From Styela clava (lineage: Eukaryota > Chordata > Ascidiacea > Stolidobranchia > Styelidae), in NCBI RefSeq assembly GCF_964204865.1, contig NC_135261.1, forward strand, positions 6,696,001 through 6,760,000: 64,000 nucleotides of DNA, given 5' to 3'. The position numbers and the translations under genes are program-made. The stretch's first letter is position 1; every line of letters begins with the position of its first letter. The notes beneath the pieces are model-generated. The model made no database searches and was not told the DNA's origin. It saw only the letters and a program-made list of their open reading frames with translations. Below are positions 1-64,000 of this stretch, piece by piece.

Positions 1-32
1 GATTTAATTAAAATTTAGACACAAGCACATAC

Positions 33-1960
33 TTGTTGCTGCACACCATGCTCCTGAAGGGTTGAGTAGTCGGAGATATTGAAATGGACAACTATAGTGA
101 ATGGATGATGCTTTGATGCGGGACATGGGAATGTATCCGCTGTAAACTCCAGCGTAGCAATATTCTAAACAAAAGAAATGCATCATAACATACCTGCTTA
201 ATTTCATGGCTTAGACTAATTCAATAAGGATAAGACATCATTTTTATCCCGGGAGAGAGGGTAGCCGATAAGACGGGTTAAACATATGGCGTAACACAGC
301 TTCTCGTGTGATAACCAGTCCACGTTCGCCACGTTTTTTGTTTCAGATGCATGTACTTGATGGCGGAGGAAGCTGTACCAGACCAGTGGTTACGTGAACC
401 ACCCTAAGGCGGCGAAAAGTCCACTAATCCTATCATCCCCACAAGAGGTGCTATGACAAGCGTCTTCCTAACGATTACGCCACCCGCCATGCAATCTTCG
501 GAATGTTTTTTTAGTAATATTATGTTTTAGGTTCATTTCATTGAATTTCTTTACACAAAAATAATGAGTAATTTTATCTTTTCAAATTTCAGGAAATAAA
601 ATTGTTTTACAGCCAGTTTTGATGAGAATTGAAGTATTTAATGCGCTTACAAACATGTCTGTGTCAAAATTATTCGATTATTCGAAATCTACTATGTTGT
701 TCTGCTAACATAGATGCAATTAAAAATATTTTGTGCAAACGTAGTTTTCTGCTACGAATTGTATAAAAACTCCATGTTTAATTAAAACAAACTGGGATGT
801 ACATAAGCGTATCCTACCTTCATTCATTCGTCGCAGTTTTTTCTCAATTTGCTCAACAGCACTTAAGTCACAAACGCACGAGCCCGAGTCCCCTTTGAAT
901 CCTCTTGGTCCGACAGGACCTGAAAAACCTTTTGGTCCGCGCTTTCCCGGAGAACCCTGGTATTAAAATAAATATATTTTCACAGTTACGGTATTTGCGC
1001 ATCGTCTAGTCTCAACAAATGGGGTATTTCATAGCTTTACAATAGAATATTTATAAATCTTTCTATCATTGGAAAAAGGAAAAGGAACAAAGTCTTGAGT
1101 TTCGAACTTGACAGAAAGCCTATTTTTTTTTTCAAAATTTACCGCTCGATCAAATATACTCAAAATATTTTAAAAAATGTTAAAAAGTAATTTGAAAGAT
1201 TTTTTTCTTCTTTCATATTGTACCGTTTACTTTTAGATACTCCAAATTAACACCACATAATTTTAATCAATCGAAAGATTCGCAATTTCTCGTACAATAA
1301 TTATACAAACATTATATATATAAATTATATTTCTTTGCAGGCTAAGTGGGAAAACGATGCTCAAATATATGGATACGAAGAGCAAAGTGAAACAGTAGTT
1401 TACCAGTCTACATTACCTTTAACAGAACCGGTAACGTGTCCCCATGAAGAAAAATGATACAGCGAAATTTTGGATGAAAAATCAGATAGCATAGGATTCA
1501 TGAAAAAGTTAGAAATAAATAAAAGTACTAGCCCTCTAGCGACAACAACAATCTTTAATCATTGAAATGCCAAAGCAATTGGTCCAATCGTTAAAGAGAA
1601 AAGCAATTTTTTTTCGCAACAAGAAAAAGAAGGAAAATAATGCTAACAGGATGATCAACAACAAAATAGCAAAACGATCTATAGGTCGACTTCATGTTCA
1701 ATAAACATTACGAATACGAAATATAAAAAAGGGAAACGATTTTTCAGTTCAATACACAATATCAAAGTACTCCTAAATGATATAACCTGGCATTCTCCAC
1801 AATCTCTTTCTGCAATATGCCCATCTACCGTATTAACGATGCTTCTAATAGCAGCAATGGCAGATGCACACTTTTCTGAAGACTGTTGCTGTCCAGTTGC
1901 ATAAATTGAGAAATAGGACACCACGAAAAAAATACACGGAATATGTTTCAGAGTATTCAT
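33..1960 (-). CDS. Collagen-like F5/8C-domain secreted protein, copy L (partial, runs off the window start)
   Basis: Predicted secreted collagen-like protein with a discoidin/F5/8C domain. Three phase-compatible exons are visible: 1960-1787 (174 bases; signal peptide beginning MNTLKHIPCIFFVVSY, then a Cys-containing N-terminus ending DCGECQ), 956-818 (eight Gly-X-Y triplets starting GSPGKRGPKG, then SCVCDLS and the coiled-coil-like stretch VEQIEKKLRR), and 164-33 (first third of the F5/8C domain: CYAGVYSGYIPMSRIKASS ... GAWCAA). Splice signals are GT-AG with phases 0, 1, 1. The remaining F5/8C exons should lie left of base 1. Collagen is inferred to trimerise the lectin domain, and the CxC pair could form interchain disulfides, as in collagenous lectins. 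A second candidate signal-peptide exon lies at 3498-3326. Confidence 0.8.
225..505 (-). repeat. tRNA-like SINE, arm A' copy
   Basis: On the minus strand this reads as a short interspersed element whose 5' part resembles a tRNA-derived promoter (TGGCGTAATCGTTAGGAAG, box A-like) followed by a unique body and a GGGATAAAA...TTATTGAATTA tail. The better-preserved twin at 28915-29240 keeps a recognisable box B. Both sit in the same intron, between the collagen exon and the first F5/8C exon, so the insertion predates the inverted duplication. Confidence 0.6.
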
Positions 1961-3830
1961 ATTCAATGGTACAAACAAGGATTACTGCTGTAGAAATAAG
2001 ATAAAAAAAATATATAAAATGTACAGATATTTGGGTGTTTAGAGGCAGTTCAGTCCAAAAATCAAATGTGCTTTATTCAATGTGCTTCAGTGATTGCTCT
2101 ACCTGTTATGCCTTTCGGAGGCGCCCAGCTTTATTTACAAAGCGGTTAATCACTGAATCAAACAATTAGCTCAAAGCCAGATTATTTGCGTCACACTCAC
2201 AACGAGTGAGCGGTAATACAGTTGTGGATGTGGAATAGGGAATCACTAAGGTCCAAACTTGGTTTCCAATTATATCCACCCGTTGTAAATGCCTGAGGAG
2301 TAAAGCCTTTTTGCTAACCTTAGTCTGTATTTTTATACCAGAAACTATTGCGTGTTAGCGGTTGTTTATCATACCCATTTTACAGTCTGCAAAAAAAGGG
2401 GCTTTTGTCATTTTCTGTAACTCCAAATACGTCGTTAAGATTATTAATCTGTCTTAGCAAAACAGCGTACGGCGACAACTGACAATAACAAAACATATTT
2501 ACGTCTCGCGATTGAATTCAACTTGTTTTTGTGATTATTGTCTGAATCAATATTTTTCTATAGCTTTGTTACTAAAATATCTCATCTGTAATACAGTCTC
2601 AATCACAATAATTGCTAAGTTAAAATAATATTTTGAAATTTGAGCACAATACTTTGTTTATTCGGGAACAAAATAGTTTCAAACCAACTGTTGTAATTGT
2701 TCATACATCTCTATCACACATTGTTTAAAATCTACTCTAAAATAAATACTTCTATTTATTTTCCAACAGAAAAATCATGATTGTTGACATTCACTCATTT
2801 TAAACAGAATATCTGAATTATTGTACGGGGAGTTTTGATTATTCGGAAGATTCGCAATTTTTAGTACAATATTTTTAATGTATAAATATTTATTATTTAC
2901 AAGGTAAGTGAGACAAGAGAGCGATTCTTAAATATATGGATACGAAGACCAATGCAAAAGAAGTACCTTTACCTCTAAGAGTACCGTTTCACCATGCATA
3001 AAAAATAATACAGCAAAATTTTGGATGAAATATCACATATCATAACATTCTCAGAAAATTTAGGTATAAATACCAGGTCTCTAGCGACAACAACAATCTC
3101 TAATCACTGAAAATTAAAAGCAATTGGTCCAGTCGTTAAAGAGAAAAGCGATTTTTTTTCACAACAAGAAAAAGAAGAAAAAAATACTAACATGAAGCTC
3201 AACAACAAAATAGTAAGACGATACATAGGTCGACTTCGTGTTCAATAAACATTGCGAATACGAAATAGGAAAAAAGGAGAAATGATTTGCAGTTCAATAC
3301 ACAATATCGTAGTAAATGATATTACCTGGCATTCTCCACAATCTCTTTCCGTGATAGGCCAATCTACCATGTTAACGATGCTTCTAATGGCAGTAATGGC
3401 AGATGCACACTTTACTGAAGACTGTTGCTGTCCAGTTGCATAAATTTTGACATAGGATACCACGAAAAAAAACATGGAATATGTTTCAGAGTATTCATAG
3501 TCAATCTTACAAACAAGCATTACTGCTGTAAAAATAAGATAAAAACAATATAAAATGTACATATATTTGGGTGTTTAGAGGCAGTTCAGTCCAAAAATCA
3601 AATGTACTTTATTCAATGTGCTTCAGTGATTGCTCTACCTGTTATTCCTTTCAGAGGCGCCCAGCTTCATTTACAAATCGGTTAATCACTGAATCAAATA
3701 ATTAGCTCTAAGCCAGATTATTTGCGTCACACTCACAACGAGTGAGCGGTAATACAGTTGTGGAATAAGGAATCACTAAGGTCCGAACTTGGTTTCCAAT
3801 TATATCCACCCGTAGTAAATTATTATGCTA
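1330..3830 (-). repeat. Internal direct tandem duplication in arm A' (two units of about 0.95 kb)
   Basis: Units of roughly 1330-2290 and 2890-3825 align from a shared AAATATATGGATACGAAG start to a shared GGTTTCCAATTATATCCACC end (2261 and 3791). Each contains one signal-peptide exon of the collagen-F5/8C gene and the dispersed repeat that follows it. Arm A carries a single equivalent unit at about 27540-28470, so the duplication occurred in arm A' after the arms separated, or one unit was lost from arm A. The unrelated stretch 2300-2890 lies between the units and matches arm A around 23850-24480. Confidence 0.75.
3326..3498 (-). pseudogene. Extra signal-peptide exon of the L collagen-F5/8C gene, with a 1-base deletion
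   Basis: Tandem copy of the exon at 1960-1787. It is 173 rather than 174 bases because the run after the ancestral start (ATGAATACTCTGAAACATAT) has lost one base, putting that ATG out of frame with the conserved downstream part ending DCGECQ. A second ATG at 3475-3473 (MFFFVVSYVKIYATG) is in frame and would still give a short hydrophobic leader. The donor at its end (CCAG|GTAATA) is a better match to consensus than that of the 1.9 kb exon (CCAG|GTTATA). It could therefore be a dead duplicate or an alternative first exon; RNA would decide. Confidence 0.6.
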
Positions 3831-4557
3831 CGTCCGCTAGAAGTACTTCATGAAACCCGACTTTTGAATACATAAGCAAATCAATACAGTGAGGGTGTCC
3901 ATAAAGTAGTCCTTTTACAATTTTGGTATGACGTCTGTTCTCAATATATCTTAACCAGGTTTGTTGAATTTTAATCAGTACTTGTTTAAGTACTTTTAGT
4001 TCATTTATACATCGGTGAAGGCCAAAACAATATATAGTATTGATAAATTTCCTTTGCAACTTTTGCCATTTTTATTTAAGACTGTATGGATGTACATTTT
4101 CCAGTTTGCAGTACATAGTTCCGGCTCTATGTTTTCAATCCCAAAATAGTAATATGAAGTCTTCGACTAATTTTCTTCTAATCGTCTTCAAGATCGGAAC
4201 AGCTGGAAAATATACTTTTTTATTTATAATAATAATATTTATTAAAAATAGGCATGAATCAATGAAAACAAATTTACTTTCAATTAACTGTTATTCATTT
4301 AACCATTTTAGTTGAAATTTTCCAAACCTTCCGATTTCTCGAGCATGTTTTACAAATACAAGAGCCTGGAATAATTGTTATGGTTGATATCGTTGTGATA
4401 TAAACTCTAAATCGATATTCGTGTCTAGGATCTTCCAGCTGGAAGGTTAAACCTACACCAGGATGTGATAAAGTAAATATTCTACTTCAAAAAGTATATT
4501 TTCACTGTTTTGTTTGCCAAATGAAGATTATTGAATGTAAGTTACGGCAAATATTAC

Positions 4558-7500
4558 TTACATTATACCGCCAAGACAGCAACATAATTCCCCAATGGCA
4601 ACTCCCAACTCCATGCATTCACAGAATAACATGCAACAGTCAGAATCGCAGCAATTGTCCGACAGATCTGTCGGATCGTACGACCCTGAACGTACAAGAG
4701 ATCGTGACTTCTTTAAAACGCAATGCAATGAATGAGGTTGTAAAATCAATTCATATTCATACATATACACTGGAGGGCGCTTCCATAGTATGTGAACCAA
4801 GATGGCGGACACCGGAACGTAGTATGTGTACCAGGTTAGGATTAGGCTATAATTTTATTCCAATTTTCTTCATTTTAATTCTATTACGAGTTTGGAGACT
4901 AGCCAAGTGACTCCCGTAGTATTTGTACCTGAAATTTGTACCTTAACCTGATACACATACTACGTTCCGGTGTCCGCCATTTTGTTTCACATACTACGGG
5001 AGTATCCACTGGAGAGCCAAATGATCGGCTGCTCATATTTCTGGGATACCTTTAAGTTCCTGATATGCAGCCGCTTTGCTGCTATTTCTTGAGCAAAAAC
5101 ATGGTACCAGCAGGCGGCCAATAGTAACAATTCCTAATGGTGTATTAACAAAATTTCACCGCATTCAAGCCAGGCTAATTTTTTTTTCTTTGGATATAAT
5201 ATATCAATTTTACTGCAGTCTCAGTAGCAGGCGGCCAATAGTAACAATTCCTAATGGTGTATTAACAAAATTTCACCGCATTCAAGCCAGGCTAATTTTT
5301 TTTTCTTTGGATATAATATATCAATTTTACTGCAGTCTCTTTCTAACTATCCAATATTTTAGGGATAAATATAAGGACTATTGAACTTCTCATATTTTGA
5401 TATTTAGTTATTTCTTTAATTGTACCTGCTCTGCCTGAAGAGGAGGATCTTCTTTCACTCTCGTCATCTAAAAATAGACGTTTTTGTTCTGAATATCTGG
5501 AGAATTAATTCCCCAAACGACCGAAAAACTTTACTATGTCATCACTTTTTATGGTATAAATATGCTGATCAATTTTACCAAATGAGTTCTTCATATGCAA
5601 AATTCAAATATTAAATATTGTAGGAAATTGTTAGGTAAAAAAGGAATTATATATGTAATACTAGGCTTTGAATAAGATTACTATCATGCTTACATATTAA
5701 GATTCATTCATTTCCTTCTTTGACTTGATATACCTGAACTCCCGTGGTACGTGTACCAGGTTGGGGTTAGGCCATAGTTTAGTTTCGATTTTCTTATTTT
5801 AGTTCTATTACGAGTTCGGGGACTGTCTGTGTTGGTCAAGTGAATATACACCCTGCCCATAGGTTTCAGTACATTTACACAACTTGATGTAAAATAGGCA
5901 AACAAAATTCAATCAATTCAATTACCTAGAATATTTAGCCAGTTTCTATCACAGGCATTTGATTTGTCATACTAACTCACCTAATATAGGATTTCAAAAT
6001 GATAATCAATCAGGTTTACCTTTGCAATTGTCACAAATATTATCTTTATTCTTGTGGTGATCACTCGCATCCAAGCATTTGATGCAAAAAGCTCTCTTGC
6101 ATTTTTCACAAAAGCTGCCAAAATAAATTTTGAAAATGATTTTAGAGTACGAGCAAAGAATAAATTTTCCCAAAATTATATACTATTTGTTAATCACTAG
6201 TCCCATTTAAATACGAAACTTTCCATGTTACAACAAGCACAAGTGAGTGCTACCGAGTGGCTTTTATTTTTATCTCGTTATGTCAGAGTAGAGTCAAGAG
6301 ACTTGAAGCATTAAGTTTAAGTACCGTAGTAATCAAATGTTTTTGAATTAAAACGAGGGCGCCTCAGAAGTATGTACCAATATGAAGGTAACTAATTTTG
6401 TTCGCCTACTTTACATCGAGTTGTGTAAAATGACTGAAACCTATAGGTACGGGATATATTCACTTGGCTAATACAAACAGTCCACGAACTTGTAATAGAA
6501 CTAAAAATCGGTACACATACTACGGGAGTATCAAAACGAGACCTTTTTGCGTCAATTTCAATTCTCCAAGTCACAGCATATGTCAAAGGTAACAAAGCAA
6601 TCGTAGTTAAAAAAAATATCACCCGAGTTATTTCAAGTTTGCTTCCAGGCCTCAAGCGCTTTGATACGCTAAGGTTTAATTATCTTTTATTTGAGTTTAT
6701 TTGATTTAATTTTACTCACTCAACCCTCTGCATTTCTTTAAAATTCTCTGTGCATCGGCAACATCTCAGTGCTAATTCTCCAATTTCAGCCTCGTATTGT
6801 AAACTGCTTTGTTTTGTATGTAATGGCGATGGATGGGTGTGACTTTCCAACCCCTGTTATTAACTTGTACCTTACTTGTGAGTATAAGGAAGCGAAGAGA
6901 GAAAGAGTTGGGAATTTTGAAGAGAAACAAAGCATATGGTAAGATTAAAAAATTGTTGTCAGAAATTGAAGCACATTTTACCTGAATTTTATCAAAGCAG
7001 TTGTCGCAAACATTTTCAGGCTCTCCTTCGGGAAGGTATGGAAGCCAAATTCTATTTTTGCTGCATTCATCACAAACAACATTCCCACATGCTCTGCAGT
7101 TGATTCTTAAATTTTATGGGCTACTTTATTAAACTAAGCAATTGTTTTTCTGGTATTTGTTATTCAGGGCCTATTATTTTTTCTGGGTTATTTGGTTATG
7201 GTACGATATAATAGTATAATTGCTAGGCCGGGATCACATGAAATAAGAAAATTCAGACGTCTCCTTCGATGTTGCAAACGGAACGAATAAAAAATATCCA
7301 TGCTTTACCAAAAGTAGAACATGAAAAATCGCGTCAATGAAATGCGTAAATAAATACCAAGACGGATAATAACAAAAACGAGAGCGATGCTCACGATGCG
7401 ACGAAATTCAAAACAAAGTACTTTTCGTACCGTACATACTGTTACCGGTAGCATACCAAAAAATATTCTAGTTTCGCGTCGTTTCCAGTCAAAAACCGCC

Positions 7501-8846
7501 GTCACGATTGAAGGATTCAAAACCGAGTTCCCCTGGATGAAAGAAATATTTCATCGAATTATCAAAATTAATAGACTTCTAAAGACAACAACAATCTTCA
7601 ACCTCGAAAATTTTGAAGCAATTAGTCCAGTAACGAACAAGATAAGTGATTTGTTCACAACAAGAAGAAGAAAAGGAATACCAACAAAAAACAACCTAAT
7701 ATCAAAACGATCGTTATGTTCATTTAGTGTCCAAAAATTTAAATATTCGTCTTTCGGAGTGGCTCGGAGTACAGCAAATGGTATAATCTACGATACACAA
7801 GCATTTTGTTGATGAAAGAAACAGACTGATCTTACCTGGAGTCTATGAATGCATGTTCACAATTATGGCAATTGTGAACAGTGTTTGACTCAACGAAAGG
7901 AGGTTTCTTTTCCACCAAATCTAAATTTAAAACAAACTAAAAATATAAAAATGAATTGACGTAGAGAAAACATGTATTACTCTGGAATGAAAGCAATCAG
8001 TTGGTAAGTTTTGCTTACTATAACTATAACAGAAGTCTTATGTCAGACAGAAGAGCGATGCTCAAATATATGGACACAGAGTAGCACGCGTATACGGTCT
8101 TTCACAGTAGCCTACCGATAACCGCAGTGTTCACGACTTCGTTGTACCACAAGATCGTTGAACCAAAGACGAAATCGCCACATGGAGCGCTATTTTTAAT
8201 TTTGAAGATGTCATCGCACACAGAAACCGAATCTCTTAGAGCCCACAGAAATTTTTGAAATAAATAAATGTAATAGCCTTCCAGCGAAAAATACAATCTT
8301 TAACCTCTAAAAAATTTTAAAGCCAATAATTAAAGAGAAAGCGGTTTTTCAATAATGATAGAACAAAAAAAATTCTAAAAACAAGAACAACAAAATATCA
8401 ACAAAACGATACATATGTCTACTACGTCTCTTATCAATTCCTCTTGTTCGGTGGAATACCCAGTCACCAAAAGTACGCATGCAGGGTTTATATAAGGAGA
8501 AATATGACTGATTTTAATACAAAAGTATGGTCGTGCTTTCTAAAAAAGCAGGTATTTAGATGCTTTTTGAAACAGTATAAATACTTGGAAATACAGAGTA
8601 AAGCAATTAGACTCCTGGATTTGCGTATTTGCGTTCTATTAACGAAGTCGTATTCTGAAAAGTCGCACATCCTGTTTATGGAAATTATAACTATACCTAG
8701 TCTAGCATCTTGCTGGAACACTATTGCTGTAAATATAAACATAAAAGGTTTGAATACAGCCCGCGTCACAGCTCGCTTATAGTAGGTTCGCGTTTATATT
8801 GACCCTAAAAATACCAAACCTAAAAAGTAAAAAACTTACGTGTCAT
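4558..8846 (-). CDS. Double FYVE-like zinc-finger protein, copy L
   Basis: Unnamed small zinc-finger protein of about 204 residues. Exons on the minus strand: 8846-8840 (ATGACAC, 7 bases), 7920-7836, 7105-6982, 6853-6720, 6114-6020, 5467-5426, 4685-4558; every intron is GT-AG and phases run 1,2,0,2,1,1. Finger 1 (residues about 20-70) has NCHNCEHAF, INCRACGNVVCDECS, a YLP turn and VCDNCF, the C-x2-C spacing and LP/VCD signature of FYVE domains, but without WxxD or the basic RRHHCR motif, so PI3P binding is doubtful. Finger 2 (about 100-150) has RCCRC, FCEKCKRAFCIKC and ICDNC. A short serine-rich exon (RRSSSSGRA) and a Cys-rich tail (NCCDSDCC ... ELCCCLGGIM) follow. The terminal stop TAA overlaps a perfect donor, GTAAGT, so a further exon is possible. 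The family pattern is known; the function is not. Confidence 0.75.
4776..5006. mobile_element. MITE family 1 (hAT-like), 231 bases with perfect 8-base target duplication
   Basis: Inverted ends (GGCGCTTCC ... / ...GGGAGTATC) enclose the family core: AAGATGGCGGACACCGGAAC, the GTACCAGGTTAGGATTAGGC segment and its inverted counterpart. The duplicated target CACTGGAG stands at 4768-4775 and 5007-5014. Eight-base duplications are typical of hAT-type transposition. Confidence 0.85.
5109..5338. repeat. Two-copy tandem repeat, period 117 bases
   Basis: The block beginning AGCAGGCGGCCAATAGTAAC is present twice, at about 5109-5225 and 5226-5338. The copies look identical, including the nine-T run and TTTGGATATAATATATC. 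Arm A holds one diverged inverted copy at about 21715-21835, so this is a recent local duplication inside an intron of zinc-finger copy L. Confidence 0.9.
5738..5905. mobile_element. MITE family 1, truncated copy
   Basis: Contains the family segments ACTCCCGTGGTACGTGTACCAGG, TAGTTCTATTACGAGTTCGG and GGTTTCAGTACATTTACACAACTTGATG, but the right end does not show the usual GGTACACATACTTC...GCGCC terminus. It lies in an intron of zinc-finger copy L. Confidence 0.7.
6358..6532. mobile_element. MITE family 1, 175 bases with perfect 8-base target duplication
   Basis: Flanked by AAAACGAG at 6350-6357 and 6533-6540. Ends GGCGCCTCAGAAGTATG and CATACTACGGGAGTATC are imperfect inverted repeats. It lies in the intron between the two halves of the second zinc finger of copy L; arm A carries a family-1 element in the same intron (about 20660-20848). 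Confidence 0.85.
8040..8430. repeat. Dispersed repeat family 2 (about 360-400 bases)
   Basis: Starts near AGAGCGATGCTCAAATATATGGACAC and ends near ATACATATGTCTACTACGTCTC. Related copies are seen at about 1360-1690, 2925-3240, 7540-7740, 15110-15465, 19400-19800, 23460-23820, 28190-28460, 42620-42920, 48820-49170, 56725-57085 and 61450-61700. Shared internal landmarks are the AAGCAATTGGTCCAGTAGTTAAAGA stretch and a (G/C)ATGACGTCA-like box. No convincing terminal inverted repeat or coding capacity; the class is unresolved. Confidence 0.65.
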
Positions 8847-9949
8847 TGTTGTTAAAATATCGAATTATAAATTAGCTGTCGCGTACAATAATCCACTTAC
8901 TCAATACTCTCCGTATTATCTATATTCTTTACTATGTATTGTTACGAGTGTCTCGTATGTACTAAAAGAAAATGTTAGGCATGTCACGGTTATGACTTAG
9001 CAATTTGAAATGTAAATTTTATGTAATGGGAGAAATGGTAATATCATGAATCGCATCATGTCGTTTGCAAAGCACATTGCATGACTTACCACTGAAATTA
9101 CGTGCAGCGTTTTTATAATATTAGACAATAGCGCTCAGCTCAAGAGTACGTAATTCGATCATCTTTGGTATTTTGTGACTAATATCACAAGATTGAGTAT
9201 CGAGATCCGTTATTACTGTATTATTTCTTTCAAGTATTTTGTTATTGTAAATAACAGTGGAAAACATGATCCGCTGTAGAAACTCATCTGCGTAAACGTT
9301 AAAATTCTTGGATCAAATGGACTTTTTCGGATTTTATCTCACAATTCCAATTTCTCAATGCTTGTTTAATGTATACTGTATAAATATGCTATCAATTCGG
9401 AGGCTAGTATACATAATTTAGGAATATTAAAATAGCTTGTTAGAATCGACAGTAAATTTTGATGTATATTATATGAAAACATGGAAGTCTTTATTTTACT
9501 TCTAGTTTGTCGTTTCTGGGGTTTACATATATATAACCCATTCAAAGCATATAACATGTTTGAAGTCACTTATGAGCGCGGTGCTTCGGATCAAATTGAG
9601 TAGTAAAAGATTTACAAAAAGATCAGTTACCTTTCAATCTAGAAACCTAATTTAAATCTATCCATATATAACTCAATATCCTCATCCCATTTCTTATATT
9701 TCACTTGTCTTTATGTCACACCCTGGATTGGTATTTGCTTTTATCCTGACTGTATCGTATGACTGTACTGTCTTTTTATCATATTCAACTGCTTCAATTA
9801 TAAAACTTTATATTTAATACAAATTCAATTATAATGATTTGGTTTCTGCGAGACTAACTACTTATCCTTCTTCTATGCTTTTGTGCCGGCGGGTCCCTAT
9901 GCATATATTGCAAGGATGCTGTAGCAAGAGTAAAGATAACTATCCTAAG

Positions 9950-10070
9950 TGATTCAAGATTCTTGCTGCACACTAACGCAAATATATTATGTATGTCTGA
10001 AGAAGTCTGACCTTGGTCAGACGAAATGTTACAGAAATATATTTTTGTTAGTGTGCAGCAAGATTCTTGA
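9950..10070. mobile_element. Short palindromic element (fold-back MITE)
   Basis: Left arm TTCAAGATTCTTGCTGCACACTAAC and right arm GTTAGTGTGCAGCAAGATTCTTGAA are near-perfect inverted repeats enclosing the internal hairpin GTCTGACCTTGGTCAGAC. No coding capacity. Confidence 0.65.
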
Positions 10071-10074
10071 ATTA

Positions 10075-11600
10075 CTTCAATTATAATCTTTTAAAAATTA
10101 AAATTGGTAGAACCCTTTCATAGCCCCCTATATGTGAAACACAATCTCTGAGGTTGAGCCAGTCTTGGTTGCGCATGTAATTAAATAAAATGCAGTTATT
10201 GGACAATCATGTACATTTATATATAACGAGTTATGATTAAACCAAGTGTATATATGTTAACTCTTTGAACTCTGAATACCCAGAACGACGCTACTCTCTC
10301 ACCCTGACCTCCCACGGCGTCTCATCGATTCGGCGCGTTAAAAATGTGTAATATCCCTAATTTTAAATCAATGTAACTTCTAAACCATTAGATATCAGAT
10401 GGTCTGTAATATGTCTTATAAAAGCTAATCTAGTCTTTTATTTATAACTGGCATCATTTTTTACGAGATGTTTTGATGAGATGTGAGATGTGTCAGCCTA
10501 TTTTCAGTTCCATAAGATTTGACACCTTTTTTAGAAATGTGTCATCAATATAAGTAAAATTTTGAAAAGTATACAAAATTACCTTTCGGGGGATATACGA
10601 ATGACTTTCTTAACTTACGCATAACTCATTTTATTGCGGAATTTGTGCTATCGATTCCAATGGTTTGTGAACAAAATTGATCAACTATTCTGATGCCAAG
10701 TTTGCTTTACGACGCAAAGGGCGATGACGACATTGTCACGATAACGTCCACGCGACGTTTCGTGCGTAACGCTTTGCGTAAGGTGGATTGTAAACTTGTC
10801 ATTTTCATTGTTTGCTATTGCAAATATTGACTCAGTATCAGAGTGCAACACAAATATATGGTAAATAATATAACCGTACTTTTTACAATAAATTACTGCA
10901 AAATTCAGAATTGTGCGTTTAATATTCCATTACATTTGAGCAATCTTGAATTTTAAATCAACATTACCAATGCGCCACCGTAACATTTAAAGCTCTTAAT
11001 GTTTATCAATATTGGAGATTACTTGAAATTACGTCTCTCCCCGACATTCTCCATCGAGCTTTCACTCATACACAATACTGGGCTATATGTCAACAAAATT
11101 ATTTAAACTCTCTGACTTGAACCTTGTAGCATAAAGTTTACTTAGTGCTATGTTGTGTTTGCACAACCTTGTTTGCCAATTTGATAAATGAATCGTGATG
11201 AGATTGTTTGTATTGTCATGGTTACTATTGTCTTAAATTGACATTCAACTGGAACGCACAAATACAAGTGCCGTAACAAACACTTGCACACGTATCTATA
11301 TCATGTCTATCGATAAAATTTGTAGGAGGCAAAATATTAGATATGTATGAATACTAATGTTGAGTTATATTTTAAGATTTGGACATCGAGGGATCGTTTA
11401 GAAAGACGTGTGATGGGAGGGTTAATGAAAGGTGGCTAGAAAGTCCGAATAAAATAGTCAATACAGATTGCACATGCAATTCTATACTGTTTTACTAGAA
11501 AACACAAAAATCAATTAGTTTACGTTTAATCACTACTCAATTGTGCCTAATAAATGAGACTTTTTGAAACTACGGTACATAGATTGTATATTACAAAAAA
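10075..11600. other. Non-coding flank upstream of zinc-finger copy C
   Basis: No open reading frame or exon here that I can support. The stretch 11100-11300 is conserved, inverted, in block C' (about 39370-39530), as expected of duplicated upstream DNA. A TTAAC-starting sequence at 10258 resembles a piggyBac end, but no matching partner end was convincing. Confidence 0.5.
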
Positions 11601-14600
11601 ATGAAGGTCACACCACAAATGGCATTCCTGTTTGGTAAGCTTTTGAATAGATTTATTCTGTGACATTACTTCCAATTAATTGTTCATAAATGAACAAAGC
11701 TCGTAAATGCTGGGATAGATTGGATGAAAAAAACTGTGAAGTGGGGAAATAATATAATCATCCCGACGCTCGAACACGAAATTAGAAAAATTTTACACGT
11801 TTACTCCAACTCTGGGTTGTGAAAATCATGACTCCCGCTACGACTCCGAACTCCGAGAATATCAAATTTTAGTAAATACTTTGCCAAGCTTAAATTTGTT
11901 GATTTTTAAGAAAGTTTATTAAACTAAATGGTTTTAGCGTTTTGTAGAATATTTTGATTATCTATATTACCAATACGGTACCAATAAAATTATTAATTTC
12001 CTTTACGAAAATGGCGAAAATGTATATGCTTGAACATCTGTTTGTGTATGGTTATTCCAAAAAGTTTCTATTTTAATATTTTGATTTTCTATATTACCAA
12101 TAAAAACAAAAATTTCAAGTTGAAAATATTTCGGCTTCGACTCCAATGAATACATAACGAACTCCGACTTCGACTCCCATTCTGCAGCCCTGCCCTCAGT
12201 AGTGGTCTGCACAGAAACTGCTTTTTTGGAGTAATAGGAATTTTATTTTTTGTTGTATTAACCGCGCAGTTTTATTTAAGTCTTGCCAATTTGGTCGGGG
12301 TCAATCATTAACCTCAATGTAATATGAGAAATAAGCAGTATTTTAAAGAAAATATTTATTGAATCATAATTTATTATAAACTGACTATAAAGATTGAACA
12401 GCGCAAATGTAATATTTTATTTACGATTTTTCCTAGACTTTTTTGAAAGGAAACCTCCATTTGTTCAGTCAGACACTACAACCAACTGCCATGAGTGCAG
12501 CAAGGTATTCATTGACTATATGTAAGATTTGTAACATAATTCTATGTTTGTGTACCTAAATCTATAGATGCTCGCTTCAAAATACATGGTTTTTCGTTTT
12601 GCCATTCACTTGAGAAACTAATTATAAGCTAAGAAAGTATAGTGCCACAAAATAAACGGGCTATTGCACAACTAAAATGGTACAGCTGAGAATAATTATA
12701 ATTCTTTTACGTTGTTAGTATGATTCCTTATTCTAGAAAAGCGGGATTGTAGTTAATAAGTCTGCAAAATTACCAGCATGCGTCGATTATTTATTTGAGG
12801 CCGCGCCTCCGGGTAAACGATAAATATGGAAACTTTGTGTCCAAGAATAGATAGATATTTCTTCGTTTTTTAGAATTAACTGCATGTGAGAATGTTGTTA
12901 GTTATCGATTTAAATAGGTAAGTATGTTGATAGGTATTTGTCTGTCTGTCTGTCTGTTAGACGCACGCGATATCTCACGAAAGCGAGATTGAATCTGCTC
13001 CAGAATTTGCATGTGCATTCACCATATGTCGTACCAGAAGCCTATTGATTTTGGATACATTATGTAGTATAATTAGCGAGATATTAATTAATTAGTGATG
13101 GAACACAAGGTGTCACTATGGAGTAAGAGCGCTGTTTTGGGTGATCCCCTAACTTTCTATCGATAAGTCTTCGGTCTCCGACCGATATTCTCGTTTGTGA
13201 TGATTGTAGTAAAAATCAAATTTGGCTTCCATACCTTCCTGTCAACAAGCATCGAAAGGCCTGCGACGACTGCTTTGAAATAATACAGGTAACTTGATTG
13301 AACCAATGACATGAACAGACTCTAGTCTTACTATTGGATGTTTAACGTCCCTCACTCCACACAAAGCTTTGTAGATATAATCAGTCACTGCTGGATAGAG
13401 AGCTACTTTACTTTGAATGGGTCCGAATACTTCCTGAGTGAAATGGTGAACTGGAGATTTTAAATCCGATATTTTTAAACGTGTTATATGATCTTTCCGT
13501 GTGTTGTCTCCCCACTTGTGTTTTCTCTCATTTGCTGTTTTAAGTGATTGTTATAATTGCTTTAATTGGTTCCGCGGCATCTAAAAAGGCATAAAGTTGT
13601 TGTGTTCCGCGTTCTGCAGGGATCAGAATATTTTCTTCGTAAGCAGGTTTGTTCTCTCGGTATAGCCCGCAAGTTATAGTTGGTTGGTATACGTCTGTAA
13701 TTTTTTCCTTATGAATGTTCCCAAAAAAAAACAAAATTTCTAGAATTTGAATCTCGAAGCGCCTCGATCGACGTTTTATGTGATAAATAGCAATGTGCTG
13801 TACAAAAATGAAATTGGAGAATTGGCGCCCAGATATTGTCGATGCACCGAGATATTTGACGAAGAGCAGAAAACCAGAACGTGAGTAAACAACGACGATC
13901 GTAAAGTTAATCGATAACAGTAAGTAAATGTTAGCCATTAGTACAACAAGTATTTATGTATCGGCTTTTGTAGCTATATAAAATCATAAAATATTATTTT
14001 TATCCTTCCCTTAGTAAAGAATAAAAATGTAGTTCTTCACCTTTACGTAACAAGTTTCTATAATTTTTCCTTGCGTGATTGGTGAATAAAATCAACACCG
14101 TCTTCAAAGTGTCTTAATCAAATATAATCTAAAAGTCTTTTGCGTTGACTTGAAGATTGCTGAAACTACATCTTTTAACTGATTAACACATCCTTTAAAC
14201 TGATTCTTTAAATTTCTTGACTTGGGCACTGCAGATAAATTGTTCTATTCCGAGTGCATTGACAAATCAGGGGTGCTAGTAAAAACGGTCTCAAAATTGT
14301 TTTCAGGTGTTGTGAAAGATGCAAACGAGCTTTTCGCACCGAATGTCTGGATTTAGATTCTGAAAGCGATCATCGTTCAGATGGAGCTGTTATTTGTAAG
14401 AGCTGCAAAAACGAGTCTGGTGAGTATACTGCGACCAAATAATTTCTTTCATTCAGGGTTCACATTACAGTATAGTTTTGAAATTTTAACCGTGACTGAG
14501 TCGAATTATTACAAAATAATTAACGAAAACTGAAGATTGGATGAAGCGAATGAACCATGGAAGAGTCATAAAGATGAAGATAGATGAAAACGAGCTAAAT

Positions 14601-15660
14601 TATTGACATCTGCATTATGTTTTTGAAGGAAATGTAACGATCGAAAAGTTAATTACCAATAAACGTAATGCTTATTCTGGTAACTTTAGTGTCGTTTTGT
14701 AAATTTTAATTTCCCTTACTTTTATTCGATAATAATATTTAATGGAATAAGACGACACGAGATTTAATATGTATACATTTAATATACAATAATTGTTAAC
14801 AATATGTCATAAACCTATTAAAACAGTTTTATTTCTATTAGACGAAAATGAAGACGGCTCAGTATTTCGCACTTCAGGTATGAATAAATGAATAGCGTAT
14901 ATTATATGATGAATCAGGTAATTTACAATATTTTGTCTTGTTTTCACTGGATGTGTATTTGTTTGGATCCTCAAACTCAAACGATTTAACTATTATCGCC
15001 GATGCCAAATGTCCGTGGATTCATCGTTGAATGTAGACGGCGAAATATCATCATATTGTGGTTGAATTTCATAAGTTACGTTCTTTACGACATGGAGTGG
15101 ACAGACATATGGAACGTTTTGTAGTTATGTTGTTGTTGTTCTTAAAATATTCTCATCACTTTTTGAAAGATCGCCTTCCTCTTTAATTACTGGACTAATT
15201 GCTTTGAAATTGTCAGTGGTTTAAGATTGTTTTTTTCTCTAGAAGGCTATCACTTTCATTTCTTTCAAAAAATTATGTGGACTCTGAGATATTCGTTTTT
15301 CGTGTGCGATGACGTCATAAAAATTAAAAATAGCGCTACTTGTGGCGCTCCGACTTCTCACATCGATCATGCGGTCGAGCGAAGTCGTGAACACTGCGGC
15401 TACCCGTAGGCTAATGTGAAAGACTGTATACGCGTGCTACTCCGTGTCAACATATTTGAGCCACAATCTCTTATTTGTGTGTATAAATACAACTTGCTCG
15501 TATATTATGGTATTTTTTATTTACTGACTTATTTTCACAAACAGCCGCAGGATCAGACTGCTGTGATGACATCATTGGATCAATTGGGAGATGTATTGGA
15601 GAATGCATCGGAGGAGGTTTCCTATTTTTCCGCGAATGTTGGATTGGTTTTAACGAATAA
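11601..15660 (+). CDS. Double FYVE-like zinc-finger protein, copy C (finger 1 lacks a Cys pair)
   Basis: Paralogue of L and R, about 213 residues, open throughout. Exons: 11601-11634 (MKVTPQMAFLF), 12437-12521, 13168-13288, 13744-13880, 14307-14419, 14842-14877, 15545-15660 (stop TAA at 15658). All junctions are GT-AG and phases match those of L and R. Finger 1 begins NCHECSKVF, but the CxxC of the second half (CRAC in R) is replaced by RSPT, one codon shorter overall; the later VCDDC and ACDDC pairs remain. Finger 2 is retained (YCRC, CCERCKRAF, ECLD, ICKSC), with the third C of FCIKC-type replaced (FRTEC). The tail exon is Cys-rich (GSDCCDDIIGSIGRCIGEC). Expected consequence: finger 1 can bind at most one zinc normally. 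It may be a divergent functional paralogue, since no stop or frameshift is present. Confidence 0.7.
15110..15465. repeat. Dispersed repeat family 2 with a perfect CRE-like box
   Basis: Copy of family 2 in inverted orientation relative to 8040-8430. It carries the palindrome TGACGTCA at 15310-15317 and ends CGTGCTACTCCGTGTCAACATATTTGAGC. It lies in the last intron of zinc-finger copy C. Confidence 0.6.
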
Positions 15661-15704
15661 CTGTGTGTAGCATATAATACTTTTGCATTTGTATTAGAGC
15701 TAAG

Positions 15705-15985
15705 ATCTGAAGCCCGAGCCCGGGTCAAGCCTGAAATGTCAACCATTACGGTCGGGTCGGGTAGGGCCAGGTTTCTCTATTCCTGCCTTTTTTTTCAAAT
15801 GAGGCCTCATCAATACGACAAAAGTTACCTCATCAATAGAACACATACTGTACTAAAATCTTGCAACGACAATTCAAAGAACTTCTGAATAAAATATGAA
15901 ATTTTGGGTTTGCTTCGGGCTCGGGCTTGGTCGGCTTTAATACCCACGGGCCTAGGTCGGGCCGGGCTGGAATTTTTTTGCCCGA
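15705..15985. repeat. GC-rich element with CGGGTCGGG / CGGGCTCGGGC ends
   Basis: A 280-base AT-rich core is bounded by GC-rich ends (CCCGAGCCCGGGTCAAGCC ... GGTCGGGTCGGG on the left, GGGCTCGGGCTTGG ... GGTCGGGCCGGGCTGG on the right). The composition contrasts sharply with the surroundings. The ends are partly inverted copies of each other, so a non-autonomous transposon is likely; no target duplication was found. Confidence 0.5.
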
Positions 15986-15989
15986 TGTT

Positions 15990-17145
15990 ATTCAAAATGT
16001 AATATCACAAATTGTGGTTCTCCCATCCACTGTCAAGGCCGATCATCGAAATACTTTATATTGAAAGTTTAATCATAATTTCACTATTTTACTCGTGCAA
16101 AATCTGTTTGAATAGTGATTAAGTATTTTGCGCACGCTATATACATTCGAAGATTGTTTTCAAAATAATTAAAGCTCAGAATTCATGGTTTGATTGATAT
16201 AAATCCGTAGCTTCGATAAAAAGGATCTAAACGATATAACGCGGTGTGGGAATTAATAAATAAAATGAACGTATTAAATAACGAAACGAATAATCGGAAA
16301 TGATTATCCAATTATACGACCAAGCCTTCGTCATTATGTGTACAATTTTGTGATTGCGATGGTGGCAGCAAAGTCACAATTACTTACGCGCTATCTCTGT
16401 AATTCTGTGAAGAAATGTCAGTGGATTAGAAAAGACGAATTTTAAATCCAATGTCTTAAATCGGGGAAATACAAGAAATTGAGATAAAATTGGGTATCAT
16501 CAGTAAGGTTTTCAACAGTCTATCACCCCAAAAAGAATGACCCGGGAAACGTTTATACGAATTGCCATGCATCAAAAACGTACCACTTCATATGCTGGAC
16601 GACTCATCACGCCATTATTTGTACTTAGGTTGTGAAATATAGTCACAAGGGAGTGTATGAACTCATTTGCTATTTTGTTCTATTTGCTATTTCGCTTTTA
16701 CAGTTTGCTTTTATCGTAAACTAACCTTTTTAGTGTATAAAGCTAATATATTTTTGTCTTCCATAGATATAAAGATAAAAATTTGTTTTTGTTCCAACAA
16801 ACTTTGGTTTTCTCGCAATATCATCTCGCGTTTTATCTTTGTCGGTTCCAAAAACGTCGGTTCCAAGGATCTGCTGAAAAGGCCGAGTTGGTTTAATTCT
16901 ATTGTTTCTTCACTGTCAATGTACTATGAATTGCTTCTTTTTGATTTTCATCCTGTTATACATAAAGTTGTTGTCGCGGGAGATAATTCCACCCTTTACA
17001 ACTCCTTTCATCAATCATAAATTTGTATAATAAAATTTTTATTCAGTCTATCGATATTCCTAGTTCGAAATATCTTCCAATATGGTCTGTTGTCAACCTT
17101 CTTCTCAATATTCACTTCAATTTTAAGGCAATCAATGGTTTAAAC
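15990..17145. other. Non-coding remainder of block C
   Basis: No exon that I can support. The stretch 16620-17035 is conserved, inverted, at about 35385-35765 in block C', but the open frames in it (for example 16667-17020) are low-complexity and are not preserved as protein between the copies. Confidence 0.5.
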
Positions 17146-17149
17146 TTAA

Positions 17150-17525
17150 CCCTTTCAATTCTGTCGGGACATAAACGTCCCTGAGATTGCCTTTTAACAC
17201 CGAGCCTGAATATTCGTGATAAAAAAGCATTGGGATGGAACAAGGTGGTATTCTACCAGCATAGATAGCTTATATATTCATCTACCAGCATGTCTGGCAC
17301 TGCAATCAGAAATTTTCAGACGGCTGCTAGTATGGATTTCTGTTGTTCAATACCAATGGGACAATTTCATCCCAATAATAAATACCGTAGTCACACTTAT
17401 AATATGTCCCAAAATAAAAATGATGAGAAACAACATGAATCCATATAAAACATACATATAAACTCAATCTGCATTGTTTTCAATAAAAATTTCACGGGCT
17501 TTATTATAAATCGGAATTGCAAGGG
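17150..17525. mobile_element. piggyBac-type MITE flanked by TTAA
   Basis: TTAA at 17146-17149 and 17526-17529 flanks imperfect inverted ends (CCCTTTCAATTCTGTCGGGAC on the left; ...TCGGAATTGCAAGGG on the right, whose complement reads CCCTTGCAATTCCGA). TTAA duplication with CCYT-type ends is diagnostic of the piggyBac superfamily. At 376 bases it is non-autonomous; the internal open frame (17216-17461) shows no recognisable transposase. Confidence 0.8.
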
Positions 17526-17840
17526 TTAAGCTAAACTCCAGAAATTACGTGTAAACCTCCGGTTTATAGTGAGTAACGTAGGTTTAAACCTTACACATGA
17601 ATATTTTCGTCAATATGCCCCTTGATATTGCCATTTTATGGCGTGAGCTTGATGTTAGTAAACCTAGCTCATGCGCCGTTTTTTCTGCATATGACAGTGG
17701 TCCTCAATCCTCTTTTGGTAAATCCTCTTTTGACCCATATTGGAACTCCATATTCCTCCGTCCTTGTGCATAAAAATACTTTATTTGTTCAATCTCAAAC
17801 GAATCCTTTGCTAGTGTTATGCGCAAGTCACACTCCGTTT

Positions 17841-18010
17841 TGGTACTCCCGAAGTATGTGAATCATGATGGCGGACACCGTTACCAGATTATGTGTACCA
17901 GATTAGGATTAGGCCATAATTTCAGGTACAAGTACTACGGGAGTCACTTGGCTAGTCCCTGAACTCGTAACTGAAATAAAATAAGGAGAATTGGAATAAA
18001 ATTATAGCCT
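17841..18010. mobile_element. MITE family 1, rearranged copy
   Basis: Begins GGTACTCCCGAAGTATGTGAATC with GATGGCGGACACCG, carries the ACCAGATTAGGATTAGGCCATAAT segment and the inverted CACTTGGCTAGTCCCTGAACTCG, and breaks off after AATTATAGCCTAACG without the usual right end. It lies between blocks C and A. Confidence 0.7.
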
Positions 18011-18480
18011 AACGTCATTGACGTTTACGCATATAACGTATCATGTTTCCCACTTTCAATTACAATAACAAAATACTTGAACGAAATAATCAAATAATAA
18101 CGCATCCCAGTACTCAATCTGGTGTGGACAGAAACGTCGACATTAGTCACAAAATACCAAAAATGATCGAATCACTTACTCTCGAGCTGAGCGCTATTGC
18201 CGGCAACTAATATTATGAAAACACTGCCATTTCAGTGGTGAATCATTGACAATGCGATGTGTTTGACAAATAACATGATGCGGTTCTTTGTATTACTATT
18301 TCTCCTATTACATAAAATTTAAATTTTTAATTGCTAAGACATAACCGTGGTATGTCTGATATTTGCCTTCAGTACATACGAGGCACTCGTACCAATACAG
18401 AGTAAAGGCAATACAGAGAGTATTGAGTAAGTGGATTATTACACGCGACAGCAGATTTATAAACCGATGTTTCAACAACA

Positions 18481-21400
18481 ATGACACGTAAGTTTTTATA
18501 TTTTTCAAGTTTGGTATTTTTAGGGTTTATAAACACGCGAACCTACTATAATTGGGCTGTGACATGAACTGTATTCGAATCGTTTCTTGGTATATTTTAA
18601 GCATTAGAGTATCAGCGAGATGCTATAGTCAAGGCTGCCATCGATATGAACGCGCATTCGATATGAATGCGCGTAGCAATCAATGAGATTCTAATTTCAT
18701 TTCTAGCAAATCAATCATTCGAATTGACCAATCTGAGTACCCGATACAAGTACCACTACCCCTAAAATAAAACAAAAATAAGGACATGTGTTAAAAAAAA
18801 GGACCTTTCTTATTAATAAGTACAAAAATATTTTCTAAGACGAAGACCTTCAAATAAGGGCAAATCTTAGAAATAAGGACGTTATGGCAGACCTGGGTAT
18901 AGTTATGTCTTATAATTCACATAAATGCACGTCCTTTCAGAATACGTCCCGGTTACGTCCGGGAGTCTAAGTGCTTTACTCTATATTTCCAAGTATTTAT
19001 ATTGTTTCAAAAAGCATCTAAACACCTGCAGGCGACTGTGAAAGACCTTATACCGTGCTACTCCGTGTCCATATATTTGAGCATCACTCTTCTGTCTGAC
19101 ATAAGACTTCTGTTATAGTTATAGTAAGCAAAACTTATCAACTGATTGCTTTCATTCCAGAGTAATATATGTTTTCTCATTTCGTTTTCATATTTTTAGT
19201 TTGTTTTAAATTTAGATTTGGTGGAAAAGAAACCTCCTTTCGTTGAATCAAACACTGTTCAGAATTGTCATAATTGCGAACAGGTATTCATAGAGTTCAG
19301 GTAAGATCAGTTAAGATGTTTTTTATATCAACAAAATGCTTGTGTATTGTAGATTAAACTATTTGCTGTACTGTCACTGCAAGAGATGCATATTTAATTT
19401 TTTTCGAGACGAAATGTACATTATAATCGTTTTGATATTATGATGTTGATCTTGTTGGTATTCCTTATCTTAATCTTGTAAAAAAGTCACTTTTCTCATT
19501 CGTTACTGGACCAATTGCTTTAAAATTTTCAGTGATTGAAGATTGTTGTTGTCGCTAGATGTCTATTACTTTTATTTATTCCTAATTACGGATATGCTGA
19601 CATCTGATATTTCACTCCGAATTCCGCTGAATTATTTTTCATTGATGAGAACACGGTTTTAATCCGCCAAGCGTGGCGGCGGTTTGCCATTTTACGCGTC
19701 GCTACGCGAAACACGGAGATTTTTTGATAGGTTACCCCCAACAGTATGTACGTTACGAAAAGTACTTGTGTACAGATATTTGAGCATCGCTCTTTTATGT
19801 TCATTATTATTGTTATTGGTATTTATTTGAACATTTCATTGGCGCGATTTTTCATGTTCTATTTTAAGGTGAAGCATGGATATTTTTTATGAAATAAGAT
19901 TTGAGATTCAGCATTGTTTATCCTAGACTCCTACATATATAAATTTATTTATTACGTTCACAATATCGAAGAAAAAATGATACACCCTGGAATAAAAAAA
20001 CTTTAGTTCAATAAAGTAACCTTTAATATTTAAGGATTAACTGCAGAGCATGTGGGAATATTGTTTGTGATGAATGCAGCAAAAATCGAATTTGGCTTCA
20101 ATACCTTCCCAAAGGAAAGCCTCAAAAAGTTTGCGACGACTGCTTAAATAAAATTCAGGTAAAACGTGCGTCAATTTCTGACAACAGTTTTCTATTCTTA
20201 CACATGCTTTGTTTCTCTTCAAAATTTTTCTTTCTTCGCTTCCTCATACACATAAATAAGGTACAAGTTCATAACAGGGGTTGGATAGTCAAATCCACCA
20301 ATCGCCATTATATACGAAACAAAGCAACCTGCAATACGAGGCTGAAATTGGAGAATTAGCACCAAGATGCTGCCGATGCAAAGAGAATTTTAAAGAAATG
20401 CAGAGGGTTGAGTGAGTAAAATTGAAAAAAAAAATAAACCAAAATAAAGGCTACTTAAACCTTAGCGTACCAAAGCGCTTTAGACTTGGAAGCCCTGGAG
20501 GCAAACTTAAGATATCTCGATTCTCGAGTGAGATTTTTTATGTCCACTTGTCGTGACTAAATAACCAGTCCAACTACGATTGATTTGTGACCTTTAACAT
20601 ATGCTTGACTTTAAGAATTGAAATTGAGGCGACAGGGTCTCAATTTGGTACTTTCGTAGTGTGTGTACCAAGTAAGGGATAGGCCATAATGTTATTTCAA
20701 TTTTCATTTTTAGTTCTTTTAACGAGTTCGGGGATGAGCCAAGTGACTCCCGCAGTATTTGTACCTAAAATTATGGCCTAACCCTAACCTGGTACACATA
20801 CTACGTTCCGGTGTCCGCCATTCTGGTTCACATACTTTGGAAGTACCCTTTTCTCAATCCAAAAATATTAGATTACTAGACGGTACTTAAACTTAATGCT
20901 TCAAGTCTCTTGAGTCGACTCGGACACAAAGTGATAAAAATAAAAAGCCACTCGGTAGCACTCACTTGTGCTTGTTGTAACATGGAAGATATAAAGTTTC
21001 GTATTTGAAATGGAACTAATGATTAACATATAGTATATATTTTGAGAAAAATATATTCCTTGCTCATGCTTTAAACTAATTCTCAAAATTTATTTTGCCA
21101 GCTTTTGTGAAAAATGCAAGAGAGCTTTTTGCATCAAATGCTTGGACGCGAGTGGTCATCACAAGAATAAAAATAATATTTGTGACAATTGCAAAGGTAA
21201 ACTTGATTGATTATCATTTCGAATTCCTATATTGGGGTGAATCAGTATGGCGAATCAAATGCCTGGGATAGAAACTGGCAAATAATGAAAGTAATAGATG
21301 CTGTAGAATATTCTATCAAGTCAAAGAAGGAAACGAATGAGCCTGAATATGTAAGCTTGATAGTGAGTAATATGTAAGCTTATTACCTAACAATTTTATA

Positions 21401-22092
21401 CAATATTTGGCGCTCCTGACGTATTCGTACCAATGTGGGGATTAGTAAGGGAAAATACGAACACTACTGGAGCACCCAATATTTAATATTTGTCGTTTGC
21501 ATATGAAGAACTCATTTGATAAAATTGATCAGCATATTTATACCATGACAAGTGACGACATAGTGTTTCGGCATTTTTCCTTTCGTTTGATGAATTAATG
21601 ATCAAGATATTCAGAACAAAAACTTATATTTTTAGATGACGAAAGAAGATCTTCCTCTTCGAGCAGTTCAGGTAGTTCAATGGCTCTTATCAATACCCCC
21701 AAAATATTGGATAGTTAGAACGAGACTGCAGTAAAGTTGATATATTATATTCAGAGTATAAAACAATTAGCCTGGCTTGAATGTGTTTAATTTTGTTAAT
21801 ACGCCATTGGGAAATGTTACTATTGGCAGCCAGCTGACTATATGTTTCAGCTCAATAAATAGCGGCAAAGCGGCTTAAGAACTTAACGGTATCCTAGACA
21901 AAAGTAGCCTCTCATTGTATTGATTTTACATCGTCATTCATTGCATTGCGTTTTGTAAATTCACGATTTCTTGTATGCTCAGGGTCGTACGATCCGACGG
22001 ATCTGTCTGACAATTGCTGCGATTTTGACTGTTGTGAACGCATTGATTTTGACATTGGGGAATTATGTTGCTGCCTTTGCCGTATAATGTGA
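18481..22092 (+). CDS. Double FYVE-like zinc-finger protein, copy R
   Basis: Best-preserved member of the family, about 196 residues. Exons: 18481-18487 (ATGACAC), 19216-19300, 20035-20158, 20278-20411, 21102-21196, 21636-21671, 21983-22092. All are GT-AG with consistent phases. Finger 1: NCHNCEQVF, INCRACGNIVCDECSKNRIW, YLPKGKPQKVCDDCL, matching FYVE spacing but lacking the WxxD and RRHHCR lipid-binding motifs. A linker (GLDSQIHQSPLYTKQ) leads to finger 2: RCCRCKENF, FCEKCKRAFCIKC, ICDNC. A serine-only run (SSSSSSS) and a Cys tail (NCCDFDCC ... ELCCCLCRIM) end the protein; clustered Cys at a C-terminus could be palmitoylated (inference). The stop TGA lies inside GTGAGT, a possible donor. The 7-base first exon is conserved in L. 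The 5' flank AACAACAATGACAC is identical in both arms. Confidence 0.78.
20660..20848. mobile_element. MITE family 1
   Basis: Ends GGTACTTTCGTAGTGTGTG and CACATACTTTGGAAGTACC are inverted repeats. The core carries TAGTTCTTTTAACGAGTTCG and ACGTTCCGGTGTCCGCCAT. It is in the intron between the halves of zinc finger 2 of copy R; no clear 8-base duplication. Confidence 0.75.
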
Positions 22093-22345
22093 GTAGCATT
22101 TGTCGAAACTTATATCAAAGAAGACTATAGTCTTCACTTGGCAAATAAAATAGTGAAAATATGCTTTATAAAGAAGAATAATCAATTTATTACATCCTGG
22201 TGTAGGTTTAACCTTGTAGCTGGAGGAAATCATATTCTAGACATGTATATCGATTTAGAGTGTATATCACCACGATATCAGCCATAAAAATTAGTCCAGG
22301 CTCTTGTATTCATATAACGAGAGAAATCGGAATGTTTGAAAAATT

Positions 22346-22580
22346 GATACTCTCGAAGTATGTGTACCAAGATGGCGGAAATCGCAACGTAGTATGTGTA
22401 TCAGGTTAGGATTAGGCCATACTTTTAGGTACAATTATTACGGGAGTCACTTGGCTAGACCCCAAACTCGTAATACAACCAAAATAGGAAAAATTGGAAT
22501 AAAATTATGACCTAACCCTAACCTAGTATACATACTACGTTGCGGTGTCCGCCATCTTGGTAACATACTTCGGGAGCACC
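22346..22580. mobile_element. MITE family 1, 8-base target duplication (7 of 8)
   Basis: Flanked by GAAAAATT (22338-22345) and GAAAAAAT (22581-22588). Ends GATACTCTCGAAGTATG and CATACTTCGGGAGCACC are inverted. Carries CCAAGATGGCGG at the left end. Lies just downstream of zinc-finger copy R. Confidence 0.82.
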
Positions 22581-22849
22581 GAAAAAATCATATAAAATGG
22601 ATAATCGAAAAACGGTTAATTGAAAGTAAATTTGTTTTAATGGGTTCATGCTTATTTTTAATAAATATTACTATTATAAATAAAAATGTATATTTCCAGC
22701 TGTTCCGCTCTTGAAGACGAATAAAGGAAAAATAGTTGAAGTCTTCATAATACTCTTCCGGGATTGAAATCATTCACATACAGCAGGTACTATGTACTGT
22801 AAACTGGAAAATGTACATCCAGAAAGTGTTTGAGTTAAAATTATAACTT

Positions 22850-22980
22850 GCAAAGGGAATTGATCAATACCATATATTGTTTTGGCCGTCACCTATGTAT
22901 TGAATAAAGTAAAAAAAAACTAAACTTCATAACAAAGTTGTAAATGGACTTTATGGATATCCTGTATATTCGTTTTAAAA
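22850..22980. repeat. Dispersed repeat family 3
   Basis: Contains AATTG...CATATATTGTTTTGG... followed by GACTTTATGGATATCC. Related stretches occur at about 41800-42000, 48200-48385 and 59570-59760, the last three also sharing TTACTGATT...AACAAACCTGGTTA and a GAACTGACTTCA-like segment. Non-coding; class not determined. Confidence 0.55.
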
Positions 22981-23459
22981 ATACCTAAAATTGATTTGCC
23001 TATTCAAATATCTAATGAAATGTTTTCTGCTCATCTGCAATCCAATTAAACGATTGGGGATAGGTTTTGACATGGACCCTATTCTGCTGACCATTATTAT
23101 AGAGCCAATATTTTTCATTACTTCGATTTACAACTCTGTCAACGAGTATTTTTCATATATTCTTTTTGAAGATTTAGCATTAACAAATATAACATATAAA
23201 AACAACTTGAACGTGTATGGGATAACCATCTAGTCTTGTGGTACGTTCTACCTTGGATCAGGGGTCGGGTTAGGTTCATACGTTGAGCACTTCTGTTTTT
23301 TGACGCTGCTTGTATATTTTAAGTCGTTCTGAATTGATTTGTGCTGTTTTATAACATCGCAGTCTGGTAGCAGATCGCGTTTGAAAGGCACAGAGAAAAA
23401 AAATCTGCGACATAATAAACCGGCCAATGCTGTTCCTAAGCGAGAAAACAAGAGAGTAA

Positions 23460-23820
23460 TACTGGAATACAGTCTTTCACAGTAGCCTACCGTACGTACC
23501 CGCAGTGTTCACGACTTCGCTCGAGCGCTAGTTCGCTGTGCAAAGGCGGAATCGCCACAAGTAGCGCTAATTTTATTTTTGATGACGTCACCACACACAA
23601 AGAACGAATCACTTGAGAGTTCACAGAAATTTTTGAAATAAATAAAGGTAATAGCCTTCTAGCGAAAAATACAATCTTCAACCACTAAAAATTTTGAAGC
23701 AATTAATCCAGTAATTAAAAAGAAACCCAATTTTTTAAAAAGTGATAAAAAGAAAAAATTTTAACAACAAGAACATAACAAACAAAACGATCCATATGTT
23801 CACTCCGAGTCCAATAATTC
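23460..23820. repeat. Dispersed repeat family 2 with a perfect CRE-like box
   Basis: Copy of the family at 8040-8430. Contains TGACGTCA at 23583-23590 and ends AACGATCCATATGTTCACTCCGAGTCC. It lies between zinc-finger copy R and the hAT insertion. Confidence 0.6.
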
Positions 23821-24524
23821 ATATATTCTGTTTCAAATGTGTGAATGTCAACTGTCATCAATTTTTAATTTTTTTGTTGGAAAATAAACAGAAATGTTAA
23901 TTTAAGGGTAGATTTTAGATAATGTGTGAAAGAGATGTATTAGCAAGTACGGCAGTTGTTTTGAAACTATTTTGTTCCCAAGTAAATAAAGTATTGTGAA
24001 CAACTTTCAAAATATTATTTCAACTTATCAAATATTGGAATTGAGACTTTATTACAGATGGAATATTCTAGTAACAAAACTATATAACAATATTGATTCA
24101 GACAATATATCACAGAAACAAATTGAATTAAATCGCGAGACGAAAATATGTTTTGTTATTGTCAATTGTCACCGTACGCTGTTTTGCTAAGACATATTAA
24201 TAATTCTAACGACGTATTTGGAGTTACAGAAAATTACAAAAGCGCTTTTTTGCAGACTGTGAAATGGATATGATAAACAACAGCTAATAGTTTCGGGTAT
24301 AAAAATAGAGACTGAGGTTAGCAAAGAAGCTTTACTCTTCAGACATTTAAAACGGGTGGATATATTTGGAAAGAAATTCGGACCTTAGTGATTCCGTATT
24401 CCACAATTGTATTACCGCTCAAGTGTTGTGATTGTGACGCAAATAATCTGTTTCAGAGCTAATTGTTTGATTCAGTGATTACCGATTTGTAAATGAATCT
24501 AGGCGCATCAGAAAGGCATAACAG

Positions 24525-27500
24525 CAGTGGCGGCGCGTCAATAGGGCCAACCGGGGCAATGCCCCGGTTGTTTTTTCGGTATATTAAAAAATATTCGAAA
24601 AATTTCTCAATATCGGTTGCACAGACTGTCTACACTAGCCATATTCTCCCGACATGGTTCATTTTTCGCTCGCAAAGCCTTCGCCGAACGTCGACGGGGC
24701 GACGCCGATTTTGCCCCGGTTGCTCGTTGTATATCGTATTCTCTTTTTTATCTTCCACTCGCCGCGTTTGTCTCGTTTGTTTTCTGTTTCTTTTACTAAA
24801 TCATCGGGGCCGATCGGGGATAGCCCCGAAATTATGACGACACAATACCGACGTTTCTTACAACAACGTGTTGACATATTCACGCATTCCTTCTCGTTCG
24901 TTGGTTGCTTGAAGAGTTGATAGTTTCCTCGCCTTCGTTTTTGTCGCTTGTTTCGTTATTTGAATCAGTTAGAGACCTTTAGTCCATTTGCTTTCGATTT
25001 TCCACATTCCTTTTGAGCTCCTCACTTCTTTCCGGCTTCGCATTTCTTAGCCTTAGACCTCATAATGAATAAGGTTGATGCACTACTTCGCACTCCGTTA
25101 TCGCAGCTGCCGCTGGAACAAAAATTAGAGGTACAACGTCTTGGGCCTTATCAACCAAAAAATTGTTCACTGGAACAATCCCATAACGGAGGAAAGCGTC
25201 GGCGTACATTCTGCGCAGAAACTTGGTATAAAAAACACGAATGGTTGTGTTACAGCGAGGAAAAAAAGCATTTTTTTGTTTTTATTGCCTACTTTTTGCT
25301 ACCGTCCGTGACTCACGTTGGTGTAAATTTAGTTTTAGAGATCTTAAACATCTTCCCGAGCGTGCCAGGGATCATCAATCTTCTATGGAGCATCTGGACA
25401 ATGCAGTAAAATACCGAACATTCGGAAATGTTAATATTGCAGCATAGTTGGATGAAGGACGCGCGGTTTCTTTTCGCCGGCACAACCAAAACGTCGAGAA
25501 AAACCGCCATGTTCTCGGTCGATTGATAGATGTTTTGAAGTTCATTGGTTGTCACGAGCTGTCCCTCCGTGGGCACGATGAACGGGCTGGCTCTTCTAAT
25601 AGAGGGGTATTTTTGGATATGGTGGTTTACACCGCATCCCTAGATACAGTAGTGAGAGATCATCTTGATGCCGCAACTGTTTCGAAAGGGACATCTAAGG
25701 ATATCCAAAATGATTTGCTCGACTCAATGTATAAAATTTATTTACAACATTTGGCTCTGGAAATTGAGAATTGCCAGTTCCTTTCGATTCAGTCTGACGA
25801 GACAACTGACATCACGTGCGTTTCCCAACTGGCTGTGATTTTTAGGTTTGTGAAAGATGGTAAACCTACCGAGAGATTTCACAGCTTTGTACCAATCGTT
25901 GATCGCACGGCTTGCGGGATATCGGCTGTACTGAAAGAAGTGTTACAGCCTTACAACGCGAAGTCAAAATTGATAGCTCAAACTTATGACGGCGCGGCAG
26001 TCATGAGTGGGTCGAAACATGGTGTTCAAGTTTATATAAAAAAAGATTTTCCTCATGCGCATTTTTTACATTGTTATGCACACCAATTTAACCTCGTTAT
26101 TAAAAATATGTGTCTTGATACCCCTCTCGTCCGTATATTTTTTGCAAATGTTTCGGGGTTTTCTTCATTTTTTTCCGTTTCGCCGAAGCGCTCTGACCTC
26201 CTTCGCCAGATATATCGCCGCCGTCTCCCAGGCGGAACTTCCAATCACGCGTGGTGCAGGGCGTGTCCGAAATTAGGTCTGAGCTCATTGAGTGTTTCGA
26301 TGGCATTCAGAGCTCTCCGGTTTGGGACGAACGCTCTGTGAGGGAGGCGGCAGGTCCAAAGCGTCTGCTAGAAGATGGTGAGTTTTCATTTTTTCTCCAC
26401 AATATTCTATCACGTGGATGTATTATACGGCGCATTGCAGTCAAGGCTAATGGATGGAGCGTCTGTGCAGTCGTGTATTTCAGACTTCTGCGATGCTGTA
26501 TCTCGTATCCGGGAAACAATAAAATACGACGACACATGGAGTGCTTCTTTACGCCGCGGGCAAACAACGCAGCGTTTGATTTTGTCTGCAAAGGAATGCT
26601 GTGACATTCTGGTGAATCAAATAGGCGATCGTCTGCGCACTGAACACCTTGCCGCGTTCTCTTTGATGAACCCCAAAAATTTTTCAAAATTTGCACGTCA
26701 ATTTCCCATCCATTTGTTGGCTACTGTCTCCAAATTTTACCCCATGATAAACGTGGGTAAATTGGAAAATGAATTGCGATGTCAATCAAACTTTTTTGAA
26801 CATCACATCAACTTGCGCGCTCTATGGGTTCCTCATAGATAACACTCTAGTAACTACCTTTGCGGCGTCTGCAAAATTTCTGGACATCATTTTGACGACG
26901 CCTATTTCTTCCGCCGACGCAGAGCGAACATTCAGCACGCTGAAGCGTATTAAAACGTATCTCAGAAACACAATGAAGCAAGATAGATTAAATTCCTTGG
27001 TTGTTTTATCCATTCACAGAGACGTTATTTCTGAGATGCATGACTTTAATCAGCGCGTTATTGAGCATTTTGCTTCCAAGAAACCGCGGCGTGTTGCATA
27101 TATGTTCAAGCAGTAAAAGTCTAGCAGCATATATATCTATGAGTGAGCGACGCATGTCCTTATCTTTGCATTACCTTTCCTTTCTTAATAGTAACGTTTT
27201 AAACCTTATTTTAGGTTTTGTCTGCTTTCCCGAAGTTTCTGTTAATATGTCATTGTATTTATCTGGGTAAATATTGCCTTTCCCTTTGAAAGAGGTTTCA
27301 AAATAAACTATGTCTATATTTATTAATCCCTTGACTTGGACCGGTTTTAAAGACACTTTCTTATCGTTAAAAATTGTCGCTTTTGCCGATTGGTTGTTAC
27401 CGATGGAATGGTTTTTATACTCATAAAATGATGGGAGAACTTACAGCGCTCATCCTGTCCCCGTAGATGGGGGTGACTTGGTCCCGCAGTAGCTTGCCCC

Positions 27501-27530
27501 GGTTGTCAAAATGACCACGCGCCGCCACTG
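24525..27530 (+). mobile_element. hAT transposon, 3,006 bases, full length but inactive
   Basis: Inverted ends CAGTGGCGGCGCGT (24525) and ACGCGCCGCCACTG (to 27530), with the 8-base target CATAACAG duplicated at 24517-24524 and 27531-27538. Subterminal CCGGGGCAATGCCCCGG and TTGCCCCGGTTG repeats are present. The transposase inside is broken. Arm A' has the unoccupied target (CCTGTTATGCC near 2100), so the insertion followed the arm duplication. GC content is visibly higher than in the flanks. Confidence 0.95.
25065..27116 (+). pseudogene. Broken hAT transposase (TTF zinc finger, DUF4371-like core, hAT dimerisation domain)
   Basis: The reading starts MNKVDALLRTPLSQLPLEQK and contains a TTF-type zinc-finger region (RTFCAETWYKKHEWLCYS). 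It shifts frame at an A-run near 25262 and continues FFCFYCLLF. It meets an in-frame TAG at 25445-25447 and then runs open through the core (QSDETTDITCVSQLAVIFRF, TYDGAAVMSGSKHGVQ, HCYAHQFNLVIKN) to about 26200. Further frame changes near 26250, 26395 and 26770 follow. The C-terminal part (PISSADAERTFSTLKRIKTY ... DRLNSLVVLSIHRD, 26769-27116) is the conserved hAT C-terminal dimerisation domain. The element therefore cannot make its own transposase. Confidence 0.9.
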
Positions 27531-27599
27531 CATAACAGGTAAAGCAATCACATTGAATAAAGCACATTTGATTTTTGAACTGAACTGCTCAAAAATCGG

Positions 27600-27810
27600 C
27601 GCTCCAGAGGTATGTGTACTAATATGAAGGTAACTGATTTTGTTCGCCTACGTTACAACAAGTTGTGTAAAGGGACTGAAGCCTATGGGCAGGGGGTATA
27701 TCTACTTGACTAACAGAGCCTTCCCAAACTCGTAATAGAACTAAAATAAAGAAAATCGGAAAAAAACTGTGGCCTAACCCTGACCTGGTACACATACTAT
27801 GGAAGTACCC
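27600..27810. mobile_element. MITE family 1
   Basis: Ends GGCGCTCCAGAGGTATGTG and CACATACTATGGAAGTACCC. Core segments TTTTGTTCGCCTACGTTACA, ACAAGTTGTGTAAAGGGACTG and AACTCGTAATAGAACTAAAAT match the 6358 and 54158 copies. It lies just upstream of the signal-peptide exon of the plus-strand collagen-F5/8C gene. Confidence 0.78.
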
Positions 27811-28914
27811 AAAAATCTGTATATTTTGTATTGTTTTTATCATTTTTTTACAGCAGTAATGCTTTAATATGAATACTCTGAAACATATTCCGTGTATTTT
27901 TTTCGTGGTGTCGTATGCCACAATTTATGCAACTGGACAGCAACAGCCTTCAGAAAAATGTACATCTTCCATTGCTGCCATTGGAAGCATCGTTAATATG
28001 GTAGATGGGCATATTACGGTAAGAGATTGTGGAGAATGCCAACTAATATCATTTAGGGGTCCTTCGATATTGTGTATCAAACTGCAAATCGTTTCCCCTT
28101 TTCTTCTTATTTCGTATTCACAGTGTTCATTGAACACGAAATCGACCTATGTATTATGAATCGTTTTTCTATTTTGTTGTTGAGCTTCACGTTAGTATTC
28201 TTTTTCTTCTTCTTCTTCTTCTTATGAAAAAAATCGGTTTTCTCTCTAGCGACTGGACCAATTGCTAAAATTAAAGAGATTAAAGATTGTCGCTAGAGGG
28301 CTAGTACTTTCACTAAATTTTCTATGAATCCAATGATATCTTATATTTCATCCAAAATTTCACAGTATTATTTTTTATTCATGGGAACACGTTTTTATTC
28401 ATGGTCTTCACATTTTTTATTCATAGTCTTCGTATCCATATAACTGAGCATTGCTCTCCTGTTTCACTTACCTTGCAAAGAAATATTATTTATATAATGT
28501 TTGTTTAGACCAAACCAAAAGGTGTCACGGGCTCGTCCGTTTCTGACTTAAGTGCCGTTGAGCAAATTGAGAAAAGACTGCGACGAATGAAAGGTAGGAT
28601 ACGGTTAGGTACATCTCAGTTTGTTTTGAACTTTGAGTATTTAGACAATTCGTAGCAGAAACTGCATTTTCACAAAATATTTTTAATTGCGTCTATGTTA
28701 GCAGAAGAACAAAGTGGATTTCGATTTATCAAATAATTTTGACACAGACAAGTTTGTAAACGCATTAAATACTTCAATTCTCATCAAAGCTAGCTGAGAA
28801 AAATTAGAATTCCTGAAATTTGAAATGATAAAATTACTCAATATTCTTGTGTAAAAAAAATTCTATGAAATAAACTTAAAACATCTTATTACTGCAAAAC
28901 AATTCGAAGATTGC

Positions 28915-29240
28915 ACGGCGGATGTCGCATCGTCGTAAGCTTTAGGAAGACACTTGCCATAGCACCTCTGATTCACTTAATGGGTTCGCAGGTTCAAATC
29001 TGGTGGGGAATGATAGGATTGCTGGATTCTTCACCGTTGTAGGCTGGTTTACGTAACCGCTGGTCTGCTACAGCTTTCTCCGCCATCAAGTACATGCATC
29101 TAGAAAAAAAACATGGTGAACGCGTCGTGGACAGTAATCAGATGAGAAGCGTGGTACGCTAATGTTTAACCAGTCTTATCAGGTCCTTAAACCTCTCCTC
29201 GGGATAAAAAGGATATCTTATTCCTATTGAATTAATCTAA
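28915..29240 (+). repeat. tRNA-like SINE, arm A copy
   Basis: Contains a pol III-like box B, GGTTCAAATC at about 28992, preceded by a degenerate box A region (CATCGTCGTAAGCTTTAGGA), then a unique body and an AT-rich tail (GGGATAAAAAGGATATCTTA). The arm A' twin occupies the same intron at 225-505. Confidence 0.6.
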
Positions 29241-29464
29241 CTAAGCCATGAAATTGAACAGGTATGTTATGATATATTTCTTTTGTTTAGAATATTGCTA
29301 CGCTGGAGTTTACAGCGGATACATTCCTATGTCCCACATCAAAGCATCATCCATTCACCATACTATTCCTTTTCGATATCTCCGACTACACAACCCTTTA
29401 GGCGCATGGTGTGCAGCAACAAGTATGTGCTTGTGTCTTAATAGTAATCAATTTCTAATTTGAT

Positions 29465-30190
29465 GTTATGAGTAGAGACAGAGACAAAGATGGTTTGACG
29501 GAATCAGCTATTATGTTTATTATATTTTATTTTGCAATAGTTTAAGTAGCCATAGCTTGGTAATTTCGTAGAATCGTACAAAGCTTTCAGTTCTTTCCTC
29601 AGCTTACACATTTAGTGAATGATCCTTGTTGAGATTGCAAACCAAGTAAACCAATCAGCATATTCTCGACAAATCCAAACATGTTGAAACGTTTAATTTT
29701 TACCTGTCATGGAAAATTTACTTTGCCATGGTCCGAGCCAATACCTACATTATATCATTTTACTATGATACTATGATACAAAAGTAGTAACTATTAGGCC
29801 TCGCGACAGGGTGTTCCAATCAGCTGTCACCAAATTACCTCCGCCCTTTGTCCAACAAAGCTTTATTAATTAGAACGGATTATAATTTATATATCGAACA
29901 AACGGCAATAAACATACTAGAAATCGTCAAAAACACTCCGTTTCATAGTCGATGATTGTAAAATCAAGTGATACTCCTATGTAAACAATTATCCCGATAA
30001 GTTCATTTAGTCTCATGTAACCGCAAATAAAATAAAAATCTTAGATTACATGACCAGGCTCAAACCACATATAAATTAATCTGTCAGTGAAACTCCCAAA
30101 GTATGCACTACTCGCGCATGTCACATCTCTCACGTCACGTCATTCGATGTGTGTTAATAAAATCTTTTTAGGGTTGCAAGGTTCATTTTT
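29465..30190. other. Intron of collagen-F5/8C copy R
   Basis: Lies between the first and second F5/8C exons; nothing recognised besides AT-rich DNA. The similarity to arm A' cannot be followed here because A' leaves the window. Confidence 0.5.
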
Positions 30191-30193
30191 TAG

Positions 30194-30426
30194 TACTCCC
30201 GAAGTAAGGGAACCAAGATGGCGGATACCGGAACTTAGTATGTGTGCCAGGTTAGGTTTAAGCCATAATTTTATTAGAATTTTCTTTATTTTAGTTCTAT
30301 TACCAGTTCGGTGACTAGCCAATTGACTCCCGTAGTATTTGTATCTGAAATTACGGCCTAACCCTAACCTGGTACACATACTACGTCCCGGTGTCCGCTA
30401 TCTTGGTTCACATCTTCGGGAGTACC
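30194..30426. mobile_element. MITE family 1
   Basis: Near-complete element with ends GTACTCCCGAAGTAAGGG and CATCTTCGGGAGTAC, carrying CCAAGATGGCGG, TAGTTCTATTACCAGTTCGG and the inverted ACGTCCCGGTGTCCGCTATC. It lies in an intron of collagen-F5/8C copy R. Confidence 0.8.
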
Positions 30427-31514
30427 CTGTTTTTGTTATGCTCATATTATATTACGTCGTTGCGGTAGATCTAATAATCGGTGAAATAATAAAATAAAAA
30501 TAAATGGTGCTAATAAAAATGTTCACTAGTATTTGTTTCTGAAAATTTCTGAAAAAAAATTTTGGGATATACCAGATAGATATATGTTTTTGTAAAAGTA
30601 TTCCTTACCATAATAGAGATGGAATGTATTGTCTGCCTATGTATCTTCCTTTTCTAATATTTACTAATAATCTAAAATTATTAGTTACTGCCATCTTGGT
30701 GACTCAACACAGAAAAATCAAAATTCCTGCTGTGGTACATTTCCTCAAATTAAGATGGTACAATATTTTGAACGGAAATATTAAATCCAACTATTTTTCA
30801 AATATATTAAGATGATGAGAGCCAATGGCTGCAAGTTGATCTACAAGAACCCACAACTGTGACAGGTCTGTTGACTCAAGGAAGATCGAATTGTTGTAAT
30901 CAGTGGGTAAGATCGTTCAAAGTGTCGTACGGCAACAGTGAGAGTTCATTGGCAATGTACCAAGAAAATGGGGCCACAAAGGTGAATATCTTAACATTAT
31001 ATTTTTTCATTTGTTAGAAAAATGAATATATATATATATTTTCGAAAAGAGAAGGACCAGTTCAAATTAGTGCGTACTTAGTCAGTCGATACAATACACC
31101 GATTCGCAGAATTAACGTTAGCACGCATTAATACCTATTGTTTCATTCGCCAGTCAAAGCAATAATCTTCTGCATAAATCTTGATCGGCTGGACAAGAGT
31201 CTAGACGTTGTTTTGTCGTCACAGGTGAAAAACTACAGTATTTATTATACAATATGCTCGATTAAGCGCCCATAGTTGTAAACAATTAAAACGACCTGCA
31301 GTAAAGAAAAAAAAAATTAGCAATATAATAAAACACAATGAAATGCTTGAATTTCATAAACGTAATTGATTTTTAGATTTTCACTGGGAATCACGACAAG
31401 ACGACAATTAAAGAGAATTGCTTCAGCCAGCCGATTACAGCAAGGTACATCCGGATTCATCCTGTCACTTGGCAGGATCACATCAGCATGAGAATTGAAA
31501 TTCTAGATTGCTGA

Positions 31515-32670
31515 GAATGAGACAGAATGCAGCAGTCTTTATAAATGTGATAATATTACTTGTTCAAATATAAATTTGAATTGTGTACGTGTCTGAATTT
31601 ATTTCTCGCAGGTTTTGAAATATTAAATCCCCGCGCTATTGGGGGTGGTCATGGTTGCGGTGCTCTTTCACGTCACTAAGCGATTCTTGTTGTCACAGGT
31701 CAATTGTGACTGACATCGCTTAGTTGTCGTCAATATACGGAAATTCAATAAATCAAGCATTTGGAAATAACAATTATTGAAAGGTGTGATCTAACAGCCC
31801 AAAATTGTTTTTTTTTATAAATTTTTTGTGCAAATAAAATGGAGGGATTACGGGATTGAAAAATGATGAAAAAACCAAATCATAATAAAGATTAAAATGC
31901 CACAGAACCTCAAAGGAAAGTAGTGTTTTGTCGTAATTATGACAAGACCAATGCCGACATCCCAACGAAAAAAAGGCTTAAACAACAAGTAATTTCCAGT
32001 CACGGGTCAGAAAAATCTTTAACAATTGTCGTTCCCTGGAAAAACAATATAAAAATTAGTTGCCCAACATTTTGGATGTTCCTGAGGAGAACTCTCATTT
32101 TGAATTTGGTGTATATTCGAAAATATTATTTAATTATTCAGTATTATTATAATACGTATTTATGGATATCTTATAAGTTATTCACAATGTGCACAAGCCA
32201 GAGTGCGAGTTGTTCAAAGCGCTGGCTAAGGATTCATTAAAAATTTAGGAATAGGAAACAGAATTTTCAAGTGTAGTTGGGGAGGGATAAAAAGATCCAA
32301 ATGAGGCAAGGTGAAATGAGGCATTACGAAATTTGTCGAAAAAGTATGGGAACCACTGCCATAGTAGTTTCAGTGAATTTGTCGTAGCGAACTAATACAA
32401 ATTATTTATACACTGTTACTCTTTGCTTTCTAATTGTATGGTGCTCTGAAAATCATACCACGCATTCAAGTAGAGTGGTACTCTTAGAATCTCATCACTT
32501 ATTACTATATTATGAATCGAAGCATCACACATAAGGATGCTAAAGTATGATAAGAAAGCAAATTGATCGATACAAAATTTTACAATGACTTCAAGAGATT
32601 GTAATTTTAAACAATATTCAAAGACAATTAAAACCCAATTAAAGAAAGAATTAGAGTCCCCAAATATAAT

Positions 32671-32701
<31 letters not shown>

Positions 32702-35205
32702 GTATAGTATAATAATAAATTTGAAAATTTGAACCTCTCCCTTTTCTTCATAGATCACAATGTAATTGATTCCATTTTGGTAAACGATATTATGGACATC
32801 ACAATTGGTTGCTAAAGTGAAGTATACGACATGTGTTGCTGAACTGATATCACATGTCATCGGCCCCCCTAAGATGTATAAAATCGGTACTTTTTGCTAT
32901 ATGATTTCATAATATGTACCTAATCTACCAATGTATTTTCTTACCCCACGAGCAGTATTTCTGCCTTGTTCCCAAGTTAAGTTAGTAAGTTTTACTTGAT
33001 TAGTTGTAAACGATATAATATATAATGCTTAGCATTATCAAGTTAGGGTACTGTCTATGCCAGGGGTCCGCAACTACTGAGTCGCGACCCAATTTAAATT
33101 TACCATGAATATGAGCATCGCGTCTGTGCAGCGTATTTATGTATAACAACTTTATAAATCTCTGATTATAATTATGAATGTTTCCCCGAGTATACACTTC
33201 CTTATTTACTGCCGTAACATTGGCCAATCAGCATAAGTACAAAATTGAAGTACCAATAAACGTTTCAGAAGCGCTCAGATACTTTTGCCATTCAGACAGT
33301 CTTTCGTGGTTGTGATATTACCTCGTTTTGTCGGTTTTCGCGTGTTATTTGTTATATTTTAGTTGTGTTTTGGTAACTATAAGTCCTAAACTCGCAAAAC
33401 CATTCTTGAAATAAGTACCAATAATTTTGCAATGGTAGAGTGAGGAAGAATTCAAGAGATCAAAAGTCGGGGAAACATTCATTACTTAGTTGTTCGCATT
33501 GTTGCATTGTTCGCATTGTTCGCATTGCAACCATGGCTATGGTGAAATGTGTTCTTGCTGATAACCACGTTTCCGCACTCGCTATCAGTTTGTTTCCAAT
33601 GGAGATTAAATTGAATTTTAAATTTTCTAATGAATGTATTGTTACGATGTATTTCGTGTTTTACCATACGATATTCAGTACTCAAGAAGTACTTGAACCA
33701 AGATGGCAGACAATTCCAATTTTCCTTATTTTAGTTTTATTACGAGTTCGGGAACTAGCTAAGTGTCTCCCGTAGTGTTTGTACTTGGAATTATGCTACT
33801 GGTACACATACTACGCTCCGGTGTTTCCCATCTTGATTCACATATTTCGGGAGTACTCGATATTAAATTATTTTATATCTCTGGCGACAACTTGTGACGT
33901 TAATAGCAGGGACAAACTTTATCACCGAACTGACCGAAATTATAATGTTGAAACTGTCGACTAAATGTAGAGATTGACGTCTATTATCTACTTTTTAGAT
34001 TCCTAACCTCCAGTCGCAGTTGTTTTCTGTGGTTCCGGTACACGCGACTAGGGTTTTGTTTTTTATCAATTCTAAAAAAAACATCGTGTTTTAAAACAAG
34101 GGCTTGTTTTAAATCATTTTTTTTCTGAATTTTTTGTATTTTTTAGTGAAATACCCCTTTCATCGCCGCAAAACTACGCCAAAACGTTGCATTCTGGCAG
34201 CTGCACACGCAGCCGGGATTAAAATTTCAAAAAGTTGTGAGTAAAATTCCTATTTTGACTTTTACTTCTATTGTGTACATTTATCGCTACGTTTGTATCT
34301 CCACCAAAGTCATTAGATTTTAACCGGAATGTTTATCCGAGATATCAGAGAGACATTTTGAGTAAAAAAAATCATGAAACTTAGCTCACGAGTTACTACA
34401 GAAGCAATTAGATCAACGGCAGCCTTCGGCAAAACGAGTGGGTTGCGATAATAAAGAATATGCTTACATCGGCGGCAATCTATCGATATAAACGATGAGA
34501 CACCCTAGCCTAGCCTATGCTAATAGTAAGTAGAGTCCCTGATGCAAAGGCGCCACAACTAATCTATTATGACGCCATATTATGGATTTCGAGTTCATGT
34601 ACTGGCAATATTCTCATAAAATGAAGGCATTAATTATTACGGTTAATACTGTTCGGTTAATTTATTCTTAGCGTACTTTGTTTTTAAGGTTGAAGGTTCG
34701 GTCGCATTTAAATTTTCGCCAGTTGGTTTCGTCGTAGCAGGGTCGTTCACGTAATGGCTTATCGGTTGCATCTTACCGTTCAAACCACTGAACTACAGCT
34801 TGAGAAGGTGTGTATGAGCCTCTAACGATGTTTGTGGCGTTTTGAGGTATTTATTGCAAATAAGAAGCGCTTATCAAGTTTTTACATTCATTTTTCTTTC
34901 AACTTATTCAATACAAAAAAATCAAATAGTGCAGCCAATTGGAACAAATCAGGCAAAAAAACTTAAAAAAACTTTAAAACAATTGTTTTAAAACAATTCC
35001 TTTCAAACAAATCCCTACAAACGACCGTACGTGACTAAAAGTGTTATTGACCGTAGGTAGTGCAGTTTACGTGTAGGTAAACAGATTGTCGATTATTACA
35101 TTTATGAAGTTCATCACAATGATGATCACATTCTTGAAGTTTTCACATTCCTATTTATTTATCGGATTCAAAGTTATATTTGTAATATGAACAACAAAAA
35201 ATGTT
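31515..35205. other. Gene-poor interval between block A and block C'
   Basis: No gene that I can support. It contains a polyadenylation-like AATAAA near 31748 downstream of the F5/8C stop, an (AT)n microsatellite at about 32676-32711, one MITE (33680-33855), and stretches near 32060-32360 and 33061 that resemble eroded hAT-derived repeats (GGGAACCACTGCC; CAGGGGTCCGCAACTACTGAG). Open frames here are short and AT-driven. Confidence 0.55.
33680..33855. mobile_element. MITE family 1
   Basis: Ends CAGTACTCAAGAAGTA and TTTCGGGAGTAC, flanked by ACGATATT on the left and TCGATATT on the right (7 of 8 bases). Carries CCAAGATGGC and TAGTTTTATTACGAGTTCGG. Confidence 0.75.
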
Positions 35206-35209
35206 CGGC

Positions 35210-35318
35210 GCTCCATAAGTATGTGCACCGAGATGGCGCACAACCTGAACTCTAACCTGTACCAACTCCTATATTCAGGTTGTGCACCATCTTGGTACAC
35301 ATATTTTCGGAGGTCCAA
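35210..35318. mobile_element. MITE family 1, short hairpin form
   Basis: About 109 bases, almost all inverted repeat: GGCGCTCCATAAGTATGTGCACCGAGATGGCGCACAACCTGAA against TTCAGGTTGTGCACCATCTTGGTACACATATTTTCGGAGGTCC. AATGTTC lies on both sides, suggesting a target duplication. Confidence 0.75.
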
Positions 35319-36239
35319 AAAATGTTCTCATTAAGTTTCCGCAGTAGATATATTGATGTAGTTGTAAAGAGTGAAATTCTCTTCCGCTACAATAACTTTA
35401 CATATAACAGGATGAAAATCGAAAAGAAACGATTCAGAGTACATTGACAGTGAAGAAACAATAAAATTAAACCAACTCGGCCTTTTTAGCAGCCCATTGG
35501 CATACTTTACTGGATGGAGGCCCTTAAGTGTCAGTTATGTTGACAAAGATAAAACGCGAGATAATACTGCGAGAAAATCAAAGCTTGTTGGCACAAAAAC
35601 AAATTGTTATTAAATATTGAATCCATGGAACACAAAAATATATTAGGTCTATACATTAAAAAGGTTAGTTTACGATAAAAGCAAAATGAACAAAATAGCA
35701 AATTAGTTCATAAATTTCCTTGTAATTATATTTCACAACGTAAGTACAAATAATGGGGTGATGAGTCGTCCAGCATATGAAATGGTATGTTTTTCTGATG
35801 CATGGCAATTCATATAAACGTTTCCCGTTTCATTCTTCTTCGGGTGAGGAACTGTTAAATATATATTTTAGGTAATATTGAAGTTTATATCTAACTAAGG
35901 ATACCAAATTTTATCTCAATCTGTGTTTCACCGAATAAGACATTCGATTTGAAACATGTCTATTCTCATGTACTGACATTTTATTACATAATTACCGCGG
36001 TAGCGCGTAAGTAATTGTGACGTTTCTTTCAGTAATCATCGCAATTACAAAATCGTACATACAATGACCAAGGCTACAACTCGGTCGTTCGAAACTACTG
36101 GACAACAATCAGACCATGAATTTTGAGCTTTGTTGATATATTGTTAACAATATGCGAACGTATAATGCGTGCGCACAAAGTTCATTATCGGTTGAGCAGA
36201 TTTCGCGCCGGTAAATTAGTTTAAATTATGTTTAAAATC

Positions 36240-36600
36240 TCAATACAATTAAGAGTGTCCAGAAAATTCGCCGCAGGAAATTTCGACATAGGGTATTTCG
36301 TCGCAGGAAAACTCGCCTCAGGAAATTTCAATATAGGGTATTTCGTCGCAGGAAATTTCGCCACATAGAAAATTCGCCGTATGAAAAATCGCCACAAGAG
36401 CATTTTGCTGTAAAACAAGTATTTGTGATAAAAATAGTTAGGTTTCTAGGGTATGCTCTTAAATAACGAATATTTAAAAAAAAAAGGTTCATTCAAAAAC
36501 CTAACTGTTTTTATCACAAATACTTGTTTTACAGCAAAATGCTCTTGTGGCGATTTTTCATGTGGCGATGTTTTTTATGCGGCGAATTTTTCTAGAACCA
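36240..36600. mobile_element. Palindromic element with iterated GCGAAATTTCC units
   Basis: Two arms of about 75 bases (near 36372-36446 and 36494-36567) are near-perfect inverted repeats around a short A-rich loop; shared text includes CACAAGAGCATTTTGCTGTAAAACAAGTATTTGTGATAAA. The outer left side holds at least five copies of a 12- to 14-base unit close to GCAGGAAATTTCG / GGGTATTTCGTCG. There is no coding capacity; repeat-rich fold-back DNA transposons have this form. Confidence 0.75.
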
Positions 36601-36742
36601 CAATAAAGTATTTCGATGATCGGCCTTGGCAGTAAAAATGGGAGAAACACATATTTGTGATATTACATTTTTAATCTAACACACTCTCTCTATTAAACGA
36701 CCATTTTACCATAGATACAAATGCAAAATCATTCTATGTTAC

Positions 36743-38968
36743 TCACAGCATATCAAAGACGCAACCTAAACATTCTCCGATGACATCTCCAATCAACCCA
36801 CATTCAATGTCATCACAACTGTTTATTCCGCAGCAGTTACTCCCTTCGTGATCATCCGCTCGAGGAGAACTCGAGTATGTAGAATCAGTGGAAGCTGGAA
36901 AAAGGTCAGTAAATAGTGAACAACATGATATACAAATAAAAAAATATATAATTTGTGATATCCATTTACAATCTATTGATATTTCATAGTTTACATTCAA
37001 CGATGAATCCACGGACGTTTGGTATCGGCGTTAATAGTTAATCGTTTCAGTTTCATGATACAAACAAATACGCATTCAGGGAAAACAAGACTCTCACTAT
37101 TGCAATATACCTAATTCATCATATAATATACACTAACGGAAACTAATTTTCTTCAGTTTAATACGATAATAAATAAATGAATTATCTATTCATACCTGAA
37201 GTACAAGAGACTGAGAGGTCGTCATTTTCGTCTATTGAAAATAAAACTGTTTTAACAATATTAAAACACATTGTTGAAAGTTACTGTATGTTAAATGTAT
37301 GTATCTCAAATCCTAAAATAGTTAGAGCGTCTTACTTCATTCAAAAAAATATTATTGGAAAACATTAATGGAAATAAGAATTACCAAACGGCACTGGAGT
37401 TAACAGAATCAACACTACTAATTTTTATTGATAAATACTTTTTACGTTTGTTTCATTTTCTTATCACAAACATAGACAATTGCATTTAGTTCTATAACTT
37501 TTGAGGTTTTATTTGCTTCGTCGAATTTTAGTTTTCTTCAATTTATTTTGTATATATTTATTTACCTTTCTTCATTTAGTCAAGTGATGGAGTTACAAAA
37601 CAAATTGATTACTTCCGTAGTATTGTACCAGGTTAGGGTTAGGCCATAATTTCATTACGAATTTCCTTAATTTAGTTCTATTACGAGTTTGGTAACTGTT
37701 TCTGTTAGTCAAGTGAAAACCCATAGCCTCATAGGCTTCAGTCCGTTTACACAACTTGAAGTAAAGTGGGCAAACAAAATTAGTTACCTCCATATTGGTA
37801 CACACACTTCTGTAACGCAACGAATTGTATAAACCGTATGTGGAAATTTTCGAGCAAACATTAGGTCGCAGTATACTCACCAGACTTCTTCTCGCGAATT
37901 TCGCAGACTTATTGGCTACATCAAGCATTTTCACAAAGAAAACAATGCTAATTATGCAACGTAGAACAATTATATTTCTGTTCAGCTGTACCATTTTAGG
38001 TGCGAAATACCCCGTTTGTTTCGTGGTAATGAACTTTTTTAGTTTATAATTAGTTTCCCGTGTTCATAGTCAGAATAAAAAGTAAGTATTTCAAGGCCAG
38101 GATTCGAAACACTAGTTATAGGAACATAAAAATGTGCAAAACGTCTTACCTGTAGTCACTGAATATTTCGTTGCACTTATGGCAGTTTGTTGCAGTGTCT
38201 GACTGAACAAATGGGGGTTTCTTTTCCAAAAAGCCTCAAAAAATTTGCAATCAAGATAATACATTTGCGCCGTTCAGTCTATATGGTTATTTGATAATTT
38301 GGTGATTTATTGCATATTTTCTTTAGAATGCTGCTCATTTCTCATTTTTACAGAAAAGTTAATGATTTACCCATTTCTTTGCCCGGAAATAATGCTAATT
38401 ATACATATTGTTTTGGCCTTAGGTAAAACGTCCTCAAATTCGATAGTAAATCGTTAATCTGAAGTGAAAATAGTCAAGACTTAAATAAAACTGCGGGGAT
38501 TTATACAAAAACATATAAACTTCCCATTACTCTTAAAAGCAACAGTTACTGTGAACAGTTTTACTTAGCGCATTGGGAGTCTAAGTCGGGGTTCAGTATA
38601 CTAATTGAAGTCGGGGCGGAAATAGTTTTAAACCTAAAATTTTGACCTTCGAGGGTAATATAGACAATTTAAATTAATCTAAAAGAATCAAAAAGAATAA
38701 AGTTTGCTGAACTTTTTAAAATTTAACGAATTTAAGCTTCCGTGTTCTGAGGTATTCACTATCAAAATTTGTTATTCTCGGAGTTGAATCCGGAGTCATG
38801 ATTTTCACAACCCGGGGTCGAGTGTCTGGATGTTTATAATTTTTTCCTGGCTGGCAGTCTGTTCTGAGTTCGCTTTGCTCATCTATGAACAATTAAAAAT
38901 GATATCACAAAATTAAATCTATTTAAAAGCTTACCTGGCAGGATTGTCATTTGTGGTGTGACCTTCAT
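36743..38968 (-). pseudogene. Double FYVE-like zinc-finger gene, copy D (internal exons lost)
   Basis: Inverted relative of copy C. Recognisable exons: 38968-38935 (MKVTPQMTILP, shared with C), 38234-38150 (KKPPFVQSDTATNCHKCNEI), 37231-37196 (ENDDLSVSCTS) and 36894-36743 (STDSTYSSSPRADD ... GSNCC ... CDDIECGLIGDVIGECLGC). The exons for the second half of finger 1 and the first half of finger 2 are absent between 38150 and 37950. The exon for the second half of finger 2 survives only as a remnant ending at 37881 (AAGTCTG|GTGAGT, as in C), with a lost T and an in-frame stop in the frame set by its donor. A MITE sits at 37608-37815. No functional zinc finger can be encoded. Confidence 0.75.
37608..37815. 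mobile_element. MITE family 1
   Basis: Carries ACTTCCGTAGTATTGTACCAGG, TAGTTCTATTACGAGTTTGG, AGGCTTCAGTCCGTTTACACA and AGTTACCTCCATATTGGTACACAC at its ends. It lies within zinc-finger pseudogene D. Confidence 0.75.
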
Positions 38969-39587
38969 TTTTTATAATATACAAGTTATGTACTTTCAAA
39001 AAGTCTTTTTAATCAAACGCAATCAATTGTTGATTAAAGTAATGATTAACGTTTTTTAGTAAAAAAAGTATTGTTAGCATCCAAAACTTGTCATTGCCCT
39101 TCCAGTATGGAATTGCATGTCGAATTTGTATACAAACTGTTTTTATTCTGACTGACATATGCCAGGAATATCGACTGGCTAGTCAGTAATAGCTGCTAAT
39201 GAAAGGTCTTTCTACCTGCTTTACTTTAGACCCCCGCACACACGTCTTTCTAATTTTTCGCTCGGTGTCAAAATAACATGTTGAAATATAACTCAACGTT
39301 TACTATTCATATATATCTAACATTCTGCTCTCTATAAGTTATACTAATATAGACATAATACATGTACGTCCACAAATGTTTGTTACGGCACTTGTATTTG
39401 TGCGTTGAAGTTGAATGTCAATATAAGACAATAGTAACCATGACAATACAAACAATCTCATCGTGCATTGTTTATCAAACTCGATGCAAACGTAGCACTA
39501 AGTAAACTTCATGCTACAAGCCAGAGAATTGCAATAATTTGAAGTTTTAACTATCACTAAAAATATTTTGAAAAGTATAGCACAGTA

Positions 39588-39785
39588 TTAGGCGCTACAG
39601 AAGTTATGTGTACCAATATGGGGGTAACTAATTTTGTTCGCCCACTTTACATCAAGTTGTGTAAAGGGATGGGCAGGCCTACTTGTCTAACACAGACAAT
39701 CCCCGAACTCGTAATAGAACTAAAATGAGGACAATTGTCATAAAATTATGGCCCTAATCGGTACACATCTTGTTGAAGTTTGATG
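39588..39785. mobile_element. MITE family 1
   Basis: Starts GGCGCTACAGAAGTTATGTG and contains TTTTGTTCGCCCACTTTACATCAAG and GAACTCGTAATAGAACTAAAATG; it ends near GGTACACATCTTGTTGAAG. Inserted in block C' and absent at the matching place in block C. Confidence 0.75.
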
Positions 39786-40810
39786 GAATATTAAACGCAA
39801 ATTTCTAAACCTCGAAATAATTTGTTGTAAAGAGTACGGTTATATTATTCACCATACTCGTGTTGAACTCTGATACTGGATCAATATTTGCAATAGCAAA
39901 CAATGAGGATGATAAGTTTGCAAGAGTATTCACGTTGCGTAACTTTCACCTTGCTTCCCATATATACACTTTCCTTGCATAAAACTCCTTATATGTGCAT
40001 ACTTGATAGTACAATACACTTGATTCAATTATATATTTAGCCAAGACTGGCAATCTCATAGATTGAGTTATACATTTAGGTATGAGTAGTCTTAATTTCA
40101 TATGAAATGCTTTTACCACATTTTATTTTTAAATGATATAATTGAAACAGTTGAATATGATAAAAATACAGTACAGTCATACGATACAGTCAGAATAACA
40201 TCAAATACCAACCCAGGGTGTGACATAAAGACGAGTGAAATATAAGAAATGAGGTGGGGATATTGGGTAATGTATGGATGGATATAAAACGGGTTTCTAT
40301 ACTGAAAAAAAATGCTCTTTTTGTAAATTGTTTACTACTTAATTAGATTTGAAGCACCGCGCTTATAGGTGACTTCAGACAGATTATATGTTTTGGAATG
40401 GGTTACATATAGATAAAACTCCGGAAGCTGCAAATGAGAAGTAGAATAGGGAATTGTATGTTTTCGTATAATTCACACCAAAATTTTCTATTGGCGATTT
40501 TAACAAGATATTCTAAGATTCCTAAATTATGTATAATAGCTTCCGAATTGATATCATATTAATATAACTAAATAAAATAAATAAACATTGAGAGATTGGA
40601 ATAGGAATTAAAATCTGACAAATTCCATTTGACTTTTTTTTGTTATTGTTCCAAACGTGGAGGTTTCATGTGTATTCGTGTTATTTGAAATTGTGATGGA
40701 TATTCAGGTATTTCCAGCCACTTCACTGGCCACAGCCCTGATGTACTGCATTTACAATGTCAAACCACGGTGATATAATATTCGTTTAACACAGTTAGCA
40801 CAGACGGTTT

Positions 40811-43800
40811 TTAGCAATCCAGTAGTTCCAGCCTCATGCTCATGTGAGAGATGTAATCAACTGGATAAATCCTGATATATCTGGCTTCTATTGCTTCCTC
40901 AAAGCGATTTTCAACAGGAGTGTCCCCGTCGCTATTTGCTTCGAAAATCTAAACATAATAATATAAAAGTCATAAGGAATTTTGCAAATCATTTTTTTTT
41001 TTAATTACGAAGTGTAACTTTTGTGAAAAATTTAGTAAATTTTCTCCACTTTCGTAATTAAGTAATTAACAATTTATTGGTTCCGTTATTTTCTTGGCGG
41101 CGGTCCCCGTGTACATACATATTCGCTGTAAAACCATCAGCATATTTATAAGTTCATATGTGTGAGTTGTTTGATTCGACATAGCCTATTAAAAAATGAG
41201 ACTGCTATGGCATACTCTGAGTTAAAAGTAATGTACTTGACTAACTGTTTGAGAATTCTAGGTAAAGTAAATTATTTTGAATCAACGCTGTAACATGCAG
41301 GTTATACCAAGCTAAGAAAATGACGAAAACATACGGTAGATTCGACTTAAATTCAGGTGTTTAAAGAAAACTTTACTTAGATCGTGGAATCGATACACCT
41401 GGCAAACAGCACAATTTATGTTTAGCCGTGCCCCGACGCGTACAGTTAGTGCAACTGAAATCCGCATAAAAATTTTGAGCATTTAAATTACCCTTTCCGA
41501 TCCATTTTCTTGGTATGTCCGCAAAGCCGAGACTGAATTTCCATATTGTACTTTATATGACTTTACAAACTGGCCGCTTCCGTTTCTTCCTTGTGTAACA
41601 ACACCAGTGATTGATCGAGGTTTTTGAAGATCAACTTGCACCCATTCACCAGATCGACCTGACATTGTCACCACGATATGAAAATGTCATTAGTCATTCA
41701 GAAATATAATAGCTTTCATTTTTGTGAATACTATCGGTTTATTTTTCATTGAGTTCAATCACATATGATGTTCATAATGACTGGAAATTTTTTTTTTAAA
41801 TTGCAAGGGCATTTATCATACCATTTATTGTTTGGGACCTCACAGATGTATTAAATGAATTAAAAATATTTGAACAATTACTGATTAAAACAATAAACCT
41901 GGTTAAGATATATATATTGAGAACTGACTTCACAACAAAATTGAATTTGTAAAAGGACTTTATTGACACCATAGAATACCGATTTTACACATAGAGGTAT
42001 TAAAAATTGCACTAGTTCTATGCAATAGTACCATCCGTTTTTTTTATTTTCAATTGGTATTAAACAATATACCAATTGTAATAGGACTTCTTAGATATAC
42101 AGAAAAGTCAGTATGAAAATTTCCAAGTTAGATTTTGATACTTACTCGCCCACGCACACCATGAGATGCGAGAATTGAGCGGTATGTTGACAAGGGGACA
42201 ATGAGGATGTGTAGATGAGGCTGTAATTGAAGATATCGGCACAAGACCTGAAGAGATTCCAACATAACAAACACCTGTTGGAATATATAAGCTTCAATTC
42301 CAATATAATTCACTCACAAATAGTTCAAAACCAGCAAAATTGTTTGAGATTACATTTGAATTAATAAAAAAACAAGATATGGACACAATGGCAAAACTTG
42401 AATTTTACAAAATTAAAATCTTACAAAAACATCCCAAATAAATATATTCCAAAATATTAATAAAATCAAGAATTAAATGAATCGAATATATTCCATTTCC
42501 AATTTATTCAAATATTCGATTCGTTTTTACATCCCTGCTCGTACCTAACTACTACTTTGTGTTGGGAAATACGGATGCATTGAATACAAGTATAAAAAGT
42601 TAATATAATACGCAAAATTAAGGTAACGTTTTCGTTGAAAAAGTAACTCTTAAAAAGTATCAAATCTTTTACACCGGGACCTACCGCTTGTCTGACCACA
42701 AAATCACTGAATTTAACAAAACTTCGAAGCCAAAAGCGAATCCCATAGAGCTCACAGATATTTTCAAAGTAAACAAAAGTAATAGCCTTTAACAACAAGC
42801 TTTAACACTGAAAATTCCAAAGCAATTTGATCTAGTAGTAGTCTCGTACTAGTCTAGAAGAGAAATGTGATTTTTTACAACAACAACATACAAACAAAAG
42901 GACCCATACGTCCATTTAGTGTCTAAAAATGAAAACGTTGTCAGGGACTCTAATATATTTGACACTTTAAAATAATTGATCAAGTCATATGTAATAAATG
43001 CGGGTTCTTTTTCAACAACAACAGCAAAAAATACACGATAGTCACGATTACTTTTTGTTTCTGCGTATTTCTTGCATTGTTGAATCATTTCAAAGGAGTA
43101 ATGTTATACATTACCTTTTACAAGACGTCCAACTCTTTGTAAAATTTCTGCAATCGAACAAAAAATGATTAATTTCAATTTTTACTTAAATATTATATTT
43201 AGAATATATATACAGTATATATACGGTACTCCGAAGTATGTGTACCAAGATGGCGCTCAACCTGAACATAGTATGTGTACCCGGTTAGGGTTGAGATTGT
43301 GCGCCATCTTGGTACACATACTTCTGGAGCGCCGTGTATACAAAAATTCTAGACTAAGTTCTTATTTCTATATTAGGTTCTCATGGAGTTGCCTCATTGC
43401 GTTCTAAGTATAAAACTCCAGAATTCAGCCAATACGCTGGATTTATGGATTGATGTGAATGCCACACAATTAGTTATATACTTGATTAAATTCAAGTATT
43501 GTGAAGTTTGACTCAACTCAGAAGTATATACCTTACCTTCTTGTCTGCTTAATTGCTGTTTTAGCCTTTCTACCTCACTCAGGTCACATACGCAAGCACC
43601 CGCGTCTCCTTTTAAACCTTTTGGCCCACGGTCTCCAGGAGGTCCCAAAGGACCTCGCTTACCTGGCCTAGACTCGCAATTGTTGCACCCAACTGGGGCT
43701 AACTGGCCCATACTTCTTTTCGCTTGGCCCCCGACCAACTGTCGCATTACGGACATGCACGCCTCATCGTTAGTCGCAAAGCAAGATGACAATGTTAGGC

Positions 43801-43837
43801 AGAGAAATACAAACGTTCCCATCCAAATAGACCTCAT
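40811..43837 (-). CDS. Secreted collagen-like protein with F5/8 type C domain, E1
   Basis: Complete five-exon gene, 255 residues. Exons on the minus strand: 43837-43537, 43115-43147 (33 bases), 42274-42146, 41658-41492, 40948-40811; all GT-AG, lengths sum to 768. Signal peptide MRSIWMGTFVFLCLTLSSC; a Cys-containing N-terminus (GCNNCES); a collagen run RPGKRGPLGPPGDRGPKGLK; ACVCDLS; a short coiled coil (EVERLKQQLSRQE plus EILQRVGRLVK); then an F5/8C domain (CYVGISSGLVPISSITASS ... SWCAW, GEWVQVDLQKPRSITGVVTQ, ARYIRIYPVDYISHMSMRLE, LLDC). The two terminal Cys expected of F5/8C are present. The order collagen-coiled coil-lectin recalls ficolin-like oligomers, with F5/8C replacing fibrinogen. Expected role: an extracellular glycan- or lipid-binding oligomer, perhaps in immunity or matrix (inference). 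The neighbour E2 is its tandem duplicate. Confidence 0.93.
42620..42920. repeat. Dispersed repeat family 2, intronic copy in E1
   Basis: Family 2 landmarks (AAGCAATTTGATCTAGTAG, AACAAAAGGACCCATACGTCCA) lie in the second intron of E1. The same intron of E2 carries it too (48820-49170), so it predates the tandem duplication. Confidence 0.6.
43226..43334. mobile_element. MITE family 1, short form
   Basis: GGTACTCCGAAGTATGTGTACCAAGATGGCGC is inverted at GCGCCATCTTGGTACACATACTTCTGGAGCGCC. Flanks ATATATAC and GTGTATAC are a probable, slightly diverged 8-base duplication. It sits in the first intron of E1 and is absent from the matching intron of E2, so it inserted after the duplication. Confidence 0.8.
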
Positions 43838-43999
43838 TTTAAAGTAAAATCTTACAGACGGAAAAGAAATAATTTATGTTATTGTGCGCATTTTTCTATT
43901 TGCACAAGATTCGATATGTGTCTTAGTAATTGCGGGATGCATACAAATCATAGTTCTGAGGGAAGAAGCAGCTCGAATGCAAAAAGCTTGAACCAACGA

Positions 44000-45205
44000 A
44001 CGTTATCCATCTGAAAGCAAATTTTGTGACTAGCCATCAAACAAGACCTATTATCAACTCTGTAATGAATCTAGGTTGACAAATATATAAAGGTTTTATT
44101 TGAATTGAAATAACGCAGAAAAAAATAGCTTCTTGAAACAGACACCAACTCTCTTCTACCATCTACCCAACTAAAACGGAAAAAAGCGATTCGTGGAAAT
44201 AGGTTATTGTGCTATGGCGAACTCAATTTATGTCGAACACTTATGCAACATATTTTTTATCACTTTGAGGCATAAATAATGAACTACGCGGTTTATTTGC
44301 TCATTTATTAGAATTTTTTGTTTACCAAATCATTAATATGCCATTCAACGATGTGAAATTGCCCGTGGGCATTTACAAGTACAAGACAACAAACTTTTAT
44401 TTGACAATTTATATGGTTCTGATAACTGTCTATATTGAGAAGAATGTTTAATGAACAAAAATACTGACCGAAAAAATGAGTAACTGGCTCAAAATGTTTG
44501 TATTGGAATAGGAACTGGGTTATCACCTCCTGGGTGTTCGAACTACGATATACCAAGCACATGCGTCTATATTTATTGCAATAGAAATAAAATATATTTG
44601 AAAATCCAAAACATACGCACGTTACCAAAATGGTGCTAAGTTTTTAAGCGTCATATCTATCGTCATATCAGTTTTTTGTTTCATTTTTAGAGCGCTTATT
44701 CCCTTCTTTGGTCCTGAACAAAACCCTCTCTAGCAGTAACTGATACTGTTTCTGTCAAAACCTCAAATGGTACTTTGTGAAGTAGCCCATTACACTCGTT
44801 GCATAGACCCTTACTTTTGATACATATTAAAGCTTTAAAATATAGTACCGTACCGTAATTGTGTATATCTGTGAAACCAGTTCATTTCGTCTTTTAATTA
44901 GGAATTTTCATGCATAAATTCATAACTCCCATACTGCACTGTAGTCTCAGCTTTTTAATTCTGCCTGTTAAGGACTACTTCAATACGTCAAACAACTCAT
45001 TCAAGTCAAATGTATGCACGTAGCTTGGTGTCAGCAATCCCCTTTACATCGCTTATTAGACGCAAGTAATAATCGTTTCCGATTGTTTTGTTTCCAAAAA
45101 CTTGAACAGTGGGCAGTACGCATTGATGTTGATGGAAACGATAAAGAAGTATTGAGCATTATAATATAGCGATTTACAAGTGCTTACAACGATTGATGCT
45201 CATTT
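44000..45205. other. Upstream flank of E1
   Basis: Non-coding as far as I can see. It is conserved in the E2 upstream flank (about 50060-51850), which makes it a candidate shared regulatory region. An open frame at 44308-44628 is not preserved in the E2 flank, so I do not call it a gene. Confidence 0.5.
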
Positions 45206-45209
45206 TTTT

Positions 45210-45322
45210 GGAGCTCCCCTAGTATGTGTACCAAGATGGCACACAACCTGATAACCCTAACCTGGTACACATACTATGTTCAGGTTGTGCGCCATCTTGG
45301 TACACATACTACAGGAGCACCC
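45210..45322. mobile_element. MITE family 1, short form, perfect 8-base target duplication
   Basis: Flanked by ATTTTTTT at 45202-45209 and 45323-45330. Ends GGAGCTCCCCTAGTATG and CATACTACAGGAGCACCC are inverted; AAGATGGC is near each end. Confidence 0.82.
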
Positions 45323-46136
45323 ATTTTTTTGATGTCTATTTTATTTGCTTTCGGAAGCAATTCAAAGATTTAAAACTTTTTGTATACCACGAGATGATAA
45401 AATGTATCAATGATGATCAAAAATGTACCTATCTACTGTGGTCTACATGGTATAAAGGCGTTTCGGCCCCCGCAAGATCGAGTGCAAAATACCGTTATCA
45501 ATATTGCGCGAGACTCCATCTCCGTGATTGCATATTTCGCCACTGAAGGTATGAAAAAATATTTCGTTGCTTTATCCTTATGATGTCATTGACGGCTAGT
45601 CCGAAGCGTCCATAGGCCGAAACGTCTGCAAACCCAGTTGTTCTCAAACTTTTAAACCGCGCAATCTTTTTAAAATTTGTAAAGTCTAAGAATAAGCTAG
45701 CTAACAATAAGCTACAAATAACAGATAGCAAGGTAGTAAGTAAGTCTTTTTTATTCAAAAAACGTTGAAAATACGTGGCTGAGACGTAAATCATGAAAAG
45801 TTTTGAAATGTAATGTTTTTCAAATGTTTTCAAATGGTTATAATGACAGTTTAGAATCTCGGGTAGTGAAGGGTTGAATTGTCCATTCATTCTATCACGA
45901 AAAATAATTAGTTCGTTCGTTTAAAATGATCCTTCTGTAATCTCTGCAACTCAACAACAAATTCAAACACACAGCCGCAAAATTTATTACTTCAATATTG
46001 TTATATGAGTCGTGAAAAATTCAAAACGTTGTTGCCTTTTCCGGATTTTTTTATTTTATTTTTTTTGTGGACCATAGCGCGGCCATCCTTCAATCTCATC
46101 CACTTCAACAGATATACTATTTTCTAGGAACATTAG

Positions 46137-46254
46137 AAGGCGCTCGCGTGATATGTGCACCAAGATAGCGCACAGGCTGAACCCTAACTTGACACACATA
46201 CTATATCCAGGTTGTGCGCCATCTTGGTGGTGCACATACTACGGGAGCACCTAT
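46137..46254. mobile_element. MITE family 1, short form
   Basis: AAGGCGCTCGCGTGATATGTGCACCAAGATAGCGCACA is inverted at TGTGCGCCATCTTGGTGGTGCACATACTACGGGAGCACC. No clear target duplication. Confidence 0.72.
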
Positions 46255-46272
46255 TAGAACGATGGAATAAAT

Positions 46273-46582
46273 CAGTGGTCCTTAAACGGTGGGGCGCGCC
46301 GCACAAGATAGGGTAGAAGATTTTTAAGCTGGCGTGAAGCTAATTAAAAATAAAAATATTTGTTAGATTTGAACTGCCCGCCTCATTTTGGATATTAACA
46401 TTTTTTTATTTTTGATATTCACGTTCCATCCACGTATTTTCAAAGTGTTTTTGAATAAAATATACTTTCGCTGTACTATCTCCTATTTGTAGCTTATATT
46501 TAGCTCGTTATTTTTGAGTCAGAGCGCGAAACTTGACAAATTCAAGAAAGGGGGCGTGGCTTAAAAAGTATGAGAATCACTG
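46273..46582. mobile_element. Non-autonomous hAT element, 310 bases
   Basis: Ends CAGTGGTCCTTAAACGG and ...ACTTTTTAAGCC-type inverse (TATGAGAATCACTG) with GGGGCGCGCC and GGGGGCGTGGC subterminal boxes. Flanking 8-mers GAATAAAT (46265-46272) and AAATAAAT (46583-46590) match at 7 of 8. It lies in the spacer between E1 and E2. Confidence 0.7.
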
Positions 46583-47060
46583 AAATAAATTAACACTCCG
46601 GTGCTTCGGAACTAACCAAGTACGTTGAATATCTTCGTTAGAACCACATTAAAAATGCGGTAGATACGCAACTACATTGTATATTTCAGTTCTTCCAGGG
46701 ATAATAGGAATTTCTTCCGGTATGAGTGGTTACAATAGGTAAACCTGTGGGAATTCGAAAAAAATATGGAAAGTCTTCAAAATCTTCTAATGTTTAGGGC
46801 ACGGAGAGTGAATTGATTGATATTTATTTATATATAAAGCATTTAATTGTAACCGTAAAACACAGTAAATATTTTCTCTTACAGTTAGGATGAAAGCAAA
46901 TACCAATTCAGGGTGTGACATAAAGACAAGTGAAATACAAGGAATGAGATGGGGATATTGAGTTATATATGGATAGATTTGAACAATGTCTCTACTAGAA
47001 AGGAAACTGCTGTTTTAGTAAATTGTTTACTAATTTATTCACGACAGTTTATGTCGGTCG

Positions 47061-49968
47061 TCAGCAATCCAGTAATTCAAGTCTCAGGCTCATGTGAAGG
47101 TAGTATTCAACTGGATAAATCCTGATATATCTGGCCACTATTGCTTCTTCAAAGCGATTTTCAACAGGAGTGTCCACATTGCTATTTGCTTTGAAAATCT
47201 AAACATAATAATCCAAAAGTCATGGAGAATTTTGCAATGTATGTTTATTAATTAAGAAGCTTTTATGAATTTCAATATTATAAATATACATTGAATAAAA
47301 AGGATGTAAGATTGTCTCCAACGTAACATGTTTGGAACTTGTTCTAGATCTAGACAAAACATGACTTTTGTGCAAAGCGTTTGAGATTGCCGTTACTTTG
47401 GGTACAATCATACGCAAACCGATGTCCAAGCCTATACAAAATCAGGTGAATTTTCTCCATTTAACAATAATAACAATTCTATTGGTTTGTTTTTTGTCGG
47501 GATCACCTTGTACATATTCGATGCAAAAAGCATCAGCATATTTATAATTGTATAATTGTAAGATGTTTAATTTGACGCAGCCTATTAGAAAAATTAGGAG
47601 TGCTATGGCATACCCTTAGTTAGAGTTATTATTTTAATACACTTGGCTAAACGTTCGGCATTATAGGTGAATTAAAATGTTTTGAAGCAATGCTGTCCAA
47701 TGCAAGGTTATGCCAAGCTAAGGAAATGCCACAAACATAGTAGATTTGCACTTATATTTAGGTATTTGAAAAAATCCTCACTTAGATCGTGGAATCGATT
47801 CGCCTGACAAACCGCACAATTTATATATAGACATGACCCGGTGCGCACAGTTAGTGTAACAAAAATCCGCTTAAAAATTTTCTGTATTTAAAATACCTTT
47901 TCCGATCCATTTTCTTGGTATGTCCGTAAAGCCGAGACCGAATTTCCATATTGTACTTTATATGACTTGACATACTGGCTGTGCCTGTATCTTCCTTGTG
48001 TAACTACACCGGTGATTGGTCGAGGTTTTTGAAGATCAACTTGCACCCATTCACCAGATCGACCTGACATTGTCACCACGATATGAAAATGTGATTAGTC
48101 ATTCAGAAATATAATAGCTTTCTTTTTTGTGTAGACTATCGGTTTATTTTTCATCGAGTTCAATCACATATGATGTCCATAAAGTCTGGATTTTTTTTTT
48201 AATTGCAAGGGCATTTATTATACCATATATTGTTCTGGACCTCACAGATGTAGTAAATGAAGTAAAAATACCTGAACAATTATTGATTAAAACAACAAAC
48301 CTGGTTATGATATATTGAGAACTGACTTCACCACAAAATTGAATTTGTAAAGGGACTTTATTGACACCCCAGAATACCGATTTTACACATAGAAGTATTA
48401 AAAATTGCACTAGTTCTATGCAATAGTACCATGCGTTTTTTTTTTCATTTTCTATTGGTGTTAAACAATATACCAATTGTAGTAGGACTTCTTAGATATA
48501 CAGAAAAGTCAGTATGAAAGTGACCAAGTTAGATTTTGCTACTTACTCGCCAACGAACACCATGAGATGCGAGAATTGAGCGGTATGTTGACAAGGGGAC
48601 AATGAGGATGTGTAGATGAGGCTGTAATCGAAGATATCGGCACAAGACCTGAAGAGATTCCAACGTAACAAACACCTGTCAGAAAATATCGGCTTAAATT
48701 GTTGGTAAAACGAGTTCGAGCTCAACAAAATGAACAAGCATGTAATCCACACTCTAATAGTTCAAAACCAACAAAATTGTTTTACAGAATGAAGACAGAA
48801 CATTTGAGTTGATAAAAATAAGCAAGAGAGCAATGTACAAATATATAGACACGAAAGGTAAAACGAAAATGTATCAAATATTTTACAGTACAAGTAGTCT
48901 AAGCACTAAATCACTGAGATGTGATCAGGGAACCACAGCACGATGCAATTTTCAATTTTGATTACGTCATTACACATAACTTCGAAACGAAAAACGAATC
49001 CCACAGAGCTCACAGATATTTTTGAAATGAATATAGTAATAGCCTTCAACAACAAGCTTCAACACTGAAAATTTCAAAGCAATTTGGTCTAGTACTTGAG
49101 AAGAGAACGGTAATTTGTTTACAACAACATACAAACAAAACGACCCATATGTTCATTTAGTGTTCAAAAATGAAACCGATTTCAGCGACTCTCCTATCTT
49201 TGACACTTTGGTATAATTGATTCAGTCATATGTGAAAATGCGGGTTATTTTTCAACAATAACAGCAAAAAATACACTTCACAGTATTCGATAGTCACGAT
49301 CACTTTTTCTTTCTACGTATTTCTGGCTTTATCAAATAATTTCAAGGAGTAATGTAATACATTACCTTTTACAAGACGTCCAACTCTTTGTAAAATTTCT
49401 GCAATCGAACGAAAAAAACATTAGTTTCGGTTTTCACGTATATAAATAATGTATACGGAATATATATATATGCAAAAAAATTCTCCGAATTCTATATCAA
49501 GTCCGCATGGATTCCTTGCCACAGTGCGTTTTTATAAAACTCCGGAATTCAGTCAATATATCAATGAGAGAGTTTATGGATTTAGGTGTAAACCACACCT
49601 TCAGTTATATAATTGATTGAATTCAAGTATTGTGAAGTTTGACTCAACTCAGAAGTATATACCTTACCTTCTTGTCTGCTTAATCGCTGCTTTAGTCTTT
49701 CCACCTCACTCAGGTCACATACGCAAGAACCCTCGTCTCCTTTCAAACCTTTTGGCCCACGGTCTCCAGGAGGTCCCAAAGGACCTCGCTTACCGGGCCT
49801 AGACTCGCATTTGTTGCACCCAACTGGGTTTACTTTGTCCATATTTCCTTTTGTTTGGTCTCCGACCAACTGTCGCATTACGGACATGCACGCCTCATCG
49901 TTAGTCGCAAAGCAAGATGACAATGATTGGCAGAGGAATACGAACGTTCCCAACCAAATAGATCTCAT
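47061..49968 (-). CDS. Secreted collagen-like protein with F5/8 type C domain, E2
   Basis: Tandem duplicate of E1 with the same five exons and phases: 49968-49668, 49366-49398, 48675-48547, 48063-47897, 47198-47061 (stop TGA); 768 bases, 255 residues, intact. Signal peptide MRSIWLGTFVFLCQSLSSC, GCNKCES, the identical collagen run, SCVCDLS, coiled coil EVERLKQRLSRQE, and F5/8C with SWCSL, QKPRPITGVVTQG, RYIRIYPVEYYLHMSLRLE, LLDC. Differences from E1 cluster in two places: the segment before the collagen (GDQTKGNMDKVNP against GGQAKRSMGQLAP), and one F5/8C loop (GRYRHSQYVKSYK against GRNGSGQFVKSYK). The rest is nearly identical, so the two products may differ in binding specificity. Confidence 0.93.
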
Positions 49969-50474
49969 TTTAAAGTAAAATCTAAAAATAGGTGGTATTT
50001 TTATACAGAAAATAATGATTTACGTTTTGCATAATGTTTGACATGAGTCTCAGTAATTGTCGGGATGCATACGAATCAAAAGCTTGAACTAGCGAACGTT
50101 ATTAATCTTAAAGCAAGTTTTGTAACTAGCTATCAAACAAGACCTATTCTCTACTTTAATTAATGATTTTTACCATCTAACTAACGTAATCTGAAAAATT
50201 CTAGTCGTGGAAATAGATTAATGTGCTATGGCGAACTCACTTTATGTCGAACACTTATGCCTCATATTTTTTATCCCCTTCAGGCATAAACAATGAACTA
50301 CGCGGTTGAAGATGCTTCATTGCTCATTCATTAAAAATTTTGGTTCACCAAACCATTAACCTTGATATGCGATTCAACGATTTGAAATTGCCCGTGGGCA
50401 TTGATTGGTAAGAGGCGGAAAATTTTTATTCGACAATTTATATGATTCAGATGGCTGCCTATTTTGAGACTAGA

Positions 50475-51240
50475 GTAAACCCTCCTTATCTCGACACTCC
50501 CTAGTCAAATTTTTTTAAATATTTTCAATTAGAATTTGTCACCTAACCAAGATGGCTTGAAAAGCCATTGAAGGCTTGTTTGAATCGTATTATTGTTTTC
50601 TATACGCAAGAGGTCGCTAATGGACCGCTCCAGCTACGAAATTTTGCGTACGTGAGAAAATTCATCGACGATAGTAAACAAACATTCGAACCTTTCTTCT
50701 TTATGGCGGTTGAACCGTTACTTATGATAACGGCACTCTCTCGCAAGCGTAATAGTCGTCTTGCTGTTTTTTTTCCTAACAAAATGATACCACAGGCAAT
50801 GGTGTAGCGCAAACAGCTGCCGAGTGACGAAGCGGTATGTTTGTGAAGTCAACGTAGTTCAACGCAGTTCTTGTTTGTTTATTATTGTGGGGGTAATTAT
50901 TAGTGCGTGTTTACGCGAGAAAAATGAGCGCTCGGCCGCGCAAAGTACTTTCTTTCAAGTAATAACGTATTTCTTTGTATGTTTCTTAGCTTCCAAATAT
51001 TTACAGATATAAACTCGTAAAATTGGAAATAGGCCAACAGGGAGTGACGCACAGCCCAGATACAAAAACACTCGGACAAGCCTATATCATGCTTGAAAAC
51101 GGCGCGAAAATGTCTTATTGGGTTTGTTTTGAGTTAAGTCCAAGATAAGACCTATACATGAAGAATATTAACTCTTACTGACCAATCATATTAGAGCCAT
51201 ATTTATATTGGACATAAGTCTCATCCCGGGATAGCAGGGT
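50475..51240. mobile_element. Probable non-autonomous insertion with AAACCCT-type ends (pogo/Tigger-like)
   Basis: This stretch interrupts the E2 upstream flank where the E1 flank is continuous (TGTCTATATTGAGA...ACTGACCGAAAAAATGAG). The left end GTAAACCCTCCTTATCTCGAC and the inverted right end AAACCCTGCTATCCCGGGAT resemble each other and pogo/Tigger termini. Internal open frames (50568-50812 on both strands) are not recognisable as transposase. Confidence 0.5.
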
Positions 51241-51863
51241 TTGAAGAAAAATACTCACCGAAAAATGAGTAATTGGCTCAGAATGTTTGTATTGGAAAGG
51301 AATTGTGTGTGTTCGAACTACAATACCAAGCACATGCATGTATTTTAAATCGGCCGAGTGCAATAGAAATAAAAGATATTTGAAAATCCAAAACATTCGC
51401 ACTTTACCAAAATGGTGCTAAATTTTTAAGCGTCATATCTATCTTATAATTTTTAAGCGTCATATCTTCATCGAGTTTTTTTTATTTTATTTTTAAAGCT
51501 CTTAATCCCTTCTTTCGTCCTGAACATAGCCCTCTCGAGCAGCAACTGACTCTGTTTCTGTCAAAACGTCGAATAGTAATTTGTGACGTAGCCCATTACA
51601 TTCGCCGCATAGAGTAGACCATTACATTTGATACATAATAAAAGCTTATGACTTTTTAAAATATAGTACTGTCTACAACCCATTCAATGCATTCTATTGA
51701 AATTTCCTCATAAAATTGTGTATATCTGTGAAACCATTTCATTTCGCCTTTCAATTGGGATTCTTTATACATAAACTCATAACTCTCATACTGCACCGTA
51801 GCCCCAGCTTTTTAATTCTGCCTGTTAAGGACTACCTCATTACCGCAAACAACTCATTCAAGG

Positions 51864-52084
51864 GTACTCCCATAGTGTGTGTACCAGGGTAGCGTTAAGG
51901 CATAATTTTATTTCGATTTTTATTATTTTAGTTCTGATACGAGTTCGTGGACTGTATGCGTTAAACAAGTGAATATATCCCTAGCCTGTATAGGTTCCAG
52001 TCCCTTTACACAACTTGTTATGATGTAAAGTAGGCGAACAAAATTAGTTACTTCCATATTGATACACATACATCTGGAGCGCCC
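51864..52084. mobile_element. MITE family 1
   Basis: GGTACTCCCATAGTGTGTGTACCAGG ... ATTGATACACATACATCTGGAGCGCCC, with TAGTTCTGATACGAGTTCG and TTTACACAACTTG internally. Confidence 0.75.
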
Positions 52085-52089
52085 TTTAA

Positions 52090-53215
52090 TGGATACCAAT
52101 TAGGCTAGCACTTTTTCTTGTTTATGACATGAATACCATAATTATTAAAAGTGCATCTCACATAATCTTATGGTACCATGATCTTCAATAGTTAGTATTA
52201 CTAATTTCATGATTGAGGATTAGTATAGTGTTGTCGATACCACTCAGTATATCTACAGCATGAAATTACGGTTAAATTGTATATGATTGGCAACCAATCG
52301 GAAATCGGAAGATAACAATTAGCGAAAATACTTCAAACCCAAGCATGTAATTGAAAATAAGGTACCGGTAAAACAAATGAAATTTTCGAAACGCTATTTT
52401 TTCTTTTTTTCCTTTTTTCCATCAATATTTTCATATCTGAATCAATGTTTTGCACCACGAATAAATGTTTATGAAAAAGCGTTTCGTCCATATGTCACAT
52501 ATATAAGTAGACGAATAGCTAAAATTTTAATCTCAATGTTATAATAGTCGATTGAGTATCCTTGCACACATTACATACAGATACATTCACTAGAGTTTGA
52601 AGATTAAAATAAGTCAATCCATTTCGTTATATTGAATTTGACTACAATATTTGAATAGAGGGTCAAGTATTTCTCATTTTGTACGCTTTGAAATAGTAAT
52701 TCACTACACAAAATATTTGTTCAGATTTAATGATTGGTGACAAAATTGCAACATAAAATAAAGTTAGGAAAACACAGTAAATTTTTTCTCTTATAATCAA
52801 ATTTACAAGTCATGTATTTCAACACAATTCTACATCTAATGTTAAAGTCAAGTCAAGTTTATTTTTTCCAACCAGTAAATAATAAAATGAAAAAATGAAA
52901 AAAATACGATACAAATGAAAAGTATACAGATATACTGAGGAGGAGAAGTCGCGGGGAACCAAAGCTGGCTATCAAGCAGCGAGCAGCGACACCAGGTTCA
53001 AATGTCGAATTTAAAAAATGCAATTTTAGAGTTAGGAAACTACTGTTTTTGACGGTGAGTATTGTACGAATCAATAATCTAACATTGCTCAATAGAGATA
53101 GTTAATTTCTCAAGTGAGCATTATAGCGTCAAAACACCAACTGCTGTACGGGAAACTGTTAAACAAATTTGAACGCTGTTCAAGTCCATATTTGTAATCT
53201 ATCGGAATATGTATG
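52090..53215. other. Interval between the E2 flank and the receptor gene
   Basis: AT-rich, no supported exon. TTTATTTTTT near 52858 reads AATAAA on the minus strand about 360 bases beyond the receptor stop and could be its polyadenylation signal. Confidence 0.45.
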
Positions 53216-53221
53216 ATGTTT

Positions 53222-56200
53222 TTATATCCTAGTCGTCGCTAATTGTGGAGTGGACGGATTACCGCTTCTACTGGAGGATATTGATTTTGATGATCTTGAT
53301 CCGACAGTCGGTGTCAAGTGAGCACACTTGCGTAGAAACGCGAACGTAGCACGTCGCATTTTACTGCAAAAAAATGAATTGAAGTAAAAGCAACAATAGT
53401 ATACCACGCAGTAAGATAGTTTGCTAATAATACTATATTGATAACGATTCATGCGACTGTTTGAACAATGTTTTATCGCCACTGCCTGAACTTTTGAAAT
53501 AAATTTTCTGATCGTTTTTCGAAAAATGTGATTTTTAGAAAAATACTCCCGCCCCTTTTAAGTACTGCAGATTGCGCTCACCCCGGAACGGGGGCGAGGG
53601 CTTTCTACAAAAGATCCTGATTTACTTTGATCTTGATTCAATAATGAATAAAATCGAGTTAAATGTGAAAGTTTGGATTAGTCGAGTCGGATTGAGTATA
53701 ACTTGCTGGACGTGGGCACCATCGTGATAAAGTCAAAAAGTCAAGTATACATCATCCATGCTTGGAATTTGTAAATACAGTTGAATACTGTATAGAATTC
53801 ACGCTCTTCTAATAATTGAAAATTTATTTTTAAGAACCTTAAGAAACGAAGGCACATGCCTGGGATTAGTATAGCGGTCCCTAAACCCCAAGTTGCGAGT
53901 CACGGGCAATCCGAATCTTGAATTGAGTTCGAAGTCGAGTCAATCATAGAACTCGAAGTCTCACTGGTGAATAGTTTAGGACGAGTCTGCATCATTTCAT
54001 TCACATCAAGTCAATTCGAGTCAGAAGAGTTATTTCGAGTCTTTGATAAATGGTGACTCGACTCAATTTAATGATTCAAAATTACAAATACCACATATTG
54101 CAAATTGCGATGATATTCTACGTCAGACTATATTGAAGCATAGGATTGCAAAAATGAGCGCTCCAGAAGTATGTGTACCAATATGGAGGTAAATAATTTT
54201 GTTCGCCTACTTTACATCAAGTTGTGTAAAGAAACTGAAACCTATGGGCATGAGGTATATTCAATTGGCTAACACAGAAAGTCCTCGAACTAGTAATGGA
54301 ACTAAAATATGGAAAATCGGAATAAAATTAAGGTCTAATCCTAACCTGGTACACATACTACGAGAGTACCCCAAAATGAATAAAATAATATTGAACTTTA
54401 TATACCTTGATCCCAAGTTATAGAATATGGGATTCAAACACTCCGATATCCTGAGAAGACAATGTGCAATTACTGAATACAACCACTCAACCCTCGGTGT
54501 CAGAGGAGCTTTTCTGCTCTTAGAAATGATTGCTGTCGCTCTGTAAGCTGTAATGGAAGTGTTTTTAATAAATATTGGATTGCATGGAGCTTATATATGA
54601 TTAAGCAGAGGACAAATGAAACATAAATTGAGGTCTTTATCTAGTGAGTTATTTTTGTTGTGCAACATAGTTACTAACCCTTCAACTCAACGTTTCCCGA
54701 CCACGGAAGAATTTCTCCCTACGGAAGTGTTTTGTCGTTCTTAGGGAGGATTTAGCTTTGTATTTGCTGTACTATTCCAAATATTCTTCAGTTTATTACC
54801 ATTACTATAATACCTATTTAATTACCCAAACTGTACAAAAGTGGGAGTGGAGACTTGCGGATATTACCAGCAAAGGATCCATTTAGGATTAAATGAATAA
54901 AGTACTTTGTTACATGCGGGTAAGGGAGGAACTGAGAACTCCAAAAACGCAAAGCAAGGAATTTAACAAAATAGGTTGGAAATCACTGCTTTAACCGTTA
55001 TTCCATCACACACACATTTCCAGTATACTTTGGGTATGTGATGGCGAATCACAATTATCTCTTTGAGTCTTTCGCGATCCCTCGTCTATTGCAACAAGCC
55101 GATATCTGTCTTCGTAATCTGTTATATGTCTTTTTTTATTTTTTCATATCGTATATTGGTTTTGCATGACGAAAATAAAATCTGAATCTGAATCTGAAAT
55201 TAATTAGTCTTAGAATAGTCTTCGATTACTTGACCAGGATAGAGTTAATGCGAAACCAGCCGCATTTAATGCATCTCTTTTAACACAGTTTTGGACGTTT
55301 AGTGTATTTTAGGATCCTGCTGGACTCCAAATGTCAGCCTCTATCATTGCCGTCGTTAAAATAACTAAAAAATACTCTATTTCAAAAATATCAAGGAAAC
55401 ACTTGTTTAATACATTAAAAATATTTGAGATTTTCAACTTTTGCCAATACCATTCCACTCACATATATCAGGAATGTATCCAAATAAAAATGAAGCAACG
55501 ATCAAGGTTAGTTGTAGCAAAGCATAATTTTCTTTCTTCTCGGTATTAGCACTTCGCCGATGAGTAATTGAGAAATTTTCTGGAAAACAATAAGACACTC
55601 TTGCATGATATAAATATTCAAAAACAAAAATGTTAATGGTAAATCTGCTAGCAAGTACAATGAAGCACAATTTTACAAAAACGAGTTATCGCTCAACTCT
55701 AATTCATGGAAAATTATCCTAATGCTGCTGATATACTTGGTTGAAATGGTCAGTGATTTTCCCACACCCTCCCATAAAGGGTGGACACCCTGGTAAAATT
55801 TCAAACACCCTCCCAATTTTGAAGTGTGACATCATACTTTAAATTTCTAAATTACCGTATTACCCGGCGAATAAGTCGCTTTTCTAGAATTTTTGGCCCT
55901 TTTGGCCTTTCTCAAATTTTTGGCCTTATTTTGCGGCTCGTCTTATTAGTCGAGTATGGTAACTTTTTTTTTGTGTCGCTTTATTATGTATTAGGTAAAG
56001 TTCTTTTATGGTGGACGCAATCGCAAGTTGAACACAATTAGATGAAAATTTGAAGACAGTTTGAATTCCCGTAATTATTATGGATTGAATATTGCGCTAT
56101 ACAAGAATCGTCATTATAGGCTATTTTAACCAATGCGCAAACGCGGCGACCGCTCAAAAGCCACTGCATGGTAATTTGAGATTCCGATGTTGACGCGATT

Positions 56201-59200
56201 TTACTACCCCAACTTATTGGCAGGTTATATGCAAAAACCCATTTTTTCAGGCTTAAAAACGGGCCTCGTCTTATTTACCGGGTAGACTTATTCGCCGGGA
56301 AATACGGTAAAAATAATTGTATTTGAATATTCAGAAAGTGGCGCACATAGAAGTGCAGCTGGTAGATTTGGAAACACCCCATTTGGGAACATCAGAAATA
56401 ATTGAAACTCCTATTTGTACTCAAATAATAACGTACAACCATCTCAACTATCAATGACGCGTATTCTAAAACTCTCCCATGGACGCTATTTTACGTAAAT
56501 ATGCCACTGCTACTAACCTCCACTAGGCTTGAATCGTTTTCTCAATATTACTATGCATAAAATAACGCAAACAACAACAACAAGAAGCATTGGTAGATAT
56601 AGAAGTATCGGAAAAATGTAGATTGAATAGATCATCGCCATCGGTACCCTGTAGTATAAATACGTATTATAAGCTTGTGTGTGGAAATTTCTGAAATATT
56701 TTTCCATGAATTTTTAAATTAGCAATAAAAAATGAGCAATGCTCAAATATATGGGCACGAAAGATTAAACAAAGTATTATCAAATCTCTAATAGTAACGT
56801 TAGTCTGATCGCTGAGATGTGATCACGGAACCACGCACAGTGCGCAATTTTTAATTTTGGGGACGTCATTACACAAAACTTGCAAGTGAAAAAAAAAGAA
56901 TTCCATAGAACCCATGAATATTTTTAAAAAATAAAAATACTAATAGCTTTCAATCGACAACAACAAGCTTTAACCACTAAAAATTTCAAACCAATTGGTC
57001 CAGTAGTTGAAGTAAAAAGCTATTTTTACAGCAACAACAGGGTAAAAACACGATCACTCCTCGTGTCTTATAATATCAAATAATTCGGTCTAAGTTTCTA
57101 ACACGAGACCCACATTATCCGAGTCGTATTCTGTTATTTTAAAGTTGTAGGTGAATTTAAAAATCAAAATTAACTTGAAGTTGAATAACTATAAGGATCA
57201 CTTTAAATCCACTTTTCTCAAAGGGCCTCTTGGTCCGTTAAATACTTAAATACGGTAATCATTTTTTAATATTTTTTTTATCAATTCAAGCTCAAAAAGC
57301 TAGATCTAATACTGGATACATTCAAAGAAGCAAATCAATTTGGTTACTTTTCACTTTTTTTATATAAAGAAGCATTTTAAATATATAATTTTAACAGTTT
57401 TTCCAATATAAGCTATTTAAATAAATGAACAAATGTCATAACGTTAGGAATGGTAAAATTGAAGTGTTGTTTCCTACAAAAACTAACAATGGTAGAATAA
57501 ATGAACACTTCGAAGAACATTTCAAACGTGGTAATTGGTGCAGTTAAGCTCATAATTTGGCTATTTTTTGGTTTCGATTTTTTTCCGATTGAGTTCTTTT
57601 TCCGCCCAATTAGAAATTCCGCAAACCATAATGACGTCATAATTTCCTGTCATTACATCTGATTAAAGCGTATTAGCAAACATAAAAGGCAAAATAAATT
57701 TAAAAAAAAAATTTTTCAAATATTCTATATAGCGATTATCATTAATAAAATTTGAAACCGGTTTAATTGTCAGATGTGTTAGATAAAAATCATACCATTT
57801 CCTTTGCATTCTACAAGACCTTCCTCCAAATGCATGAGCTGGTGGCATGTGTACTCCAGGCCACAAAACAAAACATACAAATCCAACAAGCAGAGTTTCA
57901 ATCCATATGAAAGCGACAATAAACTAAACAGGGATTGATGAAAAAAAATTAAAAAGTCAGACAAAACGAAATGGACAAATAAAATATTTTTGGTGTTTTG
58001 CAGAAATAAAATTAAAAATAGAATATTTTATTGTACAGTGATTGTCTGTGACCGCGAGCCTTGTTTCTTAAATAATCTAAAAATCGACTTACCGTCGCAT
58101 GTTTTGTATTAACTTTTCTGAATTTATGTGGATTCGAAACTGAAATAAGCCTGAGTATTGCAAATATGAGAATATGTTGAATTGTTAAAATAGTAGTCCA
58201 GAAATCAACTGCTTGTGCTATCTAAACAAACAAAAGAAAATTTGAAATGAGAAAACGGTACTCGCGTAATATGTGTACCTGGTTAATTAGGATTAATCAA
58301 GATCTCACACTACAAAGATGATTTGCAGTTATCATTTTTTACCCAAATCCATAAATATTTATATATGAATTTATCTTACTTTGCAGACAGCCTCTGATGC
58401 TTCGTAATATCGATATCCAAACGTGCTTCGGTAAATCACAAACGGACTATCAAGTGCAGACAGAAAATCTGACAAACACAAGCTTGCTAGAATCATACTG
58501 AAAATTGTCCTGCAAAATAACAGAATGAAATGATTACTCGAGTTTAATTTTTTTGAATACGGTCATTCCATGTAGGAAGAATATAAAACGGATATTAAAA
58601 TTGAACAAATTTTATTTCAAACTTGTGAAAATTAGAAATGGAGCGCTATTCATGTAGATTCTTGTGATTAGCGCATTGAAGCTGGCTACGTTACCGTTTC
58701 GAGCATAAGGATTGAGCTGACACCATATGCAAGGTAGACCAGTGTGCCTTTAAAACGACAGTTCGCCAACACACAGTAGGCAGGGTGTGCCTTGGGGAAG
58801 GGGCATAAGGGCAGCCGCCCCGGGCCACACGCTGTAGGTTTGTTGCTTAGTTTGATGATTTAATTAATAATAATACAAACATTTCACTCTTACTTGACCT
58901 TTAATTTATTCATTCTCATGTATACCAACATTAATATTTTTTTTATCCTCTGAAAAACTCACTCTAAACATCAGAAAAGTATGTCACGCCCCTGACTGTC
59001 GAAATGTGTCAACAAAAAGTGTTTAGAACCACCATTCTCGGACCTCATAAAAATCAGATTACTTTTTTTTTTTATTTCATCCAATGTCAATAAACACACA
59101 GGTAATTTACATGAAATGTGATCAGACATTTATTCATTCAAAATATTTCACAAAAAACTTACTTCTTCATTCTTAAAATCACGATGAACGTAATAAGATT

Positions 59201-59956
59201 CGCGAACATCCCAAATAAGGAAAGAATTCCTAGAAAAGTTGTAACTGTTACTGCACCAGCAAATGTGAAGAGCTTGTTCTGGTCTCTGTAATAAAAATAT
59301 AAGGTAATATCTGCAAAAAATAGCTTAAAACCGACTGTAAATTTGTTGTATAATTGAAGCAAGTACAGAATGAAAACGAACCTTACCAATACTTTGAACA
59401 CGCGAAAATTATTTGAAGCTCTCTAGGGGTGGGGAGTGAATGTTGTTCAAATGATTCATTTTTATTTAGATTAGCATATATATTGTATTCTGAACCAACA
59501 AAAATGTAATCACTTATTCTTACTAAGTGTGTATATATAAGTAGGGTATGCATAAAATCTTAACTAGTTAAGAATTGCAAAGGGAATTAACGATACCATA
59601 TATTGTTTTGTCCCTCACAGATGTATTAAACTACGTAAAAATGCTTAAACAGTTACTGATTGAAAAACAACAAACCTGGTTACGATATATAGAGAGCTGA
59701 CTTCATAACAAAATTGAAATTGAAGGGACTTTATGGGAATCCTTTATATTTTATATTGTTAGACTGTGCCTGATAAAGGCATTGCAGTATAGTTTATAAC
59801 AAAAAAACAGAAAAATGAAAAATATGTATATATATATGAAAATGTAAAAACGCACACTAAATAATCATAAGGTGTTGTTGTTCCATTCATCACAGTGGAG
59901 TTCATGATGATTGGATGTTCAGTAACGTTGACTTGCGATTCTACCAAGATCGACAT
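53222..59956 (-). CDS. Rhodopsin-family G-protein-coupled receptor (orphan), nine exons
   Basis: Complete model of 377 residues, minus strand. Exons: 59956-59858, 59278-59163, 58509-58380, 58221-58093, 57923-57796, 56648-56518, 55579-55463, 54547-54406, 53363-53222; GT-AG throughout, phases consistent, total 1,134 bases. The N-terminus carries three sequons (NVT, NST, NGT). TM1 GILSLFGMFANLITFIVIL; TM2 MILASLCLSDFLSAL; a Cys before TM3 (EAVCK); TM3 ends FAILRLISVSNPHKF, so the DRY motif is LRL; TM4 FIVAFIWIETLLVGFVCFVL; a Cys in loop 2 (GRSC); TM5 IYSIYIFPILLYLPMLLVVV; TM6 LLQLTLIVASFLFGYIP (no CWxP Trp); TM7 SECLNPIFYNLGS (NPxxY kept); then a helix-8-like KMRRATFAFLRKC and a Ser-rich tail. 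Membrane receptor; ligand and G protein cannot be told. The many introns are unusual for this class. The 5' end of exon 2 is the least certain point. Confidence 0.9.
54158..54371. mobile_element. MITE family 1, 8-base target duplication (7 of 8)
   Basis: Flanked by AAAAATGA (54150-54157) and CAAAATGA (54372-54379). Ends GCGCTCCAGAAGTATGTG and CACATACTACGAGAGTACCC. It sits in the last intron of the receptor gene, 35 bases from the TM7 exon. Confidence 0.8.
54660..54995. repeat. Dispersed repeat family 4
   Basis: Shares ACGGAAGAATTT...TTGTCGTTCTTAGGGAGGA, GGATCCATTTAGGATT and GTTGGAAATCACTG with about 60910-61195. A weaker relative lies near 32060-32360. The AATCACTG end recalls eroded hAT derivatives. 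It lies within a receptor intron. Confidence 0.55.
55853..56310. mobile_element. DNA transposon remnant with long inverted ends (TACCGTATTACCCGGCGAATAAG)
   Basis: Left end TACCGTATTACCCGGCGAAT is inverted at the right end, TTCGCCGGGAAATACGGTA. A second inverted pair, GCGGCTCGTCTTATTAG and GGGCCTCGTCTTATTTACCGGG, lies inside. 458 bases, no coding capacity. It lies in a receptor intron. Confidence 0.7.
56725..57085. repeat. Dispersed repeat family 2, receptor intron copy
   Basis: Starts GAGCAATGCTCAAATATATGGGCACG and holds the ACCAATTGGTCCAGTAGTTGAAG landmark. Class unresolved. Confidence 0.6.
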
Positions 59957-59979
59957 CGGGTTAAAACAATACTATCACC

Positions 59980-62900
59980 TAAAAGTTTTATAATTTAGTT
60001 CAGCTGAAAACATGAAAATATTGTGGAATTACATTTTTATTTCAATATTTTTAGATTTTCTTAAATAACCTATCCTGCGGTTCCCATTTTTTTTCGTTTA
60101 TTTTCCCCCTTGGCCCAATTTGAAACGCTCATGTCGCACTCCGGCTTGGGAGAGCTCATGCAGTAAATCATATATAAATAAGTATTATATTTCAGTAATA
60201 ATAAAAAACTAAAAAGCATTAGCAATACTACAGCAAATACCGAGCAAAATTCTCACCCAATAATGACAAAATTTCTCTCCGGTCATACACGTGTAAAAAT
60301 TAAATGAATTATCAGTAATAATTTATTACTACTCTAAATAAATAATAGTTGCTTCAAGTAATGACCCGTTAATAATTGCAACTAAATCCTGTTCGTGAAA
60401 ACTGGTGAATAGAAACTAGAAAAAGGACATTCCAAGGAAATTGAAAGTAAAATAATCCCAAAAAATTTTTAATAGTTACCCTGGTTGTAGACAATTAAGT
60501 TTCACCAACAAAGAGATATTTTGCCCGTACAGACGATAATAAAGTAAATTTTTTTTCCCAAGAACCACAAAATTCCTCCCTAACGAGGAATTCCTTTCTG
60601 TTCGGGAAAAGCGCACTCCCAACTGATTTAGCTGCGAACATGGACGTGTCAGGTATCTCTAATCCGTCACATCGTGCGGTATCATCATTAGCCTACTAGG
60701 CCGACTAAATCATCATGATATAAGCCGCAACCTGTGATAATGGGGTATCTTCATAATAAGGAAAAAATTGTACAATTATTCAAAATAAAATATTGCAAAT
60801 GTTTATTATACAAAATTGTTAAACTTTTCGCTGACATAAATAGGATCTTACAAACTGCAGTTAACAGAAATTTTGAACACCTCATAATATATTTATGTTA
60901 TAAACATCGCATTTCGGGGACCAGTCTTGCCCAGCCGGGGAGAGATTTCCCCCAACGGAAGAATTTTGTCGATCTCTGGGAGGAATTTCGTCTTTGATGT
61001 AGTATTTCTAATATCCTATAGTTTTTCACACATTATAAACTACTCAAACTGTACACAAGCGGAAGAGAGACTTTTTCATTACACTAGTTGGGATCCATTA
61101 AAGATTTTATGCATAGCGAGGGAGGAATAAAATGTTTTAAAATAAGCGAAGTGAGGCAAATTAGCGGAAACGAGTTGGAATCACTATCCTGAACGATTCT
61201 CCAAATTATCATATACTAGTTCCTAATACCGACTGTAATTTGGGATACTCAAAATCGATGCATATGTACTTCACTGAAAAATTCACTGAATATTTCGTCT
61301 AAAAACTTCCAGAAATTACCCAAAACTCCTAAATTAAGCGGTAAAACTTGTAGACGGCATATTGAAGTAAAATATATTCTTGCAAAAGTCTATGCACACC
61401 AATTGTGGTATTTCCAATCAAAAATAGTCAACGTATGGTACTTTTTTAAACAAGAGAGCAATGATCAAATATACGCGAAGTTTAAAACGCCGTGGTACGG
61501 GTATGCAATCTGCCACAATAGACTACCGATACCAGCCGCCACGATTTCATAAAACCTCAAAGACACCCATCACGATATCATAAAAACGTGTTTTATAATT
61601 AGAAAATTACACAGCGCTGATTAGCAGAAATATCAGATCCCACAGAAAAATTAAACACAAATAAAAACAGTAGCCTTCCATTAAAGCAATTGGGGTGCAA
61701 ATTCTAATTTAATTTTACGCGTTGCATGTAAGAACCCATCAGTGTGCTATAATCTTTAGCATTCAACTTTTCTACCTCGTTATATAACGCTGACGCTTAT
61801 TTCGAGTCCGATTAGTAACTAGCTATACATCCGCATTTCCCTTGTCACGCAATGTAGTTTGTTTTCAGTCTATATTTTCTATCAATATGAGTATTGGAAG
61901 GGAACATGTATCAACATTTCTATTGAAACAAAAAACAATTCAAGTGTGTGCCAGTTGTATCTCTTTATTGCCATACCATTGGAATTTAAGATAATAACGT
62001 CGAAAACGAAAGGATTGAATTTGACGTAAATCCCAGATTTCGCATGTTTACAAGAACATGATATCCTTATTCTGCGTACCTTTGAAAAAATTTCATAAAA
62101 CAAACTGTGATTTTTGCTCATGTCCTTATTTTGTGTGTACATTTGCTTAATTATTCCAAGAAAACATTTGTGTTTATACTAAGACTTCATGTAAGCAGAT
62201 TAAAAAAATACCGGCGCGAAACTAACTTCTGCTCGTTCTCAGATGACTCACGACGGAAAAGTTTAGCAATGAAATAAAATGGCCTAACATTTTAAGCGCA
62301 TTTAAAATAGTAGTATCATTTAAATGCTATATCAGAACATTCCATCATTCCATATACAAATTATAAAATAAATAATATTTCATATTTGGAACATTAAAAT
62401 GAGGGGAAATATCAGATTAGCCTATTTTGATGTAATTTTAGTTTAGTTATTTGCTAAAATTTTCATTTCAAAATTCAAATTAAATTAATGTGTTCTAAAT
62501 ACAATACTCGAAGATAGTTTGCTTTTCCAGCCCAACATAAAATATATTTTATCAACGTCTACTCTTTTATAAACAATATTTTTTCTAGTATTCTCTAGTT
62601 CCATGGCCTTCATTCTTCTCATGTTTGCAGCCATGGTTAAAATAATAATCATCTATTTATAATGAGTGGATTTATTATAAAACGATACAAAAAGATTTTC
62701 CATTGCTCAACTATTTATTGGATACGCAGTACACATATACATATGGATCTATACTACTGTTGGTAAAAAACGCATTTTTAAATTTCCTCTCGAGAGCAAT
62801 GTTCATTGCCCCAAAAATTGCACTGTTTCATTTCAATTTAAAACGAACCCAATTTCGCATTCAAGGACGGCTACTTTTTGTATTTCTCGAACATTATTTA

Positions 62901-64000
62901 TCTAGGCGAAATCTTGCGATAATCAGAAATTTGTAATGCAGGCTTAGCAATTCAAATCCACCAACTCTGAACAACAGCCCCCTTCGAAGTTAAATTTCTT
63001 GTACGCCTTCGGTGATTGATACTGCTTCATTCATTTCTCGTCTTGTACCCAGCATTATTTATCACATCATGAATTATTAAATTACATGTTTTTTACTTTA
63101 CAACCATTGGCAAGACTGATCTTTAATATTGATAGAAATCACTCAGTAGTAATGGGTCTGCATGAGTAGTGTTTTATCATGAACTACCTTTATATCCTGC
63201 TAGTGTAGCGTAAAGATCCATCCACTATACATTTGTTGCTTATCAAGCCAGTGATATCATTTAATAACACGGGTATACCCTGCCATTTAACTTTTTGTGC
63301 ACTCGTGGTAATAAAATTAATTAAGTTTACCGTCCGTGTTTAAAAGGTTTGGGTTGGTTAAAATTGACACAAGTTTCAAATAAATTCATTCAGTATTACA
63401 ATTTAGAATTTCATGCCGTTTTTTCTATCTGGCTAAGCGTGGATCACTCATTTCATTCAGTCAAATTTCTTACCCAAACAAGTTTCAAGGTTTTGTGGCA
63501 TTGCTAACAAAAGTTTATGATTTTGTAAAGGTATATTGTTCGTTTAAACGAGCTGATTTTAATTCTATCTAAAGATATTATACGCTCAATCTTTCAAACT
63601 CAACTTTGGAAGTTCTGTATCAACTTTGTGTTTTCAAATTCCATACGAGACCAAAGTTGTTAGCGGTCCTTTGTGAGAAAATAATACCGACACATCCCAA
63701 AAAACGAAATATTCAATTTAAATCTTAAAGTGTAACTAAGAGTTATACTTCTTGAAAAATCTCCTCCCCGAAAGTAAAACCTTTGCTGATTTCAAATTCA
63801 AACTCGATCTTCTTCTTGCCTTACACTTCGCCGTGAGGTCCTTATTTACATCACGCATTAAAATATTTCATCACAGATTAAAATACCAAGACGTTACAAA
63901 GCACTGCATTATAGATACAGGTATGGTGTAGCTATCCTACAAAAGCAAACCCACTATGTATATGCCCAATATTGTCTGTACAGAGGGGGATTTTTGATTC
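59980..64000. other. Gene-free 4-kb right flank
   Basis: No exon I can support on either strand. It includes repeat family 4 (60910-61195) and a family 2 fragment (61450-61700). The longer open frames (60734-60997, 60927-61130) lie largely in these repeats. Regulatory sequence for the receptor would be expected just right of 59956, but no core promoter motif stands out. Confidence 0.5.

Follow-up and report, generated by a model that had tools for sequence, protein, structure and literature searches.

Small proteins with two FYVE-derived fingers and a cysteine-rich tail from tandemly duplicated genes in Styela clava

As the interpretation of the gene cluster in the window, by which we mean the whole stretch of 64,000 nucleotides analysed here, our results point to small proteins of 203-233 aa, with two FYVE-derived fingers and a Cys tail, whose genes form a tandemly duplicated family; they may serve as adaptors having traded PI3P binding for a putative attachment through the tail, and we put this reading as a whole somewhat short of even, at about 0.45. 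The proteins look like a home-grown form of the known FYVE kind and not like a new kind. In each, a Ser-rich stretch follows the two fingers and the linker; then come acidic CC pairs, a hydrophobic cluster of Cys and, last, an acidic end. The preliminary description of this DNA had already proposed a small multi-copy family, and this is borne out by six copies (A-F) on one contig, C16; the motifs that it named (CxxC-F, CRACG, CDEC, FCEKC, CIKC, CDNC and others) do exist in the window copies. The intact copy E, the pseudogene F on the same contig and a distant relative, G, on chromosome 13 had been missed. The eukaryotic sequences compared were those of the window's own genome and the PDB chains. 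This genome also has a GH6 match, one sign of a tunicate origin, since among animals GH6 points to tunicates; mitochondrial COX1 gave no match. Among the matches listed from the open-licence PMC literature none concerned such a family, and in viral contigs 20 stretches fitted a pattern, none of which was confirmed.

Gene copies and exon structure

Two genes in the window are intact with eight exons each, both complete: gene A on the minus strand (8846-4178, 211 aa) and gene B on the plus strand (18481-22724, 203 aa). Their exon layout is identical, the introns are GT-AG in the assembled CDSs, and the exons start there in phases 0, 1, 2, 0, 2, 1 and 1, the last exon in phase 2 (Table 1). A distance of 1.1 Mb separates the window copies from E (233 aa), the third intact copy, which is on the same contig and has the intron phases in common with A and B; exon 1, ATGACAC followed by gtaagt, was located through the alignment of these three copies. 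As measured by substitution, A, B and E are under purifying selection: dN/dS is 0.37 for A/B, 0.36 for A/E and 0.33 for B/E at dS of 0.25-0.63, with Fisher p of 3e-4, 3.3e-7 and 3.5e-7, respectively, and hence their conservation is not due to chance.

The claim of four paralogues with one exon layout stands for A and B and fails for C and D. In copy C, on the plus strand, exons 1, a-d, f and g are present, while its finger 1 is without the second Cys pair, exon b missing the CRACG part, and its finger 2 is without two ligands (RYCRC, RTEC); its reading frame terminates within exon f, and it scores 19.9 bits with the Pfam FYVE profile (PF01363), under the cut-off of 27.8. Copy D (38968-35830, minus strand) has kept exons 1, a, f and g and has lost b and c as well as almost the whole of d. 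A Ser run had been described in all four copies; it forms exon e in A and B and stands in exon f of D, and neither C nor D yielded a Ser-run exon e. Copy F, the sixth, is a pseudogene.

The end of the protein had to be revised as well. The tail of A had been taken to end at 4558, and that apparent stop sits within a GTRAGT splice donor, which is found at the apparent C-terminal end in A, B, D and E. After the donor comes a last exon g, reading CSDLEDD in A (4202-4178), CSALEDE in B (22700-22724) and CSALEEE in E. A farnesylated CaaX end for B (CRIM) and E (CRLM) is ruled out, since the apparent end is the donor followed by this conserved exon. More generally, a phase-2 splice donor (xxG TRA GT) can produce a false stop in gene models made from sequence alone.

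Table 1. Exons of the four copies in the window
Feature	Positions	Strand	Basis
Gene A exon 1 (ATG ACA C, then gtaagt)	8840..8846	-	kept in A, B, E
Gene A exon a, finger 1 first half	7836..7920	-	assembled CDS
Gene A exon b, finger 1 second half (RINCRACG...ENVCDNC)	6982..7105	-	assembled CDS, Pfam FYVE
Gene A exon c, linker and finger 2 first half	6720..6853	-	assembled CDS
Gene A exon d, finger 2 second half (FCEKC...CIKC...CDNC)	6020..6114	-	assembled CDS
Gene A exon e, Ser run	5426..5467	-	assembled CDS; counterpart present in E
Gene A exon f, Cys tail, GTAAGT donor at end	4562..4685	-	assembled CDS
Gene A terminal exon g, encoding CSDLEDD up to a TAG stop	4178..4202	-	conserved in A, B, E
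Gene B exon 1	18481..18487	+	alignment of A, B, E
Gene B exon a	19216..19300	+	assembled CDS
Gene B exon b	20035..20158	+	assembled CDS
Gene B exon c	20278..20411	+	assembled CDS
Gene B exon d	21102..21196	+	assembled CDS
Gene B exon e, Ser run	21636..21671	+	assembled CDS
Gene B exon f, coding for the Cys tail, with GTGAGT as donor	21983..22088	+	assembled CDS
Gene B terminal exon g, encoding CSALEDE up to a TAA stop	22700..22724	+	shared by A, B, E
Copy C exon 1 (MKVTPQMAFLF)	11601..11634	+	sequence comparison
Copy C exon a	12437..12521	+	sequence comparison
Copy C exon b, without CRACG Cys pair	13168..13288	+	sequence comparison
Copy C exon c, finger 2 first Cys to Tyr	13744..13880	+	sequence comparison
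Copy C exon d, one finger 2 Cys to Arg	14307..14419	+	sequence comparison
Copy C exon f, frame stop inside	15545..15662	+	sequence comparison
Copy C counterpart of exon g	16519..16540	+	match to D; position counted by eye
Copy D exon 1 (MKVTPQMTILP)	38935..38968	-	sequence comparison
Copy D exon a	38150..38234	-	sequence comparison
Copy D remnant, end of exon d; b, c absent	37864..37908	-	tblastx to C
Copy D exon f, holding both the Ser run and the Cys tail, with GTGAGT as donor	36747..36894	-	sequence comparison
Copy D terminal exon g, encoding SSPEEE up to a TGA stop	35830..35851	-	sequence comparison

Origin of the two fingers

As far as the sequences tell, finger 1 is derived from FYVE. 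In A, B and E it has all eight Cys ligands with FYVE spacing, and with PF01363 the whole proteins reach 56.2 (A), 57.4 (B) and 51.1 bits (E), all above the curated cut-off of 27.8. The three PI3P signatures WxxD, R(R/K)HHCR and RVC are altered in it to FVES/FVQS, RINCR, and NVC or KVC, and two residues are missing beside the basic patch; compared with EEA1 and ZFYVE16, motif residues are replaced, and WxxD, RRHHCR and RVC are eroded in both fingers. The preliminary description, which had seen FYVE-type fingers without PI3P motifs, was right in this respect.

More specifically, finger 1 probably originates from a FYVE of the SARA/ZFYVE16 type. In A, B and E a phase-2 intron falls within the residue that precedes the third Cys by three, the same as in a SARA/ZFYVE16-like gene of this genome (L025), and among PDB chains ZFYVE16 ranks with the best matches (1e-7) and is the top one for G. 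In the tree finger 1 of A, B and E takes no firm position and is not placed with SARA; the half finger of G alone groups with the SARA-type FYVE (94/89, then 90/76), its branch being long at 1.26. The likeness to SARA and endofin (ZFYVE9/ZFYVE16) consists in the eight Cys ligands and this intron site; unlike them, the family has altered signatures, a small size, a second finger and the Cys tail, and at 203-233 aa its proteins leave little space for the Smad-binding and C-terminal regions of SARA. DFCP1 (ZFYVE1) likewise has two FYVE-type fingers, but it is a large protein whose fingers are canonical, with motifs absent here, and the family is set apart from it by description. Rabphilin-3A, melanophilin and SPIRE have eight-Cys FYVE-type fingers lacking the three PI3P signatures, as is the case here, which is what defines FYVE-related fingers in PMC11101434.

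By comparison through the relative G, finger 2 is FYVE-derived too, because finger 2 of G passes the Pfam FYVE profile (29.8 bits, over 27.8) and joins finger 2 of A, B and E in the tree (98/96). Moreover, finger 2 of G matches RUFY1 at 8.5e-6; the first-half exon and the tail of G were not found in the surrounding 58.6 kb. Against this derivation, finger 2 of A by itself scores 18.8 bits with Pfam FYVE, under 27.8 and below every cut-off, and among PDB chains finger 2 alone is no nearer to FYVE than to PHD (ZFYVE19 0.0098, rabphilin 0.034, the PHD fingers of BPTF and UHRF1 0.04). FYVE_2 (PF02318) was rejected for finger 2, as A (16 bits) and G (21.9 bits) both fall below its cut-off of 27.2, and no Rab-binding helices were identified. 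Profile comparison relates the two fingers to each other (probability 59.6%, E 8.9e-5), and each is interrupted by a phase-2 intron. An internal duplication as the proven source of the pair is rejected, as the intron sites lie one codon apart and the tree does not unite the two fingers.

The Cys tail and its possible role

The Cys tail is a plausible candidate for attaching the protein to a membrane. In our reading the fingers would hold PI3P no longer and would act as protein-contact surfaces, while the hydrophobic cluster of Cys conserved close to the C terminus would be S-acylated and pin the protein to the membrane; with such acylation the tail would have taken over attachment from the FYVE finger, leaving a small membrane adaptor. 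The cluster (LCCCLGGIIC/LCCCLCRIIC/IFCCLCRLIC) lies within the most hydrophobic 15-residue stretch of the A/B/E proteins. What counts against acylation is the strong acidity of the whole tail, with a net charge of -11 to -22, atypical of an acylated string, and the tail of E, which is largely a CC-D/E-L-D/E repeat. An analogous swap is found in the Rheb GTPase of protists, an unrelated protein, where a FYVE domain and S-acylation stand in for one another in membrane anchoring, according to PMC5869587. Searched against its own genome up to an E value of 1, the tail of E finds no match other than copy E, and the tails of A, E and D match no Pfam family at E up to 10, a search in which the HMMER filters drop most matches above 0.1. 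The C-terminal tail of MDFI and MDFIC is also Cys-dense with CC pairs; an MDFI-like tail is nevertheless rejected here on the same Pfam result.

The main rival to tail attachment is metal binding by the tail, which would then be a metallothionein-like metal-binding or redox module, and the protein a cytosolic metal buffer or metal-regulated adaptor. It is suggested by the CC pairs alternating with acidic residues and by the 21 Cys in the 87 tail residues of E, some of which stem from a 15-bp tandem repeat with 6.8 copies. What A, B and E conserve of the tail is hydrophobic rather than acidic, and no Pfam family matches the tails; we regard metal binding as unlikely. More doubtful still are ordinary endosomal FYVE proteins, whose fingers would still bind PI3P or another phosphoinositide, the tail just assisting. 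The FYVE scores over cut-off speak for them, and so does melanophilin, reported in PMC11101434 to bind PI3P without the three motifs, so that missing motifs are no proof of lost lipid binding; yet here three motifs are altered in finger 1, two residues near the basic patch are gone and finger 2 is eroded further. Finally, duplicated fragments heading to pseudogenes with no present function would account for the damage in three of the six copies on the contig (C, D, F), and this has very little probability for the family, given that all eight exons, the splice sites and the phases are intact in A, B and E, whose dN/dS is 0.33-0.37 at dS of 0.25-0.63.

A further reading, to be taken as tentative and rather doubtful, is a lineage-specific family whose SARA-type FYVE and second FYVE finger, both stripped of lipid recognition, were joined to a fast-evolving Cys tail. 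The tail of one copy would have grown from the 15-bp coding tandem repeat into the CC-D/E-L-D/E repeat, the tail would now bear membrane or metal binding, and the copies would diversify mainly there. With a canonical SARA-like gene, the relative G and the diverged cluster, one genome offers intermediates of a lipid-reading domain losing its ligand residues, and as the FYVE ligand residues vanish the protein gains another candidate device for attachment.

Gene models and the gene end

The finger exons were located by six-frame and tblastx comparison, and the exon joins of the intact copies, namely A and B in the window and E, 1.1 Mb away on the same contig, come from comparison of the copies. 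The aligned upstream regions of the three have a single conserved start, which reads CAACA ATG ACA C/GTAAGT in A and B and is aligned with ATG CCA C/GTAAGA in E; with this start the coding sequences stay open, the introns are GT-AG and the phases are identical. Exons a (85 nt), b (124 nt) and d (95 nt) have the same length in A, B and E, and exon c has 134 nt in A and B and 128 nt in E.

The preliminary description had ended the gene at a stop codon directly after the tail exon f, which has to be revised. In A, B, E and the damaged copy D this codon falls within GTAAGT or GTGAGT, and since a phase-2 GTRAGT donor is always read in frame as TRA, it is no evidence of a gene end. In fact TTTCCAG/CTGTTCC... 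downstream is common to A, B and E and completes the split codon, and the last exon then gives CSDLEDD (stop TAG) in A, CSALEDE (TAA) in B and CSALEEE (TAA) in E. A matching last exon of 22 nt is present in D (SSPEEE, TGA), and the counterpart in C matches that of D. The final predicted proteins have 211 (A), 203 (B) and 233 (E) residues, with identities over aligned positions of 165/203 (A/B), 132/209 (A/E) and 140/201 (B/E), and dN/dS of 0.37, 0.36 and 0.33 for the same pairs.

Copies and their surroundings

Four paralogues with the same exon layout had been proposed for the window; A and B have this layout, as does E, but C and D do not. C has an exon 1 of its own, and the frame that opens there extends into exon f but ends ahead of the site of the exon f donor; in exon b of C the second pair of Cys in finger 1 is missing, Y and R replace two Cys in finger 2, and C scores 19.9 bits against Pfam FYVE, below the cut-off. 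D has neither exon b nor exon c, and most of its exon d is gone, while in the pseudogene copy F (locus L010, 7.61 Mb, same contig) exons a and b are interrupted by stops and frame shifts. Across the genome (376.6 Mb, 379 contigs, the window being on C16), exon-wise searches placed exons a, c and d at E up to 1 in at least 5, 6 and 4 places respectively and exon b at E up to 0.001 in at least 7, a census which is a lower bound as the search scored best candidates. Among the matches listed for exons a to d, three do not belong to the C16 copies: a FYVE gene on C5 and another on C13, both matched by exon b, and G, a distant relative on C13, matched by exon c. The genome also has a GH6 match above its cut-off (35.4 bits against 27), which, GH6 among animals pointing to tunicates, fits a tunicate, whereas a search for mitochondrial COX1 gave no match.

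Self-comparison of the window revealed two diverged inverted duplications, one between the A block (1-9.3 kb) and 18.0-29.5 kb with B, the other between the C block (9.3-17 kb) and 35.3-40.6 kb with D. Between A and B, a stretch of 125 nt directly 5' of exon a reaches 97% identity, more than the exons do; it partly overlaps a repeat with other copies at 15.1-15.5 and 23.5-23.8 kb. Upstream of exon 1, C and D share a block (87% over 131 nt) that could be a promoter or an unrecognised gene part. The window also carries hAT-type transposase remains, in which DUF4371 (67.8 bits) and a hAT C-terminal dimerisation region (38.8 bits) occupy different open frames. Besides the discoidin exons there are short collagen-like stretches, under the Pfam cut-off, which follow hydrophobic leaders; the segments 40.8-45.0 and 46.9-51.9 kb are tandem copies. 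Three copies of an exon-like frame lie 3' of A and B, and the frame resembles the first exon of a neighbouring secreted collagen-type gene.

Features of the window and exons of the distant relative G
Feature	Position (strand)	Sequence	Remark
G exon b	C13, 20.63 Mb	RFHCRACGDVFCKAC...VRVCNDCYYRLK	phase 0 after b
G exon c	C13, 20.63 Mb	...SAPRCCRCTDRFGIIKRRK	phase 2 after c
G exon d	C13, 20.63 Mb	FCGECQKACCSRC...LRVCYNC	phase 1 after d
Exon-like frame, 3 copies	1679-1981 (-), 3242-3574 (-), 27860-28159 (+)	MNTLKHIPCIFFVVSY...EKCASAIAAIRSIV...DCGECQ	downstream of A, B
F5/8 type C (discoidin) exons	30811-31017 (+), 41483-41686 (-), 43394-43873 (-), 49582-50019 (-)		over cut-off
hAT-type transposase remains	25448-27116 (+)		
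Stretch 5' of exon a	7964-8088 (-) in A, 19054-19178 (+) in B		
Block 5' of exon 1	11177-11311 (+) in C, 39482-39348 (-) in D		
Self-inverted repeat	36350-36593		80%; between D exons f and g

Identity and origin of the two fingers

The absence of WxxD and RRHHCR, already described, is borne out. Compared with EEA1 and ZFYVE16, the W and D of WxxD are F and S in finger 1, RRHHCR is replaced by RINCR, ahead of which two residues are absent, and the R of RVC is N or K; in finger 2, RRHHC becomes RVDFC or VHFC, and RVC becomes NIC. The available part of PMC11101434 names these three motifs as signatures and exophilins as lacking them, and there rabphilin-3A does not bind PI3P whereas PI3P binding is reported for melanophilin. 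Since these two proteins differ, that the eroded fingers have lost PI3P binding is what we infer.

For finger 1 an intron position points to SARA. In L025, a C13 gene (15.41 Mb) called SARA-like from its tree neighbour ZFYVE16 (support 94/89), the FYVE intron lies inside the second Arg of RRHHC in phase 2; finger 1 of A, B and E has an intron at the same place, where the acceptor of G exon b also lies. Among the 12 FYVE loci listed, L027 not being counted, only L025 has that site; the acceptor is one base off in L019, L020 and L026, which would be phase 0, and the 7 remaining loci read through it. As finger 1 of A, B and E joins no resolved group in the tree and the half finger of G is flagged as a long branch, we grade the SARA origin as likely only.

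The FYVE type of finger 2, also proposed earlier, finds its main evidence in G. Finger 2 of A alone is under every Pfam cut-off, and by profile PHD chains are about as near to finger 2 as FYVE chains; but finger 2 of G passes the Pfam FYVE cut-off (29.8 bits), matches RUFY1 (8.5e-6) and, in a 17-row tree, falls into one group with its counterparts in A, B and E (98/96), which argues for a FYVE finger. G was matched in the genome search by exon c alone (E-value 0.15), and its exon b is also among the matches of a Pfam FYVE genome scan. Its exons b, c and d are consecutive with phases as in A, and in the 58.6 kb around them neither a first-half exon nor a gene end was found. A back-search with G exons c and d gave copy E at 0.0016, followed by a pair of further FYVE genes (0.0089 and 0.033) and by B at 0.05; since other FYVE genes rank between the two copies, the link of G by sequence alone is not exclusive.

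The tail and a possible membrane adaptor

The tail that follows the fingers has 63 residues in A (10 Cys, net charge -13), 55 in B (9 Cys, -11) and 87 in E (21 Cys, -22). It can be divided into two parts. The acidic CC pairs are variable and in E form a pentad repeat, which stems from 6.8 copies of a 15-bp tandem repeat; the hydrophobic Cys cluster is conserved, and after it comes S-x-L-E-D/E-D/E. Searches with the tails of A, E and D gave no Pfam family at E-values up to 10, nor did A match anything in NCBIfam, a prokaryote-centred library.

The chief rival reading of the tail is that it binds metal. In the reading which we prefer, the conserved hydrophobic Cys cluster is the part that we would expect to be acylated. 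An anchor swap has a precedent in Rheb, for which the available part of PMC5869587 describes the exchange of FYVE and acyl anchors. The main text, as far as available, of a paper on FYVE and PX architectures (PMC2837644) contains none of the terms 'tandem', 'two FYVE' and 'double FYVE'. In the preferred reading the protein as a whole may be an adaptor that its tail keeps at the membrane, and both fingers would serve as contact surfaces.
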